Under the pieces are notes generated by a model. It worked only from the letters and a program-made list of their open reading frames with translations. It was not told the DNA's origin and made no database searches. The position numbers were made by a program, and so were the translations under genes. From NCBI RefSeq assembly GCF_013410775.1, contig NZ_JACCFH010000001.1, positions 3,410,001 through 3,474,000 on the forward strand: a DNA stretch of 64,000 bases, given 5' to 3'. This DNA comes from Sphaerotilus montanus (lineage in GTDB: Bacteria > Pseudomonadota > Gammaproteobacteria > Burkholderiales > Burkholderiaceae_C). Shown one piece after another: positions 1 to 64,000 of the stretch; within the stretch, counting starts at the first letter, position 1; each line of letters opens with the position of its first letter.

Positions 1-344
1 CCGCCTGGCGTGGCCACGCCGGCGGCGCCGCGCGGGCCGTGTCGCCGCAGACTGTCCAGCGGGTCTTCCTCGCCTGGCTGGCCTCGGACCTCGATGCACA
101 CATTGTCCGCAAGCACGGCCCGGCACTGGCACAGATTGTCCTGAACGATGCGCAGCGCTGGTCGGCGCGTGCCGCTGCCGGCGAGCGCCTGGACGCCGAT
201 CCGGCCTTCCTGGCGTGGGACGAGGCCCTGAAATCCGCGGGAATCAACCCCGGCACCAGCGCCGATCTCACCGTGGCGACGCTGATGCTGGCGGCGCTGA
301 CCGTGCGGGCCGACACCGGCCGGGGTGGCACGGAACGTGTTTAG
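1..344 (+). CDS. CitG/MdcB-like triphosphoribosyl-dephospho-CoA synthase family protein, C-terminal part
   Basis: The gene enters from the left edge, so only its last ~113 codons are here. The frame is open back to base 3. The visible residues include D-A-H-I-V-R-K-H-G followed later by [11 protein letters not shown], which is the conserved C-terminal signature of the CitG/MdcB family (ATP:dephospho-CoA triphosphoribosyltransferase type). Members of this family occur in bacterial H4MPT clusters beside fae, where a role in making the phosphoribosyl part of the cofactor is assumed rather than proven. The stop lies 79 bp before fae, and both read the same way. The family call is good; the substrate is unknown. 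Confidence 0.75.
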
Positions 345-376
345 AGAGCAGGGGTGCTGCCGCTTCGGCGCAGCAC
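326..376 (+). promoter_or_regulatory. fae leader: weak sigma-54-like element and a hairpin
   Basis: A perfect -24 box TGGCACG (326-332) is followed at correct spacing by GTGT in place of the -12 TTGC, so this is at best a half-match to a sigma-54 promoter. Just downstream, GTGCTGC (354-360) and GCAGCAC (370-376) form a perfect 7-bp stem with a 9-nt loop. The stem has no T-run, so it is not a classical terminator. It could separate the CitG-like gene from fae or stabilise the 5' end of the fae mRNA. Confidence 0.3.
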
Positions 377-423
377 GGCACCCGTTCAGTTCCTTCCCAG
401 TTCTACTCAGGAGACGAAACAAC

Positions 424-936
424 ATGGCCAAGATCGATCGCATGATGGTGGGCGAATCCCTGGTGGGCGACGGCAACGAAGTCGCGCACATCGACCTGAT
501 CATCGGCCCGCGCGGCAGCGCCGCCGAGACCGCATTCGCCAACGCGCTGACCAACAACAAGGACGGCTTCACCTCGCTGCTGGCGGTGGTGGCGCCGAAC
601 CTGCTGACCAAGCCGGCGACCGTGATGTTCAACAAGGTCACGATCAAGGGCGCCAAGCAGGCCGTGCAGATGTTCGGCCCCGCCCAGCGCGGCGTGGCGA
701 TGGCGGTCGCCGATTGCCTGGAAGCCGGCACGATCCCGATGGACGAGGCCGACAACCTCTTCATCTCGGTGGGGGTCTTCATCCACTGGCTGGCCGCTGA
801 CGACGCCAAGATCCAGGACTACAACTACGCGGCCACCAAGGAAGCGCTGGAGCGGGCCGTGGCCGGCCTGCCCACGCCGGCCCAGGTGGTGGCGGGCAAG
901 GCCTCGGCCACCCACCCGTTCGCCGCGCACGCCTGA
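424..936 (+). CDS. fae: Formaldehyde-activating enzyme
   Basis: Fae condenses formaldehyde with tetrahydromethanopterin to give methylene-H4MPT in the cytoplasm, the entry step of the H4MPT formaldehyde-oxidation route. The 170-residue length is typical of the family. The conserved E-V-A-H-I-D-L block is intact, with the catalytic His at residue 22, and the family-typical G-P-R-G and [10 protein letters not shown] segments are present. The start is set by AGGAG at 409-413, 10 bases before the ATG; an upstream in-frame start at 325 has no such site. fae sits between the CitG-like gene and a convergent folB. A second, divergent paralogue lies at 15165. Confidence 0.97.
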
Positions 937-945
937 GTTGAACGA

Positions 946-968
946 ACGGCGCCGGGTGACGGCGCCGT
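946..968. terminator. Candidate bidirectional hairpin between fae and folB
   Basis: ACGGCGCC (946-953) and GGCGCCGT (961-968) are perfect 8-bp arms around a 7-nt loop. They lie in the 40-bp gap between the converging ends of fae and folB. The stem is very GC-rich but has no T-run on either side, so termination is inferred from position and stability only. Confidence 0.45.
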
Positions 969-976
969 CGGGCGGT

Positions 977-1489
977 TCAGCGCTTCGGGGCTGGTGTCGC
1001 TTGCGGCACCAGCCCCGAGCCGATCCAGCGCAGCACCTGGGCACCACGGCCGCTGTCGGGTTCGGTATTGGCGGGCTCGGCCTGGCGCTCGATCTGCACG
1101 CCCACGGCGGCCACGTTGTCGAACTTGCGCGGCTTGACCACCTTCACGCGCACCCGCGCCGCGCCGAACTCGACCAGCAGCATCTGCGCGATGCGCTCGG
1201 CCAGCGCTTCGAGCAGTTGCACGCCGTGGTCCCGCATCAGCGCGTCCAGCCGGTCGCGCACGACGCCGTAGTCGATCGTGTCGGCGATGTCGTCGGTGCG
1301 GCAGGCGCCCGCGCGCGGCAGACCGGCCTCGATGTCGATCACCAGCGGCTGCGGCCGGTGGAGTTCGGACTCGTGGATGCCGATGATGGTCTGGCCGGTG
1401 TAGCCCTCGATGAAGACCAGGTCCATCGGTGGGGTGGCGGCATGCGGGCGGGCGGTGGTGCGGGCCATGGAAGCGGGCTGGGCAGGCAT
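977..1489 (-). CDS. folB: Dihydroneopterin aldolase
   Basis: FolB-type enzymes cleave dihydroneopterin to 6-hydroxymethyl-dihydropterin, an intermediate of folate and, in this setting, probably of the pterin half of H4MPT. The 170-residue protein carries the family core: F-I-E-G-Y-T-G-Q-T-I-I-G-I-H-E near residue 25, then the D-T-I-D-Y and E-A-L-A-E-R-I-A segments. About 20 extra N-terminal residues precede the core. The start is chosen because AGGAGA (complement of 1496-1501) precedes it at good spacing. It diverges from the sigma-54 activator gene. Its placement inside the H4MPT block suggests dedication to methanopterin, although it could also serve folate synthesis. Confidence 0.9.
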   Translation of the reverse strand: MPAQPASMARTTARPHAATPPMDLVFIEGYTGQTIIGIHESELHRPQPLVIDIEAGLPRAGACRTDDIADTIDYGVVRDRLDALMRDHGVQLLEALAERIAQMLLVEFGAARVRVKVVKPRKFDNVAAVGVQIERQAEPANTEPDSGRGAQVLRWIGSGLVPQATPAPKR

Positions 1490-1530
1490 GGGTGGTCTCC
1501 TCTTGTATCGGGTGGCGGGGGACCATTTGA

Positions 1531-1545
1531 GCAAGATGTGCGCCC
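1531..1545 (-). promoter_or_regulatory. Weak sigma-54-like promoter upstream of folB
   Basis: Read on the minus strand this is GGGCGC-N5-TTGC, with the GG and GC doublets 12 bases apart as in -24/-12 promoters. Two of six -24 positions differ from TGGCAC. Transcription would begin near 1519, about 30 bases before the folB start. Nearby, GGGGTTT (1579-1585) and AAACCCC (1594-1600) form an inverted repeat in the same divergent gap, which could be an activator or autoregulatory site. Confidence 0.25.
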
Positions 1546-1684
1546 GCTGAACGCGCGCTGAAGCAGGGTGCACGATCGGGGGTTTTCTTGGTGAAACCCC
1601 AGATGTACCGTGCAGGATTTCACACAAGAATGCAGATGGGTTCCGGCGATGACATCCGCATTGCCAGCCCGCAGGAGCGAGAAC

Positions 1685-3739
1685 ATGGGCATCAGTCTGC
1701 TGAGCACTGGTCAACACGCGGAGCGTGTCTTCGACGTCGTTCGCAGCGGCTTCGAGGATGGTGGCAACGACGTCGTGGCCCGCTCCTGGCGGCGCTGCCT
1801 GGACGAGTACCTGCTGCACCCGGACCGCCCGCGCGACCTGCGCTCGCTGGACGCGCAGGCCCTCGAAGACCGCCTGCAACGCATGGCGACGCTGCTCGAC
1901 AGCGCCCGCCACGAGATGTCGACGCTGTTCCAGCAGCTCGCCGACCAGGAGTCGGCGGTGGTGCTGACCGACACCGATGGCGTGATCCTGCACATGGTGG
2001 CCGCGTCCGCCTTCGCCGAGGAGATCGCGCCGATGGGCCTGCGCCCCGGCGTGGTCTGGAGCGAGACCGAGGCGGGCACCAATGGCATGGGCACCTGCCT
2101 GGCCGCGGCGTGTCCGGTGGCCGTGCGGCGCGAGGACCATTTCTACACGCAGTTCACCGGCCTGACCTGCTCGGCGGTGCCGGTCTACCACCCGTCGGGC
2201 GAGATGGTGGCGGTGCTGGACGTGTCGAGCCGCTCGTCGCTGATGCAGCAGCACCTGCTCGTGCTGCTCGGCATGACGGCGCGCATGATCGAGAACCGGC
2301 TGATCGACCAGTGCTTCCGCGACGCCTACCCGCTGCATTTCCACAGCCGCCCCGAGTTCGTCTACACGCTGCACGAGGGCCGCCTGGCGGTGTCGGACGA
2401 CGGTCGCATCCTGGCGGCCAACCGCAGCGCGCTGTTCCAGCTCGGCCTGCAGTCGGTCGCGGAGATCCGCGCGCGCCGGGTCGAGGACATCTTCCAGACC
2501 TCGCAGGACGACCTGCTGCAGCGCAGCAACCTGTCCTCGTTCCACCCGGTGGTGACCTACCGGGCGCATGCGTCGCACCGCTTCTTCGCCGTGATGCGCC
2601 GCCCCGCACAGGAGGCGGGCACCTCCCAGACCAGCCCGCCGGTCATCCAGGTGCCCGGACCTGGTCGGGTGCTGTCGACCCGTGCTGCACCCGTGCCACG
2701 TTCCTCGGGCGCAGTGGCCACCATGGGCGATCCGCAACTCGCCCGCAACCTGGCGGTGGCCCGCCGCGTGATCGCGCGCCAGACGCCGGTGCTGCTGTGC
2801 GGCGAGACGGGCTCTGGCAAGGAAGTGTTCGCCCGCGCCGTGCACGACGGCAGCCCGCACGCCGACGGCGCCTTCGTCGCGATCAACTGCGCGAGCCTGC
2901 CGGAGAGCCTGATCGAGTCCGAGCTGTTCGGCTACCGCGCCGGGGCCTTCACCGGGGCGCAGCGCAACGGCCGGCGCGGCAAGATCCTGCAGGCCGATGG
3001 CGGCACGCTCTTCCTCGACGAGATCGGCGACATGCCGCTGGAGCTGCAGGCGCGGCTGCTGCGCGTGCTGGAAGAGCGCCAGGTCACGCCGCTCGGCGCC
3101 GAGGAGACGCTGTCGGTCAACTTCCAGCTCCTCAGCGCCAGCCACCGCGACCTGCAGGAGCTGATCGCCGAGGGCCGCTTCCGCGAGGACCTGTACTACC
3201 GGCTGGCGGGGGTCGAGCTGCGCCTGCCCGCGCTGCGCGAGCGCACCGACCGCCGGGAGCTGATCCGCAGCCTGCTGGTGGCCGAGGGCGGGGTGGAGGT
3301 GGCGCTGTCCGCCGAGGCGGAACGGCTGCTGATGGCGCACCCCTGGCCGGGCAATGTGCGGCAGCTGCGGCATGTGCTGCGCTCGGCCTGTGCGCTGGCG
3401 GATGGGGACGAGGTCCGGCCGGAGCACCTGCCCAGCCTGACGCGGGGCGCCACGGTGGGCGCCTTGCCGGCACCCGCGGCGGCCGAGACGGCGCCCGAGA
3501 TGCCGGCACCGATCTTGCCTGCGAGTGTGGCGGCCACCGCCGCGGCCGAGGAAGCGGCCACCGCGGAGGCCGTGTCCCGACTCAACCCCATCCTCGCCAA
3601 CGAGCGGCAGGTGCTGATCAAGCTGCTGGAGCACCACCGCTGGAATGTGAGCAACGTCGCCAAGGCGCTCGATGTCAGCCGCAACACTCTGTACCGAAAG
3701 CTCCACAAGCTGCACATCCAGATCTCCCACGCCGACTGA
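1685..3739 (+). CDS. AcoR-type sigma-54-dependent transcriptional activator
   Basis: This is an enhancer-binding protein that would activate RNA polymerase carrying sigma-54. The 684 residues comprise an N-terminal GAF-like sensor region (about 70-220, with the AcoR-like E-A-G-T-N-G-M-G-T segment), a PAS-like stretch (about 225-320), and an AAA+ domain with Walker A G-E-T-G-S-G-K-E near residue 373 and an intact GAFTGA loop near 420. A Pro/Ala-rich linker and a C-terminal Fis-type helix-turn-helix ([17 protein letters not shown]) follow. The start at 1685 has AGGAG seven bases upstream; a GTG at 1610 is the alternative. It is the only sigma-54 activator in the window, and it sits within the C1 genes. 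Relatives regulate acetoin and quinoprotein alcohol dehydrogenase genes. The inducer is unknown, with formaldehyde or methanol as guesses. Confidence 0.92.
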
Positions 3740-4310
3740 GGGCCCTCGGTCGCGCTTCGCCTGGTGCCTGACGGGTTCGGGCCACGGCCTGTCCGAGTCG
3801 CTGGCGCTGGCCGGGCGGCTGCCGCAGGTCGATCTGTTCCTCTCGGCCGCGGGCGAGGAGGTGCTGGCGATCTACGGCATCACGCTGGCGTCGCTCAAGA
3901 CCCGATTCCGCGTGCTGCGCGACAAGAGCGCCAGCGCCACGCCGGTCGGCACGCTCTACAGCGACGTCTACCACTCGGTGGTCATCGCGCCGGCCACGAG
4001 CAACACGGTCGCCAAGTGCGCCCTCGGCCTGAGCGACACGCTGCCCACCAACATGTTCGCGCAGGCCGGCAAGCTCGGCATTCCCAGCCTCGTCTTCGCC
4101 TGCGACACCGAGCCGGTGGTCGTCACCCGCGCGCCGCACGACTGGGTGACGCTGCGCCCGCGCCGCATCGAGCTGGACAACGTCGAGCGGCTGCGCGCGA
4201 TCGACCACTGCCGCGTCGTGGCCTCGGTGGCGGAACTCGAACAGGCGCTCGATCAACGACTGCAGCAACTGGCCCTGGCATGGAACGCCCCGAGCACGTC
4301 CTCTTCCTGA
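3672..4310 (+). CDS. Flavoprotein of the AfpA/dihydromethanopterin reductase (DmrB-like) type
   Basis: The protein has the flavodoxin-like Flavoprotein-family fold, with an S-A-A-G-E-E-V segment and the FMN-binding-type [11 protein letters not shown] block followed by L-P-T-N-M-F. Related proteins in H4MPT clusters are proposed to reduce dihydromethanopterin to the active tetrahydro form. The only ATG in frame is at 3672, inside the end of the activator gene (68-bp overlap). The first ~25 residues look like read-through of the activator frame, and the conserved fold begins around 3747 at [10 protein letters not shown], where no ATG or GTG is available. The true start is therefore uncertain. 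It overlaps the next gene by 31 bp. Confidence 0.75.
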
Positions 4311-5674
4311 CCGGGCGGCTGGCGCTGCCGGCGCTGACCCGCGTGCTGACCGAGCTGGGCGCGCTGCCGTTCACCTGGGAGATCCGCGAACTCGGCCTGC
4401 AGGTGGCGGCGCTGATGACGGCCGAGATGGTCCGCCGCCGCCTGTCCACGCCGGTCGCGGCGGACCGGGTCATCGTGCCGGGCCGCTGCCGGGGCGATCT
4501 GGCGGCGCTGTCGCAGGCGCTGGGCGTGCCGGTGGAGCGCGGGCCGGAGGAGCTGAAGGACTTGCCGCGCTTCTTCCGCCGCGCCGCGAAGCCGGTCGAC
4601 CTGAGCGCCTGGCGGGTGCAGATCTTTGCCGAGATCACCGACGCGCCGCGGCTGACGATCGCGCAGGTCGTCGCCCGGGCGCAGTCGCTGCGGGCGGATG
4701 GCGCCGACGTGATCGACCTCGGGAGCCTGCCGGACACGCCGTTCCCGCACCTCGAAGACTGCGTGCAGGCGCTGAAGTCGGCGGGGCACCGCGTCAGCGT
4801 CGATTCGCAGTCGAGCGACGAGCTGCTGCGCGGCGGCCGGGCCGGGGCCGACTACCTGCTGAGCCTGACGCCGCAGACGCTGTGGATCGCTGACGAGGTG
4901 GCATCCGTGCCCGTGCTCATCGGTGCCGAGCCGGGCGACGAGGCCGGGCTGTGGGCGGCGATCGAGACGATGCAGCGAAGAGATCGCCCGTTCATGGCGG
5001 ACGCGATCCTCGACCCGATCCCGTTCGGCCTCACGCGCTCGATCGTGCGCTACCACCGGCTGCGCGAGCGCTTCCCCGACGTGGCGATCCTGATGGGCAC
5101 GGGCAACCTGTCCGAGCTGACCGAAGCCGACACCAGCGGCATCCACGCCGTGCTGCTCGGCCTGTGTGCGGAGCTGGACGTGGCGGCGATCCTGACCACG
5201 CAGGTCAGCGGCCACGCGCGCCGGGCGGTGCGCGAGGCCGATGTGGCACGGCGGATGATGCACGCGGCGGTGCAGCTCCAGACGCTGCCCAAGGGGCTGG
5301 GTGACGCGCTGATGACCGCGCACGACAAGCATCCGTGGCCTGACAGCGCCGACGAGATCGCGACCACCGCCGCGCAGGTGAAAGACCCGAACTTCCGCAT
5401 CCAGGTCTCGGCCGAGGGGCTGCACGTCTACAACCGCGACGGCGTGCGGCGCGCGACCGACGTGATGGCGCTGTGGCCCCAGCTCGGGCTGGAGGGCGAC
5501 GCCGGGCATGCGTTCTACATGGGCGCGGAGCTGGCGCGGGCCGAGATCGCCTGGCAGCTCGGCAAGCGCTATGTGCAGGACCAGCCGCTCGACTGGGGCT
5601 GCGCGGTGGAGCGGCCGCCGGACGACAAGCTGGCCTGGTGTGCGCCGGCGCCGACGAAGGGAGCCCGGCCGTGA
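4280..5674 (+). CDS. Dihydropteroate synthase-like protein of H4MPT clusters (DUF6513/TIGR00284 type)
   Basis: This 464-residue protein has an N-terminal alpha/beta region beginning [10 protein letters not shown], followed by a TIM-barrel resembling dihydropteroate synthase (A-D-V-I-D-L-G, then A-D-A-I-L-D-P-I and I-L-M-G-T-G-N-L). Archaeal and methylotroph relatives are thought to join the pterin to an arylamine in methanopterin synthesis; this is a family inference. The ATG at 4280 overlaps the flavoprotein gene, and the stop overlaps the next GTG start by four bases (GTGA), so the genes are probably translationally coupled. Confidence 0.8.
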   Translation: MERPEHVLFLTGRLALPALTRVLTELGALPFTWEIRELGLQVAALMTAEMVRRRLSTPVAADRVIVPGRCRGDLAALSQALGVPVERGPEELKDLPRFFRRAAKPVDLSAWRVQIFAEITDAPRLTIAQVVARAQSLRADGADVIDLGSLPDTPFPHLEDCVQALKSAGHRVSVDSQSSDELLRGGRAGADYLLSLTPQTLWIADEVASVPVLIGAEPGDEAGLWAAIETMQRRDRPFMADAILDPIPFGLTRSIVRYHRLRERFPDVAILMGTGNLSELTEADTSGIHAVLLGLCAELDVAAILTTQVSGHARRAVREADVARRMMHAAVQLQTLPKGLGDALMTAHDKHPWPDSADEIATTAAQVKDPNFRIQVSAEGLHVYNRDGVRRATDVMALWPQLGLEGDAGHAFYMGAELARAEIAWQLGKRYVQDQPLDWGCAVERPPDDKLAWCAPAPTKGARP

Positions 5675-6267
5675 CCCAGGCACTGAACGACGTGATCTAT
5701 GAAACCGTGGTGACCACGCGCTGTACCGATGGCCGTGTCCACGCGGCGCCGATGGGCGTGCGCTACCGCGGCGCGCAGGTGGTGCTGATGCCGTTCCGGC
5801 CGTCCACCACGCTGGACAACCTGCTGCGCGAGCGCGTGGCCGTGCTCAACATCGTCACCGACACGCGGGTCTTCGCCGGCTGCGTCACCGGGCGGCAGGC
5901 GTGGCCCACCTGTCCGGTGGCGGACGGTCTGGGCGCGCGGCTGGCGGTGGCGATGCGCCATCTGGTCTTGCGGCTGGCGGGGGTGAGCGATGACGCGCAG
6001 CGGCCGGTGCTGACGCTCGACATCGCCGAGGACGTGACCCACGCGCCGTTCCCCGGGCTGAACCGGGCGCAGGCGGCGGTGATCGAGGGGGCGGTCCTGG
6101 TGAGCCGGCGCCACCTGCTGCCGCGCGAGCGCATCGCGCGCGAGCTGGCGCAACTGCAGACCGCCATCGACAAGACCGCGAGTGCGGTGGAACACGAAGC
6201 CTGGGGCTGGTTGCAGCAGGCGATGAACGAGCTGAAGACGCCGATGGCGGGGGAACAGACGCGATGA
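5671..6267 (+). CDS. DUF447 family protein of the H4MPT cluster
   Basis: This is a 198-residue cytoplasmic protein with the DUF447 pattern: an N-terminal split-barrel, flavin-reductase-like fold with V-H-A-A-P-M-G-V-R, then L-N-I-V-T-D and the C-terminal R-A-Q-A-A-V-I-E-G-A-V-L-V-S-R segment. Members occur in archaea and in bacteria with H4MPT; the biochemical role is unknown, probably cofactor synthesis or flavin binding. The start is GTG at 5671, giving a 4-base overlap with the preceding gene, and the end overlaps mfnB by four bases (ATGA). Confidence 0.8.
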   Translation: MTQALNDVIYETVVTTRCTDGRVHAAPMGVRYRGAQVVLMPFRPSTTLDNLLRERVAVLNIVTDTRVFAGCVTGRQAWPTCPVADGLGARLAVAMRHLVLRLAGVSDDAQRPVLTLDIAEDVTHAPFPGLNRAQAAVIEGAVLVSRRHLLPRERIARELAQLQTAIDKTASAVEHEAWGWLQQAMNELKTPMAGEQTR

Positions 6268-7025
6268 AGATCCTGGTGAGCGTGCGCGACATGGCCGAGG
6301 CCGAACTGGCGGCGGCCGCAGGGGTGGGGTTCATCGACCTGAAGGAGCCCTCGGACGGGGCGCTGGGCGGGTTGCCGGTCGAGACCATCGGCCCGGTTGT
6401 GCGGCGCCTGCGCCACCTGGCGCCCGGCGTGCCGGTGACCGCGACCATCGGCGACTGGCCGGCGCATGCGCTGGCGGCGATCCGCCAGCGTGTGCTGGCG
6501 GTGGAGGCCTGTGGCGTGGACCACGTGAAGGTGGGCGTGGTGCCGGGCATCGGGGCGGCGGCACTGGTGCGGGCGCTGGGCTGGATGGCGTCGTCCGGCG
6601 TGCCGGTGGTGCCGGTGCTCATTGCAGACGACGGCGTGCAGGCGGATCTGCTCGACCTGATCTGCCAGCAGCGCTTTGCCGCCGTCATGCTCGACACGGC
6701 CGACAAGCGCGGCGGCACGTTGCTGCAGCGGGTGCCGGCGGCGGCGCTGGCGGGGATGGTTGCCCAGGTGCGCCGGCACGGTGGCCTGGCCGGGCTGGCC
6801 GGTGCGCTGCAGTGCGAGGATCTGCCCGCGCTGCATGCGCTGTCGCCGGATTTCGCCGGCTTCCGCTCGGCCGTGTGCGCCGGGGACCGCCGTCTGGGCA
6901 TCGACGACACCCGCCTGCGGCGCCTGACCGGGCTGGTGCCGGATCAGGACACCGGGCGGTCGTGGCGGCCGGCCAGCCTGGGCGCGCGGCCCAGCAGCAG
7001 CGCCCGCAGATCGTCGAGCTGGTAG
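6264..7025 (+). CDS. mfnB: (5-formylfuran-3-yl)methyl phosphate synthase
   Basis: MfnB (former DUF556) makes the furan phosphate precursor of methanofuran from two glyceraldehyde-3-phosphates. The N-terminus M-K-I-L-V-S-V-R-D and the F-I-D-L-K-E-P and D-H-V-K-V-G segments with catalytic-type Lys residues are present, as is A-V-M-L-D-T-A-D-K. The TIM-barrel core is complete by about residue 230. The last ~20 residues are Arg/Ser-rich and overlap the convergent kinase gene by 82 bp, so the tail is probably a non-conserved extension. It is coupled by ATGA to the DUF447 gene upstream. Confidence 0.88.
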   Translation: MKILVSVRDMAEAELAAAAGVGFIDLKEPSDGALGGLPVETIGPVVRRLRHLAPGVPVTATIGDWPAHALAAIRQRVLAVEACGVDHVKVGVVPGIGAAALVRALGWMASSGVPVVPVLIADDGVQADLLDLICQQRFAAVMLDTADKRGGTLLQRVPAAALAGMVAQVRRHGGLAGLAGALQCEDLPALHALSPDFAGFRSAVCAGDRRLGIDDTRLRRLTGLVPDQDTGRSWRPASLGARPSSSARRSSSW

Positions 7026-7564
7026 CCGCCCAGCACATCGATCGGCAGCCCGCCCTGCTGCGCCAGCGCGGCGAAGCGCCGGTCCAGCACCTCGGCCTCG
7101 ACCAGCTGGCGCACGCTCATGTCGGCGTCGATGTCGCAGGCCTTCAGCACCACCAGCCGCTCGGCATTCAGCCGCTGGGCCAGCCCGAGCGCGATGCTGT
7201 CCGAGGTGACGTCCCAGTTGGTGTCGGCGTCCGGCTGGTGGCGCAGCAGCTCCAGCGGCATCCACAGCGCCACGCCACCGCGCCGCAGCACCAGCGGCAC
7301 ATCCGCCTCCCGGCTGACCGGCTGCAGCGCCGGACTCAGGCCGTGCAGCATGTAGGCGTTCTGGACCATCGCGAGGATGGCCATGTTGTGCGCCGGCAGG
7401 TCGTCCAGCGCCCAGCGGGTCTGCAGGCGCCGCACCTCGTCGGCCAGAAGCCCGCCGCCACACACCAGTGCAATGCGCCCACCGCCGAGCTGGGTGACCA
7501 GCGAGAGCCAGTCCGGCAGCCGTGGGTCGCTGCAGAAACTGCCACCGAGTTTGATGATCCACAT
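6944..7564 (-). CDS. Amino-acid kinase family protein (MfnE-like)
   Basis: This is a 206-residue member of the amino-acid/UMP kinase superfamily, starting with W-I-I-K-L-G-G-S-F and containing the nucleotide-binding V-C-G-G-G turn and a T-N-W-D-V-T-S-D-S segment. In methanofuran synthesis the related MfnE phosphorylates aminomethylfuran phosphate to the diphosphate; that role is inferred from family and neighbours. Its start touches the stop of the hydantoinase-like gene at base 7564. Its 3' end overlaps the convergent mfnB tail. Confidence 0.78.
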   Translation of the reverse strand: MWIIKLGGSFCSDPRLPDWLSLVTQLGGGRIALVCGGGLLADEVRRLQTRWALDDLPAHNMAILAMVQNAYMLHGLSPALQPVSREADVPLVLRRGGVALWMPLELLRHQPDADTNWDVTSDSIALGLAQRLNAERLVVLKACDIDADMSVRQLVEAEVLDRRFAALAQQGGLPIDVLGGYQLDDLRALLLGRAPRLAGRHDRPVS

Positions 7565-8667
7565 CAGACGTTCCCCCTCGCGGCCTCGAACGGTTTCCCG
7601 GAATGATCATCTCGCCACAGGGCGGCGACGGCAACCCCGGGAGCACCCACCCGTGTCCAGTCGGCGAGGGTGGCGGGCGGGTCTGTGCCCAGCGTGGCGA
7701 CATCGCGGCCGTAGTCGAGCACCGGATGCCCGCGCAGGGAGGCCTCCAGCACGGACGGCACGAGGAAGGCGCCGCAGCCCGCGGCGACGAGGTGACCGGC
7801 CTGCGCTGGCGTGCCGGCGTGGCGGTCCAGCACGCGCCGGACCTGCCCCGCGATCTCGGTGCACTGCGCCGCCCGCCAGGTGTGCGCGAAGGCCAGCCAG
7901 TCCGCATCGCTGCCGTCCCGCGCATCGCAGCCGACCAGCCGCGCCAGCCGCGCCCGGGTGGCGGGCAGCGACTTGTCGGCGCCATCGGCGGTGGGCTGCT
8001 GGTCGTGGGCGGGGTCGAGTTCGCCGGTGAGGCGGTAGACATCGGCGGTGGTGGCGAACCACTCGTTCATCACGTTGAGCGTCTGGCCCTGGAACACGGT
8101 GCGCGGTGCCAGCGCACACAGCGGTGTCCGCACGACGCCCTGATAGACCAGCTCGCCGCTGGCCAGCCGGTCCCGGTCGCTGAGGCTGTCGCCGAGCACG
8201 CGGCCCTGGTCGAAGGCGATCACGTCGGTGGTGGTGCTGCCGATGTCGATCAGCAGGCCGCGGCCGAGCCGGGCCGCCGTGTGCTGGGCGCAGGCGCGCC
8301 AGTTGGCCGAGGCGATCGCGGGCCAGTGCGCCGCGGCCTGCGCGGGCGCGACCCAGTGCTGCGGGCCGGCGTAGAGGTGCACTGGGCCGGGCAGGCAGGC
8401 CACCAGCGTCTGGCTGATCCGGTGCACGCCGTCGGCCCGGTCGGCGAACAGGTCGACCATCTCGCCGCTCATCGTCACGGCGTGCACGGCGCGGTCCATC
8501 GCCTGTGGCCAGCGCGCCCGTGCCTGGGCCAGGGCGTCCTCCAGATGCACCAGCCCCTGCCACAGCGGACAGGCCCACTGCGCCACGTCGCGCACCCGGC
8601 CCCCGTGCAGCCAGCAGGCCTTGAGGTGCGCGCCGCCGACGTCCCAGCCGATCACGTCCTGGGGCAT
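7564..8667 (-). CDS. H4MPT-linked hydantoinase/oxoprolinase-like ATPase (TIGR03123 type)
   Basis: The 367-residue protein belongs to the ASKHA-type hydantoinase A/oxoprolinase superfamily. The phosphate-1 motif V-I-G-W-D-V-G-G-A-H-L-K lies at the N-terminus and a second L-I-D-I-G-S-T-T-T-D-V near residue 150. This subfamily is found only with H4MPT genes, and its exact reaction is unknown. The ATG at 8667 was chosen because the family begins close to the first ATPase motif; longer in-frame extensions into the ATP-grasp gene look like shadow sequence. It follows the ATP-grasp gene by 13 bp and runs directly into the kinase gene, forming a three-gene minus-strand operon. Confidence 0.82.
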   Translation of the reverse strand: MPQDVIGWDVGGAHLKACWLHGGRVRDVAQWACPLWQGLVHLEDALAQARARWPQAMDRAVHAVTMSGEMVDLFADRADGVHRISQTLVACLPGPVHLYAGPQHWVAPAQAAAHWPAIASANWRACAQHTAARLGRGLLIDIGSTTTDVIAFDQGRVLGDSLSDRDRLASGELVYQGVVRTPLCALAPRTVFQGQTLNVMNEWFATTADVYRLTGELDPAHDQQPTADGADKSLPATRARLARLVGCDARDGSDADWLAFAHTWRAAQCTEIAGQVRRVLDRHAGTPAQAGHLVAAGCGAFLVPSVLEASLRGHPVLDYGRDVATLGTDPPATLADWTRVGAPGVAVAALWRDDHSGKPFEAARGNV

Positions 8668-8680
8668 GTCCGTGCCCCGG

Positions 8681-9637
8681 TCATCGGCAGGCACGGAGCA
8701 CCTCGCTGGCCAGGTTGCGCCCGAGGGCGTCGGACAGTCCGGCGTAGGCATTGGTGACCCGCGCGTTGACCTCGATCGGGACCGGGCCGTGCTGTGCGTG
8801 CCAGACCAGATCGATGCCGACGAAGCCGCGCAGACCGGGCAGCGCTTCGGCGATGGCGTCGGCCATGGCCTGCAGCGCCGGCCAGCGCGGGTCCCGGGCA
8901 TCGGCGCCGGTGTGCGTGACGCCGATGTAGTCGAGCCGGCCCGAGGCGCTGCAGTGCAGGTGCTGTCGGTTCAGGCTCAGCAGCGCGGGGCGCACGCCGG
9001 TGCCGCACAGCAGCGACAGGCTCAGCGCCTCGCCCTCGACCCAGGGCTGCAGCGTCACGCACGCGCCTGCGGCTGTCCGGCGGGCGGCGAGCGCCTGCGC
9101 CGCGCCGTGGTCGTCGAGCACCACGGTGTCGACCGCGCCCGCGCCCACATCCGGCTTGACCACCCAGCGCCGCGCCTGTCCGGGCGCGTCGAAGTCCCAG
9201 GGCGTGGGCAGGCCGGCGCTGGCCAGGCGGGCGAGGGTGCGTGTCTTGCTGGCGCTGGTGCGCAGCGCCGCGGCCGTGCTGCCCAGCCAGCGGGTCGGCG
9301 CGACCAGGGCACAGCAGGCCGACAGCAGGCCGTCGCTCTCCGGCGCGATCACCCAGACACCGTCGTGCCGGGCGGCCTGCTCGGCCAGGAAATCGAGTGC
9401 GGGTTGTCCGGGCCGGGCGCGCACGGGGTGCAGGCGTCCGCCGGGGTCGCGGTGGGCCGGCGCGCCCGCGCTGTCGGCGACGCGGACCTGGCCGATGCGG
9501 TCGGCCGGGAGCTGCAGCAGGTCCGCCGCCACGGCATCGCGCATGGCCACGCCGATCGGTTGCAAGGTGGCTTCGTCCGGGTGCCCCGGCATGCCGCCGG
9601 CGCTGACGAACTCGAAGACCAGTATCGTGTCAGCCAT
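8681..9637 (-). CDS. ATP-grasp ligase of the H4MPT/methanofuran cluster (MfnD-like)
   Basis: This 318-residue ATP-grasp protein carries R-W-V-V-K-P-D-V-G-A-G-A near residue 165, the L-Q-P-W-V-E-G-E segment, and the metal-binding P-I-E-V-N-A-R-V-T-N-A-Y-A-G-L-S near the end. In archaea, MfnD ligates glutamate to tyramine in methanofuran synthesis; bacterial relatives are assumed to add glutamates to methanofuran. Its start codon overlaps that of the divergent HisA-like gene: CAT (minus strand start) and ATG (plus strand start) share the CATG at 9635-9638. Confidence 0.78.
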   Translation of the reverse strand: MADTILVFEFVSAGGMPGHPDEATLQPIGVAMRDAVAADLLQLPADRIGQVRVADSAGAPAHRDPGGRLHPVRARPGQPALDFLAEQAARHDGVWVIAPESDGLLSACCALVAPTRWLGSTAAALRTSASKTRTLARLASAGLPTPWDFDAPGQARRWVVKPDVGAGAVDTVVLDDHGAAQALAARRTAAGACVTLQPWVEGEALSLSLLCGTGVRPALLSLNRQHLHCSASGRLDYIGVTHTGADARDPRWPALQAMADAIAEALPGLRGFVGIDLVWHAQHGPVPIEVNARVTNAYAGLSDALGRNLASEVLRACR

Positions 9638-10382
9638 GGAATGGATCCCTGTCCTCGATGTGATGCAAGGCCGTGTGGTACGCGCCGTGCGTGGTGACCG
9701 CCGGTCCTACCAGCCGGTCGTGTCGGTGCTGTGCGCGGGCAGTGACCCGGTGACCGTCGCGCAGGCGCTGTGCCGCCACGCTGCGGCGTCCGTGCTCTAC
9801 ATCGCGGATCTCGATGCGCTGCAGGGCGGCGCGGTGCAGACCGACGTGCTGCGCGCCCTGGGTGCTGCGCTGCCCGGTGTGCGGTTCTGGCTGGACGCCG
9901 GTTTCGCGGACGTCGTGGCGGTCCGGGCGCTGCTGGCGCAAGTCGGGCCGGAGGTGGCCGCACGGATCGATCCGGTCTATGCCAGCGAGTCGCTGCGGGA
10001 CACGCAGGCGCTGACCGAGCGGATCGACGCGGCCGACCGGCCGGGCCTGCGCGCGATCCTGTCGCTCGACCGGCGCGACGGGCAGCGGCTCGATCCGGCC
10101 GGGTGCTGGGAGCAGCCCGCGCGGTGGCCGGCCCGGGTGATCGTGATGACGCTGGAGCGCGTGGGCGCCCACACCGGGCCGGACCTGGACACGCTGGCCG
10201 AGGTGCAGCGCCGCGCGCCCGCCGCCCGGCTCATCGGCGCGGGCGGCGTGCGCGGTGTCGACGATCTGCAGGCGGCGGCGCAGGCGGGCGCGGTGGCCTG
10301 GCTGGTGGCCAGCGCCTTGCACGACGGCCGCCTGCCACCCGTCAGGGCGCAGGGCGGCGGAGGGTGCGGACCGGGAGCGTGA
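9636..10382 (+). CDS. HisA/HisF-related TIM-barrel protein of the H4MPT cluster
   Basis: The 248-residue TIM-barrel starts W-I-P-V-L-D-V-M-Q-G-R-V-V-R-A, the HisA-type first strand, and has C-terminal phosphate-binding-like R-L-I-G-A-G-G-V-R and A-W-L-V-A-S-A-L segments. Such HisA-like proteins occur in H4MPT clusters of methylotrophs and archaea and are not the histidine enzyme; a role in methanofuran or methanopterin synthesis is assumed. Its ATG overlaps the start of the divergent ATP-grasp gene, so its promoter must lie inside that gene. A 145-bp gap separates it from fhcB. Confidence 0.75.
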   Translation: MEWIPVLDVMQGRVVRAVRGDRRSYQPVVSVLCAGSDPVTVAQALCRHAAASVLYIADLDALQGGAVQTDVLRALGAALPGVRFWLDAGFADVVAVRALLAQVGPEVAARIDPVYASESLRDTQALTERIDAADRPGLRAILSLDRRDGQRLDPAGCWEQPARWPARVIVMTLERVGAHTGPDLDTLAEVQRRAPAARLIGAGGVRGVDDLQAAAQAGAVAWLVASALHDGRLPPVRAQGGGGCGPGA

Positions 10383-10500
10383 GCGCATGGCGCCATCGCA
10401 ATCAGGTTTCATGCCACGCCCGCCACGGCGTTCCAGCCTGTTCCAGCGGGCAGCTTGCTGCTGAAACGCCACACTCTGTCGCGGGTCCGGACCGTGGAAG

Positions 10501-10554
10501 GGGCTGCCGCAGCCCGGTCGGGGTGGCATGCCGATTGCCTTTGCGATCGGCATG
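10501..10554 (+). promoter_or_regulatory. fhcB start region: sigma-54-like promoter and perfect inverted repeats
   Basis: TGGCAT-N5-TTGCC at 10524-10539 matches a sigma-54 -24/-12 promoter, with the GG and GC doublets 12 bases apart. Overlapping it, CATGCCGAT (10527-10535) and ATCGGCATG (10546-10554) are perfect 9-bp arms around a 10-nt spacer, and both candidate fhcB ATGs (10528, 10552) lie in the arms. A second small inverted repeat, GGGCTG/CAGCCC, lies at 10501-10515. If the promoter is real, transcription starts near 10550 and only ATG 10552 is usable, giving an almost leaderless mRNA. Otherwise the repeat would form a hairpin hiding the start. Confidence 0.4.
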
Positions 10555-11748
10555 CGCCTTGATCCGAGCCCTGTCTGGACCTGTCCCTTCTGCCCGCTGC
10601 TGTGCGATGACCGGCCGGCGAGTGCGCCCGGCTGCGCCCTCGCCGAGGCGGGCCTGCAGGCGTGTCGGTGGCCGGTGGGCGCCGCGTGCCCGGCAGCGCG
10701 CATCGACGGCCAGCCCGCCACGCTGGAGGCGGCGCTCGCGGCGGCAGCGCAGCGCCTGGCCCGCAGCCGCCAGCCACTGATCGGCGGCTGGGGCACCGAT
10801 GTCGCTGGCGCCCGCGCGCTGACCACGCTGGCCGAGGCGACGGGTGCGTTCTGTGACGCCGCGGCCGGCGAGGCGCTCAGCCAGACCTTGCGCGTGCAGC
10901 AGGACCGCGGCGGCTACACCACCACGCTGGCCGAAGTGCGCGAACACGCCGACCTGATCGTGATGGTCGGGCGCGGAGTGCTGACACGGGCGCCGCGGCT
11001 GCTGGAGCGGGTGCTCGACGGCCGGGCCACGCCCCCGCAGATCGTCCACCTGGATGCGCCGGGGGAGCTGCCCGACACGCTCGTGCGGCTGCACCTGCTG
11101 GTGGCCGAGAAGACACCCGCAGCGGCCGAGGCCCTGGCGTCCCCGGCGCTGGCCACGCTGGCCGCACAGCTGAAGGCGGCGCGCTACGCCGTGCTGGTCT
11201 GGGAACCGGCGCAGCTCGGTGCCCACGCGGCGCTGTGCATCGAGCGCCTGATGCAGCTCCTCCAGCGGCTGAACCAGACCACCCGCGCCGCCGGCCTGCC
11301 GATCGGCGGCGCGGACGGCGCGATGACCGCGCAGTACGTCCACGCCTGGCGCACCGGCCTGCCGCTGCGCAGCCGCCACGGCCCGCGCGGGCTCGAACAC
11401 GATCCGCTGCGCTTCGGTGCCCCGCGGCTGCTGGCGGACGGCGCGGTGGATCTGCTGCTGTGGGTGGCAAGCTTTCCTGGGCAGGTGGTGGGTGGGGTGC
11501 CGGCCGCGGCCGGGTTGCCGCGCATCGTGCTGGGTTTGCCGGCGCTGGCGGCGCAGCTGGGTGACGCCCGGCACACGGTGTTCATTCCGGTGGCGACGCC
11601 GGGCGTTCACGCCGACGGGCACCTGTTCCGCGTGGACGGCGCTGTGCTGATGCCGCTGCACGCCCTGCAGCACGACGGACTTCCCGGCGTGGCGGCGGTG
11701 GTGGACACCTTGACGCAGTCCCTGGCGCCGGGGAGGGCGGCGGCATGA
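10528..11748 (+). CDS. fhcB: Formyltransferase/hydrolase complex subunit B (formylmethanofuran dehydrogenase B-like)
   Basis: FhcB is the bacterial homologue of the molybdopterin-carrying FmdB/FwdB subunit. In the Fhc complex it is thought to be structural, since bacterial Fhc makes formate without redox chemistry. The N-terminus T-C-P-F-C-P-L-L-C-D-D keeps the cysteine cluster of the family, while the protein is shorter than archaeal FwdB. Two starts are possible: ATG 10528 (406 aa, GGGG just upstream) or ATG 10552 (398 aa). Known homologues begin only a few residues before the cysteine motif, which favours 10552. The stop overlaps fhcA by four bases (ATGA). Confidence 0.88.
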   Translation: MPIAFAIGMRLDPSPVWTCPFCPLLCDDRPASAPGCALAEAGLQACRWPVGAACPAARIDGQPATLEAALAAAAQRLARSRQPLIGGWGTDVAGARALTTLAEATGAFCDAAAGEALSQTLRVQQDRGGYTTTLAEVREHADLIVMVGRGVLTRAPRLLERVLDGRATPPQIVHLDAPGELPDTLVRLHLLVAEKTPAAAEALASPALATLAAQLKAARYAVLVWEPAQLGAHAALCIERLMQLLQRLNQTTRAAGLPIGGADGAMTAQYVHAWRTGLPLRSRHGPRGLEHDPLRFGAPRLLADGAVDLLLWVASFPGQVVGGVPAAAGLPRIVLGLPALAAQLGDARHTVFIPVATPGVHADGHLFRVDGAVLMPLHALQHDGLPGVAAVVDTLTQSLAPGRAAA

Positions 11749-13406
11749 GCACGATCCGGTTGCACGGTGGCCGCCTGCACGACCCGACCAACGGCGTCGA
11801 CGGTGACGTGCGCGATCTCGTCGTCCGCGACGGGCGCATCGACCGGCTGGCGCCCGGTGAGCCAGCGGATGAATCGATCGACATCAGCGGCTGCGTCGCC
11901 ATGGCCGGCGGCATCGACCTGCACACCCACATCGGCGGCGGCAAGGTGAACCTGGCCCGGCTGCTGCTGCCCGAACACCACCGCGGCGGCGGCGATGACC
12001 CGTGTCGCCACGTCACGCCCGGCACGCGCGACACCGGCCGGCGCTACGTGCAGATGGGCTACACCGCGGCGTTCGAGCCCGCGATGGTCGCCACCAACGC
12101 CCGCCACGCCCACATGGAGATGGGCGACACCCCCATCCTCGACCACGGCGCCTACGCGATGCTCGGCAACGACGAGCTGTTCCTGCAGATGCTGGCCGAG
12201 GGCGCCCACCCGGACGAGTTCCGCGACCTGATCGGCTGGACCTTGCACGCGACCAAGGCGATGGGCGTCAAGGTCGTCAACCCGGGCGGCATCTCGGCCT
12301 TCAAGTTCAACCAGCGCCGCCTGAACGTGGACGAGCCCCACCGCCACTGGCAGGTCACGCCGCGCCAGGTCGTCCACACGCTCGCCCGCGGATTGCACGC
12401 GCTCGGTGTGCCGCACCCGCTGCACATCCACGGCAGCAACCTCGGCGCGGCCGGCAACATCGCCTCGACGCTGGAGACCATCGACGCGCTCGAAGGGCTG
12501 CCCGCGCACCTGACCCACGTCCAGTTCCACGCCTACGGCAACGAGGGGCCGAAGAAGTTCTCGTCCGCTGCGCTGGCGCTGGCGGAGGCGGTCAATGCGC
12601 GGCCACAGCTCAGCGTCGATGTCGGCCAGATCATCTTCGGCCACACGGTCACCGCCTCCGGCGACACGATGCGCCAGTTCGCCAACGCCGGGCTGGCCAA
12701 CCCGCGCAAGGCGATCTTCTCGGACATCGAGTGCGAGGCCGGCTGCGGCGTGGTGCCGTTCCGCTACCGGGAGGCGAGCTATGTGAATGCGCTGCAGTGG
12801 GCGATCGGGCTGGAGATCTTCCTGCTGGTGCGCAACCCGTGGCAGGTCGTGCTGACCACCGACCACCCGAACGGCGGCCCCTTCACCAGCTACCCGCACC
12901 TGATCCGGCTGCTGATGGACCGCTCCTTCCGCGAGGAACAATTGGCCAAGCTGCACCCCGAGGTCGCCCAGTTCAGCGCGCTGAAGTCGATCACCCGCGA
13001 GCTGACGCTGCAGGAAATCGCCATCCTGACCCGCGCCGCGCCAGCGAAGCTGCTCGGCCTGCGCGACCGCGGCCACCTGGGCGAGGGCGCGGCGGCCGAC
13101 ATCGCCGTCTACCGCGACGACGCCGACCGCGAGCGCATGTTCACCGCGCCCGAGCTGGTCTTCAAGGACGGCGTGCTCGTCTCCCGCGCTGGCCGCCTCA
13201 CCGCCGAGCCAGTCGGCGGCACGCACTTCGTCGCGCCCGACTACGACCTGTCGTTTGCCCAGACGCTGCGCCGCCGCCACGCCCGCCACGGCTCGGTCAA
13301 TCCCGACCACCTGGTCATTGGCCACGACGAGCTGTGCGCCTGCGGGCGGGGCGGGGCGCTGCTGCCGGTGGCGTGTCTGCAAGGTCAGGATCGGGGCGCG
13401 CCATGA
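11745..13406 (+). CDS. fhcA: Formyltransferase/hydrolase complex subunit A (formylmethanofuran dehydrogenase A-like)
   Basis: FhcA is an amidohydrolase-fold subunit that hydrolyses formylmethanofuran to formate and methanofuran. The 553-residue protein shows the zinc-binding [10 protein letters not shown] motif near residue 62, a later H-I-H-G-S-N-L and the catalytic-type T-T-D-H-P-N-G segment. The C-terminal beta-sandwich includes [14 protein letters not shown]. It lies in the canonical fhcBADC order, coupled on both sides by ATGA overlaps. Confidence 0.95.
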
Positions 13407-14302
13407 CGGTCCTCATCGACGACACCTTCGCCGAAGCCTTTCCGATGAAGGCGACCCGGCTGCTGATCACCGCGCACAACCTCACCTGGGCGCGCCACGC
13501 CGCCGTCGCCGCCACGGGCTTCGCCACCTCGGTGATCGCCTGCGGCTGCGAGGCGGGCATCGAGCGTGAACTGTCCGCCGACGAGACGCCCGACGGCCGG
13601 CCGGGTCTGGCGGTGCTGCTGTTCGCGATGAGCGGGAAGGAGCTGGCCAAGCAGGTCGAACGCCGGGTCGGGCAGTGTGTGCTGACCTGCCCGACCACGG
13701 CGGTGTTCGCCGGGCTGCGCGAGGGCGAGCCGATCGCGCTGGGCAAGAACCTGCGCTTCTTCGGCGACGGCTGGCAGCAGTCGAAGGTGATCGGTGGTGT
13801 GCGCTACTGGCGCGTGCCGGTGATGGACGGCGAGTTTGTGGCGCAGGAGACGACACCAGTGGTCAAGGGCGTCGGTGGCGGCAACCTGCTGTTCCTGGCG
13901 CGTGACACCGACGCCGCGCTCGCCGCGGCCGAGGCGGCGGTCACGGCGATGCGGCGGCTGCCGGACGTGATCCTGCCGTTCCCGGGTGGTGTGGTGCGCT
14001 CGGGCTCGAAGGTGGGCAGTCGGTATCCGGTGCTGATGGCGTCCACCAACGACGCCTTCTGTCCGACGCTGCGCGGGCTGGCCAAGCGCAGCGAACTCGA
14101 CGAGCGCATCGGCTGCGTGATGGAAATCGTCATCGACGGGCTGAGCGAGGCGGCGGTGGCGGAGGCCATGCGGGTCGGCATCGAGGCCGGTGTGGCGCTC
14201 GGCACCGCGGGCGGGCTGCTGAGGATCTCTGCTGGCAACTACGGCGGCAAGCTCGGGCCGTTCCACTTTCACCTGCACCACCTCTACCGGGTGACGCCAT
14301 GA
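13403..14302 (+). CDS. fhcD: Formylmethanofuran-tetrahydromethanopterin N-formyltransferase (Fhc subunit D)
   Basis: FhcD (Ftr) moves the formyl group from formyl-H4MPT to methanofuran. The 299-residue length and the motifs [38 protein letters not shown] and [11 protein letters not shown] are typical of Ftr. The start at 13403 gives an ATGA overlap with fhcA. A longer open frame upstream in the same phase is a shadow of fhcA. Confidence 0.95.
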
Positions 14303-15138
14303 GCGGCCATCGACTCACCTTGCGCCAGACGCCCGCGCTGCGGCTCGATCTGCGCGGCGTGCTGCCCGACACGCTGGCGGGCCTGTCCGTCGCGGAGGTC
14401 GAACGCCTGCCGCTGGCCTGTGGCCGCGACCTCGTGCCGCTGGCCGAGTGGTTCACGGTCGAGGCGACTCCGACCGCCGACGCTGACACCGTGGCGGCGC
14501 TGCACCTCGTCGGCGACCTGTCCCGGGTCGATCACATCGGCCACCAGATGGCGTCCGGACGGCTGCGCATCGACGGTCCGGTCGGCGATGGCCTGGGGGT
14601 GCAGATGCGCGGCGGGGTGATCCGGCTGCACGGCTCGGCGCGCGATCAGGTCGGCTGCGAGATGAGCGGCGGCGAGCTGCACATCGACGGCGACATCGGC
14701 GACTTCGCCGCGTCGACGCTGCCCGGCAGCATGGACGGCATGCGCGGCGGGCTGCTGGCGGTGTGCGGCTGTGCGGGCGACCGGCTCGCCGACCGGATGC
14801 GGCGCGGCACGGTCCTCGTCGGCGGCGCGGTCGGTGATTTCGCGGCGTCGCGGCTGGTGGCGGGCACGGTCGTGCTCGGCGGGCGCTGTGGCGTGCATCC
14901 GGCCTGGGGCATGCGCCGGGGCAGCGTGCTGTTCGCGGATCCGACGGTGGCGCCGATGTCGCTGCCCGGCTTCGTCACTGGCGGGGGCGAGATGGCCGTC
15001 GCGTGGCAACTGATGGCGCGTGACCTGGCGCGCCACACCGATTTCCCCGCGCTCGCCGACCTGCCGCGCCGCGCCGTTCACCGCCTGCGCGGGGATCTGG
15101 CGGTCGATGGCATGGGCGAGCTGCTCTTTGTCACCTGA
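14299..15138 (+). CDS. fhcC: Formyltransferase/hydrolase complex subunit C (formylmethanofuran dehydrogenase C-like)
   Basis: FhcC is the beta-helical subunit homologous to FmdC/FwdC and the C-terminal domain of glutamate synthase. From about residue 85 to 225 the 279-residue protein has repeated G-x-x-G-x-x-M-x-x-G-x-x-x-x-x-G units (for example [24 protein letters not shown]). It probably supports the complex and holds the methanofuran polyglutamate chain. It is the last fhc gene; 26 bp with an AAGGAA site separate it from the Fae paralogue. Confidence 0.93.
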
Positions 15139-15164
15139 TCTGCACCTGAAAGGAAATTCATCCG

Positions 15165-15698
15165 ATGTCACTGCCGTACACCTTCCATGCCGGCGAAGCC
15201 ACCGTGCTGGCCGCCGAGGGCCAGTTCACCGACGCGATGCCCGAGATCCTGATCGGCCGCGTCGACGGCCCGGTCGGGCAGGCCTTCGCCAACATGATGG
15301 CGCAGAGCAAGGGCCACACCGCGATGTTCGCGATCCGCGCCTGCAACCAGCTCGTGCGCCCGGCGACCATCACCGTTCCGAAGGTCACGCTCAAGGACAT
15401 GGCCAACATCGACCTGTTCGGCGGCGTGGTCCAGAGTGCGACCGCCGATGCGGTGCTCGACTGCGTGATCGAGGGTCTGATCCCGAAGGACCTGGTCAAC
15501 GAGCTGTGCATCATCAGCCTGGTGTGGATCGACCCGCGCTGCGCCAAGGATCCGAGCCTCGACAAGCGGGACATGTACCGCACCAACTACGAGGCGACCA
15601 AGCTGGCGCTGCGGCGCGCGCTGAACCACGAGCCGACGATCGACGAGCTGATCGCCAACCGGCATGCGATCCGGCACGACATGGACGACTGGACCTGA
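15165..15698 (+). CDS. Fae paralogue (Fae2-like) lacking the catalytic His
   Basis: This 177-residue homologue of formaldehyde-activating enzyme keeps the fold (I-G-R-V-D-G-P-V-G-Q-A-F-A-N-M, I-I-S-L-V-W-I, N-Y-E-A-T-K-L-A-L-R-R-A-L). At the position of the conserved A-H-I-D-L block of Fae it has A-M-P-E-I, so the active-site His is a Met. Methylotrophs often carry such Fae-like proteins of unproven function; a sensing or carrier role is possible. It is probably cotranscribed with fhcBADC. Confidence 0.85.
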   Translation: MSLPYTFHAGEATVLAAEGQFTDAMPEILIGRVDGPVGQAFANMMAQSKGHTAMFAIRACNQLVRPATITVPKVTLKDMANIDLFGGVVQSATADAVLDCVIEGLIPKDLVNELCIISLVWIDPRCAKDPSLDKRDMYRTNYEATKLALRRALNHEPTIDELIANRHAIRHDMDDWT

Positions 15699-15739
15699 GC
15701 TGACACGGCGGGGTCGCGCGCTCGGGGCATGATGGCGCC

Positions 15740-16414
15740 ATGCTGCAGATTGCCCTTTTCGACCTCGACCACACGCTGATCCCGTTCGACACCGGACTCG
15801 CCTGGACCGATTTCCTGATCGCCCGAGGTGTGTTCGACGACGCCGTGCGCGTGACCTACCTCGACCACTGCCGCCAGTACGCCGCCGGCACGCTCGACAT
15901 CCGCGAGATGCAGCGCGCCAACGTCGGCGCGTTGCGCGAGGTGCCGCCGGCCGACGTGGCGCGCTGGATCGACGACTTCCGCGAACACCTCCGCCCGCGC
16001 GTCCCCGCGGCGACCCGTGCGCTGGTGGATGGCCACTGCGCGCGCGGCGACCTCTGCGCCATCGTCACCGCGACGCCGCGCTTCCTGGCCGAGCCGCTGG
16101 CGGCGCTGTTCGAGGTGCCGCACCTGCTGGCGAGCGAGTCCGCCGTCGATGCCCGCGGTCACCGGACGGGCGAGGTCGAGGGCGAGCCTTGTTACCGCGC
16201 CCACAAGATCGACCATGTGCAGCGCTGGCTGGCCGCGCGCGGGCACTCGCTGCAGACGGTGGGGCGGAGCTGGTTCTACTCGGATTCGGCGAATGACCTG
16301 CCGCTGCTGCAGGTGGTCAGCGATCCGGTGGCGGTGGCGCCGGATGCGCGGCTGCGGGCGCATGCGCTGGCGCAGGGCTGGCCGGTGATCGATCCGTCAC
16401 CGCACTGCGGCTGA
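15740..16414 (+). CDS. HAD superfamily hydrolase, SerB-like (subfamily IB)
   Basis: This 224-residue cytoplasmic phosphatase-like protein has HAD motif I F-D-L-D-H-T-L-I at residues 6-13, motif II I-V-T-A-T-P near 107, and motif III/IV Y-S-D-S-A-N-D-L-P-L-L near 180. Members dephosphorylate phosphoserine, histidinol phosphate or similar small metabolites; the substrate cannot be read from sequence. It follows fae2 by 41 bp. Its last 18 bp overlap the convergent AAA/nuclease gene. Confidence 0.85.
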   Translation: MLQIALFDLDHTLIPFDTGLAWTDFLIARGVFDDAVRVTYLDHCRQYAAGTLDIREMQRANVGALREVPPADVARWIDDFREHLRPRVPAATRALVDGHCARGDLCAIVTATPRFLAEPLAALFEVPHLLASESAVDARGHRTGEVEGEPCYRAHKIDHVQRWLAARGHSLQTVGRSWFYSDSANDLPLLQVVSDPVAVAPDARLRAHALAQGWPVIDPSPHCG

Positions 16415-18010
16415 GTCGCGCGTGGCCGGGATCGTTTCCACCTCGAACCCGACCACGTTCCGGTCCTCGCGGCTGAACTCGACACCGATCAGGTGGATCG
16501 GTTCGCCGCGGTCACGGTATTTCCCGGCGTAGTCGCGGTCCTTGAGCTGCTGCAGCGCGTGGCCCTGGGGTGTCAGCTCGACGACCTTGAACTCGAACAG
16601 CCAGACCACGCCGCCGAACAGCACCGCCATGTCGATGCGGCCCTTGTTCGTCGTGTCCTCCACGCGGACATCGAGCCCGAGCGCGGCGAAGTGGCTGTAG
16701 AAGATGCTCGCGTAATAGCCTTCGAAGCCCGACAGCGCGTTGCGGCGGTACCAGTCGTGCGGGATGCTGGCGAAGAAGGCGTGGAACAGCGGGCGCAGCG
16801 CCGGCACATCCCCCGCCAGCAGCACGCGGTAGAGGCGGCTGATCTGCGGCTCGGGGATCTCGGCACTGCCCGACAGGTGGCGCAGCAGGCTGTCGTTCAA
16901 GCTGGCCTGGACCTCCAGATTGGGGTATTTCAGCGTCAGCTCGCGCCGCCCCGGGATCTCCCAGACGCTGTCGATCGTCAGGTAGCCGGCCTGGAACAGC
17001 AGCGCCTCGGGCTGCAGCGTCTCGACATCGAAGGTGGACAGCAGCGTGTCGGTGGCGACGATGCGGCCCAGGTCCGGGGTGAACGGGCGCCGGGCGGCGA
17101 GCAGGTCGACCAGGAACGTGGGCGTGCCGGTCTCGAACCAGTAGGGGCGGAATTGCCGGTTGCGGAACAGCAGCAGCAGGTCGAAGGGGTTGTAGACCGA
17201 GGTGCCGAGCCAGTTGTAGCCGTTGTACCAGCGGCGGATCTCCTCGCGGTCCAGCCCCGGCAGCTCCGGCGCGAACACGGTGTCCACGTCGTCGTCGGTG
17301 TAGCCGCACAGTGCGCTGTAGCGGGGGTCCAGCGTCAGGTCGGTCAGGTTGTTCAGGCCCGAGAACAGGCTGACCTTGCTGAACTTGCTCACCCCCGTCA
17401 GGAACACGAACTTCAGGTGCTCGTCGGTGTCCTTGAGCACCGCGTACACGTCCTTCAGCCCCTCGCGCATCTGGCGCGCCACCACCGGGTCGGTGATGTT
17501 GTCGAGGATGGGCTTGTCGTACTCGTCGATCAGCACCACCGCCCGCTCGCCGCGGCTGCGGTGCGCCTGCCGGATCAGGTCGGCGAAGTTGCCGGGCAGG
17601 TCATCGTCGGGCAGCCCGGCAGGCAGCGGCAGGCCGAGTGACTCCCGGTTGACACGCAGGTTGTCGCGGATGCGCTGGGCCAGCCCGGTGCCCGCGGGCG
17701 ACACCCCACCCGAAAAGCTCAGGCGGATCACCGGGTAGCGGCGCGACCAGTCCCAGCGCGACTCGGCCGCCAGGCCCTCGAACAGTGGCCGATTCCCTTC
17801 GAACAGCTCCTTGAACGTGTCGATGAGCAGGCTCTTGCCGAAGCGGCGCGGGCGGCTCAGGAAATAGTGTGTCCCGGACTCGATCAGGTCCAGGATCAGC
17901 CCGGTCTTGTCCACGTAGTAACAATGTTCGCTGCGCAGCTTGGCGAGGCTTTGCAGCCCGACGGGCAGCTTGAGGCGAGGCAGTGCAGCGGCGGCGGGGG
18001 CATTCATCAC
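16397..18010 (-). CDS. AAA-ATPase-like protein with C-terminal PD-(D/E)XK nuclease domain
   Basis: This 537-residue protein has the AAA-ATPase_like plus DUF1703-type nuclease architecture. The N-terminus has Y-Y-V-D-K-T-G and the family-specific P-loop S-R-P-R-R-F-G-K-S-L-L near residue 55, then V-V-L-I-D-E-Y-D-K-P (Walker B) near 165. The C-terminal G-R-I-D-M-A-V followed by L-F-E-F-K supplies a PD-(D/E)XK-type active site. These proteins are widespread, often multicopy, and of unknown role (defence or mobile-DNA links are suggested for some). It stands alone between the C1 genes and the xox cluster on the opposite strand. ATG 18007 is an equal alternative start. Confidence 0.85.
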   Translation of the reverse strand: MMNAPAAAALPRLKLPVGLQSLAKLRSEHCYYVDKTGLILDLIESGTHYFLSRPRRFGKSLLIDTFKELFEGNRPLFEGLAAESRWDWSRRYPVIRLSFSGGVSPAGTGLAQRIRDNLRVNRESLGLPLPAGLPDDDLPGNFADLIRQAHRSRGERAVVLIDEYDKPILDNITDPVVARQMREGLKDVYAVLKDTDEHLKFVFLTGVSKFSKVSLFSGLNNLTDLTLDPRYSALCGYTDDDVDTVFAPELPGLDREEIRRWYNGYNWLGTSVYNPFDLLLLFRNRQFRPYWFETGTPTFLVDLLAARRPFTPDLGRIVATDTLLSTFDVETLQPEALLFQAGYLTIDSVWEIPGRRELTLKYPNLEVQASLNDSLLRHLSGSAEIPEPQISRLYRVLLAGDVPALRPLFHAFFASIPHDWYRRNALSGFEGYYASIFYSHFAALGLDVRVEDTTNKGRIDMAVLFGGVVWLFEFKVVELTPQGHALQQLKDRDYAGKYRDRGEPIHLIGVEFSREDRNVVGFEVETIPATRDSAAVR

Positions 18011-18037
18011 TTCAGTTTAGACCAGCCTTGTGCGTCT

Positions 18038-18568
18038 TTACTCGACGAGCTCCAGGATCTCGATCTGCTCCGCCACCGTCTGGAACGTCCCCGTGCCGGC
18101 CGGCATCTGCATCAGCGGCTTGCCCGTCGTGGCGTCGAGCAACCACACGCTCGGGTAGACCAGCAGCCGCGCCCGCTGGTCGCCGATGGCGCGCTGGAAG
18201 TCGGCGTAGGGCAGGCGCCATGCCTCGGTGCGCAGGATGAGCTGGTTCGCGGTGACGGAGAGCTGGCTGCGCAGGTCGACGACGAGGTACTTCGGGGCGA
18301 AGCGCGGCACCAGCTCGCGCAGGTTGGCCGAGAGGAACTGTTCGTATTTGCGGCAGTAGGCGCAGTCGCTCGCGCCGAGGTAGACGTACAGCGCCTTGCC
18401 CTCGCGCCGGGCGCGTTGCTGGGCGGGGCGCAGGTCGAATTCGTGTTGCCCGCTGGCGCTGATCTGCGGCTGGACCGCGACCGGCGCATAGGCGTCCGGA
18501 AACGCCGCCTGCGCGGCGAACGACACGGCGACGGCCAGCGCCAGGACAGCGGAAGGCAGCGTCTTCAT
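18038..18568 (-). CDS. Secreted thioredoxin-like protein of the quinoprotein cluster
   Basis: This 176-residue protein has an N-terminal signal peptide (K-T-L-P then a hydrophobic stretch ending A-Q-A) and a thioredoxin-like domain with a C-A-Y-C redox pair at residues 69-72 inside Y-L-G-A-S-D-C-A-Y-C, plus Y-P-S-V-W-L-L-D. It likely reduces or protects cysteines in the periplasm. Its start overlaps the stop of the SoxYZ-like gene (ATGA), so the two are coupled, and the SoxYZ-like carrier cysteine is a plausible partner. Confidence 0.85.
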   Translation of the reverse strand: MKTLPSAVLALAVAVSFAAQAAFPDAYAPVAVQPQISASGQHEFDLRPAQQRARREGKALYVYLGASDCAYCRKYEQFLSANLRELVPRFAPKYLVVDLRSQLSVTANQLILRTEAWRLPYADFQRAIGDQRARLLVYPSVWLLDATTGKPLMQMPAGTGTFQTVAEQIEILELVE

Positions 18569-19392
18569 GGGGCGGCCCACGGATCGAGCGAGCCGGTGAA
18601 ACGCCCGTCCTTCGTGTCCTCGACCTCGGCGGTCAGCAGGCCGCGCTCGCGCGGCACGAAGTTGAAGCGCCAGCTCGGGTTCTCGCTGACCGAGAAATCG
18701 GTCTCGGCGTCGAAGAGCCGCTGGTCGGCGTAGGCCACCTGCACGCGGCGCACGAAATGCGGCGGGATGTACATCAGGGACACCTGGTTCAGCTCGAAGC
18801 CGGTGTCGTTCGGGTGGACCACGCTGACCTCGGCGGGCGTGACGGCGCCAGGATGCAGCCCTTCAGGGAGCCGGAACTGCGTCTTGCCGATCTGGTGCAG
18901 TGCCGAGCGGTTGGGCGGCGCGCTGCAGCCGCCCGAGACCTTCACGTAGCGCGAGTCCATGTGCAACGCGCCGTTGTCGAGTTCGCCGATGACGCGCAGG
19001 TGGCTGTATTCGTCCACGCGCAGCCGGGTCTCGAAATCGGCCTGCCCGAGCGCGGGGGTCAGGTCGAGCGTGGCGGCGATCGGCGACGGGTTCTTGTCCA
19101 CCAGCAGCGTCAGGCGCTTGAGGTAACGCTCGGGCGTCTGCGGCACGCGGGTGATGATCTTCACGGGCACCGAGGCGCCATAGGCTGCGCGCAGCGGCAC
19201 GACGAGCTGCATCACGCTGTCTGCGCCGCTGGCGATCGGGCGCGTGCCGAAGAGCTGGCTGCGCAGGTGTTCCCACTGTTTCGAGCTGTCGCCGTGGCCG
19301 ACGTTGGAGGGCAGACCACCCTCGGCCGCGCGCGCGGCAAACGGCCACAGCGCCAGGGCGAGCAGGCGGCGGCGGGCAGGGCGGATCGGCAT
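18565..19392 (-). CDS. Quinoprotein dehydrogenase-associated SoxYZ-like carrier (copy A)
   Basis: This 275-residue exported protein fuses SoxY-like and SoxZ-like parts. An arginine-rich signal peptide (A-R-R-R-L-L-A-L-A) is followed by the SoxY-like half ending in V-S-G-G-C-S-A-P-P, with the lone Cys at residue 156, and a C-terminal SoxZ-like half with F-S-V-S-E-N-P-S-W-R-F. Proteins of this type occur only beside PQQ alcohol dehydrogenases, where their role is unexplained; a thiol-carrier function is inferred from SoxYZ. It lies between the MBL-fold and thioredoxin-like genes. Copy B lies at 22581. Confidence 0.9.
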   Translation of the reverse strand: MPIRPARRRLLALALWPFAARAAEGGLPSNVGHGDSSKQWEHLRSQLFGTRPIASGADSVMQLVVPLRAAYGASVPVKIITRVPQTPERYLKRLTLLVDKNPSPIAATLDLTPALGQADFETRLRVDEYSHLRVIGELDNGALHMDSRYVKVSGGCSAPPNRSALHQIGKTQFRLPEGLHPGAVTPAEVSVVHPNDTGFELNQVSLMYIPPHFVRRVQVAYADQRLFDAETDFSVSENPSWRFNFVPRERGLLTAEVEDTKDGRFTGSLDPWAAP

Positions 19393-19411
19393 GGCGAGTC
19401 CTTCGGTGGGT

Positions 19412-20425
19412 TCAGTTCGGGGAGGTGCGGGTGCCGGTGCCGAGCATCAGCGCCCGCTCCTGGCGCAGGAACACGATCGAGGCGTTGCGGCGGTGGGTGG
19501 TGTCGTAGTGGTCGTCGGTGGCGAAGTCGGGCAGGTCGGCAGCGTCAGCGACTTCGCTGAGCGGCATGCCCGCGGCGAGCAGGGCGGCGGTGCGCGCAGC
19601 CAGTTGCGTGAGGTAGCGCGCGACCCGGTCGATCAGCGCGGGGGACGAGGTGGGTCCGTGGCCCGGCACGACGTGCTGCAGCGACCGCCGGCGCAGGTCG
19701 GCGAGTGCCGCGTGCCAACCGGCGAGGTCGGCGTCCTGCACGTCGGGAATGGCGCCAGCGTCGAGCAGCGCGCCCGCGAACAGCGTGCCGGTGCGCTCGT
19801 CCAGCACGGCGAGGTGGCCTGGGCTCACGCCGGGGTGGTCGGGCGCGGCCATCAGCAGTCGAACCGGGCGGCCGATGTCGGGCAGCCGGTCGGCGGTGTC
19901 CGGGCCGAGGATCTCGATGTCAGGCCGAGGCACGCGCGTCCCCGCCAGCTCGTCGGCGCCGAGCAACGACACCAGCGTTTTCAGGCACCCCTCGCAGCGC
20001 GACGCCATCAGCCGCGCCGCGTCACGGTGCATCACGACGGGGACACCGGCCGCCTGGAACGCGGTGGCGCCGAAGAGGAACTCCTGCCGGGCGTGTGTCA
20101 GCACCAGCGCGCGCACCGGTTGCCGCGTCACCTGCCGGATCGCGGCCAGTCGCTGGACGCCGTGCCGATGCGACACACCACTGTCGACGGCGATCACGCC
20201 GGTCGGGCCGACGATGAAACCGGCGTTGCCTATCCGGCCGCGGGTGTCGGGACCGATCTCGCCGCGCACGCCCGGCAGCAGGAAGACGCCGTCAGCGACC
20301 TCCAGCGCGGCGCCATCCCCGCTGGCGGTCGGGTGGGTCGCGCAGCCGAGTGGCAGTGCGGCCATGCCCAGCAGCAGCCGGCGGCGGCGAGCGTCCGTGT
20401 CCGGTAGCGGCATGGGCCTCGGCAT
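19412..20425 (-). CDS. MBL-fold protein of the quinoprotein relay type, metal motif degenerate
   Basis: This 337-residue exported protein (R-R-R-R-L-L-L-G near the N-terminus suggests a Tat-like signal) has the metallo-beta-lactamase fold: V-I-A-V-D-S-G near residue 80, a strand into L-T-H-A-R-Q-E-F-L-F-G, T-L-F-A-G-A-L-L and H-V-V-P-G-H-G-P. It resembles 'quinoprotein relay system zinc metallohydrolases', hence the call. The canonical H-x-H-x-D-H is reduced to the first His (111), with Arg/Gln/Glu/Phe after it, and the F-A-G-D aspartate is Ala. Zinc hydrolase activity is therefore doubtful. It sits 3 bp after the SRPBCC gene. Confidence 0.82.
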   Translation of the reverse strand: MPRPMPLPDTDARRRRLLLGMAALPLGCATHPTASGDGAALEVADGVFLLPGVRGEIGPDTRGRIGNAGFIVGPTGVIAVDSGVSHRHGVQRLAAIRQVTRQPVRALVLTHARQEFLFGATAFQAAGVPVVMHRDAARLMASRCEGCLKTLVSLLGADELAGTRVPRPDIEILGPDTADRLPDIGRPVRLLMAAPDHPGVSPGHLAVLDERTGTLFAGALLDAGAIPDVQDADLAGWHAALADLRRRSLQHVVPGHGPTSSPALIDRVARYLTQLAARTAALLAAGMPLSEVADAADLPDFATDDHYDTTHRRNASIVFLRQERALMLGTGTRTSPN

Positions 20426-20428
20426 CGC

Positions 20429-20977
20429 TCATTTCCCTTCGACCAGCCGCTTCAGGTTCGCCAGCCCGCTCTGGTAGACGCCGGTCACGGCCTTGACCGC
20501 GGCTTCGTCGTTCTGGTCCGGCGGCGGGTCGTTGTTCGGGTAGCCGCGGTAGAAGGCGCCGCGCCACTCGACCTGCGCCTTGCCGCCGCTGTCGGTGACG
20601 CGGATCGTCGAGGTGTAGTTGGTGACGGGCAGGGGGCTGCCATCCTTGAGGCGGTAGTTGTATTTCCTCTGCGCCTCGTCGTGGCCTTCCAGCGTCTCGG
20701 TCAGCGCGCCGCCACCCTTGAGCTGGACGAGGCGGACCGAGCCGACGGTGTTGCCCTGGCTGGCCGGGCTGTCGGCAACGGCGGGGTGCCAGTCCTTGAG
20801 TGCGCCGAAGTCGCGGATGCGCGCCCAGACGGTGGCGGCCGGGGCGTCGATCGTGACGGTCTCGGTCACTTTCTGGCGGGTCGGGCCGTGGGCCTGGGTG
20901 GTCAGCGGCAGGGCCGTGGCGAGGGCGGTCGCGCCGAGCAGGGCGACGAGGTGGCGGGTGAAGGGGCGTCGTGTCAT
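20429..20977 (-). CDS. MxaD-like SRPBCC family periplasmic protein
   Basis: This 182-residue protein has a signal peptide (to about T-T-Q-A-H) and a START/SRPBCC-like domain: V-T-I-D-A-P-A-A-T-V-W-A-R-I-R-D-F near residue 45, W-H-P-A-V, and a C-terminal V-Y-Q-S-G-L-A-N-L-K helix. MxaD of methylotrophs, a related small protein, has been linked to electron transfer between methanol dehydrogenase and cytochrome cL. A helper role for XoxF/XoxG is inferred. It is coupled by TCAT (ATGA) to the beta-propeller gene upstream. Confidence 0.85.
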   Translation of the reverse strand: MTRRPFTRHLVALLGATALATALPLTTQAHGPTRQKVTETVTIDAPAATVWARIRDFGALKDWHPAVADSPASQGNTVGSVRLVQLKGGGALTETLEGHDEAQRKYNYRLKDGSPLPVTNYTSTIRVTDSGGKAQVEWRGAFYRGYPNNDPPPDQNDEAAVKAVTGVYQSGLANLKRLVEGK

Positions 20978-21981
20978 GGCGCGGATGTCCCGATGAAGGC
21001 GCCGAAGCCGCGCGGGTTGCGGCCGGTGGCGAGGGTGGTGATCAGGCGACCGCTGGCGGCGTCGAGCACCTGGACGTTGTCGTCCATCCAGTTCACGACG
21101 ACGACCTGTGCGCCCCGGGCGGCGATGCCCTCGGGGTAGCCGAAGCCGGTCAGGGTCTGCAGCGGGCGCAGCGTGTCGGGGTCGTAGACGCTGACGGTGT
21201 CGTCGTGCTGGTTGGTGATGTAGAGCCGCCGGCCCTGGTCAGCGAGCGCCGCGCCATAGGGGGCCTTGCCGACGGGCAGCGTGGCGATCACGGCGTGGGT
21301 GCGGGTGTCGATGACCGAGACGTTGTCGCTGAGCACGTTGAGCGCATAGAGCCGCGCGCGGGCGGTGTCGAGCAGCAGCGCGAACGGGTGCTCGCCGACC
21401 GGCACCCGCGCCACCACCTCGGCCCGCGCGACATCGACCAGCGCGACGCGGTTGTCATCCCGCTCCGCCACCCATGCCTGCGAGCCGTCAGGAAGCGCGG
21501 CCACGCCCGCGGGTGCCCGGCCGAGCGGCACGCGGGCGAGGGTCTGGCGGCTGGCGCTGTCGATCACCTGCAGCGCGGCGCCGTACCAGTCCACGACGAA
21601 GAGCCGCTGGCCGTCGGCGCTGGCGTCGAGGCCGACCGTGCCCTGGCCGCCGGGGAAGGTGGCGGTGACCTGCTGGCGCTGCACGTCGATGACCGACAGG
21701 CTGTGGTCCTCGGCGTTGGCGACGAACACCTCGCCGCGCCGGCTGGCGGCGACCACGCCCGCCGGCGCCTTCCCGACCGGCACCGTGGCGACGACGCGCA
21801 GCGCATCGAGGTCGATCACGGTCACGTCGTGGCTGCCCTGGTTGGTGATGTAGGCGCAGGTGCAGGCGTGACCCGCCGCCGCAGCCGCTGCGGTTGCCGG
21901 GCCGGCGAGCAACAGCGCACAGGCGGCGGCGATCAAGGCACGCGGCTTGCACCGTGGAGCAACCTGTCCCAGGTGTTCCAC
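20974..21981 (-). CDS. YVTN/YncE-type beta-propeller protein of the quinoprotein cluster
   Basis: This is an exported seven-bladed beta-propeller of about 335 residues with repeated V-x-V-I-D-x-x-x-x-x-V-x-A-x-x-P-V-G units, for example V-T-V-I-D-L-D-A-L-R-V-V-A and V-S-V-I-D-T-R-T-H-A-V-I-A. A hydrophobic leader (A-L-I-A-A-A-C-A-L-L-L-A-G-P) precedes A-C-T-C-A. There is no ATG near the leader: GTG at 21981 is the best start, with a TTG inside the leader as alternative, so the N-terminus is uncertain. Such propellers accompany PQQ dehydrogenases. The gene diverges from the DUF3280 gene with only 18 bp between start codons. Confidence 0.85.
   Translation of the reverse strand: MEHLGQVAPRCKPRALIAAACALLLAGPATAAAAAAGHACTCAYITNQGSHDVTVIDLDALRVVATVPVGKAPAGVVAASRRGEVFVANAEDHSLSVIDVQRQQVTATFPGGQGTVGLDASADGQRLFVVDWYGAALQVIDSASRQTLARVPLGRAPAGVAALPDGSQAWVAERDDNRVALVDVARAEVVARVPVGEHPFALLLDTARARLYALNVLSDNVSVIDTRTHAVIATLPVGKAPYGAALADQGRRLYITNQHDDTVSVYDPDTLRPLQTLTGFGYPEGIAARGAQVVVVNWMDDNVQVLDAASGRLITTLATGRNPRGFGAFIGTSAP
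21936..21951 (+). promoter_or_regulatory. Strong sigma-54 (-24/-12) promoter candidate for the DUF3280 gene
   Basis: AGGCAC-N5-TTGCA differs from the sigma-54 consensus TGGCAC-N5-TTGCW at only its first base; the GG (21937-21938) and GC (21949-21950) doublets are 12 bases apart. Transcription would start near 21962, giving a ~38-base leader containing AGGAG (about 21988-21992) before the ATG at 22000. The element lies inside the 5' coding end of the divergent beta-propeller gene, which explains how the pair manages with almost no intergenic DNA. Confidence 0.5.
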
Positions 21982-21999
21982 GCCCAGAAGGAGTCCGCC

Positions 22000-22563
22000 A
22001 TGCCTGCCGTGCCTGAAAAGACCGCCGATGTCCTGCGCCGTCGCGCGCTGCTGTTCGGGGTGGCCTGTGTGCTGCCCGTGGCGAGGGTGCGGGCGCAGGC
22101 CGAGGGGCCGGGGCTGGCCTTCGCCGGCTTCGAGCTGATCGACGAACAGCCCGATCCGGCGCGCACTGCACTGCAGCCGCCCCGGCTGACCCGCATCGGC
22201 GCGCAGATGGCCCGCGGTCTGCACGAGCGCGGCCTGTACCGGGTGGTCGCGTCGGATGGCGTCACGGCGGCGGTGGAACAGGTGCGCCGCAGCGTCGATC
22301 TGCTGCACCGCTGCAACGGCTGCCTCGACCCGATCGCCGAAGCGGCGCAGGTGCGGCTGGTCGGCGTGGGCTGGGTGCAGCGGGTCAGCAACCTGATCCT
22401 CAACCTGAACCTGGCGGTGTGGGATGTGCCGCAGGACCGCATGACGCTGACCAAGTCGGTGGACATCCGCGGCGACACCGACGAGTCGTGGCGCCGCGGC
22501 GTGGACTACATGCTGCGCGACATGGTCGAGCGCCGCGCGCGCCAGCCGCGCTACGGCCTGTAG
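22000..22563 (+). CDS. DUF3280-type exported protein of the quinoprotein cluster
   Basis: This 187-residue protein has a twin-arginine-like leader (R-R-R-A-L-L-F-G-V-A-C-V-L-P-V-A). The domain that follows resembles DUF3280/DUF2380: A-F-A-G-F-E-L-I-D near residue 45, a C-N-G-C pair near 106-109 and a V-G-V-G-W-V-Q-R-V-S-N-L-I-L-N-L segment. The function is unknown; the family recurs beside xoxF and other PQQ dehydrogenase genes. It is the only plus-strand gene inside the minus-strand xox cluster, divergent from the propeller gene and convergent with SoxYZ-like copy B (17-bp gap). The start is set by AGGAG at good spacing. Confidence 0.8.
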   Translation: MPAVPEKTADVLRRRALLFGVACVLPVARVRAQAEGPGLAFAGFELIDEQPDPARTALQPPRLTRIGAQMARGLHERGLYRVVASDGVTAAVEQVRRSVDLLHRCNGCLDPIAEAAQVRLVGVGWVQRVSNLILNLNLAVWDVPQDRMTLTKSVDIRGDTDESWRRGVDYMLRDMVERRARQPRYGL

Positions 22564-22580
22564 CTGCCACCGTCCCGGCG

Positions 22581-23441
22581 TCACCGCAGGTCCTTCAGCG
22601 CGATCGACCCGCTGAAGCGGCGGTCGAAGGTGTCGACCGCCTCGGCGCGCAGCGCGCCCGTGCCGCGCGGGACGAAGCGGAAGCGCAGCGTCGGGTTCTC
22701 GCTCAGCGCGAAGTCGACTTCCGCCGACAGCAGCAGGCGCTCGCCCTGCCACAGCCGCACGCTGCGCACGAACTGCGCCGGGGTGAACTGGCGGGTCGCC
22801 TGGTTCATGGCCAGGCCGGAGTGGTTGGGGTGGTGGACCATCCACTGCACGGTCAGCGGTGTGCCGCTGGCGAGGCTGGCGCTGACCTCGGCGGAATCGG
22901 CGCGCCACAGCATGCGGCCCATGGCGGCCTGCACCGCCGCCTCGTCGCCGCCCGGCGGGGCCGAGCAGCCGCCGGAGGCCTTGACGAAGCGGGTGGCCAT
23001 CAGCAGCCGGCCGTCGCGGGTTTCGGCGATGGCACGGACGAAGGTGTACTCGTCCACCCGCGTGCGGGTCTCGATGTCGGGCAGCGCGCCGTCGGGTGGC
23101 AGCTCGACCACGGCGGCCACTGGCGACGGGTTGTTGTCGATCACCAGTGTCAGGCGCTGCACAGACTGTGTCGTGTCTGGCGCCAGCGTGCTGCGCAGCG
23201 CCATCGGCACGAAGGCCGGATCGTCCGCCCGGCGGGGCGCGGCGAGTGCGATCTGCCCGGCGGCGGGCGCGCTGTCGATCGGCCGGTGGCCGAACAGCGC
23301 CGCACGGACGGTCTGCCAGCGCGGGCTCGCGTCCGGATCGTCCCCGGCCGGCAACTGCGCCCGCGCCGCAGCGGTCAGGCCCAGCAGCCCGGCCGGGAAC
23401 GCCCGGCGCGTCAGCTGCAGTCGGTCGGCAGGGGTGTTCAT
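22581..23441 (-). CDS. Quinoprotein dehydrogenase-associated SoxYZ-like carrier (copy B)
   Basis: This 286-residue paralogue of the carrier at 18565 has the same two-part layout: leader, a SoxY-like half with R-V-D-E-Y-T-F-V-R-A and A-S-G-G-C-S-A-P-P (Cys 159), and a SoxZ-like half with F-A-L-S-E-N-P-T-L-R-F-R-F. It is the distal gene of the xoxF operon and overlaps the small Cys-containing protein gene by four bases. Two copies in one cluster suggest partners in a relay or use with different dehydrogenases; this is inference. Confidence 0.9.
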   Translation of the reverse strand: MNTPADRLQLTRRAFPAGLLGLTAAARAQLPAGDDPDASPRWQTVRAALFGHRPIDSAPAAGQIALAAPRRADDPAFVPMALRSTLAPDTTQSVQRLTLVIDNNPSPVAAVVELPPDGALPDIETRTRVDEYTFVRAIAETRDGRLLMATRFVKASGGCSAPPGGDEAAVQAAMGRMLWRADSAEVSASLASGTPLTVQWMVHHPNHSGLAMNQATRQFTPAQFVRSVRLWQGERLLLSAEVDFALSENPTLRFRFVPRGTGALRAEAVDTFDRRFSGSIALKDLR

Positions 23442-23812
23442 GGGATCACGAAGCAGGCTTTCTTCACCCGGGTCTGCAGCGCGCGGTAGCGCTTGATCAG
23501 GTCCTGGAGCGGTTCGTTGTCGCGGATGTAGCCGCCGCGCTCACCGCTGATGGTGGTGGCGTTGGCGGCAGTGGACATGTTCACGTAGTCGTCGAAGCTG
23601 ATCTCGGCGGCCAGGTGCTCCTGGGCACAGGCGCACTTGTTGACCATCTCGTAGTGCCCGCCGCCCGGGTGGCTGCGCATGCACTCCTGGACGTAGAGCA
23701 CCCGGTCGACGGTGGGGAAGTCGTTGTCACGGGCGGTGGCGGGCGCCGCGCCGGCCAGCAGGCCGGCGAAGACCGCCGTGAACAGGACAAGACTGGCAGG
23801 GGGACGGTGCAT
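23438..23812 (-). CDS. Small secreted cysteine-containing protein of the xox cluster, function unknown
   Basis: This 124-residue protein has a clear signal peptide (L-V-L-F-T-A-V-F-A-G-L-L-A-G-A-A-P-A-T-A) and a mature part with four cysteines: Y-V-Q-E-C-M-R, K-C-A-C-A and K-K-A-C-F. There is no haem C-x-x-C-H motif. I do not recognise a named family. It is placed between the xoxJ-linked unknown and SoxYZ-like copy B, with ATGA overlap to the latter. A periplasmic helper that can form disulfides is plausible. Confidence 0.75.
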   Translation of the reverse strand: MHRPPASLVLFTAVFAGLLAGAAPATARDNDFPTVDRVLYVQECMRSHPGGGHYEMVNKCACAQEHLAAEISFDDYVNMSTAANATTISGERGGYIRDNEPLQDLIKRYRALQTRVKKACFVIP

Positions 23813-23824
23813 GGAAACTCCCGT

Positions 23825-24577
23825 TCACGGACGCACAGGCGGGGTCCGCGTCAACGCGGCCGAGGCCGCGGGTGTGTAGGCGGGTCGCGTGGCGCCATCG
23901 ATCCAGAGCGCCTCCTCGATCAGCGGGCTGCTGCCGCCTTCGGGGCCGGCCGTGGTGCGGATCGAGACCACGGTGCCGGGGACCGCGGTCGACAGCAGGA
24001 ACACGTACTGCTTGCGCGCCAGCTGCTCGAAGCGCGCCCGGTTCGGGTCGTCGAGGTAGGGCTGGATCACGATTTCCTGGCCGGCGAGGGTCTGGCCGCG
24101 GTAGCTGAACCGGACGTCGCGGACCTGTGCGCCCTGGTAGAGCGCCATGCGGATGCGCTTGCGGAAGTAGTGGGCCTGGCCCTTGGTGAGGCGCTGCATC
24201 TCGCGGATGTCGTGCTCCAGGAAGTACAGCGTGACCGGGTTGCCCTGGGCCTGTTCGAGATCGGGCAGCGTGACGCGCCGCTCGCCGGTGAGGAACGCTC
24301 CGGTGGCGGCGCAGCACTGGCCGTCGGCTTGCCGGGTCAGCTGGATGCCGACCTGGTCCTCGAACGGCGGTTCGAGCGTGCCGCTGCGCTGGAAGCGGTA
24401 GGTGAGGGTGGTCGGGGGGCGGACCTGCTGCAGCTGGTTCCCCATCAGCAGCAGGCGCTCGGCGGCCGAGTAGTCGGGCGGTGGCGGCGCGGTCTGGGCC
24501 AGCACGGGCAGGGTCGAGAGCGCGGCCACCAGGCCGAGGGGCGCCAGCAGCCGGTGCAGGAGGGTCGGACGGTTCAT
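23825..24577 (-). CDS. Exported protein of the xox cluster, function unknown
   Basis: This 250-residue protein has a signal peptide (L-G-L-V-A-A-L-S-T-L-P-V-L-A-Q) and no motif I can name. It contains a C-C pair (G-Q-C-C-A-A-T-G) and beta-rich sequence with T-L-Y-F-L-E-H-D-I-R-E-M, suggesting an outer-membrane-lipid-carrier-like or simple beta protein; that is only an impression. GGAGAAG upstream of the ATG at 24577 sets the start. It lies 41 bp after xoxJ and 12 bp before the next small gene, so it is very likely in the xoxFGJ operon. Confidence 0.75.
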   Translation of the reverse strand: MNRPTLLHRLLAPLGLVAALSTLPVLAQTAPPPPDYSAAERLLLMGNQLQQVRPPTTLTYRFQRSGTLEPPFEDQVGIQLTRQADGQCCAATGAFLTGERRVTLPDLEQAQGNPVTLYFLEHDIREMQRLTKGQAHYFRKRIRMALYQGAQVRDVRFSYRGQTLAGQEIVIQPYLDDPNRARFEQLARKQYVFLLSTAVPGTVVSIRTTAGPEGGSSPLIEEALWIDGATRPAYTPAASAALTRTPPVRP

Positions 24578-24618
24578 GCGGGCTTCTCCGGGGAACACGG
24601 GGGAGGCACTGGGCGGGC

Positions 24619-25485
24619 TCAGCGCTGGGCAGTGCTGGCGCCGCCTTCGTCGACCAGCGGCACCCCGAAGTCGTTCAGGATCGCCCGGATCTCGGGCCGG
24701 TGCGTGTCGATCACCTGCTCGATCTGCTGCTTCCATTCGCGCTCGCCGTAGCGCACGCCCATGGCCATCTCGTAGTCGAAGCGCACGCCGGGTTCGGACT
24801 TCATCGGCACCACCACGAGCTGCGGCGCGCTGACGCGCTTGGCAAAGAAGCCGGCGATCGGGCCCCAGACGATGGCCACGTCGATCTTGCCGCTGGCGAG
24901 TTCCTTCTCCAGCAGCTCGCCGGGGTACTGGGCCGGATCGGCGTTGAGCATCTGGTAGGGCACGCCCTGCTCGACGAGCTGGTGCTTGTTCAGCCACTCG
25001 GAGGCGGGCGAGCGGTCGTAGATGCCGATGCGCAACTGCTTCAGCCGTTCGGGGCCGAGGCCGAGGAAGTCGAGCGTCGAATGCACCTCGTCGAGCCCCT
25101 TGCCCTTCGGGTAGACCAGCGCGTAGGTCGAGCGGTAGTAGGGCTTGGTGACGGAGACCTGGTCGAAGCCGACCGGCACGCCCATCACGATGTCGCAGCG
25201 GAAGTCCTCGCCCGGCAGCTTGTAGCGCAGCGTGTTGCGGATGAAGGCCATCCGGGCGGGGAAGGCGTAGTAGGTGACCGGCAGGCCGAGCGCGCGGCCG
25301 AACAGCTCGGCCAGCTTGTTCTCGATGCCTTCGCCCGCCACGTTCGAGAACGGCAGGTTGTTCGGGTCCTGGCAGACCCGCAGGGCCTTGCGCTCGCTGT
25401 CCTGGGCGCTGGCGCTCAGGGGGGCCACCGCCAAGGCGGCCAGCAAGAGGGCCGCGGCGGATGCGGTGGCGGTCTTGGCGGACAT
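24619..25485 (-). CDS. xoxJ: XoxJ-type periplasmic binding protein
   Basis: XoxJ/MxaJ proteins resemble ABC-transporter solute-binding proteins but have no transporter partner; XoxJ is thought to help mature or activate XoxF. The 288 residues comprise a signal peptide (to about A-S-A), then L-R-V-C-Q-D-P-N-N-L-P-F-S-N, the family start, followed by R-C-D-I-V-M-G-V-P and V-A-I-V-W-G-P-I-A-G-F-F. The gene follows xoxG by two bases and precedes an unknown exported protein. Confidence 0.92.
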   Translation of the reverse strand: MSAKTATASAAALLLAALAVAPLSASAQDSERKALRVCQDPNNLPFSNVAGEGIENKLAELFGRALGLPVTYYAFPARMAFIRNTLRYKLPGEDFRCDIVMGVPVGFDQVSVTKPYYRSTYALVYPKGKGLDEVHSTLDFLGLGPERLKQLRIGIYDRSPASEWLNKHQLVEQGVPYQMLNADPAQYPGELLEKELASGKIDVAIVWGPIAGFFAKRVSAPQLVVVPMKSEPGVRFDYEMAMGVRYGEREWKQQIEQVIDTHRPEIRAILNDFGVPLVDEGGASTAQR

Positions 25486-25487
25486 GG

Positions 25488-25892
25488 CTACTTGATCTCC
25501 TCGACCTTGGCCCGCGTGATGGCACCGTCGGAGCGGCCCTTCAGGTAGGCGTAGAGCTGGTTGATGTTGTCCATCACCACGGGACTGTTGCCGAAGCTCT
25601 GCATGCCTTTGTCGAGGCGGCCGCTGGTGACGGTGGTGATGAATTCCGCCTTGGTCAGCGTCTTGAGGCTGTTGACCAGCGACGGGCCGACCATGCCTTC
25701 CTGGTTGGCACCGTGGCAGCGGTCGCAGGCGGCGGCCCGCCAGGCACGGAAGCCTTTCATGGTTTCGGCATCGACCTTGTAGCCCTCCTGCACGGTGTAG
25801 AGCGGGGCAGCGGGCTTGTCCTGGGCCGAGACGGCGGTGCAGGTCAGCACGAGGGCGGCGCAGAGGGCCGGGATCAGGGCGGGTCTTCTCAC
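25488..25892 (-). CDS. xoxG: XoxG-type c-type cytochrome
   Basis: This small periplasmic cytochrome c is the expected electron acceptor of XoxF. The 134 residues include a signal peptide (P-A-L-I-P-A-L-C-A-A-L-V-L-T-C-T-A-V-S-A) and one haem site, C-D-R-C-H, at residues 56-60, with Met residues downstream (E-G-M-V-G-P, K-G-M-Q-S-F) that could be the sixth ligand. GTG at 25892 is chosen because GGAGA lies 8 bases upstream and the signal peptide begins there; the longer frame to 26012 adds an unlikely leader. A hairpin separates it from xoxF. Confidence 0.9.
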   Translation of the reverse strand: MRRPALIPALCAALVLTCTAVSAQDKPAAPLYTVQEGYKVDAETMKGFRAWRAAACDRCHGANQEGMVGPSLVNSLKTLTKAEFITTVTSGRLDKGMQSFGNSPVVMDNINQLYAYLKGRSDGAITRAKVEEIK

Positions 25893-25980
25893 GGGAATGG
25901 TCTCCAAAGGCCAGGGGTGGGATGCGGTGGTGCAAAAAGGGCCGGGGCGACTGTTCCAGGATCGCTCCGGCCTTGGACAA

Positions 25981-26023
25981 GGTGAACGGCGCATGGTTCT
26001 CCCACCCTTCAACGCCGTTCACC
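25981..26023 (-). promoter_or_regulatory. Intercistronic 11-bp hairpin between xoxF and xoxG
   Basis: GGTGAACGGCG (25981-25991) and CGCCGTTCACC (26013-26023) are perfect 11-bp arms around a 21-nt loop, beginning 28 bases after the xoxF stop on the transcribed strand. No T-run follows, so it is more likely a processing or 3'-end stabilising element (or partial terminator) that keeps xoxF mRNA more abundant than the downstream xoxGJ part. Confidence 0.5.
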
Positions 26024-26051
26024 GCTCGCTGGTACTGGTGATTTCCCTTGC

Positions 26052-27872
26052 TCAGTTGGGCAGCGCGAAGATGGTCAGCGAACCACCGAGTTCGGTGTAC
26101 TGGTTCAGCTCCTTGTAGCCGCCCACGGCGCCCAGGCCGTCGGTGTCCTTCTCCAGACCGGCGGCCATGCCGATGCCGGCCCAGCCGCCGATGCCGGAGA
26201 ACACGCCCATGTACTGCTTGCCCTTGTGCTCATAGGTGAACACGTTGCCGATGATCCCGGACGGGGTCTTGAACTTGAACAGCTCCTTGTTGATGTCCTT
26301 GGCATCGACGCACTTCAGGTAGCCCTCCAGCGTGCCGTAGCAGCTCAGGCCGCCCGCGGTGTTGAGCGAGCCGCTCCACACCGAGAACTTCTCGGCCTTG
26401 CTCTGCACGATCTTGCCGGTGCCGGCGTCCCAGGTGATGTAGTTGCCCATGCCGCCATGGCTGCCCGGCGTGGGGTACATCGACAGCGTGGCGCCCACAT
26501 ACGGCTGGCCCGCGGTGTACTCGACCTTGAACGGCTCGTAGTCCATGCAGACGTGGTTCGTCGGCACGTAGAACAGGCCGGTGTTCGGGTCGAACGAGGC
26601 GGGTTGCTGGTCCTTCGAGCCGAGGGCCGCCGGGCAGATGCCCTTGGTGTTGACGTCCGGCCCGTTCTGCGCCGTCGAGTACTTGGACACCACCTGCGGC
26701 CGGCCGGTCTTCATGTCCACATGGGTGGCCCAGTTGACCTTCGGGTCGTACTTCTCGGCCACCAGCAGCGCGCCGGTCACGCGGTCGAGCGTGTAGCCGA
26801 AGCCGTTGCGGTCGAAGTGGACCAGTGCCTTGGTCGGCTTGCCCTTGACCGGGATGTCGGCCAGGATCATCTCGTTGATGCCGTCGAAGTCCCACTCGTC
26901 GAACGGCGTCATCTGGTAGACCCAGTTGACCTTGCCCGTGTCCACGTCACGCGACCAGATCGACATCGACCACTTGTTGTCGCCCGGGCGCTGCGAGGGG
27001 TTCCAGGTCGACGGGTTGCCGGTGCCGTAGTAGACGGCGTTGGTCGCCTTGTCGTAGCTGTACCAGCCCCAGGTCGTGCCGCCACCGATCTTCCACTGGT
27101 CGTCCTTCCAAGTCTTGAGCGAGGAGTTCGCGCCGACCGGCGTGACCTTGCCGTCTGCCCAGGTGGTGGACTTGACCGGGTCCATCAGCATCTCGCTGTC
27201 GGGGCCGACCGAGTAGCCCTTCCAGACCTGCTTGCCGGTGTTGATGTCGTAGGCGGCCAGGAAGCCGCGCACGCCCCATTCGCCGCCGGAGATGCCGGTG
27301 ATGACCTTGTCCTTGAAGACGTGGGGGGCGTTGGTGTTGACGGCGCCGAGCTTGGGGTCGCCGTTCTTGACCGTCCAGAGCACCTTGCCGGACTTGGCGT
27401 CCAGGGCGACGAGGTTGGAGTCGGCCTGCTGCAGGAAGACCTTGCCTTCGGCGTAGGCCAGCCCGCGGTTGACGGTGTCGCAGCACATCTGCGGGATCAC
27501 GGCCGGATCCTGCTTGGGCTCGTGCTTCCAGAGGATCTTCTGGGTTTCGAGGTCGATCGCGAACACCTTGTTCGGGAACGGCGAGTGCAGGTACATCGTG
27601 CCGTCGATGACCAGCGGCGAGCCTTCATGGCCGCGCAGCACACCGGTCGAGAAGGTCCAGGCGACCTGCATCTTCCCGACGTTGCCCTTGTGGATCTGGT
27701 TGAGCTTGCTGTAGCGCTGGTTGAACATGTCGCCCGCCTGCATCGCCCAGTTCTTGGAGTTGGCGATGTTTTTCTCGACGTCGGCGTTGGCCAAGGCGAG
27801 GGTGGGCAGACTCATCAGTGCCACGCAGGCACCACGTACCAGCCAGTTGCTCCGTTCGACGGATGCGTTCAT
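26052..27872 (-). CDS. xoxF: Lanthanide-dependent PQQ methanol dehydrogenase, XoxF type
   Basis: This periplasmic quinoprotein oxidises methanol (and possibly formaldehyde) and passes electrons to XoxG. The 606 residues comprise a signal peptide (to about L-A-L-A-N-A) and an eight-bladed propeller. The vicinal Cys pair is at 130-131, metal-ligand-type Glu 198 in G-G-E-W-G and Asn 286 in G-T-G-N-P, and D-E-W-D-F-D at 325-330. Asp 328 is the catalytic base, and Asp 330 replaces the Ala of calcium-type MxaF; this is the hallmark of lanthanide binding. AAGGAGA precedes the ATG. No mxaI-like small subunit gene is nearby. It is the first gene of the xoxFGJ operon behind a sigma-54-type promoter. 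Confidence 0.97.
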
Positions 27873-27977
27873 GGAATGTCTCCTTGCTCACGATCACGGG
27901 TGGTCTTCTGACGGGGGGACATGGAGTCGCCGGCAACCACCGGAACCTGACGCGACCTGTCACACACCCTCTTTTTC

Positions 27978-27992
27978 GCAACTACCGTGCCC
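27978..27992 (-). promoter_or_regulatory. Strong sigma-54 (-24/-12) promoter candidate for xoxF
   Basis: On the minus strand this reads GGGCAC-N5-TTGC, differing from TGGCAC-N5-TTGC only at the first base, with the GG and GC doublets 12 bases apart. Transcription would start near 27966, giving a ~94-base leader before xoxF. The 483-bp gap 27873-28355 also holds the 28020-28051 inverted repeat, and I see no gene in it. Confidence 0.55.
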
Positions 27993-28019
27993 ATTTCGAG
28001 GCGTGTCGCAGCGCGTTCG

Positions 28020-28051
28020 CACAGGCGCGGTGCCTGCGTGCGGCGCCTGTG
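28020..28051. promoter_or_regulatory. Perfect inverted repeat upstream of xoxF, candidate activator binding site
   Basis: CACAGGCGC (28020-28028) and GCGCCTGTG (28043-28051) are perfect 9-bp arms separated by 14 bases, so arm centres are about two helical turns apart. The centre lies ~70 bases upstream of the predicted xoxF transcription start, suitable for a sigma-54 enhancer-type site. A near half-site CACAGGCG also occurs at 21918-21925, just before the DUF3280 promoter. Confidence 0.4.
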
Positions 28052-28355
28052 GGCGGAATGGGTCGAAAGCGTGCGTGGAAACCCTGAACCGGGCATTCCG
28101 GGGTGCCAGGGATGGGGGTTGCGGCGGGTCAGGGAGACCGCTGGAGCAGGGAAACTACCGAGCCTGCGAGGGCCGTCCAGCCAGCCCGAACCGACCCGGA
28201 TCGGCCTGGCGCGGAGCGGGGTGGACCGGAGCGGACCGCTTGCCCCCCCTCAGTTTCGGAGCAAAGTGTTGCACCCGCTGCGCGGTGTGATCCGGGCACT
28301 TTTCCGCTGCCCGTATGCTGGCGACCTTGTTGCCACCCGAGCCGGTCCGTCGTCC

Positions 28356-28736
28356 ATGCATCCGCCCCGATCCCCATCCCCTTCGCCCGCTTCCAGCCTG
28401 GTCTATTCGACCGACAGCGGGCGCATGTGCCCGCAGTGCCGCCAGCCGATGGCGCAGTGCGCCTGCAACACGGCGGCCGTCGTGTCGGTCTCGGCCGATG
28501 GCATCGTGCGGGTGTCGCGCGAGACCAAGGGGCGCGCCGGCAAGGGCGTGACGCTGGTCAAGGGGCTGGGGCTGGAAGGCGACGCGCTGACCACGCTGGC
28601 CAAGGCGCTCAAGGCCACCTGCGGCAGCGGCGGCACGGTCAAGGACGGCGTGGTCGAGGTGCAGGGCGACCACTGCGACAAGGTCATCGCCTGGCTGGCC
28701 GCCAAGGGCTGGAAGGTCAAGCGCGCCGGGTGCTGA
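28356..28736 (+). CDS. SUI1/YciH family translation initiation factor-like protein
   Basis: This 126-residue protein has an N-terminal S-D-S-G-R-M-C-P-Q-C segment, typical of bacterial YciH, and a C-terminal SUI1 (eIF1-like) fold with R-V-S-R-E-T-K-G-R-A-G-K-G-V-T-L-V and L-K-A-T-C-G-S-G-G-T-V-K-D-G. Bacterial YciH is reported to act on translation initiation fidelity or as a stress-time inhibitor. It diverges from xoxF with a long shared upstream region. Its 3' end overlaps the response-regulator gene by 20 bp. Confidence 0.92.
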   Translation: MHPPRSPSPSPASSLVYSTDSGRMCPQCRQPMAQCACNTAAVVSVSADGIVRVSRETKGRAGKGVTLVKGLGLEGDALTTLAKALKATCGSGGTVKDGVVEVQGDHCDKVIAWLAAKGWKVKRAGC

Positions 28737-29421
28737 CTGGCTCGGCCGGGGCATCGAAACGATAGCCCACGCCGTAGACCGAGGCGATGCAGTCGTCCTC
28801 CGCGCAGACCGCCTGCAGCTTGCGCCGGAGGTTCTTCACGTGGGTGTCGATGGCGCGGTCGCTCACGTCGCGCAGGTCGCCGTGCGCGCTCTCCAGCAGC
28901 TGCGACCGCGAGAACACCCGGCCGGGCTGGCTGAGCAGCTGGCGCAGCATCCGGAACTCCAGCGGCGTCAGCGACAGCCACTGCCCGCGCCACGCGATGC
29001 GCAGCCCCGCATCGTCGAGGGTCCACAGGCTGGCCGATCGGGTCACCCGGCCCTCGGCGCGGCGCAGCAGCGCCTGCACGCGGGCCATCACCTCGCGCGG
29101 GCTGAACGGCTTGCAGACGTAGTCGTCGGCGCCGCTGTTCAGGCCCAGCAGCCGGTCCAGCTCGTCGATGCGGGCGGTCACCATCAGGATGGGCACGTCG
29201 CTGAACTGGCGCACGGCGCGGCACAGGCTCACCCCGTCCAGCCCCGGCAGGTTCAGGTCCAGGATCAGCAGGCTCGGCGGGGCGTGCCGGACCTCGGCCA
29301 GCGCCAGGTGCCCATCGGCCAGCGTCCGGGCGTCGAACCCTTCGCTGCGCAGGTAGTCGAGCAGCAGCAAGGCGATGCGCGGGTCGTCCTCCACCACCAG
29401 CACGCGGCGTTCTGAGGTCAT
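28717..29421 (-). CDS. OmpR/BaeR-family response regulator
   Basis: The 234-residue protein has a receiver domain (E-D-D at 11-13, phospho-acceptor Asp 55 in L-L-I-L-D-L-N-L-P-G, and the later K-P-F) and a winged-helix output domain (L-S-L-T-P-L-E-F-R-M-L, R-A-I-D-T-H-V-K-N-L-R-R-K-L, V-Y-G-V-G-Y-R-F). It resembles BaeR, which controls envelope-stress and efflux genes. ATG 29421 overlaps the kinase stop (ATGA); a longer frame to 29463 lies inside the kinase gene. Confidence 0.93.
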   Translation of the reverse strand: MTSERRVLVVEDDPRIALLLLDYLRSEGFDARTLADGHLALAEVRHAPPSLLILDLNLPGLDGVSLCRAVRQFSDVPILMVTARIDELDRLLGLNSGADDYVCKPFSPREVMARVQALLRRAEGRVTRSASLWTLDDAGLRIAWRGQWLSLTPLEFRMLRQLLSQPGRVFSRSQLLESAHGDLRDVSDRAIDTHVKNLRRKLQAVCAEDDCIASVYGVGYRFDAPAEPVSTRRA

Positions 29422-30872
29422 GCGGCACCGCCTGTCGACCGGGGCAGGTCCAGCGTGAGGCACAGGCCGCCCAGTGCCGAGGCCGACGCCGTCAGCCGGC
29501 CGCCATGCGCCTTGGCGATCGTCTGGCAGATGGCCAGGCCCAGCCCGCTGCCGCCCGTGCCACTGCGGCGGGCGGCGTCACCGCGGTACAGCGGCTCGAA
29601 AAGCTGTGCGCGTTGCTCGGCCGGCACCCCGGGCGCGCTGTCGTCCACCACCACCCGCACCCCGTCATCGACACAGCTCAGTCGCACCCGCACCTGTCCG
29701 GGCGACTCGGTGTAGCGCAGGCTGTTTTCCATCAGGTTGTCCAGCAACTGCTCGATGCGGCCGGCGTCCCATTCCACGGTCAGCTCGTTCAGCGCTGACA
29801 GCTCGTCCGGCACCTCCAGACGCAGGTCCAGCCCGGCAGCGCAGGCGCGGGCCTCGTAGCGGCGGTGCAGGCGCCGCACCAGGGCCAGCGCATCGTCCTC
29901 GGCCAGGTGGCAGGGCAGCGTCTGCAGGTCGGCGATGGCCAGCAGGTGCAGGTCGTCCACCAGCTTGTTCAGCCGCAGCACTTCCTCGTGCAGCACCGCG
30001 ATCGCTTCGGGCCGCAGCGGCCGCACCCCGTCTTGCAGCGCCTCGATGTCGCCGCGCAGCACCGTCAGCGGCGTGCGCAACTCGTGCGAGATGTCGGCCA
30101 GCCAGCGGCGCCGGATGCCTTCCAGTTGCTGCAGGCCTTCGGCCATGCGGTTGACGTTGCGCATCACGTCACCGATCTCGTCGCTGCGCCCGGCCAGGTC
30201 CGCACCGTCCGGCAGGCGCACCGTCAGCTCGCCCTGGGCCAGCCGCTGCGTCGCCTCCTGCACGGCGGCCAGCGGGCGGGTCCAGCGGCGCGCGAGCCAG
30301 GTGGCCGTGAGCACGGCCAGCACGATCAGCCCCAGCCCGCCGGCCGCGATCAGGGCGTACTGGTCCCGCAGAAAGCGCGCTTCGGCCCCGGTGCGCACCA
30401 TCGGCGCGGGCCGCATGCGCGCCACGGCCACCACCTCGCCGTTCACCCGCACTGACCGCTCGACCAGGGGTACTGCGTTCGGCGGGGCGAAGCCGGGTTC
30501 TCCGAGCAGCACGGTGCCGTCCGGCGCGACCACCTGAATGCGCTGAGGAAAACCGTCCGACCGGCCGGAAGGGGGCGGAGGCGGCATGCTCGGCGATCCT
30601 CGCTCCCCTGGTCGCGGCCTCGGGTTCAACTCGTCCAGCAGGCTGGTCAACCCCAGACGCCCGTCTCGCAGGGCCGACAGACCGTCGTCGCGGGCCAGGC
30701 GAGATTCGAGGATGCCCACGAAGCGCTCGAAATGCAGGACATCCCGCGAGGCCAGGTACTCGCCAAAGCCGTTGCGCAGGTGCCAGGCCGTCAGTCCACC
30801 CAGGGCCAGCACGGCCACGCCGGCAAACGCCAGCAGGGTCAGGGACAGGGTGTGGACGAGGCGCAGGCGCAT
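29418..30872 (-). CDS. BaeS-like sensor histidine kinase
   Basis: This is a 484-residue membrane kinase. A first transmembrane segment lies at about 8-30, followed by a periplasmic sensor of ~140 residues with a Pro-rich stretch (P-P-P-P-P-S-G-R), then a second transmembrane segment at about 172-192. A HAMP domain follows, then the H-box D-I-S-H-E-L-R-T-P with His 263, and the ATPase domain with N-box E-N-S-L-R-Y and G-T-G-G-S-G-L-G-L-A-I. It pairs with the response regulator just downstream. The YkgJ gene lies 22 bp upstream and may be cotranscribed. The signal is unknown. Confidence 0.92.
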   Translation of the reverse strand: MRLRLVHTLSLTLLAFAGVAVLALGGLTAWHLRNGFGEYLASRDVLHFERFVGILESRLARDDGLSALRDGRLGLTSLLDELNPRPRPGERGSPSMPPPPPSGRSDGFPQRIQVVAPDGTVLLGEPGFAPPNAVPLVERSVRVNGEVVAVARMRPAPMVRTGAEARFLRDQYALIAAGGLGLIVLAVLTATWLARRWTRPLAAVQEATQRLAQGELTVRLPDGADLAGRSDEIGDVMRNVNRMAEGLQQLEGIRRRWLADISHELRTPLTVLRGDIEALQDGVRPLRPEAIAVLHEEVLRLNKLVDDLHLLAIADLQTLPCHLAEDDALALVRRLHRRYEARACAAGLDLRLEVPDELSALNELTVEWDAGRIEQLLDNLMENSLRYTESPGQVRVRLSCVDDGVRVVVDDSAPGVPAEQRAQLFEPLYRGDAARRSGTGGSGLGLAICQTIAKAHGGRLTASASALGGLCLTLDLPRSTGGAA

Positions 30873-30894
30873 GTCAGGCAGGCCGAGCCGGGGG

Positions 30895-31230
30895 TCAATC
30901 CAGCGGCGCCATGCCGTGCCGCCGCCGCGCCCGTCCGCAGGCGTCGTCCCCGCGCCCGAGTGGCGCCAGCATCCCGAACTCGCGGCACGGCCCCGGCCGC
31001 CACTCGTAGATCCCGCAGCCGGCTTGCACGCCGACCGTGCCGACCAGCGCGGCGCAGCGCGGGCGGGCGTGGTCGGTGCCACGCATGCGGGCCGTGCCGT
31101 CGTTGACCTCGACGGTGAGGCCGTCGGGCACGCAGCCGCCGCAGGACTGCAGCTCCTGGGTCGAAAAGTCCACACGGAAACTCGCGCAGCAGGCGCCGCA
31201 GCTCAGGCAGGGATTGGGGGCATCGCTCAT
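30895..31230 (-). CDS. YkgJ family cysteine-cluster protein
   Basis: This 111-residue cytoplasmic protein is rich in cysteines: C-L-S-C-G-A-C-C near the N-terminus, C-G-G-C, R-C-A-A-L, and the family-typical C-G-I-Y-E-W-R-P-G-P-C-R-E-F. YkgJ/CxxCxxCC proteins probably bind a zinc or iron-sulfur centre; the role is unknown. It lies between mshP (55 bp away) and the BaeS-like kinase gene, all on the minus strand. Confidence 0.88.
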   Translation of the reverse strand: MSDAPNPCLSCGACCASFRVDFSTQELQSCGGCVPDGLTVEVNDGTARMRGTDHARPRCAALVGTVGVQAGCGIYEWRPGPCREFGMLAPLGRGDDACGRARRRHGMAPLD

Positions 31231-31285
31231 GGTGGGCGTGACGATAGCGCAGCCGGCCGTCCGGCCGGCAGCCGCTGCGCCGCAC

Positions 31286-31741
31286 TCACTGCGTTGCCTG
31301 CACCTGGCGCCGGCGTTCGATGTAGCCGGGTTGCACCGCGCGGGCGTTGTCCGGGCAGGCGCTGGTGCTGTTGCAGGCGACGGCGTTGACCGTGTAGACA
31401 CGCAGCGTCTGGGCGGCTCCGCTGGTGTTCTCGCCCTCGTTGTAGAGGTTCGACGAGCAGCGCACGGTGACCCGCATGCCGATGTCGGCGCTCAGGTCGA
31501 GCGTCTGGCTGGCGCCGCTGCACGTGGTCCAGCTGCCCTTGAGCGCCTGGTAGAGACCCCACTCGGTGCCGGCGCGCGCAGCCGCCCAGGCCCGCGCGCC
31601 GAGGATGTCCTGGGCCGAGCCGGTCTGGGTCGATTGCCCCAGGCGCACGATGGCCGCCGCCAGGCTCGCCAGCACCACCAGCACGAAGATCGCCGCAATG
31701 GCGCCGAAGCCTGCAGAGGCACGGGAATCGGTGCGTCTCAT
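31286..31741 (-). CDS. mshP: MSHA pilus minor protein MshP-like
   Basis: This 151-residue type IV pilus assembly protein of PilX/MshP type has an N-terminal hydrophobic helix (F-G-A-I-A-A-I-F-V-L-V-V-L-A-S-L-A-A-A-I-V) without the usual prepilin Glu+5 context, as is common for this group. Cysteines in the C-terminal half could form disulfides. It is the last gene of the msh operon, overlapping mshO by four bases (ATGA). Confidence 0.8.
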   Translation of the reverse strand: MRRTDSRASAGFGAIAAIFVLVVLASLAAAIVRLGQSTQTGSAQDILGARAWAAARAGTEWGLYQALKGSWTTCSGASQTLDLSADIGMRVTVRCSSNLYNEGENTSGAAQTLRVYTVNAVACNSTSACPDNARAVQPGYIERRRQVQATQ

Positions 31742-32631
31742 GGCACGTTCGACACATGGGCCCCGACGACCAGCGACACGCTTTCGTTGCGGCGGGTCAG
31801 TTCGAGTTGCAGGTAGACAAAGCCGTTCTGCTGCGTCGCGCCCTGGTTGGGGTCGTAAGTGAGGGTGCAGCGGCTCAGGCCGGTGAGCACGGTCTGGCCC
31901 CCTGCGACCGACGGGCAGGCGCTCGGGTAGCTGGCGTTGAAGCCGTAGCCCGACAGGCGCACCAGCGTGCCGCGGGCGGTGCCGCTGGCGTCGAGGGTGC
32001 CGTCCGCGCCGCTGCAGACGTAGAACACCGCCTGCTGGCTGGCGCTGACCACGCTGAAGCGGCCGCCGTCGTAGCCGAGCGGAAACTGGGTGGGGGTGAT
32101 GCCCAGACGGTGCTGGCCGAAGGCGGCGGTCGGGGTGGTGACCGAGGTGATGGCGGCGCGGGTGCTGCCGCTGTAGACGTCGTTGGGCGACTGGTTGCCG
32201 ACGACCAGCCAGTCGCCGACCGCCGGGACCGTGGACAGCGGGGTGAGCACGTCGAGCGTGCTGGTCAGCGCGGTGGTGTCCAGCGGCGCGGCGCAGGTGG
32301 CGGACGGCGTGCAGCCCGCGCCGCTGTCGTTGACCGTGTCCGCCGCCATGCGCAGCCGCCCGCCGGCCATCGTCGGCACCAGCTCGACACACTGGCTGCC
32401 CGGGCTGCGCACGGAATTCGGCACCGCCAGCCGCACCTCGCCCACCAGCCGGCGCAGCGCGGCATCGGCCTGTGCGGAGAGATCGGCGCGGTTGCGGGTC
32501 GCCAGGTAGCTGTCGAAGGCCGGGCGGAAGAACACCGTGAGCGACGCCGCCATCACGCCGCCGATGACGATCACCAGCACCAGCTCCAGCAGCGTGAATC
32601 CCCGGGCGGTGCGGATGCGGTCAGCTCGCAT
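31738..32631 (-). CDS. mshO: MSHA minor pilin MshO-like
   Basis: This 297-residue minor prepilin has the class III leader A-R-G followed by [18 protein letters not shown] (Glu 5 of the mature form) and a large beta-rich globular domain with several cysteines. MshO primes or caps the MSHA pilus. It overlaps mshD upstream by 11 bp and mshP downstream by 4 bp. Confidence 0.85.
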
Positions 32632-33079
32632 AGTCCAGCCGCCAGCCGGTCAGGGTGAGCTGGTCGCTGCCGCGGCTGACGGTGACGTCGATGCGCCGGG
32701 CCGCCGACAGGCCGCCGAAGGTCGCGGCCTGCACCGTCACCCGCAGTGAGTAGCCGGCGAGGGTGGCGACCGGCGTGCCGTCGATGGTGCAGACCTGGTT
32801 GGTCGTGGTGTAGCCGTGGTAGTCCATCAGGTCGTTCCACGTCGTGCGGGCGCAGCCGCCGGCGGCGGCATTGGCGGCCGCGGCATAGGGCTTGAGCTGG
32901 ATCTCTTCGAGCATTTCCTCGGCGATCGACAGCAGCTGCTTGCGCACCACCGGGTCGGAGGAGCCGCGGGTGACGGTCGAATAGGCCAGCAGCACGCCCG
33001 CCAGCCCGACCCCGAGGATCAGGATCGCGATGACCAGCTCGATCAGCGTCATGCCGCGTGCGCGCCGCCTACTCGACAT
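32621..33079 (-). CDS. mshD: MSHA minor pilin MshD-like
   Basis: This 152-residue prepilin has the leader R-R-R-A-R-G, then [20 protein letters not shown] (N-methyl-Met in place of Phe, with Glu 5). It resembles GspI/MshD minor pilins. The start at 33079 overlaps mshC by 11 bp, consistent with tight coupling of the minor pilin set. Confidence 0.85.
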
Positions 33080-33572
33080 GGCCGGTTTCCCCGAGGACGG
33101 TGATGGCGGTCTGGCCGGTGATGGTGATCTGCCAGCTGGCGCTGGTGGCGCCGGCCGCGTCGGTGGTGGCACGGCCGCTGGGCTGGAAGTAGATCGTACC
33201 GGCCGGACTCAGCGCGGTGGCCGTGCCGCTGCCGGTGGCGTAGACGCTCTGGCCATCGGGGCCGACGAGCGGATCGGAGCAGGCGCTGGCCGGGTTGGCC
33301 GCGGCGATGCGCAGGCTGACGCCGCCGGTGGCGATGTTCACGCAGACCAGCCGGCGGTGGGCGACGGCGGTCTGGCGGGCATTGCGCAGCGCGGCGATCA
33401 GCTCGCCACGCCAGGCTTCGTCGCGGAAGCCGAAGACGCCGTCCAGGCTCGGCATCGCGAACACGGCCAGCACGGAGGTCAGCACGATCACGCCGAGCAG
33501 CTCCGGCAGCGTGAAGCCGCGGGCGCGCAGACCGGCGCCGGGGTGGAGGAGGGCAGGGCGGAGCAGGGACAT
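33069..33572 (-). CDS. mshC: MSHA minor pilin MshC-like (GspH type)
   Basis: This 167-residue prepilin has the leader A-R-G followed by [20 protein letters not shown] and a GspH-like globular domain with the A-R-Q-T-A-V helix. ATG 33572 gives a leader of ordinary length; the frame to 33599 is a less likely extension. It follows mshQ by 7 bp. Confidence 0.83.
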
Positions 33573-33579
33573 CCGGGAT

Positions 33580-36500
33580 TCAGTACAGCTCGCGCACATG
33601 CACGGTCTTGCGGGTCTCGGGGCTGGCGACGCCGAAGCTGGCGCGGGCGGCCGGGTCGCGGTCCCAGGTGCTGGCGCAGCTGCCGTTGCGGCCGCGCAGC
33701 CAGGGCAGGCCAGCGCCGGTGCTGGCCGGGTGGCTGGACAGGCAGCTCGCGTCGGTGGTCGTGCTGCCCAGGTTCAGCGCGAGGTCGACACTGCCGGTAC
33801 TGCCCGTCGGCGTCGGTGCCGACAGGCTGATCGTGCCGTTGCCGCCGAGGATGGTCAGGGCCCCCGGCGTGGTGGTCCAGGCCGTGGTGGCGCTGCCCTG
33901 GTGGCTCAGGTAGCCGGCGCGCACGACCGAGGCGGCCGGCACCGTGGTGCAGTTGTCGGCGCTGTTGAGCGCCCAGGTCTTGCCGGTCCAGTACTGGGCC
34001 TGCACGGGCAGCTGCAGCGCGGTCTTTTCCGAGCCGAAGACGTTCGACAGCCACAGCCGCCCGCTGCGCAGCGGCATGGCCGGCTCCAGCGCGCCGCTGG
34101 AGCTGACGCCGTCGGCGTCGGTGGCGCGCAGGGTCAGGCTGCCGGGGGCGCTGGTCTTGCTGGTGTAGCTGTAGGTCACGCCGGTGGCTGAGGCTACGCC
34201 GGTGGTGAACCGGCTGGCGGCGACTGTGGGGGTACTGCCGAAGCTGCCCAGGCCGAGTGCGGCAGCGTCCGACAGCGTCACCGTCTGCGCGAAGGCTGGG
34301 CTGAGGGCGCCGCTGCCGTCGTAGTTGACTGTGCGGGTCGGTGTGCCCAGGCCGTTCATCGCCATGAGGCTCACGGTGAACGGCTGGCCTGCGTAGCTGA
34401 AGCTGCCACAGGCGGGTGTGGCGACCACGTCGAAGTGGTGCGGGATGAAGCGGCCGAGCGTGGTGCCGGCCGAGCCGGTGCCGCCAGTGACGGCAGTGCC
34501 GGTGCCCAGGTAGCTGGCCAGATCCGCCTTCAGGTCGATGCGGCCGACTTCGCTCCAGACCAGGTTGCTGGCGGTGGCGCTGCCGCTGGCGAAGGCGCCG
34601 AGGCTGCCGGAGAAGGTGCCGCTGCTGCTGCCCGTGCCGGTGGGCGAGGCCTTGACGTGGCTGAGCGTCGGGATCTGTGCGGTGGGGGACTCGCGGCCGA
34701 AGTTGGGCGCCGTGTTGCCGAGGCTGTTGCGGGCGCGCAGCGTGGCGGAGAAGGCGTTGCCGGCCTTGGTCGTGCCGGTCGGGTACGCGGTGAACTCGAA
34801 CGAGGCAGGCGAGGCGATGAAGCTGGTGCTGCCCGTCATCGTCAGGCCGGTGTCGTTGCTGGCGGCGCTGCCGGTGTAGGTGCCCGTGACCTGCACCTGG
34901 CCGACGTCCGCGTAGGCGAGGGTGGCGCTGGCGGTGCCGGTGGCGTCGAAGGTCAGCGGGGTGGCGCGGCCCGTGGCGTCGCAGGCGGCCGCCGCGTTGC
35001 TGGTGGCGTTGACCGCGGTGCCGTCGATGCGCATGGGCAGCGTCCCGCTGGACGGGTTCAGGTAAGCGCACTTCAGCGTGATCGACTTCGCCCCGGTGAT
35101 GGCCGGCACGCACTGGCTGCTGTTGTCCGAGGAACGCACGGCGCGCACGGTCAGCGTGTTGCCGCTGCTCTCGGCCAGCTGGTTCGACGCGGTGAGCAGC
35201 AGGCCGCTGGCGCTGGCGGTGTAGGTGCAGGCGGGGCTGCCGAAGTTGCAGGTGGTCGCGTTGCTGGCGGTCGGCGCGCTGGCGGTGGCGCCGAGCAGGG
35301 TCGTGCCAGCGGTGGTGCGCTGCACCCGGCGGTCGACCGTGCTGCTGCCGCTCGGGATGGTCACCGTCGCGGTGTCGGCCCAGACGACGCTGGCGCTGGA
35401 GGACAGCGTGGCGGTGACGCCCAGGGTGTAGGGCGTGCTGCAGCTGGCATCCGCACATGCGGCGATGGTGAGGGTCGAGGGTGTGCAGGTCAGGCCGGTG
35501 CCGCTGGCGTGGCGGATTTCCAGGTGGTCCAGCGTCGGTGTGCAGCCATGCGTCTGGGTGAAATCGAGCGCGACCTGCGCCAGCGTGAGGTCGTAGTTGT
35601 AGAGGCGCACTTCGTCGAGGCGTCCGTTCGCGGAGTTCAGGGTGCCACCGGTGGATGTGACTGAACCGTGGTTGTCGCCGATCATCAGCGAGCCAATCGA
35701 GTAGTCGATCAGACCGTTGGTCGTGCCCGACGCCGTGGCGACTTGGGCTCCGTTGATGTAAAGCTTCAGCGCACTCTGTGTCGCGATGCCGGTGAGTGAC
35801 CAGGTGGCCGCGATGTGACCCCAGGTGTTCGCGGCGATGCTCTGTACGGGGCTGCTGACGGTGAGGGCGTTGCCGGCGCTGTCGGACACGACCAGCCGCA
35901 AGACCCCCGCCTGTACCGAAAGATGGAAGGGGCGCGTAGCGGTGGTGGTGGCGTCCATCAGCACGCCGGTGGTGCCGGCCCATGTCGCGTTGCCTGCGTA
36001 CCAGAACGACAGCGTGCCCTTGGATCCGAGCACCGAGCTGACCTGCACGGACGATTCGACACCGGAGATGGTCGCGTTGGTGTTCGACGGCACGGACAGC
36101 GCCCGGCAGATGCGACCGCTGGCGGTATTGACGGCGGAGCCGGCGCGCACGCCGTGGTTGTTGTTGCCGGAACTGTCGAGCACTTCGCCCACCGTGCCAT
36201 TCCAGCTCATTTCGTCGAACCGGAAGTCGGCGACCCGGTTGGGCAGGGCATTGGGGATGTACCAGCGGATGGCGCTGCCGCTGGCGTTGTAGCCGGTCTT
36301 GTAGGCGTAGAGCGTGTAGTTGGTGCTGTTGATCTGCACGCCGATTGTGGCGTTGGATCCGCTGGCGTTCGCGTTGCCATACTGGTACTTGAACTCGCCG
36401 TTCTCGTACAGGATGATCTGAAAGGTGTACGGCGTCGTTAATCCGAATTGCGGAACATTGGTCCAGGATGCGACGAAGTAGCGGTTAGGTGCGGAGCCCT

Positions 36501-36942
36501 TCTGTTCCCAGGTGACCGTGCCGCCTTTGGCGGGATTCAGGTCGGTCCAGTAGGGCATCAGGGTGTTGGTCGTCGCCCCCGAGGAGGTGCACCCGGAGAT
36601 CGCTGGCACATTGCCCACGGGCATGTTGGTGTTGGGATAGACGCGGAACAGACCGTTGTCGGTGCCGAACTGCAGCAGGCCGTTCGACATGATCCGCACG
36701 CTGGAGTAGCTGGTCCCCGCGAGCTTGAACTTGAAGCCACCGGTGAAGTTGATGGTGGCCTGGTCGTCGTCGACCTGGGTGACCGTGTTGGTCGTGCACA
36801 GGCGTTCCCAGGTCACGGTATTGGCGGCGGACTCCCAGGCGTAGAGGTCGCTGCGCGGCGCATAGGTGCCGGCCTGTGCCAGGCCCGGCAGCAGGCCAAG
36901 CCACAGCACTGCCCTCACCAGGCGATTCAGTAGTCCGGCCAC
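33580..36942 (-). CDS. mshQ: MshQ-like large exported pilus-associated protein with LamG-type domain
   Basis: This 1120-residue secreted protein has a signal peptide (V-L-W-L-G-L-L-P-G-L-A-Q-A). A beta-rich N-terminal region (about 25-235) has the Y-W-T-D-L-N-P-A-K-G-G segment typical of nidogen-like folds. A LamG/concanavalin-like domain spans about 240-460 (G-T-L-S-F-W-Y, L-D-E-V-R-L-Y-N). Long Ser/Thr-rich beta repeats follow and lead into the MshQ C-terminal region (DUF6701 type, with R-F-I-P-H-H-F and T-V-H-V-R-E-L-Y at the end). It is probably a tip adhesin or minor component. Here it lies between mshA and mshC rather than at the operon end. Confidence 0.85.
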   Translation of the reverse strand: MAGLLNRLVRAVLWLGLLPGLAQAGTYAPRSDLYAWESAANTVTWERLCTTNTVTQVDDDQATINFTGGFKFKLAGTSYSSVRIMSNGLLQFGTDNGLFRVYPNTNMPVGNVPAISGCTSSGATTNTLMPYWTDLNPAKGGTVTWEQKGSAPNRYFVASWTNVPQFGLTTPYTFQIILYENGEFKYQYGNANASGSNATIGVQINSTNYTLYAYKTGYNASGSAIRWYIPNALPNRVADFRFDEMSWNGTVGEVLDSSGNNNHGVRAGSAVNTASGRICRALSVPSNTNATISGVESSVQVSSVLGSKGTLSFWYAGNATWAGTTGVLMDATTTATRPFHLSVQAGVLRLVVSDSAGNALTVSSPVQSIAANTWGHIAATWSLTGIATQSALKLYINGAQVATASGTTNGLIDYSIGSLMIGDNHGSVTSTGGTLNSANGRLDEVRLYNYDLTLAQVALDFTQTHGCTPTLDHLEIRHASGTGLTCTPSTLTIAACADASCSTPYTLGVTATLSSSASVVWADTATVTIPSGSSTVDRRVQRTTAGTTLLGATASAPTASNATTCNFGSPACTYTASASGLLLTASNQLAESSGNTLTVRAVRSSDNSSQCVPAITGAKSITLKCAYLNPSSGTLPMRIDGTAVNATSNAAAACDATGRATPLTFDATGTASATLAYADVGQVQVTGTYTGSAASNDTGLTMTGSTSFIASPASFEFTAYPTGTTKAGNAFSATLRARNSLGNTAPNFGRESPTAQIPTLSHVKASPTGTGSSSGTFSGSLGAFASGSATASNLVWSEVGRIDLKADLASYLGTGTAVTGGTGSAGTTLGRFIPHHFDVVATPACGSFSYAGQPFTVSLMAMNGLGTPTRTVNYDGSGALSPAFAQTVTLSDAAALGLGSFGSTPTVAASRFTTGVASATGVTYSYTSKTSAPGSLTLRATDADGVSSSGALEPAMPLRSGRLWLSNVFGSEKTALQLPVQAQYWTGKTWALNSADNCTTVPAASVVRAGYLSHQGSATTAWTTTPGALTILGGNGTISLSAPTPTGSTGSVDLALNLGSTTTDASCLSSHPASTGAGLPWLRGRNGSCASTWDRDPAARASFGVASPETRKTVHVRELY

Positions 36943-36970
36943 GGTGTGCCGCCCGCTCGGCCCTTCAGGC

Positions 36971-37360
36971 TCAGTTGCCCGCGGCGATCGCGGTGAAGTT
37001 GGAGGTCTGGCCGCCGCCGGTCACCGTGCAGGTCGAGGTGCTGCCGTTGGTGGTGCCCGGGTCGGTGCCGCCCAGCGTGTAGCCGGTCGGCAGGCCACCC
37101 TGCAGCAGGCCCGACGCATCGGCGCAGGCGCTGACCTTGACGCACTTGTTGGCCGTGACGACATTGCCGGTCAGCGCGCAGCCGGCGTAGTTCAGGTTCA
37201 TGGCCGATGCCGCTGCACCTGCCACGCCCGCGACGCTCGCCGCTTGCGCGTCGCTCTTCATGTCGATGAACTTCGGCAGGGCAGTGGCTGCGAGAACGCC
37301 CAGGATGACGATGACGACGATCAGTTCGATCATCGTGAAGCCGGCTTGTCGTGATTTCAT
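36971..37360 (-). CDS. mshA: MSHA major pilin MshA-like
   Basis: This 129-residue type IV pilin has the leader M-K-S-R-Q-A-G, then F-T-M-I-E-L-I-V-V-I-V-I-L-G-V-L-A-A-T-A-L-P-K-F-I-D, a textbook class IV pilin helix closest to MshA. The short C-terminal domain has four cysteines in two probable disulfide pairs. The 114-bp gap upstream (37361-37474) is the largest inside the operon and may carry its own promoter, as expected for a major pilin; I could not identify a clear -35/-10 or -24/-12 there. Confidence 0.9.
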   Translation of the reverse strand: MKSRQAGFTMIELIVVIVILGVLAATALPKFIDMKSDAQAASVAGVAGAAASAMNLNYAGCALTGNVVTANKCVKVSACADASGLLQGGLPTGYTLGGTDPGTTNGSTSTCTVTGGGQTSNFTAIAAGN

Positions 37361-37474
37361 GGAATGCTCCAGGTCTGTTGGATGTCGGGCAGCGCGGGCG
37401 GTGAGGTCGCTTGTACCGGGGATGTCGACCTCGGAGGGCCTTGACTTGAGGGGCTTTTCATGCTTGATGCGTCC

Positions 37475-38725
37475 TCATTTGGCAAATGCCGTGCGGCCCA
37501 GATCCCAGACCGGCAGGAACACCCCGAGGGCCAGGATCAGCACCAGCACCCCGAGGAAGATGATCAGGATCGGCTCCAGCTGCGCGCTGAGGGTCTTCAG
37601 CTCGTACTGGACTTCGTTGTTGTAGAGGTCGCTGACCTCTTCGAGCAGTTCATCAATGGCGCCGGTTTCCTCGCCCACGGCCAGCATCTGCAGCACGACC
37701 GGCGTGAAGATGCCCGTCACGGCGGCGGCCCGCAGCACGGACTCGCCGCGTTCCACGCTGTCGCGCATGCCGTCGATGCGGCGGGCGATGTGCTGGTTGT
37801 CCACCGTCTGGGCGACGACCGACAGCGCCTGCGAGATCGGCACGCCACTCTTCAGCGACAGCGAGAAGCTGCGCGCGAACCGCGCCAGCATCGCCTTGCG
37901 CACGATCTTGCCGGCCACCGGCACCTGCAGCATCCAGCCATCCCAGCGCAGGCGCCCGCCTGGTGTCGCGATCCAGGCCCGCAGCACCATCCCGCCGACC
38001 AGGACCGCCAGCACGAGCAGTCCGCCGTAGTCGATCGTGAAGCGCGAGGTGGCCAGCAGGATGCGCGTGGCCAGCGGCAGCGTGGCGCCGGCCTGCTGGA
38101 ACACGGTGGCGAAGGCCGGGATCACCATCACGTTGATCACGCCGATGGCCGCGACCATGGCGCTGACCACGAAGCCCGGGTAGCGCAGCGCCGACTTGAC
38201 CTGCTGGCGCATGAACAGCTCGAACTCCTGGTGGTGGAACAGGCGCAGGAAGATCTCGTCGAGCCGGCCCGTCATCTCGCCGACGCGGACCAGCGCAATG
38301 TAGAAGTTGTCGAACACCCGCGGGTGCTGCGCCAGCGACATCGACAGCGCGATGCCGGACTCCAGGCTGCGGCGCACCTCCGCCAGCGTCGTCTTCATCT
38401 TGTCGCTGGTGGCGGTCTCCTGCAGCCCCATCAGCGCCCGCAGGATCGGCACGCCCGCGCGCAGCAGCGTGTTCAGCTGCCGGCTGAAGATCAGCAGGTC
38501 GACGGGGGCCACCTTGGGCTCGAACAGGTGTTCGGGCAGCAGGCTGCGCAGCATGGCGCCCGCATCGCTGCCGGCGCCGGGCCCGCTGGATTCCCGGATG
38601 GTCAGCGGGATGATGCCGCGGCCGATCAGGGCGTCTGCGGCGGCCGAGGCGTGGGCCGCCTCGATCACGCCGCTGGTGGCCCCTGCCTGTGCAGAGTGCC
38701 CGGTCCAGGCGTAGCGCTGCATCAT
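37475..38725 (-). CDS. mshG: MSHA biogenesis platform protein MshG (GspF/PilC family)
   Basis: This 416-residue inner-membrane platform protein of the GspF family has two related GspF domains (about 75-195 and 278-400), each with R-Q-L/A-R-S-F-type helices (F-S-R-Q-L-N-T-L-L-R-A-G-V-P, A-R-S-F-S-L-S-L-K-S-G-V-P). Three transmembrane segments are at about 175-195, 225-245 and 380-405. It anchors the pilus assembly machine and contacts MshE. It is 4 bp downstream of mshE. Confidence 0.92.
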   Translation of the reverse strand: MMQRYAWTGHSAQAGATSGVIEAAHASAAADALIGRGIIPLTIRESSGPGAGSDAGAMLRSLLPEHLFEPKVAPVDLLIFSRQLNTLLRAGVPILRALMGLQETATSDKMKTTLAEVRRSLESGIALSMSLAQHPRVFDNFYIALVRVGEMTGRLDEIFLRLFHHQEFELFMRQQVKSALRYPGFVVSAMVAAIGVINVMVIPAFATVFQQAGATLPLATRILLATSRFTIDYGGLLVLAVLVGGMVLRAWIATPGGRLRWDGWMLQVPVAGKIVRKAMLARFARSFSLSLKSGVPISQALSVVAQTVDNQHIARRIDGMRDSVERGESVLRAAAVTGIFTPVVLQMLAVGEETGAIDELLEEVSDLYNNEVQYELKTLSAQLEPILIIFLGVLVLILALGVFLPVWDLGRTAFAK

Positions 38726-38729
38726 CGCC

Positions 38730-40451
38730 TCACCCCGCCGGCCCTTCGGCCATCTGGTGGCTCACGCGCATGGCCTCGGCCACGGTGGTGCGTCCGGTCA
38801 GCACGAGCCGCGCCGCGTCCTGGCCGAGGTGGTGGCCGGCCATCTGCCGCCGTGCTGCCTGCGCGAAGGTGAGCGGATCGCCGTGGTTCATCGCCTCGAC
38901 CAGCTCGCGTGTCATTTCCAGGATCTCGTAGACGCCCGTGCGTCCACTGAAACCGGTGTGGCTGCATTCGTTGCAACCGGCGCCACGGCGCAGCGGCGCG
39001 GCATCGACCGTGCGGCCGCACTGCGTCTCCAGCCACGCCAGCTCGTGGGCGTCGGGCCGGTGGACCTCGGCGCAGTGCGGACAGATCACCCGCACCAGCC
39101 GCTGCGCCAGCACCATCTGCAGCGACATCGCCACCATGTAGCGCGGCACGCCCATGTCGATCAGCCGCGCTGGCGTGGACATGGCGTCGTTGGTGTGCAG
39201 TGTCGACAGCACGAGGTGGCCGGTCAGCGCGGCGCGCAGGCCGATCTCAGCGGTGGCCTGGTCGCGCATTTCGCCGACGAGGATCACGTCCGGATCCTGC
39301 CGCAGCGCGGCGCGCAGCACGCGGGCGAAGTCGAGGTCGATCTTGTCGTGGACCTGCACCTGGTTCAGGCCCGGCAGCCGGTATTCGACCGGGTCCTCGA
39401 CGGTGATGATCTTGCGCTCGCTGTTGTTCAAGGCATTCAGCGCGGCGTAGAGTGTGGTGGTCTTGCCGCTGCCGGTCGGGCCGGTGACGAGCACCATGCC
39501 GTTGGGCTTGGCGATGGCGCGGCGCAGGGCCTCGGCCACGCGCGGCGGCAGGTTCAGGTGGTCGATCGACAGCAGGCCCGAGCTCTGGTTGAGCAGCCGC
39601 ATCACGATCGACTCACCGTGCTGCGTCGGCATCGTCGAGATGCGCACGTCGATCGCGCCGCTGCGCAGCGTGACCGCGAAACGGCCGTCCTGCGGCAGGC
39701 GCCGCTCGGAAATGTCCAGACCCGACATCAGCTTCAGCCGCAGCGCCACCGCGGCGGCGATCTTGGCGTCGGCCTCGGTCTGCACGTGCAGCACGCCGTC
39801 GATGCGGAAGCGGATGCGCAGCGAACTCTGCTGCGGCTCGATGTGGATGTCCGAGGCCCGCACGCGCAGCGCTTCCTCGAACACCGAGTACAGCAGCCGC
39901 ACGACTGGCGCGTCCTCGGCGCTGGCGGTGTTCAGGCCGAGCAGGTCGCCCAGGCTGTCCTCGACGTTGCGCAGCTCGCTGGTCAGCTCCTGCGCCAGAC
40001 CCGCGATGGCCTCGGTGTTGCGGTAGGAGCGGTCGATGGCCCCCAGCAGCTGGCTTTCGGCGACGACGATCAGCTCGATGTCGCGCTTGACGATGCGGCT
40101 GATCTCGTCATAGGCGCTCAGGTCGGTCGGATCGGCCATGCCGACGCGCACACCCGTGGTGGTCTCGTCCAGCACCATGGCGCGCAGCCGGCGGGCCTGC
40201 ACTTCGGGCAGCAGCCGGGCAACTTCCGGGCGCACCGAGCGCTTGGCCAGATCGAGGTAGGGCGCGCGCAACTGCCGCGCCAGCGCCTGCGCGATCTGCA
40301 CCTCGTTGACCCAGCCGCTGTCGATGAAGACGCGGCCGAGCTTGCGCCCGGTGGTGCGCTGGGAGAGCAGCGCCTCGGCGAGCTGTTCGGCGGTGATCAG
40401 GCCCTGCTGGACCAGCAGGTCACCGAGTCGGATGCGTTCTGGGCGGGCCAT
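38730..40451 (-). CDS. mshE: MSHA assembly ATPase MshE (GspE/PilB family) with c-di-GMP-binding N-domain
   Basis: The 573-residue cytoplasmic hexameric ATPase powers pilus extension. Its N-terminus carries two MshEN-type units, R-L-G-D-L-L-V-Q-Q-G-L-I and K-L-G-R-V-F-I-D-S-G-W-V, each followed by a Q-containing helix; this is the known c-di-GMP-binding pattern of Vibrio MshE. The catalytic core has Walker A G-P-T-G-S-G-K-T-T near residue 322, an Asp box (D-P-V-E-Y-R), a His box (L-S-T-L-H-T-N-D) and a C-terminal C-x-x-C pair set (C-P-H-C, C-N-E-C). Pilus activity is therefore probably tuned by c-di-GMP. Confidence 0.94.
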   Translation of the reverse strand: MARPERIRLGDLLVQQGLITAEQLAEALLSQRTTGRKLGRVFIDSGWVNEVQIAQALARQLRAPYLDLAKRSVRPEVARLLPEVQARRLRAMVLDETTTGVRVGMADPTDLSAYDEISRIVKRDIELIVVAESQLLGAIDRSYRNTEAIAGLAQELTSELRNVEDSLGDLLGLNTASAEDAPVVRLLYSVFEEALRVRASDIHIEPQQSSLRIRFRIDGVLHVQTEADAKIAAAVALRLKLMSGLDISERRLPQDGRFAVTLRSGAIDVRISTMPTQHGESIVMRLLNQSSGLLSIDHLNLPPRVAEALRRAIAKPNGMVLVTGPTGSGKTTTLYAALNALNNSERKIITVEDPVEYRLPGLNQVQVHDKIDLDFARVLRAALRQDPDVILVGEMRDQATAEIGLRAALTGHLVLSTLHTNDAMSTPARLIDMGVPRYMVAMSLQMVLAQRLVRVICPHCAEVHRPDAHELAWLETQCGRTVDAAPLRRGAGCNECSHTGFSGRTGVYEILEMTRELVEAMNHGDPLTFAQAARRQMAGHHLGQDAARLVLTGRTTVAEAMRVSHQMAEGPAG

Positions 40452-40466
40452 GCGGGGGGGCTCCTG

Positions 40467-42125
40467 TCACTGTCCGCGTTTGGCGTCCGGGAATGGGGCG
40501 ATGCTGGCGTCCGGGATGCGGGCATCCGCTTCCGGCCAGGCGCTGTCCTCGTGGATCACCGTCGTCTTCATCAGGATGACCAGCTCGCGCTTGCGCATCA
40601 CGGTGGCTTTCTGGCGGAACAGGCCCCCGACGACGGGCGCATCGCCCAGACCGGGCACCTGGCTGTTCTCCTCGCGCTGCTCCTGCTGCATCAGGCCGCC
40701 GATGGCGACGATCTGGCCGTCCCGGACCCGCACGATGGAGTCCGTCTCGCTGATCGTGCTGGCCGCCAGCGGCAGCTTGTAGGAGCCCAGCGAGCCGAGG
40801 TTGATCGACTTCTGCTTCTCGGTGACGGTGCTGATCGAGGGGTGGACATGCAGCATCACCATGCCGTCCTTGTCGATCTGCGGCGTCACGTCGAGCGCGA
40901 TGCCCGAGAAGAAGGGCTGCAGCGTCACCGAGGGCACCGAGGTGGTGGAGGAGCCTGTGGAGCTGATCGTCGAGGACACGCCGGTCACGTACAGCTCGTC
41001 CGAGCCGACCTTGAGCACGGCCTTCTGGTTGTTGATGGTGGCGATGCGCGGGCTGGACAGCACCTGCACCCGGCCCTGGGTTTCGAGGAAGGTCAGCAGC
41101 GTCGAGAAATTGGCGTTCTGGAACGACACGCCATAGAACGCCTTGCCCGAGGCGGCCGCGGTGGTCGTGGCTGCGGCCATGTCGACCTGGCCGGTGCCCG
41201 ACAGCGTGATGCCTGGCGCGAGGGCCGCGATGCTGAGCGCGCCATCGAGGAAGCGGCCGAAGGCGCTCCAGTTCACGCCGGTCTGCGCATCCTTGCTCAG
41301 CTCGACTTCGAGGATCTTGGCTTCGAGCATCACCTGGCGCTCGATGCTGACCTGCACCGCTTCGAGGTACTGCGCGATCTGGCGCAGCTCCAGCGGCGTC
41401 GCCCGCACGACGATGACGCCGGCCGACGCGTTGACGATCACGCTGCGGCGCTGGCTGCCCTGGGTGTCGCTGGTCAGCATCGCCGACAGCGAGCCCTGCA
41501 CGTCGCGCCAGAAGTCGGCGTCCGAGGTGGTGCGGACATGGGCGGTGTCGTCCTGGCGGCTGCCGGGCACCGTCGAGCCGTTGCCGTTGCCGGTATTGCT
41601 GCCCATGGCGCCGTTCCCACCCGCACCGGCCACCGTGCCGTTGCCGCCACCCCCGACCTGGCTGATCGAGCTGGACGTGACGCGGATGTCGCTGGTGCCC
41701 TGGCGGCGGCCGGGCAGGTAGTTGATGCGGAAGACCCGCGTCTGTACCGTGTTGGGCTGCACGTAGATGCGCCGGCCACTGATGCGGTAGTGGTAGCCGT
41801 ACAGTTCGCGCATGGCGTCCATCGCGTCCAGCACCGTGGTGTCGCGCAGGCTCAGCGACACCGTGCCCGTCACCTCGGGCGACAGCAGCACCTGCCAGGG
41901 GGAGCCGGCCGCGATCTGCAGGAAGACCTGCGACGCGGGTGCCTGGTTCACCGAAAGATCGAAGCGGCCTTCGGCCGAGGCTGGCGCAGGCACCGTGGCG
42001 GGCAGGGGCGGCGCCAGCGGAAGGCTGGCGGCCAGACCCAGGCCGGCCCGTGCGAACAGCAGTCCGCACACCATGGCGCGGGCGAGGGGCGTCAGGCCGG
42101 AGCGGAAAGAGAGGGTCTGGGCCAT
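40467..42125 (-). CDS. mshL: MSHA outer-membrane secretin MshL
   Basis: This 552-residue secretin has a signal sequence, an STN-like N-domain (about 50-130, D-L-S-V-N-Q-A-P-A-S-Q-V-F), and a Gly/Asn-rich linker (G-G-G-G-N-G-T-V-A-G-A-G-G-N-G). The secretin core follows (V-Q-V-L-S-S-P-R-I-A-T-I-N-N-Q-K-A, then V-R-D-G-Q-I-V-A-I-G-G-L). It forms the outer-membrane pore for the pilus. Its start ATG overlaps the mshK stop by one base (TGATG). Confidence 0.93.
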   Translation of the reverse strand: MAQTLSFRSGLTPLARAMVCGLLFARAGLGLAASLPLAPPLPATVPAPASAEGRFDLSVNQAPASQVFLQIAAGSPWQVLLSPEVTGTVSLSLRDTTVLDAMDAMRELYGYHYRISGRRIYVQPNTVQTRVFRINYLPGRRQGTSDIRVTSSSISQVGGGGNGTVAGAGGNGAMGSNTGNGNGSTVPGSRQDDTAHVRTTSDADFWRDVQGSLSAMLTSDTQGSQRRSVIVNASAGVIVVRATPLELRQIAQYLEAVQVSIERQVMLEAKILEVELSKDAQTGVNWSAFGRFLDGALSIAALAPGITLSGTGQVDMAAATTTAAASGKAFYGVSFQNANFSTLLTFLETQGRVQVLSSPRIATINNQKAVLKVGSDELYVTGVSSTISSTGSSTTSVPSVTLQPFFSGIALDVTPQIDKDGMVMLHVHPSISTVTEKQKSINLGSLGSYKLPLAASTISETDSIVRVRDGQIVAIGGLMQQEQREENSQVPGLGDAPVVGGLFRQKATVMRKRELVILMKTTVIHEDSAWPEADARIPDASIAPFPDAKRGQ

Positions 42126-42625
42126 CAGGGTTCCTTGCGCGCGGTGGTCTGCCCGGGCGTGGGGGCGGTCAGGGGGTCGGGTGCGGGCGCCTCGACCGGC
42201 GCGTAGAGCCCCAGCCACTGCGTGCCGCCGCGGGGCAGACGCAGCCACACACCGTCGGCGCGGATGTCCTGCACGGTCGCATCGCCCAGCCGGTCGCCAA
42301 CCCGTACCAGCTGTCCGTCGATCAGGGCCGTGGCACGGCCAGGGGTCGCATCGGCATGCAGTTGCAGCCCCTGCACACGGGGCGGTACCACGGGTGCGGC
42401 GGGGCGCAGCGAACGCACGTGGGCCACGGGCTCGGCTGCCAGCGGTCCGGCACGCTGCATGGACAGCGTGGCCGTCGCCGGTGTGGTGCCCACGCCTGGT
42501 GGCGGACGTGTCGGATCCGGCAGGGCTGCGCGGGCGGCACTGCCCGACAGCAGCACCCACAGTGCGGCCGACAGCAAGGCCGACAGCAGCGGGGCGATCA
42601 TCAACAGGCGTGCCTGGACAGTCAT
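42125..42625 (-). CDS. mshK: MSHA biogenesis protein MshK-like (GspC/PilP-type periplasmic protein)
   Basis: The 166-residue protein has one N-terminal transmembrane or signal segment (about 8-30) and the L-P-D-P-T-R-P-P motif seen at the start of mature MshK proteins. A C-terminal HR-like region follows (A-L-I-D-G-Q-L-V-R-V-G-D-R-L-G-D). It links the inner-membrane complex to the secretin. It lies 2 bp after mshJ. Confidence 0.8.
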   Translation of the reverse strand: MTVQARLLMIAPLLSALLSAALWVLLSGSAARAALPDPTRPPPGVGTTPATATLSMQRAGPLAAEPVAHVRSLRPAAPVVPPRVQGLQLHADATPGRATALIDGQLVRVGDRLGDATVQDIRADGVWLRLPRGGTQWLGLYAPVEAPAPDPLTAPTPGQTTARKEP

Positions 42626-42627
42626 GG

Positions 42628-43281
42628 TCAGATTTCCACCCAGCGGGCGTCCGTGCTCAGCGTGTGCAGGCGCAGCGTGAGCCGCACCTGGGGATGCTGG
42701 AGCACCTGGAGCTGCAGGCTGCCCCACAGCAGGCGCTGCGGCGAGGCTTCCAGCGTCTTCAGGTAGTCCAGCAGGTCGGTGTAGCGGCCCTCGACGCTCA
42801 GCTCCACGCCATGGCGGTACAGCGTCGGGGTGCCCTGGTCGAGTGCCGTGCGGCCGAGCGACTGCAGGCTGCGCAGCTTCAGCCCGCTGTGGCGCGCGAG
42901 CAGCTGCTCCAGCAGCGGCAGCATGTCGGCCGGGCTGACAAGGTCGCTCGTGCGGCCCTGGGCATCGGCCTGGGCCACGCGGGCTTGCAGCGCCGCCAGC
43001 TCGGTCTGCAACTGGCGCAGATCCAGGTCCTTGCGCTGGTGGAGGGCGGTGATGCTCGTGTCCAGCGTCTGCAGCACCTGGGCCGAGGTCTGACGGGCCT
43101 GACGGGCCTGGTTCCAGGCCTTCCACGACGGTGTGACCCAGAGCTGATCGACGGCCATGAACACCACGGCGGTGCAGCACATCGTCACCAGCAAGCGCTC
43201 GCGCGGGCTCAGCACCTGATAGCGGCGACTCAGCGTTTGCCACCGTGCGGCCAGGCCGGGAGAAGACGGGGTCGGTGTCAT
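42628..43281 (-). CDS. mshJ: MSHA biogenesis protein MshJ-like (PilO-type)
   Basis: This 217-residue bitopic membrane protein has a transmembrane helix at about 30-48 (R-L-L-V-T-M-C-C-T-A-V-V-F-M-A-V) and a coiled coil (about 58-110, rich in Gln/Leu). A ferredoxin-like periplasmic domain (G-V-E-L-S-V-E-G-R-Y-T-D-L-L-D-Y-L) follows. It is the PilO analogue in the alignment subcomplex. The start overlaps the stop of the PilN-type gene (ATGA). Confidence 0.83.
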   Translation of the reverse strand: MTPTPSSPGLAARWQTLSRRYQVLSPRERLLVTMCCTAVVFMAVDQLWVTPSWKAWNQARQARQTSAQVLQTLDTSITALHQRKDLDLRQLQTELAALQARVAQADAQGRTSDLVSPADMLPLLEQLLARHSGLKLRSLQSLGRTALDQGTPTLYRHGVELSVEGRYTDLLDYLKTLEASPQRLLWGSLQLQVLQHPQVRLTLRLHTLSTDARWVEI

Positions 43282-43925
43282 GGCTTCGCGGGCTCCGTGC
43301 GCGGGGCCTGGCTGGACAGCGTGAACTCGCTGTAGTTCGGCTGGCTTGCCGGCTCCAGCTCCAGTCCGTCGGTGGCCGGACTGCCGGAGCCACCGGGGCG
43401 GATCTGCAGCGTGGCGAAGGCGCGTCCCTTGAAGCGGGGTTCGGACTGCAGGCTGCGCAGGTAGTCGGGCAGCACGGCCGGGTCGGTCATGCGGCCCCGG
43501 ATCTCGATGGCATCGTCGCTGCCCTGCAGGGTCAGACCGGTGATCCAGACGGCGGGGTGGGTCTGGCGGGCCAGGGCCTCCAGATGCGCGGCATAGCCTT
43601 CGCGGCGGCCGGCGCTGCCGTTGTCCAGCAGGCCTTGCAGGCGCTGGACAGCGGCCTCGTGGTCGCGCAGGCGCTTCACCTGGTCGCGTTCGGCCTGTTC
43701 GGTGCGGCTGGTGGCGGACGGCAGCAGTGCGCTGCGGCGGATCTCGGCCTGGGCCGCGAGCTGCAGGGTGTCCCTGTGGATCTGCCGGGTGTGCCACTGC
43801 AGCCCGACCCCGACGACCACCGCCAGGGCCGCCAGCGCCCCCTGCAGCATCAGCATGTGGCCGAGTGCATTGGCCTGCCGGCTCTGGCACAGGCTGCGGG
43901 CGTAGAGGTTGAGCTGCTGTGGCAT
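43278..43925 (-). CDS. PilN-type MSHA biogenesis protein (MshI2-like)
   Basis: This 215-residue membrane protein begins P-Q-Q-L-N-L-Y, the N-terminal motif that docks PilN-type proteins to their PilM partner. A transmembrane helix (about 28-45), a coiled coil and a periplasmic PilN domain (V-W-I-T-G-L-T-L-Q-G) follow. In Vibrio the msh locus encodes MshI only; many betaproteobacteria have this separate PilN-like gene. It lies 4 bp after mshI. Confidence 0.82.
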   Translation of the reverse strand: MPQQLNLYARSLCQSRQANALGHMLMLQGALAALAVVVGVGLQWHTRQIHRDTLQLAAQAEIRRSALLPSATSRTEQAERDQVKRLRDHEAAVQRLQGLLDNGSAGRREGYAAHLEALARQTHPAVWITGLTLQGSDDAIEIRGRMTDPAVLPDYLRSLQSEPRFKGRAFATLQIRPGGSGSPATDGLELEPASQPNYSEFTLSSQAPRTEPAKP

Positions 43926-43929
43926 GGGG

Positions 43930-44853
43930 TCAGGCGCGGCGCAGCGCGGCGCCGATCGCGATGGGGGACACGGTCGCCGCTGTCAGCGTGCCGGCCAGAT
44001 CGGCCCCGTCGAAGTCGATGCAGTCCTCGATGCGCAGCCGCACCACCGGCACGTAGAGCAGCTCGCGCACGTAGTCGGTGAAGGCGTCCGACGTGGTCGT
44101 GGACACCACCAGCCGCGACAGCGTCACCCGGCTGAAGAGTCGTTCGAAGCTGTCGAGCGTGCGCTGCAGCTCCAGCCCGGCGCGGTCGAAGGCCTGCTGG
44201 CGCAGCGCCTCGTCCGGCTCCGCGATCTGGGCGGCACTCACGTCGATGTGGCGGGCTTGCAGCAACTCGCCGCCAGCGGTGATCACCAGCGTGCTGTGGG
44301 TCTCGTCGATGAGCAGCAGCGCGATGCCGCGTCCGGGTTCTTCGAGCAGCGTGGCCAGATTGCGCAGTGCGGTTTCCGGCAGGTCCATCACCTTCCACGG
44401 TGCCCGGGCGCGCAGCGCGTCTTCGGCGACGGAGGCCAGTTCCTGTCGCGGGGCAATGGCCGCGAGCACCGACGGGCGCCCGCGCTGGTTGGTTTCTGCG
44501 GGGATTTCGAGCAGGTCGATCTGCGCGTCCGCGACCGGGAAGCTCACGAGGTCGCGCAGTTGCCAGCGCACCGCGTCCGCCCATTGTTCGCGGGGCACTT
44601 CCGGCGCTTCGGCGGGCAGCAGCAGGTACTGGTGGCGCTGCAGCACCAGCAGCCGGTGGTGGCGCTGCAGGGCGCGCTGGCGACGCAGATCGCGCAGGCT
44701 GGTCATCGGCGCGGACCAGTCGAGCGGGCAGGCCCAGCGTACCTGCGGCCGGCCATCGGCCGGCCAGCGCAGGTAGAGTGCCTGGGCGGTGGCACCCTGG
44801 GGCACCACCACCACCCAGCCATCCAGCCGAGGTTGTCGCAGCCAGGAGAACAC
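43930..44853 (-). CDS. mshI: MSHA biogenesis protein MshI (PilM-like)
   Basis: The 307-residue cytoplasmic actin-like protein pairs with the PilN-type protein. It has the PilM-family layout without transmembrane helices, including V-R-W-Q-L-R-D-L-V-S-F-P-V-A-D-A near residue 95 and R-G-I-A-L-L-L-I-D-E-T-H-S-T-L near 175. It is the first gene of the msh operon; 120 bp separate it from the argH end, and that gap holds the argH terminator. Confidence 0.85.
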   Translation of the reverse strand: MFSWLRQPRLDGWVVVVPQGATAQALYLRWPADGRPQVRWACPLDWSAPMTSLRDLRRQRALQRHHRLLVLQRHQYLLLPAEAPEVPREQWADAVRWQLRDLVSFPVADAQIDLLEIPAETNQRGRPSVLAAIAPRQELASVAEDALRARAPWKVMDLPETALRNLATLLEEPGRGIALLLIDETHSTLVITAGGELLQARHIDVSAAQIAEPDEALRQQAFDRAGLELQRTLDSFERLFSRVTLSRLVVSTTTSDAFTDYVRELLYVPVVRLRIEDCIDFDGADLAGTLTAATVSPIAIGAALRRA

Positions 44854-44929
44854 GCGGATTCACTCCATCAGAAAGGATGGGGCGATGCTGCCTGTGTCGG
44901 TACCAGCTCCAGACTCGAAAAAGCGATGC

Positions 44930-44954
44930 AAAACGCGGCCACAAGGGGCCGCGT
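44930..44954 (-). terminator. Rho-independent terminator of argH
   Basis: On the minus strand an 8-bp perfect stem (arms at 44947-44954 and 44933-44940, ACGCGGCC/GGCCGCGT) with a 6-nt loop is followed by TTTT (44930-44933). It begins 19 bases after the argH stop. It is the only classical stem plus T-run found in the window. Confidence 0.8.
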
Positions 44955-44973
44955 CGTCAGGGGGCAGTGAGGG

Positions 44974-46404
44974 TCAGCCCAGGCGTGCGCGGTGCCGCGC
45001 GATCTGCGCGCGCACCTGCACCGGGGCGGTGCCGCCCAGCACATTGCGGGCGTTGAGCGACCCGGTGAGGCTCAGTACCTCGAAGACGTCGGACGCGATC
45101 CGCGCATCGAAGCCCTGCAGCGTGGCCAGCGGCAGCTCCGACAGGTCCTGGCCCAGCGCGATCGAGGTCTTCACCGCGTGGGCCACCACTTCGTGCGCGT
45201 CGCGGAAGGGCAGGCCCTTCTTGACCAGGTAGTCGGCCAGGTCGGTGGCGGTGGCGTAGCCGCGGCGGGCGGCACGCTCCATCGCGTCCTGCTTCACCGA
45301 CAGGCCGCCGGCGCGCGACCCATCGGCCGCCACTTCGCCGCCGATCATCTCGGCCATGATGCGCAGCGTGTCCTTGACCGTGTCGACGGTGTCGAACAGC
45401 GGCTCCTTGTCTTCCTGGTTGTCCTTGTTGTAGGCCAGCGGCTGGCCCTTCATCAGCGTGATCAGGCCCATCAGGTGGCCGACGACGCGGCCGGACTTGC
45501 CGCGCGCGAGTTCGGCGACGTCCGGATTGCGCTTCTGCGGCATGATCGACGAGCCGGTGCAGTAGCGGTCCGACAGGTTGATGAAGCCGAAGTTCTGGCT
45601 CATCCAGACCACGATCTCCTCGGCCAGCCGCGACACATGCACCATCACCAGCGTGGCGAAGGACGTGAACTCGATGGCGAAGTCGCGGTCGCTCACGGCG
45701 TCCAGGCTGTTCTGGCAGACGCCCTCGAAGCCCAGCGTGCGCGCCACGCGCTCGCGGTCGAGCGGGTAGCTGGTGCCGGCCAGCGCTGCCGCGCCCAGCG
45801 GCAGGCGGTTGACGCGCTTCCTCAGGTCGGCGAGCCGCTCAGCGTCGCGCGAGAACATCTCGACGTAGGCCAGCAGGTGGTGCGCGAAGCTCACGGGCTG
45901 GGCAACCTGCAGGTGCGTGAAGCCGGGCAGGATGACCTCGACGTTCTGCGCCGCGACGTGGACCAGCGCGCGCTGCATGTCGTCGAGCAGCGCGGCCGTC
46001 GCGTCGATCTCGTCGCGCAGCCACAGGCGCACGTCGGTGGCCACCTGGTCATTGCGGCTGCGGCCGGTGTGCAGGCGCTTGCCGGCGTCGCCCACCAGCG
46101 TGGTCAGGCGGGCCTCGATGTTGAGGTGGACGTCTTCGAGGTCGAGCTTCCACTCGAAGGTGCCGGCCTTGATCTCGGCATGGATCTGCGCCATGCCGCG
46201 CTGGATGTCTTCCAGGTCCTGCGCGCTGATGATGCCCTGGGCGGCCAGCATCTCGGCGTGGGCCAGGCTGCCCTCGATGTCGGCGCGCCAGAGGCGCTTG
46301 TCGAAGGTGACGCTGGAGGTGTAGCGCTTGACCAGCTCGCTCATCGGTTCGGAGAACAGGGCGGACCAGGCTTGCGACTTCTTGTCGAGTTGATGGGTGC
46401 TCAT
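44974..46404 (-). CDS. argH: Argininosuccinate lyase
   Basis: ArgH splits argininosuccinate into arginine and fumarate, the last step of arginine synthesis. The 476-residue protein has the superfamily signature [11 protein letters not shown] near residue 283 with the catalytic Ser loop, H-T-G-R-S-R-N-D-Q near 108, and the [11 protein letters not shown] motif with catalytic His. ATG 46404 gives the normal length; longer upstream frames are shadow sequence. It diverges from the LytS-type kinase with 94 bp between starts. Confidence 0.97.
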
Positions 46405-46498
46405 CGGCGGGCGGCTCAGGGAAGGGGACAATCGGAGAATCTGCGCGGATTGTAGAGAGCGCGCCTGTCCACTGCCTTGACCCCGCCCGGCGTTCGCC

Positions 46499-47578
46499 AT
46501 GTTCATGCCCCCCGAATCCGATCCGAACGACCTGCCGGACGACCTTTGCCAGGGCGGCGTCGTGCTGCGCACCGTGCTGTTCGTGCACGGGGTGGTGGCG
46601 CTGGGGCTGGGTTTCCGGGCGCTGTCGGTCCGCCAGTGGCTGGTCGACGTGTCGGTGGTGGTGGCCGCCGTGCTGCCGGCCACGCTGGTGTGGCTGCTGG
46701 CGGCGTGTGCGCTGGGGCGGGCGCGGCTGCGGGTGCCCCAGCGTGCCCAGCCGGCGGTGGCGTGGCTGGTGCTGTGCGGCCTGGGCGCGGCCTGCGGGGC
46801 GATGGCGTGGACGCTGCTCGTCTGGCTCGGCCAGATCGACGAGGGCTGGCCGACCGGCCTGGCCACCGTCGGCAGCGGGGCGGCGCTGTCCGGCGCGGTG
46901 TTCCACTGGCTGCGCCAGCGCACCCGGATGCGCCTGCCGGCCGGCACCCAGGCGCGGCTGGCGGAGCTGCAGTCGCGCATCCGGCCGCATTTCCTCTTCA
47001 ACGCGCTCAACAGCGCGATCGCGCTGGTGCGGGTCGATCCGGCCCAGGCCGAGGCCGTGCTGGAAGACCTGTCGGAGCTGTTCCGCGCCGCGCTGGTCGG
47101 CTCGGGCGAGCGGGTCACGCTGGGCGAGGAGGTGGAACTGGCGCAGCGCTACCTGGCGATCGAGCAGGTGCGCTTCGGCGACCGGCTGAACGTGCGCTGG
47201 AAGATCGACCCGCTGGTGGAGAACGCCTGGGTGCCTTCGCTGCTGCTGCAGCCGCTCGTCGAGAACGCCGTCAAGCACGGGGTGGAGCCTTCGCCCACGG
47301 GAGGCGCCATCCGCATCCGGGCGCAGGCCCGCCACGGCCACGCCCTGGTCACCATCACCAACACGGTGCCCGAAGGCCGGCCCCGCAAGGGACACGGCAT
47401 GGCCCTGCACAACGTGCGCGACCGGCTGCAGCTGCTGCACGATCTGGACATGCGTTTCGAAGCCGGTCCGATCGAGGGCGGGCGGTTCCGGGTGCGGCTG
47501 CTGGTGCCGCTGGTGAAGGGCACCGAAACCGCCCGGGGATCGGCACAGCGGCAGAAGGACAAGGAGAAGCAACCATGA
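46499..47578 (+). CDS. LytS/AlgZ-type sensor histidine kinase
   Basis: This 359-residue membrane kinase has four hydrophobic segments (about 22-40, 48-72, 85-105, 120-135) and the His-kinase motif of PF06580, [14 protein letters not shown], with the phospho-His near residue 165. Its ATPase domain has L-V-E-N-A-V-K-H-G and G-H-G-M-A-L-H-N-V. It pairs with the LytTR regulator, overlapping by ATGA. The argH - kinase - regulator order is common in betaproteobacteria, where hemC often follows; here hemC is absent. Confidence 0.9.
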
Positions 47579-48342
47579 GCACCTTGCGTGTCCTGCTGGT
47601 CGATGACGAGGCGCTGTCGCGCCTGCGCCTGCGCACGCTGCTGGGCGACTGCGTCGATCCGGTCTGTAGCGTGGTCGGCGAGGCCGCCACGGCACCTGCG
47701 GCCTTGCACTGGCTGACGCTGCACCAGGCGGACGTCGTGCTGCTCGACATCCACATGCCCGGCATGGACGGGCTGCAGCTCGCCGAGCGCCTGCGCGGCC
47801 TGCCGCGGGCGCCGGCGGTCATTTTCGTCACGGCACATGCCGAGCACGCGCTGGCGGCGTTCGAGGTCGAGGCGGTCGACTACCTGACCAAGCCGGTGCG
47901 GCGGCTGCGGCTGCAGGCGGCGCTGCTGCGGGTGGCCCAGCGGCTGCCCGGACCGGTGGCCACGGCCCCTGCGCCGCTGGACGCACTGCCGGCCACCCCC
48001 GTGATCGTGGTGCACGAGCGCGGCGAACTGCTGCGGGTGCCGCTGGCCGAGGTGCTCTATCTCAAGGCCGAGCAGAAGTACGTGACGCTGCGCACCGCGC
48101 GGCAGGCCTTGCTGCTGGACGAGTCGCTGGCAGAGCTGGAGGAGCGCATGGGCGACCGCTTCCTGCGCATCCACCGCAATGCGCTGGTGGCGCGGCATGC
48201 GGTGGTGGCGCTGGAGCGTCGCGACGACAGCGACGGGGCCGAGGGCTGGGCCGTGCGGATCGCACCGACGGACGAGTGGCTGGCGGTGTCCCGGCGGCAG
48301 CTCGTCGCGGTGCGCGAAATGCTGGCGGCGGAGGGGTTGTGA
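47575..48342 (+). CDS. LytTR-family response regulator (AlgR-like)
   Basis: This 255-residue regulator has a receiver domain with D-D-E at 10-12, phospho-Asp near 60 in V-V-L-L-D-I-H-M-P-G-M-D-G, and K-P-V near 107. A C-terminal LytTR DNA-binding domain follows (V-L-Y-L-K-A-E-Q-K-Y-V-T-L-R, R-I-H-R-N-A-L-V). AlgR relatives control alginate, type IV pili and virulence genes, so regulation of the adjacent msh locus is possible but unproven. GGAG lies upstream of the ATG. Confidence 0.92.
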   Translation: MSTLRVLLVDDEALSRLRLRTLLGDCVDPVCSVVGEAATAPAALHWLTLHQADVVLLDIHMPGMDGLQLAERLRGLPRAPAVIFVTAHAEHALAAFEVEAVDYLTKPVRRLRLQAALLRVAQRLPGPVATAPAPLDALPATPVIVVHERGELLRVPLAEVLYLKAEQKYVTLRTARQALLLDESLAELEERMGDRFLRIHRNALVARHAVVALERRDDSDGAEGWAVRIAPTDEWLAVSRRQLVAVREMLAAEGL

Positions 48343-48378
48343 GGCCAGTCACGCGCTGCCTTTACACTCCGCCCCACC

Positions 48379-48729
48379 ATGCGGCAGAAATTGATCGTGA
48401 TCCTGGGGATTTTTGTCCTGCTGTGCGGCAGTTGGATCAGCAGCGCCGCCATGGTCACGCATGACAGTCTGCATACCCCCATCAATACCGAAGATGGCGT
48501 GTCGTTCGAGGAAAGTGTCCTTGATGATCTGCGCCCAGGGTCGCTCTCGCCGGAACACCTGTCATCCGGAGCGGCCTTGCAAGACCACGCGCCGCCGTTC
48601 TGCTTGACGCCATTGCGCCAGGTGTCGATTCCGGTGCGCCACCCGCAGGCGCTGGCCGAGAACCCACGCCCGCCGCCATTTCTGGGGACGCTGCGCCGTC
48701 CTCCCAAGGGGCTGACAGCACACGCCTGA
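48379..48729 (+). CDS. Small exported protein of unknown function
   Basis: This 116-residue protein has a likely signal peptide (K-L-I-V-I-L-G-I-F-V-L-L-C-G-S-W-I-S-S-A) and a Pro-rich C-terminal half (P-R-P-P-P-F-L). I recognise no family. It begins 36 bp after the LytTR regulator and ends 180 bp before the CorC-type gene. Codon use is less GC-biased than its neighbours. It is probably a real gene because of the signal peptide, but it could be a remnant. Confidence 0.5.
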   Translation: MRQKLIVILGIFVLLCGSWISSAAMVTHDSLHTPINTEDGVSFEESVLDDLRPGSLSPEHLSSGAALQDHAPPFCLTPLRQVSIPVRHPQALAENPRPPPFLGTLRRPPKGLTAHA

Positions 48730-48746
48730 ACCGCACCCCCTGCGGT
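48730..48746 (+). terminator. Weak candidate hairpin after the small exported protein gene
   Basis: ACCGCA (48730-48735) and TGCGGT (48741-48746) form a perfect 6-bp stem with a 5-C loop directly after the stop codon. There is no T-run. The rest of the gap to 48909 shows no gene or clear promoter to me. Confidence 0.3.
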
Positions 48747-48909
48747 CAGCAGCGCTTTGCTTGCGCCGTCGCTGTCTCTCCTCGATCTGCTGACGCTGCA
48801 CAGCCGTACAGCAGATGCCTCCCACGTCGATGTGCACTGGCTGATCGGGCCAGTGCCGCGCCGTTTCCTTGCCTGCGGCGAGGAAGTCTGGTGCCAACCA
48901 CCTCTTGTC

Positions 48910-50238
48910 ATGGAAATTGCATTACTTTTTGGGCTGATCCTGCTCAACGGCTTGTTCGCGATGTCGGAGATCGCCCTGGTGACCGCCCGCAAGGCTCGGT
49001 TACAGAAACTGCTGGACAGTGGCGACGCCGCTGCGGCTGCCGCCATCAAGCTGGGTGAAGACCCGACCCGTTTCCTTTCCACCATCCAGATCGGCATCAC
49101 CTCGATCGGTGTGCTCAACGGCATCGTGGGCGAAGCTGCGCTGGCCGCTCCGCTGGCCCTCTGGCTCAGCCAGACCGGGGTGCCCGATCCTTACAGCACC
49201 TACGGCGCGACAGGTCTCGTCGTGGTGCTGATCACCTACTGCTCCATCGTCGTAGGCGAACTCGTGCCCAAGCGCATCGGGCAGTCTCAGCCGGAGTTGT
49301 TCGCGCGGCTGGTGGCGCGGCCGATCGATGGCCTGGCCATCCTGACCAAGCCCTTCGTGCTGCTGCTGTCGGCCTCGACCCACGGGCTTCTGCGGCTGCT
49401 GGGTGTCCGCGACAACGGCCAGAGCGCCGTGACCGAGGAGGAGATCCATGCCATGCTGGCCGAAGGGACCACGGCCGGCGTCATCGAATCGCACGAGCAC
49501 ACGATGGTGCGCAATGTCTTCCGGCTGGACGACCGCCAGATCCGCTCGCTGATGGTGCCGCGCAGCGACATCATCACGCTGGACACCGATCTGGACGTGC
49601 AGGAGAACCTGACGCGCATCCGCGAGAGCAACCACGCGCGGTTCCCGGTGGTCAAGGGCGGGCTCGATCAGGTGCTGGGTGTCGTCAACGCGCGCCAGTG
49701 GCTGTCCACCCTGCTGGTGGATGGCCCGGGTGTCCTGGCCGAACAGCCGTTCCAGACCCCGCTGTACATCCCGGAAACCATCACGGGGATGGAGTTGCTC
49801 GACAACTTCCGCTCGTCCGACATGCAGATGGCGTTTGTCATCGACGAGTACGGCGAGATCCAGGGCATCGTGACGCTGCAGGATCTGATCGAGGCCATCA
49901 CGGGCGAATTCCGTCCGCGTGACCCGGAGACGTCCTGGGCCTTGCAGCGCGAAGATGGTTCGTGGCTTCTGGACGGGCACATTCCCGTGCAGGAACTCAA
50001 GGATCGGCTGGAGCTGAGCGCCGTGCCGGAGGAGCACAAGGGCCGCTTCCACACGCTCGGTGGCATGTTCATGCTGCTGATCGGCCGCCTGCCGGCGGAG
50101 GCGGATGTCGTGACCTGGGAGGGCTGGCGCTTCGAGGTGGTGGACATGGACGGCAAGGCCATCGACAAGGTGCTGGCGAGCCGGCTGGTGCCCGAGGCCC
50201 CTGGGCTGGATGCCGCCAGCGGGAGAGCCGCGCCATGA
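48910..50238 (+). CDS. CorC/TlyC-type membrane protein (DUF21, CBS pair, CorC_HlyC domain)
   Basis: This 442-residue protein has an N-terminal DUF21 membrane domain with four hydrophobic segments (A-L-L-F-G-L-I-L-L-N-G-L-F-A-M-S-E-I-A-L start; V-V-G-E-L-V-P-K-R-I-G motif near residue 117). Two CBS domains span about 215-345 (L-M-V-P-R-S-D-I; G-I-V-T-L-Q-D-L-I-E), and a C-terminal transporter-associated domain follows. Members of the CNNM/CorC group export magnesium or cobalt, but many are annotated as hemolysins without evidence. Its stop overlaps the next gene by four bases. Confidence 0.9.
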   Translation: MEIALLFGLILLNGLFAMSEIALVTARKARLQKLLDSGDAAAAAAIKLGEDPTRFLSTIQIGITSIGVLNGIVGEAALAAPLALWLSQTGVPDPYSTYGATGLVVVLITYCSIVVGELVPKRIGQSQPELFARLVARPIDGLAILTKPFVLLLSASTHGLLRLLGVRDNGQSAVTEEEIHAMLAEGTTAGVIESHEHTMVRNVFRLDDRQIRSLMVPRSDIITLDTDLDVQENLTRIRESNHARFPVVKGGLDQVLGVVNARQWLSTLLVDGPGVLAEQPFQTPLYIPETITGMELLDNFRSSDMQMAFVIDEYGEIQGIVTLQDLIEAITGEFRPRDPETSWALQREDGSWLLDGHIPVQELKDRLELSAVPEEHKGRFHTLGGMFMLLIGRLPAEADVVTWEGWRFEVVDMDGKAIDKVLASRLVPEAPGLDAASGRAAP

Positions 50239-50747
50239 ACTGGATCCGCTGGCGAAGCCCCGTGCTGCTCGGATTGGTGTGTTTCCTGGCCGGCTGTCCT
50301 GACGGGTATCCGACCAGCCACCCCGAGGACGCTGACTTTCCCGCAAGTTCCGTCGACCTGACGCAGGTGCAGCGCCTGCAGCGTCTCAACGAGATGGGCG
50401 CGGACACCAGCCCGCATCTGCGTTGGAATTACACCCTGGCGACGGGATGCCGGCTGCAGGTTGAACACCAGGAGCGGCGGCTGTTTGCCCGCAGCCAGGT
50501 GGCGAGTGTTCCGCTCTTCGGGACCGAGATCCGCATCGAGGCGCTGGAAACGGAGCCAGAGCTGTACCGCGTGATCGGCGTGCGCGATGCGGCTGGGCAG
50601 GCGCAGTCCCAGGACGCGCTCACCCTGCTGCATGACCAGGGGAGCTGGCCAGATGCGATCCAGTTCCGGGCCTTGCTGACCCATCTGCAGCGAGACTGCC
50701 GTGCATCCGGCGCATCGGCCACGCCTGTCCTCTCCAGCCCGCCATGA
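50235..50747 (+). CDS. Predicted lipoprotein of unknown function
   Basis: This 170-residue protein has a lipoprotein signal (L-L-G-L-V-C-F-L-A-G-C, lipid-linked Cys near residue 21). The mature part is hydrophilic, with no recognised domain. It is translationally coupled to both neighbours (ATGA at each end), forming a CorC-type - lipoprotein - chrA string. Its location in the envelope is well supported; its function is unknown. Confidence 0.75.
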   Translation: MNWIRWRSPVLLGLVCFLAGCPDGYPTSHPEDADFPASSVDLTQVQRLQRLNEMGADTSPHLRWNYTLATGCRLQVEHQERRLFARSQVASVPLFGTEIRIEALETEPELYRVIGVRDAAGQAQSQDALTLLHDQGSWPDAIQFRALLTHLQRDCRASGASATPVLSSPP

Positions 50748-52093
50748 GTACCGTCCCTGCGCACGACCGCCCCGCCCACCCGACCTTCCGCGAAGCCTTC
50801 CTCTACTGGCTGCGGCTCGGTTTCATCAGCTTCGGCGGTCCGGCTGGGCAGATCGCGGTGATGCATGCCGAGCTGGTGGACAAACGCCGCTGGATCAGCG
50901 AACAGCGCTTCCTGCACGCGCTGAACTACTGCATGGTGCTGCCCGGTCCCGAGGCGCAGCAACTCGCCATCTACCTCGGCTGGCTGCTGCACCGCACCTG
51001 GGGCGGGATCGTGGCCGGGGTGCTGTTCGTGCTCCCTTCGCTGTTCATCCTGGCGGGGCTGACCTGGGTCTACCTGGCGTTCGGCGATGTCCCGGCCGTG
51101 AAGGGGATCTTCGACGGCATCAAGCCTGCCGTGGTCGCCATCGTCGTCTTCGCGGCCTGGCGGATCGGCGCGCGGGCCTTGAAGAACCGGGTGCTGCAGG
51201 CGATGGCGGCGCTGTCCTTCGTCGCGCTGTTCGGGTTCGGCGTGCCGTTTCCCGCCATCGTGCTGGCGGCGGGGTTGATCGGGCTGGTCGGGGGCCGGGT
51301 TGCGCCGCAGCATTTCCAGACGGGTGGCGGCGGACATGGCGCTGCGCAGGCCCGCCACGCCCCCGCGCTGATCGACGACGACACCCCTGCACCACCCCAT
51401 GCGCGCTTCCGCTGGGGCTACCTGCTGGCGCTGGTGGGCGTGGCATTCGGGCTGTGGGTCGGCATGGTGGCGCTGCTGCTCGGCCAGCCGGTGCTGCACG
51501 ACATGGGGGTCTTCTTCACCAAGGCGGCGCTGCTGACCTTCGGCGGTGCCTACGCGGTGCTGCCCTATGTCTACCAGGGCGGCGTCGAGACCCACGGCTG
51601 GCTGACCGGCCCGCAGATGATGGACGGGCTGGCGCTGGGCGAGACGACGCCGGGACCGCTGATCATGGTGGTGGCCTTCGTCGGCTTTGTCGGCGCCTGG
51701 ACCAAGGAGATTTTCGGGCCGGACGCGCTGGCCGCGGCGGGCATGGCGGGGGCGGCGGTGGCGACGTTCTTCACCTTCCTGCCGAGCTTCGTCTTCATCC
51801 TGGCGGGCGCACCGCTGGTCGAGTCCACCCGGGGCAACCTGAAGTTCACCGCACCGCTGACCGGCATCACGGCGGCGGTGGTCGGCGTGATCCTGAACCT
51901 CGCGGTGTTCTTCGGCTGGCATGTCGTCTGGCCGAGGGCGACCGCCGCGGCGCCGTTTTCCGGCGGGGTCGAGGTGTTCTCGGCGGCCGTGGCGGTGGTG
52001 GCCTTTGTCGCGCTGTGGCACCACAAGCAGGACATCATGAAAGTGCTCGCGGTCTGCGCCGGGATGGGGTTGCTGCGGAGCCTGATGGGCTGA
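50744..52093 (+). CDS. chrA: Chromate efflux transporter ChrA
   Basis: This 449-residue inner-membrane antiporter of the CHR family exports chromate. It has two homologous halves, each with the family motif: F-I-S-F-G-G-P-A-G-Q-I near residue 27 with L-P-G-P-E-A-Q-Q near 66, and L-L-T-F-G-G-A-Y-A-V-L-P near 265 with T-T-P-G-P-L near 302. About ten hydrophobic segments are visible, with a Gly/His-containing linker around residues 190-220. It converges with the His-tailed permease gene, one base apart. Confidence 0.93.
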   Translation: MSTVPAHDRPAHPTFREAFLYWLRLGFISFGGPAGQIAVMHAELVDKRRWISEQRFLHALNYCMVLPGPEAQQLAIYLGWLLHRTWGGIVAGVLFVLPSLFILAGLTWVYLAFGDVPAVKGIFDGIKPAVVAIVVFAAWRIGARALKNRVLQAMAALSFVALFGFGVPFPAIVLAAGLIGLVGGRVAPQHFQTGGGGHGAAQARHAPALIDDDTPAPPHARFRWGYLLALVGVAFGLWVGMVALLLGQPVLHDMGVFFTKAALLTFGGAYAVLPYVYQGGVETHGWLTGPQMMDGLALGETTPGPLIMVVAFVGFVGAWTKEIFGPDALAAAGMAGAAVATFFTFLPSFVFILAGAPLVESTRGNLKFTAPLTGITAAVVGVILNLAVFFGWHVVWPRATAAAPFSGGVEVFSAAVAVVAFVALWHHKQDIMKVLAVCAGMGLLRSLMG

Positions 52094-52094
52094 C

Positions 52095-53159
52095 TCAGTG
52101 GGCGTGGGTGTGGTGCGCGTCGGGCGCGTGCGCATGGGCGTGGCGCATCGGCGTGTGGATGTGCCGGTGACTGTGTTCGCCTGACGGTACCGGGTCGTGG
52201 GTGTGGTCGTGGTGGCCGTCGTCGTGGCGGTGGGCGTGTTCGTGCTCCAGCGCCTCGTGCGCATGTTCATGGGCATGCGACTCGGCCAGATGCAGCAGCA
52301 CGCCGCCCAGCATCGCCGCGCAGCCCACCAGCATCGCGATCCCCCAGCCCCGATCGCCCAGCGCCACAGCCGTCAGCGCCCCGAGGAACGGCGCCAGCGC
52401 GAACACCGAGCCGGTGCGGGCGGCGCCGAAACTGCGCTGCGCCAGCAGGTAGAAGCGCAGGCTCAGCCCATAGCCGGACGCGCCGACCGCCAGCAGCGCC
52501 GCCACCGCAGTCCACGCGGGCACCGCCTCCCCCGCCAGCACCGCGAGCAGCCCCGACGCCGACGCCCCGAGCGCCGCCTTGACCATCACGACCTGTCCCG
52601 GATCGCGCTCGGCCAGTGCCCGCGAGACGGTGTTGTCCGCCCCCCAGGCGACCGTCGCCACCAGCACGGCCAGCAACCCGGCCAGGCCAGCGCGCCCGTC
52701 CAGCCCCTGGTCGAACACCAGCAGCACGCCGCCGCACAGGATCAAGCCCATCGCGGCCAGCACCCGTCCGTCCAGCGATTCCCGGTACAGCAGCCGCGCC
52801 AGCAGCGCCGTGAACAGCGCCTCCAGCGTCAGCATCAGCGAGGCGCTCGCCCCGCTGGTGCGCTGCAGGCCCCAGGCCAGCGCCACCGGCCCGAGCACCG
52901 CGCCGAACGCCGCCATCAGCAGCAGGCGTGGCGCATCGCCGCGCTGCAGTTGGGCCTCGCGCTCGACCGGCTGGCGCAGCACCGCCCCGAGCAGCGCCGC
53001 TCCCGCGTACAGCAGACCCGCCGTGACGAAGGGGCCGAGGCCGCGGCCGAAGTGCTGCACCAGCGGCGTGCTCAGTCCGAACAGCGCCGAGGCCAGCAGC
53101 GCCAGCGCGGCCCCGCGCCACACCGGATCGTGGCGAAGACGGTCGGGGGCTGCGCGCAC
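52095..53159 (-). CDS. EamA/DMT-family permease with long His-rich C-terminal tail
   Basis: This 354-residue membrane protein has ten hydrophobic segments in two EamA repeats (T-S-G-A-S-A-S-L-M-L-T-L-E-A-L in repeat 1, V-A-W-G-A-D-N-T-V-S-R in repeat 2). About 65 residues from near 290 to the end follow, with more than 20 His in H-x-H and H-E-H-A-H patterns. The tail points to binding or sensing of Ni, Co, Zn or Cu. The start is GTG at 53159, one base after the stop of the DUF6488-like gene. It is probably a metal or metal-complex transporter, substrate unknown. Confidence 0.85.
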   Translation of the reverse strand: MRAAPDRLRHDPVWRGAALALLASALFGLSTPLVQHFGRGLGPFVTAGLLYAGAALLGAVLRQPVEREAQLQRGDAPRLLLMAAFGAVLGPVALAWGLQRTSGASASLMLTLEALFTALLARLLYRESLDGRVLAAMGLILCGGVLLVFDQGLDGRAGLAGLLAVLVATVAWGADNTVSRALAERDPGQVVMVKAALGASASGLLAVLAGEAVPAWTAVAALLAVGASGYGLSLRFYLLAQRSFGAARTGSVFALAPFLGALTAVALGDRGWGIAMLVGCAAMLGGVLLHLAESHAHEHAHEALEHEHAHRHDDGHHDHTHDPVPSGEHSHRHIHTPMRHAHAHAPDAHHTHAH

Positions 53160-53160
53160 C

Positions 53161-53523
53161 TCACTGCCCGGTGTGGTTGGCCGCGATGAAGTTGCCGATC
53201 GGCGTGTAGAACAGGTAGAGCGCCTCCTTGGCCTTGTCGGTGGCGGCCGGGTTGCGGAAGGTCAGGCGCCATTCCTTGCCCTTCTTGCCGTCGATCTGCT
53301 CGATCTTCTCGGGCTTGGTGATGGCCTGCCAGGACTTCTCGACCTTGTTGCCGCTGACGAGCTGGTTCTTGTACTGCGTGGCGCAGCCGACGACGGTGGC
53401 TTCGGTGGCCGGCTTGCTGCCGTGGAAATGGCAGCTTGCGTCAGCGCCAGCGTATGCGGCCGGCATGGCCAACAAGGCGGCGGCGGAAAGGGTGGCAGTG
53501 CGTGCGATGGCGATGGGGTTCAT
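53161..53523 (-). CDS. Small periplasmic DUF6488-like protein
   Basis: This 120-residue exported protein has a signal peptide (T-L-S-A-A-A-L-L-A-M-P-A-A-Y-A) followed by A-S-C-H-F-H-G, a possible metal-binding site at the mature N-terminus, then V-V-G-C-A-T. It resembles a small family found beside DMT permeases and HupE-like proteins. It is cotranscribed with both here, 48 bp after the HupE/UreJ gene. A periplasmic metal shuttle is inferred. Confidence 0.7.
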   Translation of the reverse strand: MNPIAIARTATLSAAALLAMPAAYAGADASCHFHGSKPATEATVVGCATQYKNQLVSGNKVEKSWQAITKPEKIEQIDGKKGKEWRLTFRNPAATDKAKEALYLFYTPIGNFIAANHTGQ

Positions 53524-53571
53524 GGTGAGGTTCCTGGGTGAATGGAGTGAAGTGTCGGCGGAAGGTCGGGT

Positions 53572-54387
53572 TCAAAGGGTGTTGCGGTCCGGGTCCACGG
53601 TCTTCTCGACGTCCATGTCCTCGTGCAGATGGCGGTGTTCCTGCTCGGGGAAACGGAAGCTGTCCGGGTCGCTGTCGTGCGAGTAACCGTGCAATTGCAT
53701 CAAGAGCAGCAGCGCGCCCAGATACATCAGCAGCTGGTTCGCCGCGAAGCTGAACCGTGCGAACGACGGCCGCTGCCGCCAGACCGCCAGCAGCGCCACC
53801 ATCACGGTCAGCGCCGCGATCTGGCCGATCTCCACCCCGAGGTTGAAGCTCAGGATGCGCAGCAGCATCGCGGTGCTGTCATCCCCCAACGGCAATTGCT
53901 GCAGGCGCGTGGACAGCCCGAACCCGTGCAGCAGCCCGAAGCCGAAGACGGCCGCGAGCAGGTTCGGCGACGCCATGCCGAGGTGTTTCTGGAAGCCGCC
54001 GTTGTTGTCGAAGGCCTTGTACATCACGCTCAGCGCGATCACGGCGTCGATCAGGTAGTAGTTCCAGGTGATGCCGTAGAAGGTGGCGAAGACCAGCGTG
54101 AGGCAGTGCCCGAGCGTGAACACGGTGACGAACTTCGCCACGTCCTTGAACGTGGTGAGGAAGAACACCACGCCGAACAGGAACAGCAGGTGGTCGTGGC
54201 CGGTGAGCATGTGCGTGGCACCGAGCCCGATGTATTGCACGTAGCCCCCGCTGAGCATGCGCTCGCGGTCTTCGGCGGAGATGCCGTGGGCGTCGGCGAG
54301 GAGGGGTGTCAGCAGCGTCAGGCACAACGCCAGCCCAGGAAGGGCATGGGCGGCCAGACGCCGCCAGAAGGCAGGCAGGGAATTCAA
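53572..54387 (-). CDS. HupE/UreJ-like membrane protein
   Basis: The 271-residue protein has a signal-like N-terminal helix and about six further membrane segments. Its family motifs are Y-I-G-L-G-A-T-H-M-L-T-G-H-D-H-L-L-F-L near residue 52 (His cluster), F-T-L-G-H-C-L-T-L near 90 and H-G-F-G-L-S near 155. HupE/UreJ proteins are nickel/cobalt permeases or accessory proteins. The C-terminus is His-rich (E-Q-E-H-R-H-L-H-E-D). The start is TTG at 54387 with GAGGA upstream. It leads the minus-strand group after the His-rich small gene. Confidence 0.87.
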   Translation of the reverse strand: MNSLPAFWRRLAAHALPGLALCLTLLTPLLADAHGISAEDRERMLSGGYVQYIGLGATHMLTGHDHLLFLFGVVFFLTTFKDVAKFVTVFTLGHCLTLVFATFYGITWNYYLIDAVIALSVMYKAFDNNGGFQKHLGMASPNLLAAVFGFGLLHGFGLSTRLQQLPLGDDSTAMLLRILSFNLGVEIGQIAALTVMVALLAVWRQRPSFARFSFAANQLLMYLGALLLLMQLHGYSHDSDPDSFRFPEQEHRHLHEDMDVEKTVDPDRNTL

Positions 54388-54473
54388 GGAGAGTCCTCGT
54401 CAGATGGGGATCGAATCGGATGCCTTGGGCCTGCGGTGGTGCAGGCGCTGGGGCAGGGAAACCGAACCGGAGA

Positions 54474-54833
54474 TCAGACGAGGGGTCGGGGAGGGCGCAG
54501 CGGGCTGTCCAGTACGGGGCCGGGACAGAACAGGCCGGTCCCGGGGACCAGGACGGCGGCGCCTGGCAGGCAGAGGGGCGTCTGGTGCGGGATCAGCACC
54601 GCCCATTGCGACAGGCTGCTGGTGTCGAGGTGCCCATGCGAGGTCGGTGCGTCCAGCCCGTCCTCCATGTGCAGGTCACCATCGGTGTGGTGGTGGTGAC
54701 CCACCGCTTCGGCATGCACCCAGACGTGCTCGATGGCCCCGGACGGCCTTCCAGGATCGGAAGGCAGCAGCGGGACGAGCAACTGTTGCCATAGCAGGCA
54801 CACCAGCAGGAGGATCCGGATACCGAGGCGCAT
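54474..54833 (-). CDS. Small exported His-rich protein, function unknown
   Basis: This 119-residue protein has an N-terminal hydrophobic leader (I-L-L-L-V-C-L-L-W-Q-Q-L-L-V-P-L) and a His cluster V-G-H-H-H-H-T-D-G-D-L-H with further His residues, suggesting metal binding. The C-terminal half is Pro-rich. It begins the minus-strand group ahead of HupE/UreJ; the 86-bp gap between them shows no clear promoter. No known family is recognised. Confidence 0.6.
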   Translation of the reverse strand: MRLGIRILLLVCLLWQQLLVPLLPSDPGRPSGAIEHVWVHAEAVGHHHHTDGDLHMEDGLDAPTSHGHLDTSSLSQWAVLIPHQTPLCLPGAAVLVPGTGLFCPGPVLDSPLRPPRPLV

Positions 54834-54883
54834 CGGGGGCGGATTCTAGCCACGAAGTGCGCCCCAGATGGCCGACCGGCTGC

Positions 54884-56650
54884 TCAGCGCTCCACGGCGC
54901 CCAGGTCGATCTTGGTGCCCTTGACCGTGCGGGCCACCGGGGTGAGGCTCGATCCGAGCTGGTGGTTCACCCCGTACGCAGCGGCTGCGGCTGGAGCGGC
55001 CTGACCGGCATCGACGATGGCGCTGCCCGCCAGCGGCGAGAACGTCGCGGCGTCGAAGGGCATGGCGCTGCCGGTGAGCAGGTTGGCAGCACCCTTGACC
55101 TGGCCCTTGAGCGTCTTCCACTGCGTGGTGTCGGTCCAGCCGGTGCGGATCCAGTTGACGCCGAGGTTCAGGATGCCGTCCGGGGTGTAGCTCGGCGACA
55201 GCGAGTCGTTCTCGGCCTGGCGCATGTTCAGCTCCGTCACCGTGCTGTCGAACCAGAACACGTTGTTCCAGGCCTCCACCGTCTCCGCGGTGGTCGAGAT
55301 CTGGAAGATGCGCGCGCCGCTGCCGGTGCCGTGGACCGTGTTGTTGAAGAAGTACAGCGTGCCCTTGCGGAACAGCGACTCGCCCCAGTTGGCCCCCGCC
55401 GGCGCGCCGAAGTGGTCCCCGCCGTAGTGGAAGAAGCTGCCGTCGTCGCCGTTCTTCTTGATCTGGTTGCCGTAGACGAAGCTGGTGCGGTAGGCCGGGG
55501 TGGCCAGCGCGGTGACGGGGAAGTCCTCGGCTTCGACCATGTCGATGGCACGGGCGCCGCCTTCGATGCGGTTGTAGCGCACGACCATGCCTGCCGAGCG
55601 GTCCTTGGCCGAGTTGCCCAGCGAGCCGGCACGCAGCGGACCGTAGCGGTTGAACTCGATCACCATGCCGACGCTCTGCGTGTAGGTGGTGTGCATGTGG
55701 TCATCGCCGACGATGCCGTGGCCCCACATGTAGTTGCCGGCGATGCGGATGTCGCGGGTCTGCGCGAAGAGGCCCTCGTCGTTGGACTTGGTGAAGATCC
55801 CCATCTGGCAGTCGCTGATCTCGTTGTCGGCGATCAGGATGTTGTGGCCGCGGTCCACCCAGATGCAGGCGCCGAAGGGGTCGTAGGTCTTGGTGGCGCC
55901 GGCTGCATTCTTGAAGGTGTAGCTGGGATGGCCGGCGCGGATGTTCAGCCCGTCGATCGAGATCCAGCTCGGGTAATCCGTGTAGGTGCCGCTCGCGTTC
56001 GCCTTGATGGCGATGATGGTGCGGCCCTGGTGGATGTCGCGCGTTTCGGTCGTGTTGCCATAGGCGGTACCCAGCGCGGCGCGGGTGGTGGCGCCGTTGC
56101 CTTCGATGATCGGACGTTCGTTGTTCGGGCCGCGCACGCCACAGATCCGCACCGGCGCCGCTTCCGTGCCGGAGGCGGCCACCATGAACTTGCCCTTGTA
56201 CGGGGTGGCCGTGTAGAAGATGCGCACCGTGTCACCGGCCTTCAGCGCTTCCCACGGCACCGTGTCGAGCGAGGTGTAGGCCTTGCCGGGGCCGACCTGG
56301 TAGTCGACGCCCTTGCCTGAGGCGACACAGGCCGTCAGCGCCAGACCCTCGACCGGCGGGGCCGGTGTCGGGGCGGCCACGGGCGCTGGGCTGGGCGCTG
56401 CAACAGGGCTGGGGGCGGGTGCGGGCGATGCCACCGGGGTGGGGCTGGGCGATGCCACCGGAGTGGGCGACGCCACCGGCGCTGGGCTGGGCGATGCCAC
56501 AGGGGAGGGGGTCGGAGCGGGGGTGGGTGCTCCGCTCACACTGAGCACGGTGCCTGACTCCCCCCCGCCGCAGGCCGTGAGTCCACCGGCCAGCGTCAGG
56601 CAGGTTGCCATCCACAAGGTGCGTACGTGCGCTGTTCTGATCTGGTCCAT
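54884..56650 (-). CDS. Right-handed beta-helix lipoprotein (paralogue 1 of 3)
   Basis: This 588-residue exported lipoprotein has the lipobox L-T-A-C-G-G-G (Cys near 27) and a Pro/Ala/Ser-rich linker of ~60 residues. The beta-helix domain begins Y-Q-V-G-P-G-K-A-Y-T-S-L and has W-E-A-L-K-A-G-D-T-V-R and P-V-R-I-C-G-V-R-G-P-N, then repeated I-x-G-N and N-x-I strands (I-L-I-A-D-N-E-I-S-D; H-Y-G-G-D-H-F-G) and ends D-L-G-A-V-E-R. The fold is that of polysaccharide lyases and depolymerases, but no catalytic residues can be named. The two neighbours are paralogues, and a GT4 gene is close by. Confidence 0.82.
   Translation of the reverse strand: MDQIRTAHVRTLWMATCLTLAGGLTACGGGESGTVLSVSGAPTPAPTPSPVASPSPAPVASPTPVASPSPTPVASPAPAPSPVAAPSPAPVAAPTPAPPVEGLALTACVASGKGVDYQVGPGKAYTSLDTVPWEALKAGDTVRIFYTATPYKGKFMVAASGTEAAPVRICGVRGPNNERPIIEGNGATTRAALGTAYGNTTETRDIHQGRTIIAIKANASGTYTDYPSWISIDGLNIRAGHPSYTFKNAAGATKTYDPFGACIWVDRGHNILIADNEISDCQMGIFTKSNDEGLFAQTRDIRIAGNYMWGHGIVGDDHMHTTYTQSVGMVIEFNRYGPLRAGSLGNSAKDRSAGMVVRYNRIEGGARAIDMVEAEDFPVTALATPAYRTSFVYGNQIKKNGDDGSFFHYGGDHFGAPAGANWGESLFRKGTLYFFNNTVHGTGSGARIFQISTTAETVEAWNNVFWFDSTVTELNMRQAENDSLSPSYTPDGILNLGVNWIRTGWTDTTQWKTLKGQVKGAANLLTGSAMPFDAATFSPLAGSAIVDAGQAAPAAAAAYGVNHQLGSSLTPVARTVKGTKIDLGAVER
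56376..56530 (-). repeat. Degenerate tandem repeat encoding the Pro-rich linker
   Basis: Repeats of about 18-24 bp, variants of GGGCTGGGCGATGCCACCGG on the plus strand, encode S-P-x-P-V-A units linking the lipid anchor to the beta-helix of paralogue 1. Copy number may vary between strains. It is a coding repeat, not a CRISPR. Confidence 0.7.
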
Positions 56651-56979
56651 CGGGTCCTTCTTCTGGGTTGCTGCAGGGATGGCAGCGAAGATAGGCGGGC
56701 GGCTCGGCGGCACCAGTAAGCAATTTTCTTTACTGTAACGGCCAGAGTGACGCAACAAAGATTCGCTTTTTGATCTGTTTTTGTAATTTTTCCACTTATT
56801 CGCGGGACAGAAAAAATCGGCTTTCCGGTCTGGATCGTGTGTTGTTTCACGCAGACCGGGGCCGGTGTGGCGCAGGCTGCAAGCGCCGGTCACAAGGCGT
56901 AGCCGGTGATCCGGTGGGGCATCCGCTCCGGATCGCCGCATCTCCACACCTCCCGTTGCAGACGAAGGGTGTTTGCATC
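56651..56979. promoter_or_regulatory. AT-rich promoter region of beta-helix paralogue 1
   Basis: This gap separates paralogues 1 and 2. Bases ~56715-56815 are markedly AT-rich for this genome, as expected of a promoter. CAGTAA (56714-56719) and TTACTG (56730-56735) form an inverted repeat with 10-bp spacing (16 bp centre to centre), a possible operator about 65-85 bp upstream of the ATG at 56650. No gene is seen in the gap. Confidence 0.35.
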
Positions 56980-57011
56980 GTCTGCAGCGCCTCGCGCGAG
57001 GCGCTGCAGAC
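56980..57011 (-). terminator. 32-bp perfect palindrome after beta-helix paralogue 2
   Basis: Bases 56980-56995 and 56996-57011 are exact reverse complements (arms GTCTGCAGCGCCTCGC and its complement), a 32-bp palindrome four bases after the paralogue 2 stop. It would give a very stable hairpin and probably ends or stabilises that transcript. A second perfect 9-bp repeat, TGCAGACGA (56957-56965)/TCGTCTGCA (56978-56986), overlaps its outer arm, so the two stems exclude each other. Confidence 0.55.
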
Positions 57012-57015
57012 CCGC

Positions 57016-58665
57016 TCAGCGTTCGACCGCGCCCAGATCGCTGGCGGTGCCGTTGACGCGGCGCGCGACCGGACGGCGCAGGGCGTCCAGCTGGTAGGCC
57101 AGCGGATGTGCGTAGACCACTGCGGGCTGCGCCGCGGCACGATCGGTCAGTGCCGAGCCGCTCACGGGCTGCATCGACGCCGCGTCGAACGGCAGGCTGG
57201 TGCCCGTGACCAGCCATTGCGTGCCGCTGACCGAACCGCCCACGGTGTGCCACGGGTCGCTGTCCTGCCAGCCCGTGCTGATCCAGTTCACGCCCAGGTT
57301 CAGCACGCCACCGCCCACCCAGGGCGCCGCCACTTCCTGGTTCATGCGCAGATTGCGCTGCACCACGGTCGGGGCGAAGTGGATGGCGTTGTTCCAGGCT
57401 TCGACCGTCTCCTGCGTGGTCGAGATCTGGAACACCCAGGCCTGCGTGCCCTTGAGCAGCAGGGTGTTGTTCCAGAAATGCAGCGTGCCCTTGCGGAACA
57501 GCGGCTCGCCCCAGCCGGCCCCTGGTGCGCTGCCGAAGTGGTCGCCACCGTAGTGGATGACGCTGCCGGTGTCGCCGGTCTTGACGATCTGGTTGCCGTA
57601 GACATGGGTCGTGCGGTAGGCGGGCAGTGCCAGGGCGGTTCCGGGGAAGTCCTCGGCCTCGACCAGATCGATCGCGTGGGCGCCTTCCTCGATCCGGTTG
57701 TAGCGGATGACCGTGCCGACCGAGCGGTCCTTGATCGCGTTGCCGGGCGAGCCGCTGCGCAGCGGGCCGTAGTCGTTGAACTCGACCACCGTGCCCACGC
57801 TCTGCAGGTAGGTGCTGTGCTCGTGCCAGTCGCCGACGATGCCATGGCCGGCGAAGCGGTTGCCGGCGATGCGCAGGTTGCGCGTCACCGCGAAGTCGCC
57901 GTCGTCGGTGGACTTGCTGAAGACGCCCATCTGGCAGTCGGTGATCTCGTTGTCGGCGATGGTGATGTGCTGGCCGCGGTCGATCCAGATGCAGGCGCCG
58001 AACGGCGCGTACGGGCGCTCCACGCCGGCCGCCGTGCGGTAGCGGTAGTCGGGGTGGCCGCGGGTGATCTTCAGCCCGTCGATCTGGATGTGGCGCGGGT
58101 AGGCGGTCCAGGCTTCGGTGGCCAGCGACTTGAGGACGATGACGGAGCGGTCCTGGTGGACGTGGCTGTAGACAAGGGTGTTGCTGTAGAGCGGGCCGAG
58201 GGCGGCGCGGGTGGTGGCGCCGCTGCCGTCGATCACCGGACGCTCGCCGTTCGGTCCGCGCACGCCGCAGACCCGGATCGGTGCGTCGGCGGTGCCCTGG
58301 CCGGCGATCAGGAACTTGCTGCGGTAGGGCGTGTCGCGGTGGAAGACGCGCACGGTGTCACCGGCCCGCAGCGACTCCCACGGCACGGCGTCGAGGCTGG
58401 TGTAGGGCTGGCCGGTGCCGACGCGGTAGTCGGTGCCGCGACCGGAGGGCACGCAGGCGGTCAGGCCGAGTGCCGCGGCGGGGGCCGTTGCCGTCCGCAG
58501 CACGATGACCGGGGCGGGTCGCTGGGTGATGGGAGGTCGCGTGACCGTGGCCGTGCCGCGCATGCCCTGTGCCGGACTGGCGGTGGCCGCCAGCATCAAG
58601 GCGCCTGCACTGGCGAGACTGCACTGCAAGCGGACCGAAGTCCGGTTGGTGGGGATAAAACGCAT
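57016..58665 (-). CDS. Right-handed beta-helix secreted protein (paralogue 2 of 3)
   Basis: This 549-residue exported protein has a signal peptide (S-A-G-A-L-M-L-A-A-T-A-S-P-A-Q-G) and no lipobox. From about residue 80 on it is closely similar to paralogue 1 (Y-R-V-G-T-G-Q-P-Y-T-S-L, W-E-S-L-R-A-G-D-T-V-R, F-G-A-C-I-W-I-D-R-G, V-E-A-E-D-F-P, H-Y-G-G-D-H-F-G, end D-L-G-A-V-E-R), so the pair arose by duplication. A role in processing a surface or sheath polysaccharide is an inference from fold. AGGAGG at proper spacing supports ATG 58665. Confidence 0.82.
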   Translation of the reverse strand: MRFIPTNRTSVRLQCSLASAGALMLAATASPAQGMRGTATVTRPPITQRPAPVIVLRTATAPAAALGLTACVPSGRGTDYRVGTGQPYTSLDAVPWESLRAGDTVRVFHRDTPYRSKFLIAGQGTADAPIRVCGVRGPNGERPVIDGSGATTRAALGPLYSNTLVYSHVHQDRSVIVLKSLATEAWTAYPRHIQIDGLKITRGHPDYRYRTAAGVERPYAPFGACIWIDRGQHITIADNEITDCQMGVFSKSTDDGDFAVTRNLRIAGNRFAGHGIVGDWHEHSTYLQSVGTVVEFNDYGPLRSGSPGNAIKDRSVGTVIRYNRIEEGAHAIDLVEAEDFPGTALALPAYRTTHVYGNQIVKTGDTGSVIHYGGDHFGSAPGAGWGEPLFRKGTLHFWNNTLLLKGTQAWVFQISTTQETVEAWNNAIHFAPTVVQRNLRMNQEVAAPWVGGGVLNLGVNWISTGWQDSDPWHTVGGSVSGTQWLVTGTSLPFDAASMQPVSGSALTDRAAAQPAVVYAHPLAYQLDALRRPVARRVNGTASDLGAVER

Positions 58666-58687
58666 GGGACAACCTCCTGAGCCGGGT

Positions 58688-58741
58688 GTGATCCACCCGA
58701 TCCGGACGTGCGTCAGACAGCGACGCACTGGCCCGGATCAC
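58688..58741 (-). promoter_or_regulatory. Nested hairpin in the leader of beta-helix paralogue 2
   Basis: GTGCGTC (58708-58714)/GACGCAC (58722-58728) form the inner stem, flanked by GATCCGG (58699-58705)/CCGGATC (58733-58739). A competing outer pair, GTGATCC (58688-58694)/GGATCAC (58735-58741), shares the right arm. The structure is 23-76 bases upstream of the ATG at 58665. It could be an operator or a leader hairpin. The rest of the gap 58742-58880 shows no gene. Confidence 0.35.
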
Positions 58742-58880
58742 GGCCCGTGAGGTGTTGGCAAGCGTTGGTCCCCTTGTTTGCGGGGGGTGTTTCTGGCCTG
58801 AATTCACGGGTCGCTGGATCGACGACCAGTGGATTCGATTTGCCAATTTGCTAAAGCCCGAACAAGTCGGTGCGAACCGC

Positions 58881-60578
58881 TCATTTCAGCTCGAAGGCGC
58901 CGAGGTCCGGTCCACGCCCGGCGACCGGCCGTTTCACGATGCCGGCCGGCTCGGCGAACTGGTAGCCCACGGGCGGCAGGTCAGCGGGGCTGTCCGCCAG
59001 GTCCGTGCCGGCGGCTCCCGGGCGGGGGCGCAGGTCCGGGCCGAGTCCCGCGGCGGGCTGGCTCGGCAGCTTGCCCTTGACGGCGACCTTGACCGAGGAG
59101 GTCGGCGCCGCTTCGGCCCAGTCGCGGCTGATCCAGTTGCTGCCGTTGAACTCGATGGTGCCGGCTTCGTGGCCGATGCGCATCTGCGTCGTGCCCTGGT
59201 TGATGAACAGGTTGGACCGGGCATCGACCTTCTGCTGCGCGGTCGGCATGTCGAACAGCGCCATGTACCAGGCCTGCGCCTGGGTGCTGTTGTGCAGCAC
59301 GGTGTTGTTGTAGAAGTGGAGCGTGCCCTGGCGGAAGTAGCGTTCGTCGTTGTCGCCGCCCCAGTGGATCAGCTTGACCGAGGCGTGGCCGGGGTTGCGG
59401 AAGTCGTTGACGATCAGGTTGCCGTAGACCCAGGCCTGCGGGTAGAGCGGGTCCTTCAGGATCTGTTTCACCCCGCCTTCGATCTCCACCAGGTCGATGG
59501 CACGGGCCGCCGCGACGATGTGGTTGAAGCGCACGACGGTGGCGCTGGAGCGGTCCTTCATCGACGAGCCCTTGGCGCCGGGGACGAGCTGGCCGATGTA
59601 GTTGCCCTCGTAGAGCGCGCGGGCGGTCTGCACATAGAGGTTGTGCTCGAACCAGCTGCCGACGTTGCCGTTGTCCCAGATGCGGTTGTGGCGGATGAAG
59701 ACGTTGCGGCTGGCCTCGTCCTCGGACTTGCTGTTGACGAAGATGCCGTTGCCGTTGCGGGTGATCTCGCAGTTCTCGACCGCCAGGTCTTCCACGACGA
59801 TGGCGTAGATGCCCGCCGCGCCGCCGGAGAAGGTGCCGGTGCTGCCGTCCTGCGCGGTGTAGCGGTGGTCCTTGTGGGCGCCGGTGATCTTGAGATTCTC
59901 GATGCGGATGTGTTTCGGCCGGCTGCCCCAGGCCTGGTCGCGCGACTTGTAGATGAAGATCAGGCCGAGGGATTCGCTGTACTGCTTGCTGAAGAAGCCC
60001 GCGGCGGCGGCGTCGCGGGCGGTGACGGCGTTCTGGCCGCTGAGGACCGGGCGGTTGCACTTCGCGTCGGTCACGCCGTGAATCACCACGGGCGCGTCGG
60101 CCGTGCCCTGGGCGCGGAGGCCGATCTTGGTGCGGTAGGGCTCGGTGCGGTGGTAGATGTTGACCACGTCCCCGGCACGCAGCGACAGCCACGGCACGTC
60201 GGTCAGTTCGGTGAGGGTCTGGCCCGGCCCGACGTGGTAGGTGGTCCCGGAGCCGGTCAGCGGCTTCGAGCAGCCATCGGCGCTGACCGGCTCGCGCGGT
60301 GCGGGGGGCCAGGCGGTGTCGGCAGCGGGCGGCGGGGCGTCGCCAGGCTTGCCGGGGCTGGCCGCGGTGTCGGGCGCCGGGGCCGCCAGATCCCCGAGGA
60401 ACTGGCCGGATTCGCTGCTCGGGCCACCGGTGGTCTGCACGCCGCTGTTCGACGAGGGAACGATCACGCGCTGGGCGTGGCCCGGCAGTGTCAGCAGCGA
60501 CAGGCTGGCGGACAAGCCCAGTGCAAGCACCCGGGGCAGGGCGTTCGGGCGGAAAGAGGTCGGACGGCTTGGGGACAT
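58881..60578 (-). CDS. Right-handed beta-helix secreted protein (paralogue 3 of 3)
   Basis: This 565-residue exported protein has a signal peptide (L-A-L-G-L-S-A-S-L-S-L-L-T-L-P-G-H-A) and a Pro/Ala linker. The beta-helix domain starts Y-H-V-G-P-G-Q-T-L-T-E-L and W-L-S-L-R-A-G-D-V-V-N-I-Y, with I-T-R-N-G-N-G-I-F-V-N-S and H-W-G-G-D-N-D-E-R, and ends D-L-G-A-F-E-L-K. It is more divergent from paralogues 1 and 2 than they are from each other. AGGAG precedes ATG 60578. It diverges from the GT4 gene with ~105 bp between starts. Confidence 0.82.
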   Translation of the reverse strand: MSPSRPTSFRPNALPRVLALGLSASLSLLTLPGHAQRVIVPSSNSGVQTTGGPSSESGQFLGDLAAPAPDTAASPGKPGDAPPPAADTAWPPAPREPVSADGCSKPLTGSGTTYHVGPGQTLTELTDVPWLSLRAGDVVNIYHRTEPYRTKIGLRAQGTADAPVVIHGVTDAKCNRPVLSGQNAVTARDAAAAGFFSKQYSESLGLIFIYKSRDQAWGSRPKHIRIENLKITGAHKDHRYTAQDGSTGTFSGGAAGIYAIVVEDLAVENCEITRNGNGIFVNSKSEDEASRNVFIRHNRIWDNGNVGSWFEHNLYVQTARALYEGNYIGQLVPGAKGSSMKDRSSATVVRFNHIVAAARAIDLVEIEGGVKQILKDPLYPQAWVYGNLIVNDFRNPGHASVKLIHWGGDNDERYFRQGTLHFYNNTVLHNSTQAQAWYMALFDMPTAQQKVDARSNLFINQGTTQMRIGHEAGTIEFNGSNWISRDWAEAAPTSSVKVAVKGKLPSQPAAGLGPDLRPRPGAAGTDLADSPADLPPVGYQFAEPAGIVKRPVAGRGPDLGAFELK

Positions 60579-60683
60579 GGGTGTGGACTCCTGGGCAGGC
60601 GGCGCTGCCGAACGGTGGCAGTCTCTCAAACGGAAGGTGGCTGCGCTAGCATGCGCGCCATTCCAGACAGCCCGATTCTCGCC

Positions 60684-61799
60684 ATGAGACTGATGCACAT
60701 TGTTGATTCGCTTGAATTCGGAGGCCTCGAACGGGTGACCACCGACCTGGCGATCGAGCAGAAACGCCGAGGCGACACGGTCTGCGTGTTCAGCCTGCTG
60801 CACACCGAGGGCCTGAAGCCCGAACTCGAGGCCGCCGGCATCGAGGTGATCGTCGGCGGCAAGCGCGACGGGCTGGACCTGCCACTGATCGGCCGCCTGC
60901 GCCGCGCGATTGCCGAGCGCGGCATCGAGGTGGTCCATGCCCACAACTTCGTGCCGAACTACCACGCCGCCGCCGCGCTCTGGGGCCGCTGGCGCCGCCC
61001 GACGCTGGTCTGCAGCCTGCACGACATGGGCTTCCGGCTCGACCGCGAGCCGCGGCTCAAGCGCTTCTTCACCTGGGCGATCGGCCGCACGCAGGGCTAT
61101 GCGATGGTCGGCTCGCAGGTCCACGGCCGCTACGTCGGCAGCGGCATGGTGGCCGCCGAGCGGGCGACGACCGTGCTCAACGGCATCCCGGTCGACCGCT
61201 TCCGCTGGACGTCCGAGCGCCGCCGGATCGCGCGCGAACGCCTGGGCGTGCCGCAGGACGCGCTGCTGATCGGCGCGGTCGGGCGGCAGGTGGCGCTGAA
61301 GAACCACGCGCTGCTGATCGCGCTGATGCCGGCGTTGCTGGCGCGGCATCCTTCGCTGCGGCTGGCACTGGTCGGCAGCGGGCCGCTCGAAGCCGATCTG
61401 CGTGCACAGGCCGAAGCGGCTGGCGTCGGCGACCGCGTGATCCTGACCGGCCAGCGCCGCGACGTCGCCGACCTGACCCCCGGCTTCGACATCTTCGCGA
61501 TGCCCTCGCTGACGGAAGGCCTGTCGATCGCGCTGCTGGAGGCCTGCGCGACGCGGCTGGCCATCGTCGCGACGGCGGTGGGCGGCAATCCGGAGCTGGT
61601 GCGCGACGGCGAGAGCGGCCTGCTCGTGCCGCCCGGCGAAGGCCCGCCGCTGCTGCAGGCGCTCGACCGGCTGCTGGCCGATGCGCCGATGCGCGAGCGG
61701 CTGGGCCAGAACGCCTGCGACTGGGTGCGGCAGCATGGCTCGCTCGACACCCTGTACACGTCGTTCCGGACGTTCTACGAAACGGCGCAGCGGCGCTGA
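60684..61799 (+). CDS. GT4-family glycosyltransferase
   Basis: The 371-residue GT-B fold glycosyltransferase has an N-terminal acceptor domain starting M-H-I-V-D-S-L-E-F-G-G-L-E-R-V-T and V-V-H-A-H-N-F-V-P. Its donor domain has G-A-V-G-R-Q-V-A-L-K-N-H, L-V-G-S-G-P-L-E and the E-x7-E region P-S-L-T-E-G-L-S-I-A-L-L-E-A. It probably adds a sugar in exopolysaccharide, capsule or sheath assembly. ATG 60651 is an upstream alternative; 60684 fits the family start. Proximity to three beta-helix proteins supports a polysaccharide locus. Confidence 0.88.
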   Translation: MRLMHIVDSLEFGGLERVTTDLAIEQKRRGDTVCVFSLLHTEGLKPELEAAGIEVIVGGKRDGLDLPLIGRLRRAIAERGIEVVHAHNFVPNYHAAAALWGRWRRPTLVCSLHDMGFRLDREPRLKRFFTWAIGRTQGYAMVGSQVHGRYVGSGMVAAERATTVLNGIPVDRFRWTSERRRIARERLGVPQDALLIGAVGRQVALKNHALLIALMPALLARHPSLRLALVGSGPLEADLRAQAEAAGVGDRVILTGQRRDVADLTPGFDIFAMPSLTEGLSIALLEACATRLAIVATAVGGNPELVRDGESGLLVPPGEGPPLLQALDRLLADAPMRERLGQNACDWVRQHGSLDTLYTSFRTFYETAQRR

Positions 61800-61871
61800 C
61801 CTGGATGATCTGGATCAAATCGGGGCAATCTCCCGTGCAAGTCGGGGCCAGTGTGGGGGTGGTTGCAAGCG

Positions 61872-61892
61872 TATTGAAAACGATTCTTGTTT
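61872..61892. promoter_or_regulatory. Probable Fur box upstream of feoAB
   Basis: The AT-rich segment centred on GAAAACGATTCTTG at 61876-61889 resembles betaproteobacterial Fur sites (GATAAYGATTCTCAT-like). It lies 12-32 bases before the feoA ATG, where repressor binding would block transcription when iron is sufficient. The surrounding DNA is GC-rich, so the local AT shift stands out. Confidence 0.5.
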
Positions 61893-61903
61893 AGAATTTG
61901 TGC

Positions 61904-62197
61904 ATGACACACGCCCCCATCCTCCTGTCCCTGCGCGATCTGCCTCTGCGGGTCAGCGCCTGCATCGCGGCCGTGGTGCCGCGTTCGGCCGATGACCGCA
62001 TCGCCCAGCGCCTGGAAGAGCTGGGCTTCGTGCCGGGCGAGCGGGTGCGCGTCATCGCCCACGGGCCGCTGGGGGCGGAGCCGATCGCGGTGCAGCTCGG
62101 CTTCACCCGGTTCGCGCTGCGGCGGGCCGAGGCCGAGCGGGTGATGCTCAGTGCCGCGTCGATCGAGCCGCCCGCCACCGCTCCGGACCATTCATGA
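61904..62197 (+). CDS. feoA: Ferrous iron transport protein A
   Basis: This 97-residue SH3-like cytoplasmic protein assists FeoB. It shows L-R-D-L-P, R-L-E-E-L-G-F-V-P-G-E-R-V-R-V and F-A-L-R-R-A-E-A-E-R-V typical of FeoA. ATG 61904 is preferred over an in-frame TTG two codons earlier. It overlaps feoB by four bases (ATGA), and a probable Fur box precedes it. Confidence 0.92.
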   Translation: MTHAPILLSLRDLPLRVSACIAAVVPRSADDRIAQRLEELGFVPGERVRVIAHGPLGAEPIAVQLGFTRFALRRAEAERVMLSAASIEPPATAPDHS

Positions 62198-64000
62198 GCG
62201 CCGCAGCCGCTGCAGGCCATCCCACCGCCCACCTGGCGCTGGTCGGCAATCCCAACTGCGGCAAGACGGCGCTGTTCAACCGCCTGACCGGCAGCCGGCA
62301 GAAGGTCGCCAACTACACCGGCGTCACCGTCGAGCGCAAGGAGGGCCGCTTCACCGGACCGTCCGGCCAGCATTTCCGCATCCTCGACCTGCCCGGCGCC
62401 TACAGCCTGCAGCCCAAGAGCCCGGACGAGGCCGTGACGCGCGCCGTGTGTCTGGGCGAACTGGCCAGCGAGCCGCTGCCGGACGTGCTGATCGCCGTCG
62501 TCTCGGCCACCAACCTGCGGCTGCACCTGCGTTTCGCGCTGGAGGTGCGCGCGCTCGGGCGGCCGATGGTGCTGGTGCTCAACATGATGGACGAGGCCCG
62601 CCGCCTCGGCATGCAGATCGACCGCGAGGCCCTGGCGCGGGAGCTGGGCGTGCCCGTGGTCGAGGCCATCGCCGTCCAGCACGATGGCGCGCAGGCGCTG
62701 GTCGAGCTGCTGGACCGGGGCGTGCCGCCAGCCCCGACCGTGGCCACCCCTGTCGATCTGCACGCCGAAACCGCGCGCCTGCTCGCCCGGACTGTCACCT
62801 TCAGCGACACGGTGAGCCTGCGCGACGAGCGGCTGGACGCCGTGCTGCTGCACCCGGTCTGGGGGCCGCTGGTGCTGACGGCGGTGCTGTTCCTGATGTT
62901 CCAGGCGGTGTTCTCGTGGGCGGGGCCGCTGATGGAGGGCATCAAGGCCGGCATGGAGTGGCTGACCGGGCTGGTCAACGGCGTGATGCCCGAAGGCCCG
63001 TTGCGCGGTCTGCTGACCGATGGCGTGATCGCCGGGGCGGGGGGCGTGCTGGTGTTCCTGCCGCAGATCCTGATCCTGTTCCTCTTCATCCTGGCGCTCG
63101 AAGAATCGGGCTACCTGCCGCGGGCGGCCTTCCTGCTCGACCGGGTGATGGTCGGCGCGGGGCTGTCGGGGCGTTCGTTCATCCCGCTGCTGTCGAGCTT
63201 CGCCTGTGCGGTGCCGGGCATCATGGCCACGCGCAGCATCCAGCACCCGCGCGACCGCCTGGTCACCATCCTGGTCGCGCCGCTGATGACCTGCTCGGCG
63301 CGGCTGCCGGTCTATGCGCTGCTGATCGGTGCCTTCATCCCGGACACGACCGTGGGCGGGGTGTTCAACCTGCAGGGGCTGGTGCTGTTCACGCTGTACG
63401 TCGCGGGCATCGTCAGCGCGGTCGCCGTGTCGATGGTGCTCAAGCGCTGGTTCTCGGTCTCTGGTCAAGGCGACACCGAACAGCCACTGCTGCTGGAGCT
63501 GCCGGCGTATCGGCTGCCGAATCCGCGCGACCTGGCGATCGGCCTGCTGGAGCGGGCGCGCATCTTCGTGCGCCGCGTCGGCACGATCATCCTGTCGCTG
63601 ACCGTGCTGCTGTGGGGGCTGGGCAGCTTTCCCGCACCCCCGGAAGGCGCCACTGGCGCTGCAATCTCCTACAGCCTGGCCGGCACGATCGGTCATGCGC
63701 TGGAGTTCGTGTTCGCGCCGATCGGGTTCAACTGGCAGATCTGCATCGCGCTGGTGCCGGGCATGGCGGCGCGCGAGGTGGTCGTCGGGGCGCTGGCCAC
63801 GGTGTACGCGCTGTCCGACACCAGCGACGCCGCCACCCAGCAGCTCGCCGGCCTGATCGGCGCGCAGTGGGGACTGCCGACGGCGCTGTCGCTGCTGGCC
63901 TGGTTCGTGTTCGCGCCACAGTGCATCTCGACGCTGGCCGTCATCCGCCGCGAGACCAACTCGGCGCGCACGATGTGGCTGTCGGCGGCCTACCTGACCA
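62194..64000 (+). CDS. feoB: Ferrous iron transporter FeoB, cut by the window end
   Basis: FeoB is the inner-membrane ferrous iron transporter with an N-terminal G-protein domain. The first ~602 codons are present. G1 is G-N-P-N-C-G-K-T at 18-25, G3 D-L-P-G-A-Y near 66 and G4 N-M-M-D near 130 (family form N-x-x-D). The membrane domain begins near residue 220, with the Gate motif S-F-A-C-A-V-P-G-I-M-A-T-R and the second Gate region G-M-A-A-R-E-V-V. The frame is open to the last base, with no frameshift seen. Confidence 0.95.
   Translation, partial: MSAAAAAGHPTAHLALVGNPNCGKTALFNRLTGSRQKVANYTGVTVERKEGRFTGPSGQHFRILDLPGAYSLQPKSPDEAVTRAVCLGELASEPLPDVLIAVVSATNLRLHLRFALEVRALGRPMVLVLNMMDEARRLGMQIDREALARELGVPVVEAIAVQHDGAQALVELLDRGVPPAPTVATPVDLHAETARLLARTVTFSDTVSLRDERLDAVLLHPVWGPLVLTAVLFLMFQAVFSWAGPLMEGIKAGMEWLTGLVNGVMPEGPLRGLLTDGVIAGAGGVLVFLPQILILFLFILALEESGYLPRAAFLLDRVMVGAGLSGRSFIPLLSSFACAVPGIMATRSIQHPRDRLVTILVAPLMTCSARLPVYALLIGAFIPDTTVGGVFNLQGLVLFTLYVAGIVSAVAVSMVLKRWFSVSGQGDTEQPLLLELPAYRLPNPRDLAIGLLERARIFVRRVGTIILSLTVLLWGLGSFPAPPEGATGAAISYSLAGTIGHALEFVFAPIGFNWQICIALVPGMAAREVVVGALATVYALSDTSDAATQQLAGLIGAQWGLPTALSLLAWFVFAPQCISTLAVIRRETNSARTMWLSAAYLT

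Follow-up and report, generated by a model that had tools for sequence, protein, structure and literature searches.

The AcoR/DhaR-type sigma-54 activator encoded at 1685-3739 of the window (the whole 64,000-nucleotide stretch analysed) quite probably controls folB and the fhc operon as a conserved core and, in one clade, xoxF, as judged from comparison of sequences. This comparison revealed conserved promoter elements, a palindrome at fhcB, co-occurrence and synteny of the activator with C1 genes, and an rpoN gene in the genome. The earlier note had proposed one GAF-sensor activator for both the xox and the H4MPT modules; this was upheld for the H4MPT module and, in this clade, for xoxF, and was abandoned for DUF3280 and fae. 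folB and fhc are probably the ancestral core, with xoxF recruited later. The core genes are arranged as follows.

977..1489, minus strand: folB-domain gene (dihydroneopterin aldolase family), proposed target; TIGR00526 above cut-off, TIGR00525 just below
1685..3739, plus strand: AcoR/DhaR-type sigma-54 activator, proposed regulator; GAF, PAS_4 (below cut-off), AAA+ with GAFTGA and Fis-type HTH (from Pfam, NCBIfam, translation, orthologues and tree)
10468..10482, plus strand: enhancer-like palindrome GCCACACTCTGTCGC; the -24 element of fhcB follows 56 bp downstream
10552..11748, plus strand: fhcB; TIGR03129 match, below its cut-off
11745..13406, plus strand: fhcA of the amidohydrolase family, following fhcB in the presumed operon; PF07969
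13403..14302, plus strand: fhcD formyltransferase; TIGR03119 above cut-off
14299..15138, plus strand: fhcC (GXGXG); PF01493
15165..15698, plus strand: fae paralogue 3' of fhcC; PF08714

An activator with an intact GAFTGA had been reported at this position, and the motif was seen in the translation as well as in 14/14 family orthologues. The AAA+ domain (PF00158) scored 214 bits, and both the C-terminal Fis-type HTH (PF02954, 45.7 bits) and the N-terminal GAF domain (38.5 bits) were above cut-off; Pfam gave no Response_reg match at E 0.001. An N-terminal GAF domain with no receiver places the protein in the AcoR/DhaR type. DhaR and AcoR regulators have the same layout of GAF, AAA+ and Fis HTH, and act on genes for dihydroxyacetone and acetoin. 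The NCBIfam DhaR equivalog model aligned with residues 28-586; unlike DhaR itself, the window activator scored only 272.2 against a cut-off of 551.

For the promoter elements, both the letters and the coordinates given earlier were correct.

1531..1546, minus strand: folB -24/-12 element, GGGCGCACATCTTGCT
10524..10539, plus strand: fhcB -24/-12 element, TGGCATGCCGATTGCC
27977..27992, minus strand: xoxF -24/-12 element, GGGCACGGTAGTTGCG; aligned in 6 genomes
21936..21951, plus strand: DUF3280 match, AGGCACGCGGCTTGCA; overlaps the 5' end of an opposite-strand YVTN reading frame; unsupported
326..342, plus strand: fae match; no GC in the -12 doublet; rejected

The GG-N10-GC core is present in the xoxF, DUF3280, fhcB and folB elements and incomplete in the fae match. 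Sites were scored with ad hoc weights that we set ourselves. Five window sites scored at least 20 (fhcB, DUF3280, xoxF, 57828(-) and, within the activator gene, 2698(-)), compared with 4 sites in 240 kb of background from the same genome, or about 1 expected per 64 kb. Genome-wide, KGGCAY-N5-TTGC occurred 48 times and the reversed pattern 11 times; the window holds 2 of the 48, those of fhcB and xoxF. Consensus matches within the window (52) fell below the 70.7 expected from shuffles. Because the window count showed no excess, the decision rested on comparison across genomes.

When 35 window reading frames were traced in relatives at a score of at least 17.5, using a DUF3280 query with a wrong start, folB (14/14) and fhcB (7/7) stood out. 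The same trace gave 1/14 for fae1, 0/14 for xoxJ and 1/14 for the activator, whose autoregulation was rejected on that count. A conserved GG-N10-GC in TGGCAY/TTGC context was found at fhcB and folB, and at xoxF in part of the relatives.

The fhcB element was found in 7/7 discovery genomes and in 7/9 further loci, the two exceptions being one locus without the activator (G005) and one that was unreadable. GGCA and TTGC were the sole runs of invariant columns in a 14-genome alignment. The background rate for such an fhcB element is 0.2% per genome (600 bp, score 20). The folB gene is divergent from the activator gene, and in each of the 14 activator-bearing genomes of the family the best score upstream of it was 17.5-21.0; a score of 17.5 is attained by 7.5% of background stretches of 300 bp. 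This element had been called weaker, which underrated it. That all matches are chance products of a 70% GC genome would agree with the window count, but the fhcB and folB elements recur at similar positions across genera despite these low background rates, and we regard the idea as extremely improbable. From these alignments, conservation speaks against chance for fhcB and folB, and chance may account for DUF3280 and fae.

The DUF3280 match had the highest score in the window (22.0). It was absent from 2/2 orthologues found among the loci searched, and no DUF3280 orthologue was found in the xox locus of G058, so that the comparison draws on orthologues from outside the genus; given also its overlap with the YVTN frame, it was set aside as an unsupported promoter. 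A fae promoter was likewise rejected, with no conserved site at fae1 among 14 genomes; the sole good fae1 site was in G074 (20.9), where fae1 precedes xoxF. In relatives, palindromes recur about 300 bp ahead of fae1; we read them as coding sequence of the upstream gene.

Co-occurrence and gene order bear on the identity of the regulator. XoxF was present in 14/14 genomes with the activator and in 3/106 without it (Fisher p 1e-15, not corrected for kinship). The activator lies beside H4MPT or xox genes in 14/14 family genomes and in 13/14 genomes of other families, where the adjoining genes are H4MPT in 10, a xox cluster in 3 and neither in 1. At the level of the order, the outliers G288 and G176 were found on re-examination to carry the activator; this second look for a missed activator came after the scores were seen and covered outliers, the 16 low-scoring negatives keeping their first assignment, and the order-level separation therefore leans toward the claim.

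The enhancer-like palindrome was present at fhcB in 13/14 genomes (G081 lacks it), and its score at the window's fhcB was 20.5, compared to a best of 17.5 at the 46 other genomic KGGCAY-N5-TTGC matches. Across 9 genomes a strict enhancer pattern was matched 15 times, in 7 cases at fhcB or xoxF; the remaining 8 places were rejected as regulon members, as by our reading no gene is common among them. In the genome of the window, CACACNSTGTSNC was counted 7 times and the reversed pattern 13 times, and just one occurrence of CACACNSTGTSNC was at a C1 gene. The palindrome search found no good palindrome upstream of folB. The sigma-54 promoters could be genuine and yet answer, in part or in full, to another enhancer-binding protein, with the neighbouring activator controlling something else. 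The genome encodes 13 further strong sigma-54 activators, folB has no clear palindrome, and G101 carries fhcB and xoxF elements with no activator found in its assembly. Set against this are the synteny, the outstanding palindrome at fhcB (by the same measure the xoxF site is unremarkable) and the activator-less genomes, in which G005 has fhcB without the element and G013 and G092 have XoxF without the xoxF element. Such a separate regulator is improbable, and the neighbouring GAF-type activator likely drives the H4MPT-module promoters and, in this clade, that of xoxF, as far as comparison can tell.

The xox cluster comprises:

24619..25485, minus strand: xoxJ-like periplasmic binding protein; TIGR03871 above cut-off
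25488..25892, minus strand: xoxG-like cytochrome c; PF13442, TIGR03874 below cut-off
26052..27872, minus strand: xoxF, PQQ methanol dehydrogenase with WDFDG; TIGR03075 above cut-off
28255..28270, minus strand: xoxF enhancer-like site, an imperfect palindrome, AACACTTTGCTCCGAA

The TIGR03075 match and WDFDG, with the second Asp of WDxDG, identify a XoxF-type PQQ alcohol dehydrogenase, which we take to be of the lanthanide type. The xoxF element was present in 8/17 XoxF genomes of the family sample, namely G101 and all 7 genomes of one activator clade (tree support 99/98), and its distance was similar in G058 and G101. It was absent from the other 9, of which 7 have the activator. Four of the 8 (G119, G091, G116 and G101) carry the full palindrome, and the window, G058, G046 and G078 have TGC in place of TGT. 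The window site had a palindrome score of 15, no better than many others, and the xoxF elements of G091 and G119 scored just 16.2, a level that 13-20% of random stretches of 160-200 bp also attain. Among the three genomes of other families with a xox cluster beside the activator, xoxF scored 21.2 and 19.7 in two, which belong to one other family.

Two-component systems such as MxaY and PedS2/PedR2 control lanthanide-type alcohol dehydrogenases elsewhere (PMC5018670, PMC6115532); these are kinase/regulator systems, unlike the window activator with no receiver-domain match. A system of this kind might mainly run xoxF here too, leaving the -24/-12 match minor or idle. A kinase and a response regulator are encoded at 28717-31175, 0.8 kb upstream of xoxF, and half of the 14 activator genomes have no xoxF element. 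The pair itself has just 27-36% matches in the relatives' loci compared and none in the xoxF locus of G058, and it was rejected as a conserved xoxF partner. The xoxF element and enhancer-like site were retained through the whole clade, and -24/-12 elements recur at xoxF outside the family, in G174 and G383. Two-component control of xoxF is unlikely, though less so than a different sigma-54 activator.

With the neighbouring activator as regulator, the protein would be an enhancer-binding protein dedicated to C1 metabolism. Its GAF/PAS part may sense a C1 signal, at a guess methanol, formaldehyde or a C1 unit bound to a carrier. The Fis-type HTH would bind upstream of both fhcB and xoxF, to GNNACA-N3-TGTNNC palindromes at the former and to related sites at the latter, and the AAA+ domain would spend ATP on open-complex formation by sigma-54 RNA polymerase at the -24/-12 promoters. 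Predicted targets are the fhc operon (formaldehyde to formate), xoxF in one clade and, we infer for this particular activator, folB (pterin supply for H4MPT). A broader reading is doubtful: an enhancer-binding protein present in several families of the order might sense a C1 intermediate and, in a manner distinct from two-component control, couple cofactor supply (folB) to formaldehyde oxidation (fhc, whose message would be nearly leaderless in this family) and to lanthanide methanol oxidation (xoxF), the last having been recruited repeatedly in separate lineages.

To our knowledge, little is known of XoxF and H4MPT pathway regulation outside model methylotrophs, and no report of such a circuit was found in the literature searched. 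MmoR of methanotrophs (PMC5874634) is a sigma-54 activator whose gene lies next to its C1 genes, with a -24/-12 promoter and, in Methylocella, a GAF domain; it acts on soluble methane monooxygenase rather than on H4MPT or XoxF genes. In Thauera butanivorans, the sigma-54 enhancer-binding protein BmoR governs an oxidation operon in response to alcohols (PMC6366067), but these are longer (linear C4-C6, branched C3-C5) and the target is an alkane monooxygenase. A 2026 study of Sphaerotilus reported methanol growth and, in two strains, a 15-fold average increase in xoxF expression on methanol, and its available portion names no xoxF regulator (PMC13300288). Direct tests now have exact promoters to work on, together with candidates for the regulator and its binding site. 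If true, the circuit would be a candidate for use as a C1 biosensor and an example of one gene, xoxF, joining an existing regulon in one clade.

The fhcB ATG lies about 3 nt past the predicted transcription start, and this short leader is confined to the family of this bacterium.

All five -24/-12 elements that the earlier note had proposed as parts of a sigma-54 regulon (at fhcB, folB, xoxF, the DUF3280 gene and fae) were located at their noted places; the GG-N10-GC core was present in four and missing from the fae match. Across the window's own genome (G000), KGGCAY-N5-TTGC had 48 matches versus 11 for the reversed pattern, and several of 30 such loci looked at lay upstream of genes resembling classical sigma-54 targets (amtB-, ntrC- and dctA-like, judged from translations). 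Within the window, the consensus YTGGCACGNNNNTTGCW with up to three mismatches matched 52 times versus 70.7 in shuffles. Bare match counts are thus of no help there. The genome carries a further PQQ alcohol dehydrogenase gene, with a good -24/-12 element, TGGCACATTTGTTGCC, ~110 bp upstream of its matched coding region (L199:1501-1516; G000:C1:199015).

The activator encoded at 1685-3739 contains GAF, AAA+ (Sigma54_activat, 214 bits) and Fis HTH domains (Pfam), with GAFTGA in the translation; the NCBIfam DhaR model covers residues 28-586 at a score under the model cut-off. In the whole genome PF00158 matched 18 times, 14 times strongly, and the RpoN DNA-binding domain matched once. Activator orthologues (63-100% identity) were present in 14 of 120 sampled family genomes, the window's own included. 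One genome of this sample, G104, had only a fragment (73% identity), and the next-best full-length matches reached at most 46%. The 14 orthologues formed one group in the activator tree (support 98/97), whose sister was a protein of Paraburkholderia sp. NMBU_R16 (100/99), and in all 14 genomes the gene was close to fae1 and/or DUF6513-DUF447-mfnB genes. XoxF (at least 79% identity) was found in 17/120 family genomes and FhcB (E up to 1e-20) in 16/120. XoxF accompanied the activator in 14/14 genomes and FhcB in 13/14 (Fisher p = 1e-15 and 9e-14, uncorrected for relatedness). A paralogous activator (44%; L300 and L002, G000:C1:4605561-4609900) is divergent from a gene for a small, apparently exported protein with TGGCACAGTGATTGC upstream.

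Conserved sequence makes a sigma-54 promoter very likely at both fhcB and folB, and the neighbouring activator probably drives the one at fhcB. The best site upstream of fhcB scored at least 20.2 (ad hoc weights) in all seven genomes of the initial set; a score of 20 was reached by 0.2% of 600-bp background stretches. Seven of nine further loci had the element (18.7-20.2), six of these with the palindrome too. G005, which has fhcB and lacks an activator orthologue, showed neither element nor palindrome upstream; in G104 the region was unreadable because the FhcB match starts only at residue 167. For G101, one of the seven further loci with the element, the activator was not found in the 93%-complete assembly. 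In aligned fhcB upstream regions, the -24 and -12 blocks were the sole runs of invariant columns. In 13 of 14 genomes a GNNACA-N3-TGTNNC palindrome, a candidate activator-binding site, preceded the -24 element by 56-148 bp; it was not found in the other, G081. By script, an in-frame ATG lay 3-4 nt past the predicted transcription start in 8/14; placement was undecided in 5/14, where an ATG was visible by eye, and was unlike the others in G059. Because leaders were mostly longer in other-family relatives, a nearly leaderless fhcB message would likely be confined to the window's family. Upstream of the palindrome, CATCACGATTCGTGCCA or a similar stretch was common, by eye, to six relatives (L242, L256, L259, L169, L171, L245) and is degenerate in the window (~10400-10440).

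folB was divergent from the activator in 14/14 family genomes, each with a best site of 17.5-21.0 located 41 to 110 bp upstream. Of the 300-bp stretches used as background, 7.5% reached 17.5 and 1.9% reached 19. The folB site of G176, from another family, scored 19.2, and none was found upstream of folB in Paraburkholderia (best 11.3) or G237 (best 13.6). No good palindrome was found upstream of folB in the relatives compared, so the link to the activator rests on adjacency, and the activator is a less certain driver of folB than of fhcB. Short recurring stretches, GATTCTGG and GGGTGAAAC-like, occupy the folB-activator gap (window 1490-1684 and relatives).

For specificity, 35 reading frames of the window (the frame being uncertain for some) were traced in the relatives' fetched loci. 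Among frames in at least four genomes, those with most sites at 17.5 or above were folB (14/14) and fhcB (7/7), followed by o8621 (4/8, none at 19), xoxF (6/14) and o6812 (2/6). Among the 46 KGGCAY-N5-TTGC matches elsewhere in the window's genome, palindrome scores peaked at 17.5, versus 20.5 at fhcB; the window's xoxF site scored only 15. MACACWSTGTKSC occurred at 15 places across nine genomes (7 at fhcB or xoxF; reversed pattern, 3), a purely descriptive count since the pattern was defined after the sites were known, and was not found in the window's own genome. There, the looser CACACNSTGTSNC had 7 matches versus 13 reversed, and the fhcB match alone adjoined a recognised C1 gene.

At xoxF, the comparison makes a sigma-54 promoter likely in the window's clade; the activator is a less certain driver here than at fhcB. 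A -24/-12 element at ~100-140 bp, with a AACACTYTGYKCCRAA-like site farther upstream, was present in 8/17 XoxF genomes.

xoxF element carriers: G000 (the window's own genome), G058, G119, G046, G078, G091, G116, G101

Scores were 16.2-20.2; that of G091 and G119, 16.2, is weak, a value that 13-20% of random stretches of 160-200 bp attain. Four carriers (G119, G091, G116, G101) had the full palindrome, and TGC stood in place of TGT in the window, G058, G046 and G078. The carriers other than G101 are exactly one activator clade (support 99/98). A comparable element was found neither in the other seven activator genomes nor in G013 and G092, which have XoxF and lack the activator. G081 had a site of 18.4 nearer to xoxF than in the carriers, and G074 a 20.9 site before fae1, which precedes xoxF. 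fae1 was directly upstream of xoxF in G074, G053 and G059 (L177, L184, L185). A CAGGGTYTNNACCTAG-like stretch, common by eye to four genomes upstream of xoxF (L165, L167, L182, L175), is perhaps a second control site. There was no evidence of lanthanide control.

The order-level search covered 399 genomes, scoring only the best few candidates per genome, and gave FhcB (E up to 1e-25) in at least 37 and the activator (E up to 1e-150) in at least 15. From 35 other genomes with an FhcB match, 28 fhcB loci were compared: element scores were 16.3-21.7 in nine activator-positives versus 0-20.1 in 19 negatives (p = 5e-4). Three negatives scored at least 19.4; two (G288, G176) were found on re-check to carry the activator, and the third, G191, shares its genus with an activator-positive. 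After re-check, six of 11 positives were at 19.4 or above, two were at 17.6, and G237, G149 and G199 were near background (16.3-17.4). The remaining 16 negatives, their activator status taken from the initial search alone, scored at most 16.3. Palindrome score did not separate positives from negatives among distant groups at these loci (p = 0.20); a variant, GTGACAG-N-CTGTCAC, occurred in G459 and partially in others.

Among 14 genomes of other families with a retrieved activator region, H4MPT genes neighboured the activator in 10, the xox cluster adjoined it in three (G174, G383, G261), and neither was beside it in G268. Where the activator adjoins the xox cluster, two genomes of another family had xoxF sites of 21.2 and 19.7; no xoxF element was found in the third genome, G261. 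The three loci concerned (L347, L348, L350) come from two other families and have the xox cluster, not the H4MPT genes, next to the activator.

Among the papers listed in a literature survey, largely of non-subscription journals, none was found to describe xoxF or H4MPT genes as being under sigma-54 control. One Methylosinus study assigns sigma-54 to nitrogen genes (PMC12403871), and the sections consulted of another paper do not name a xoxF regulator (PMC13300288). Positions 16397-18010 of the window, which fall between the island's fhc part and its xox part, hold a gene for an AAA-ATPase-like / PD-(D/E)XK protein.
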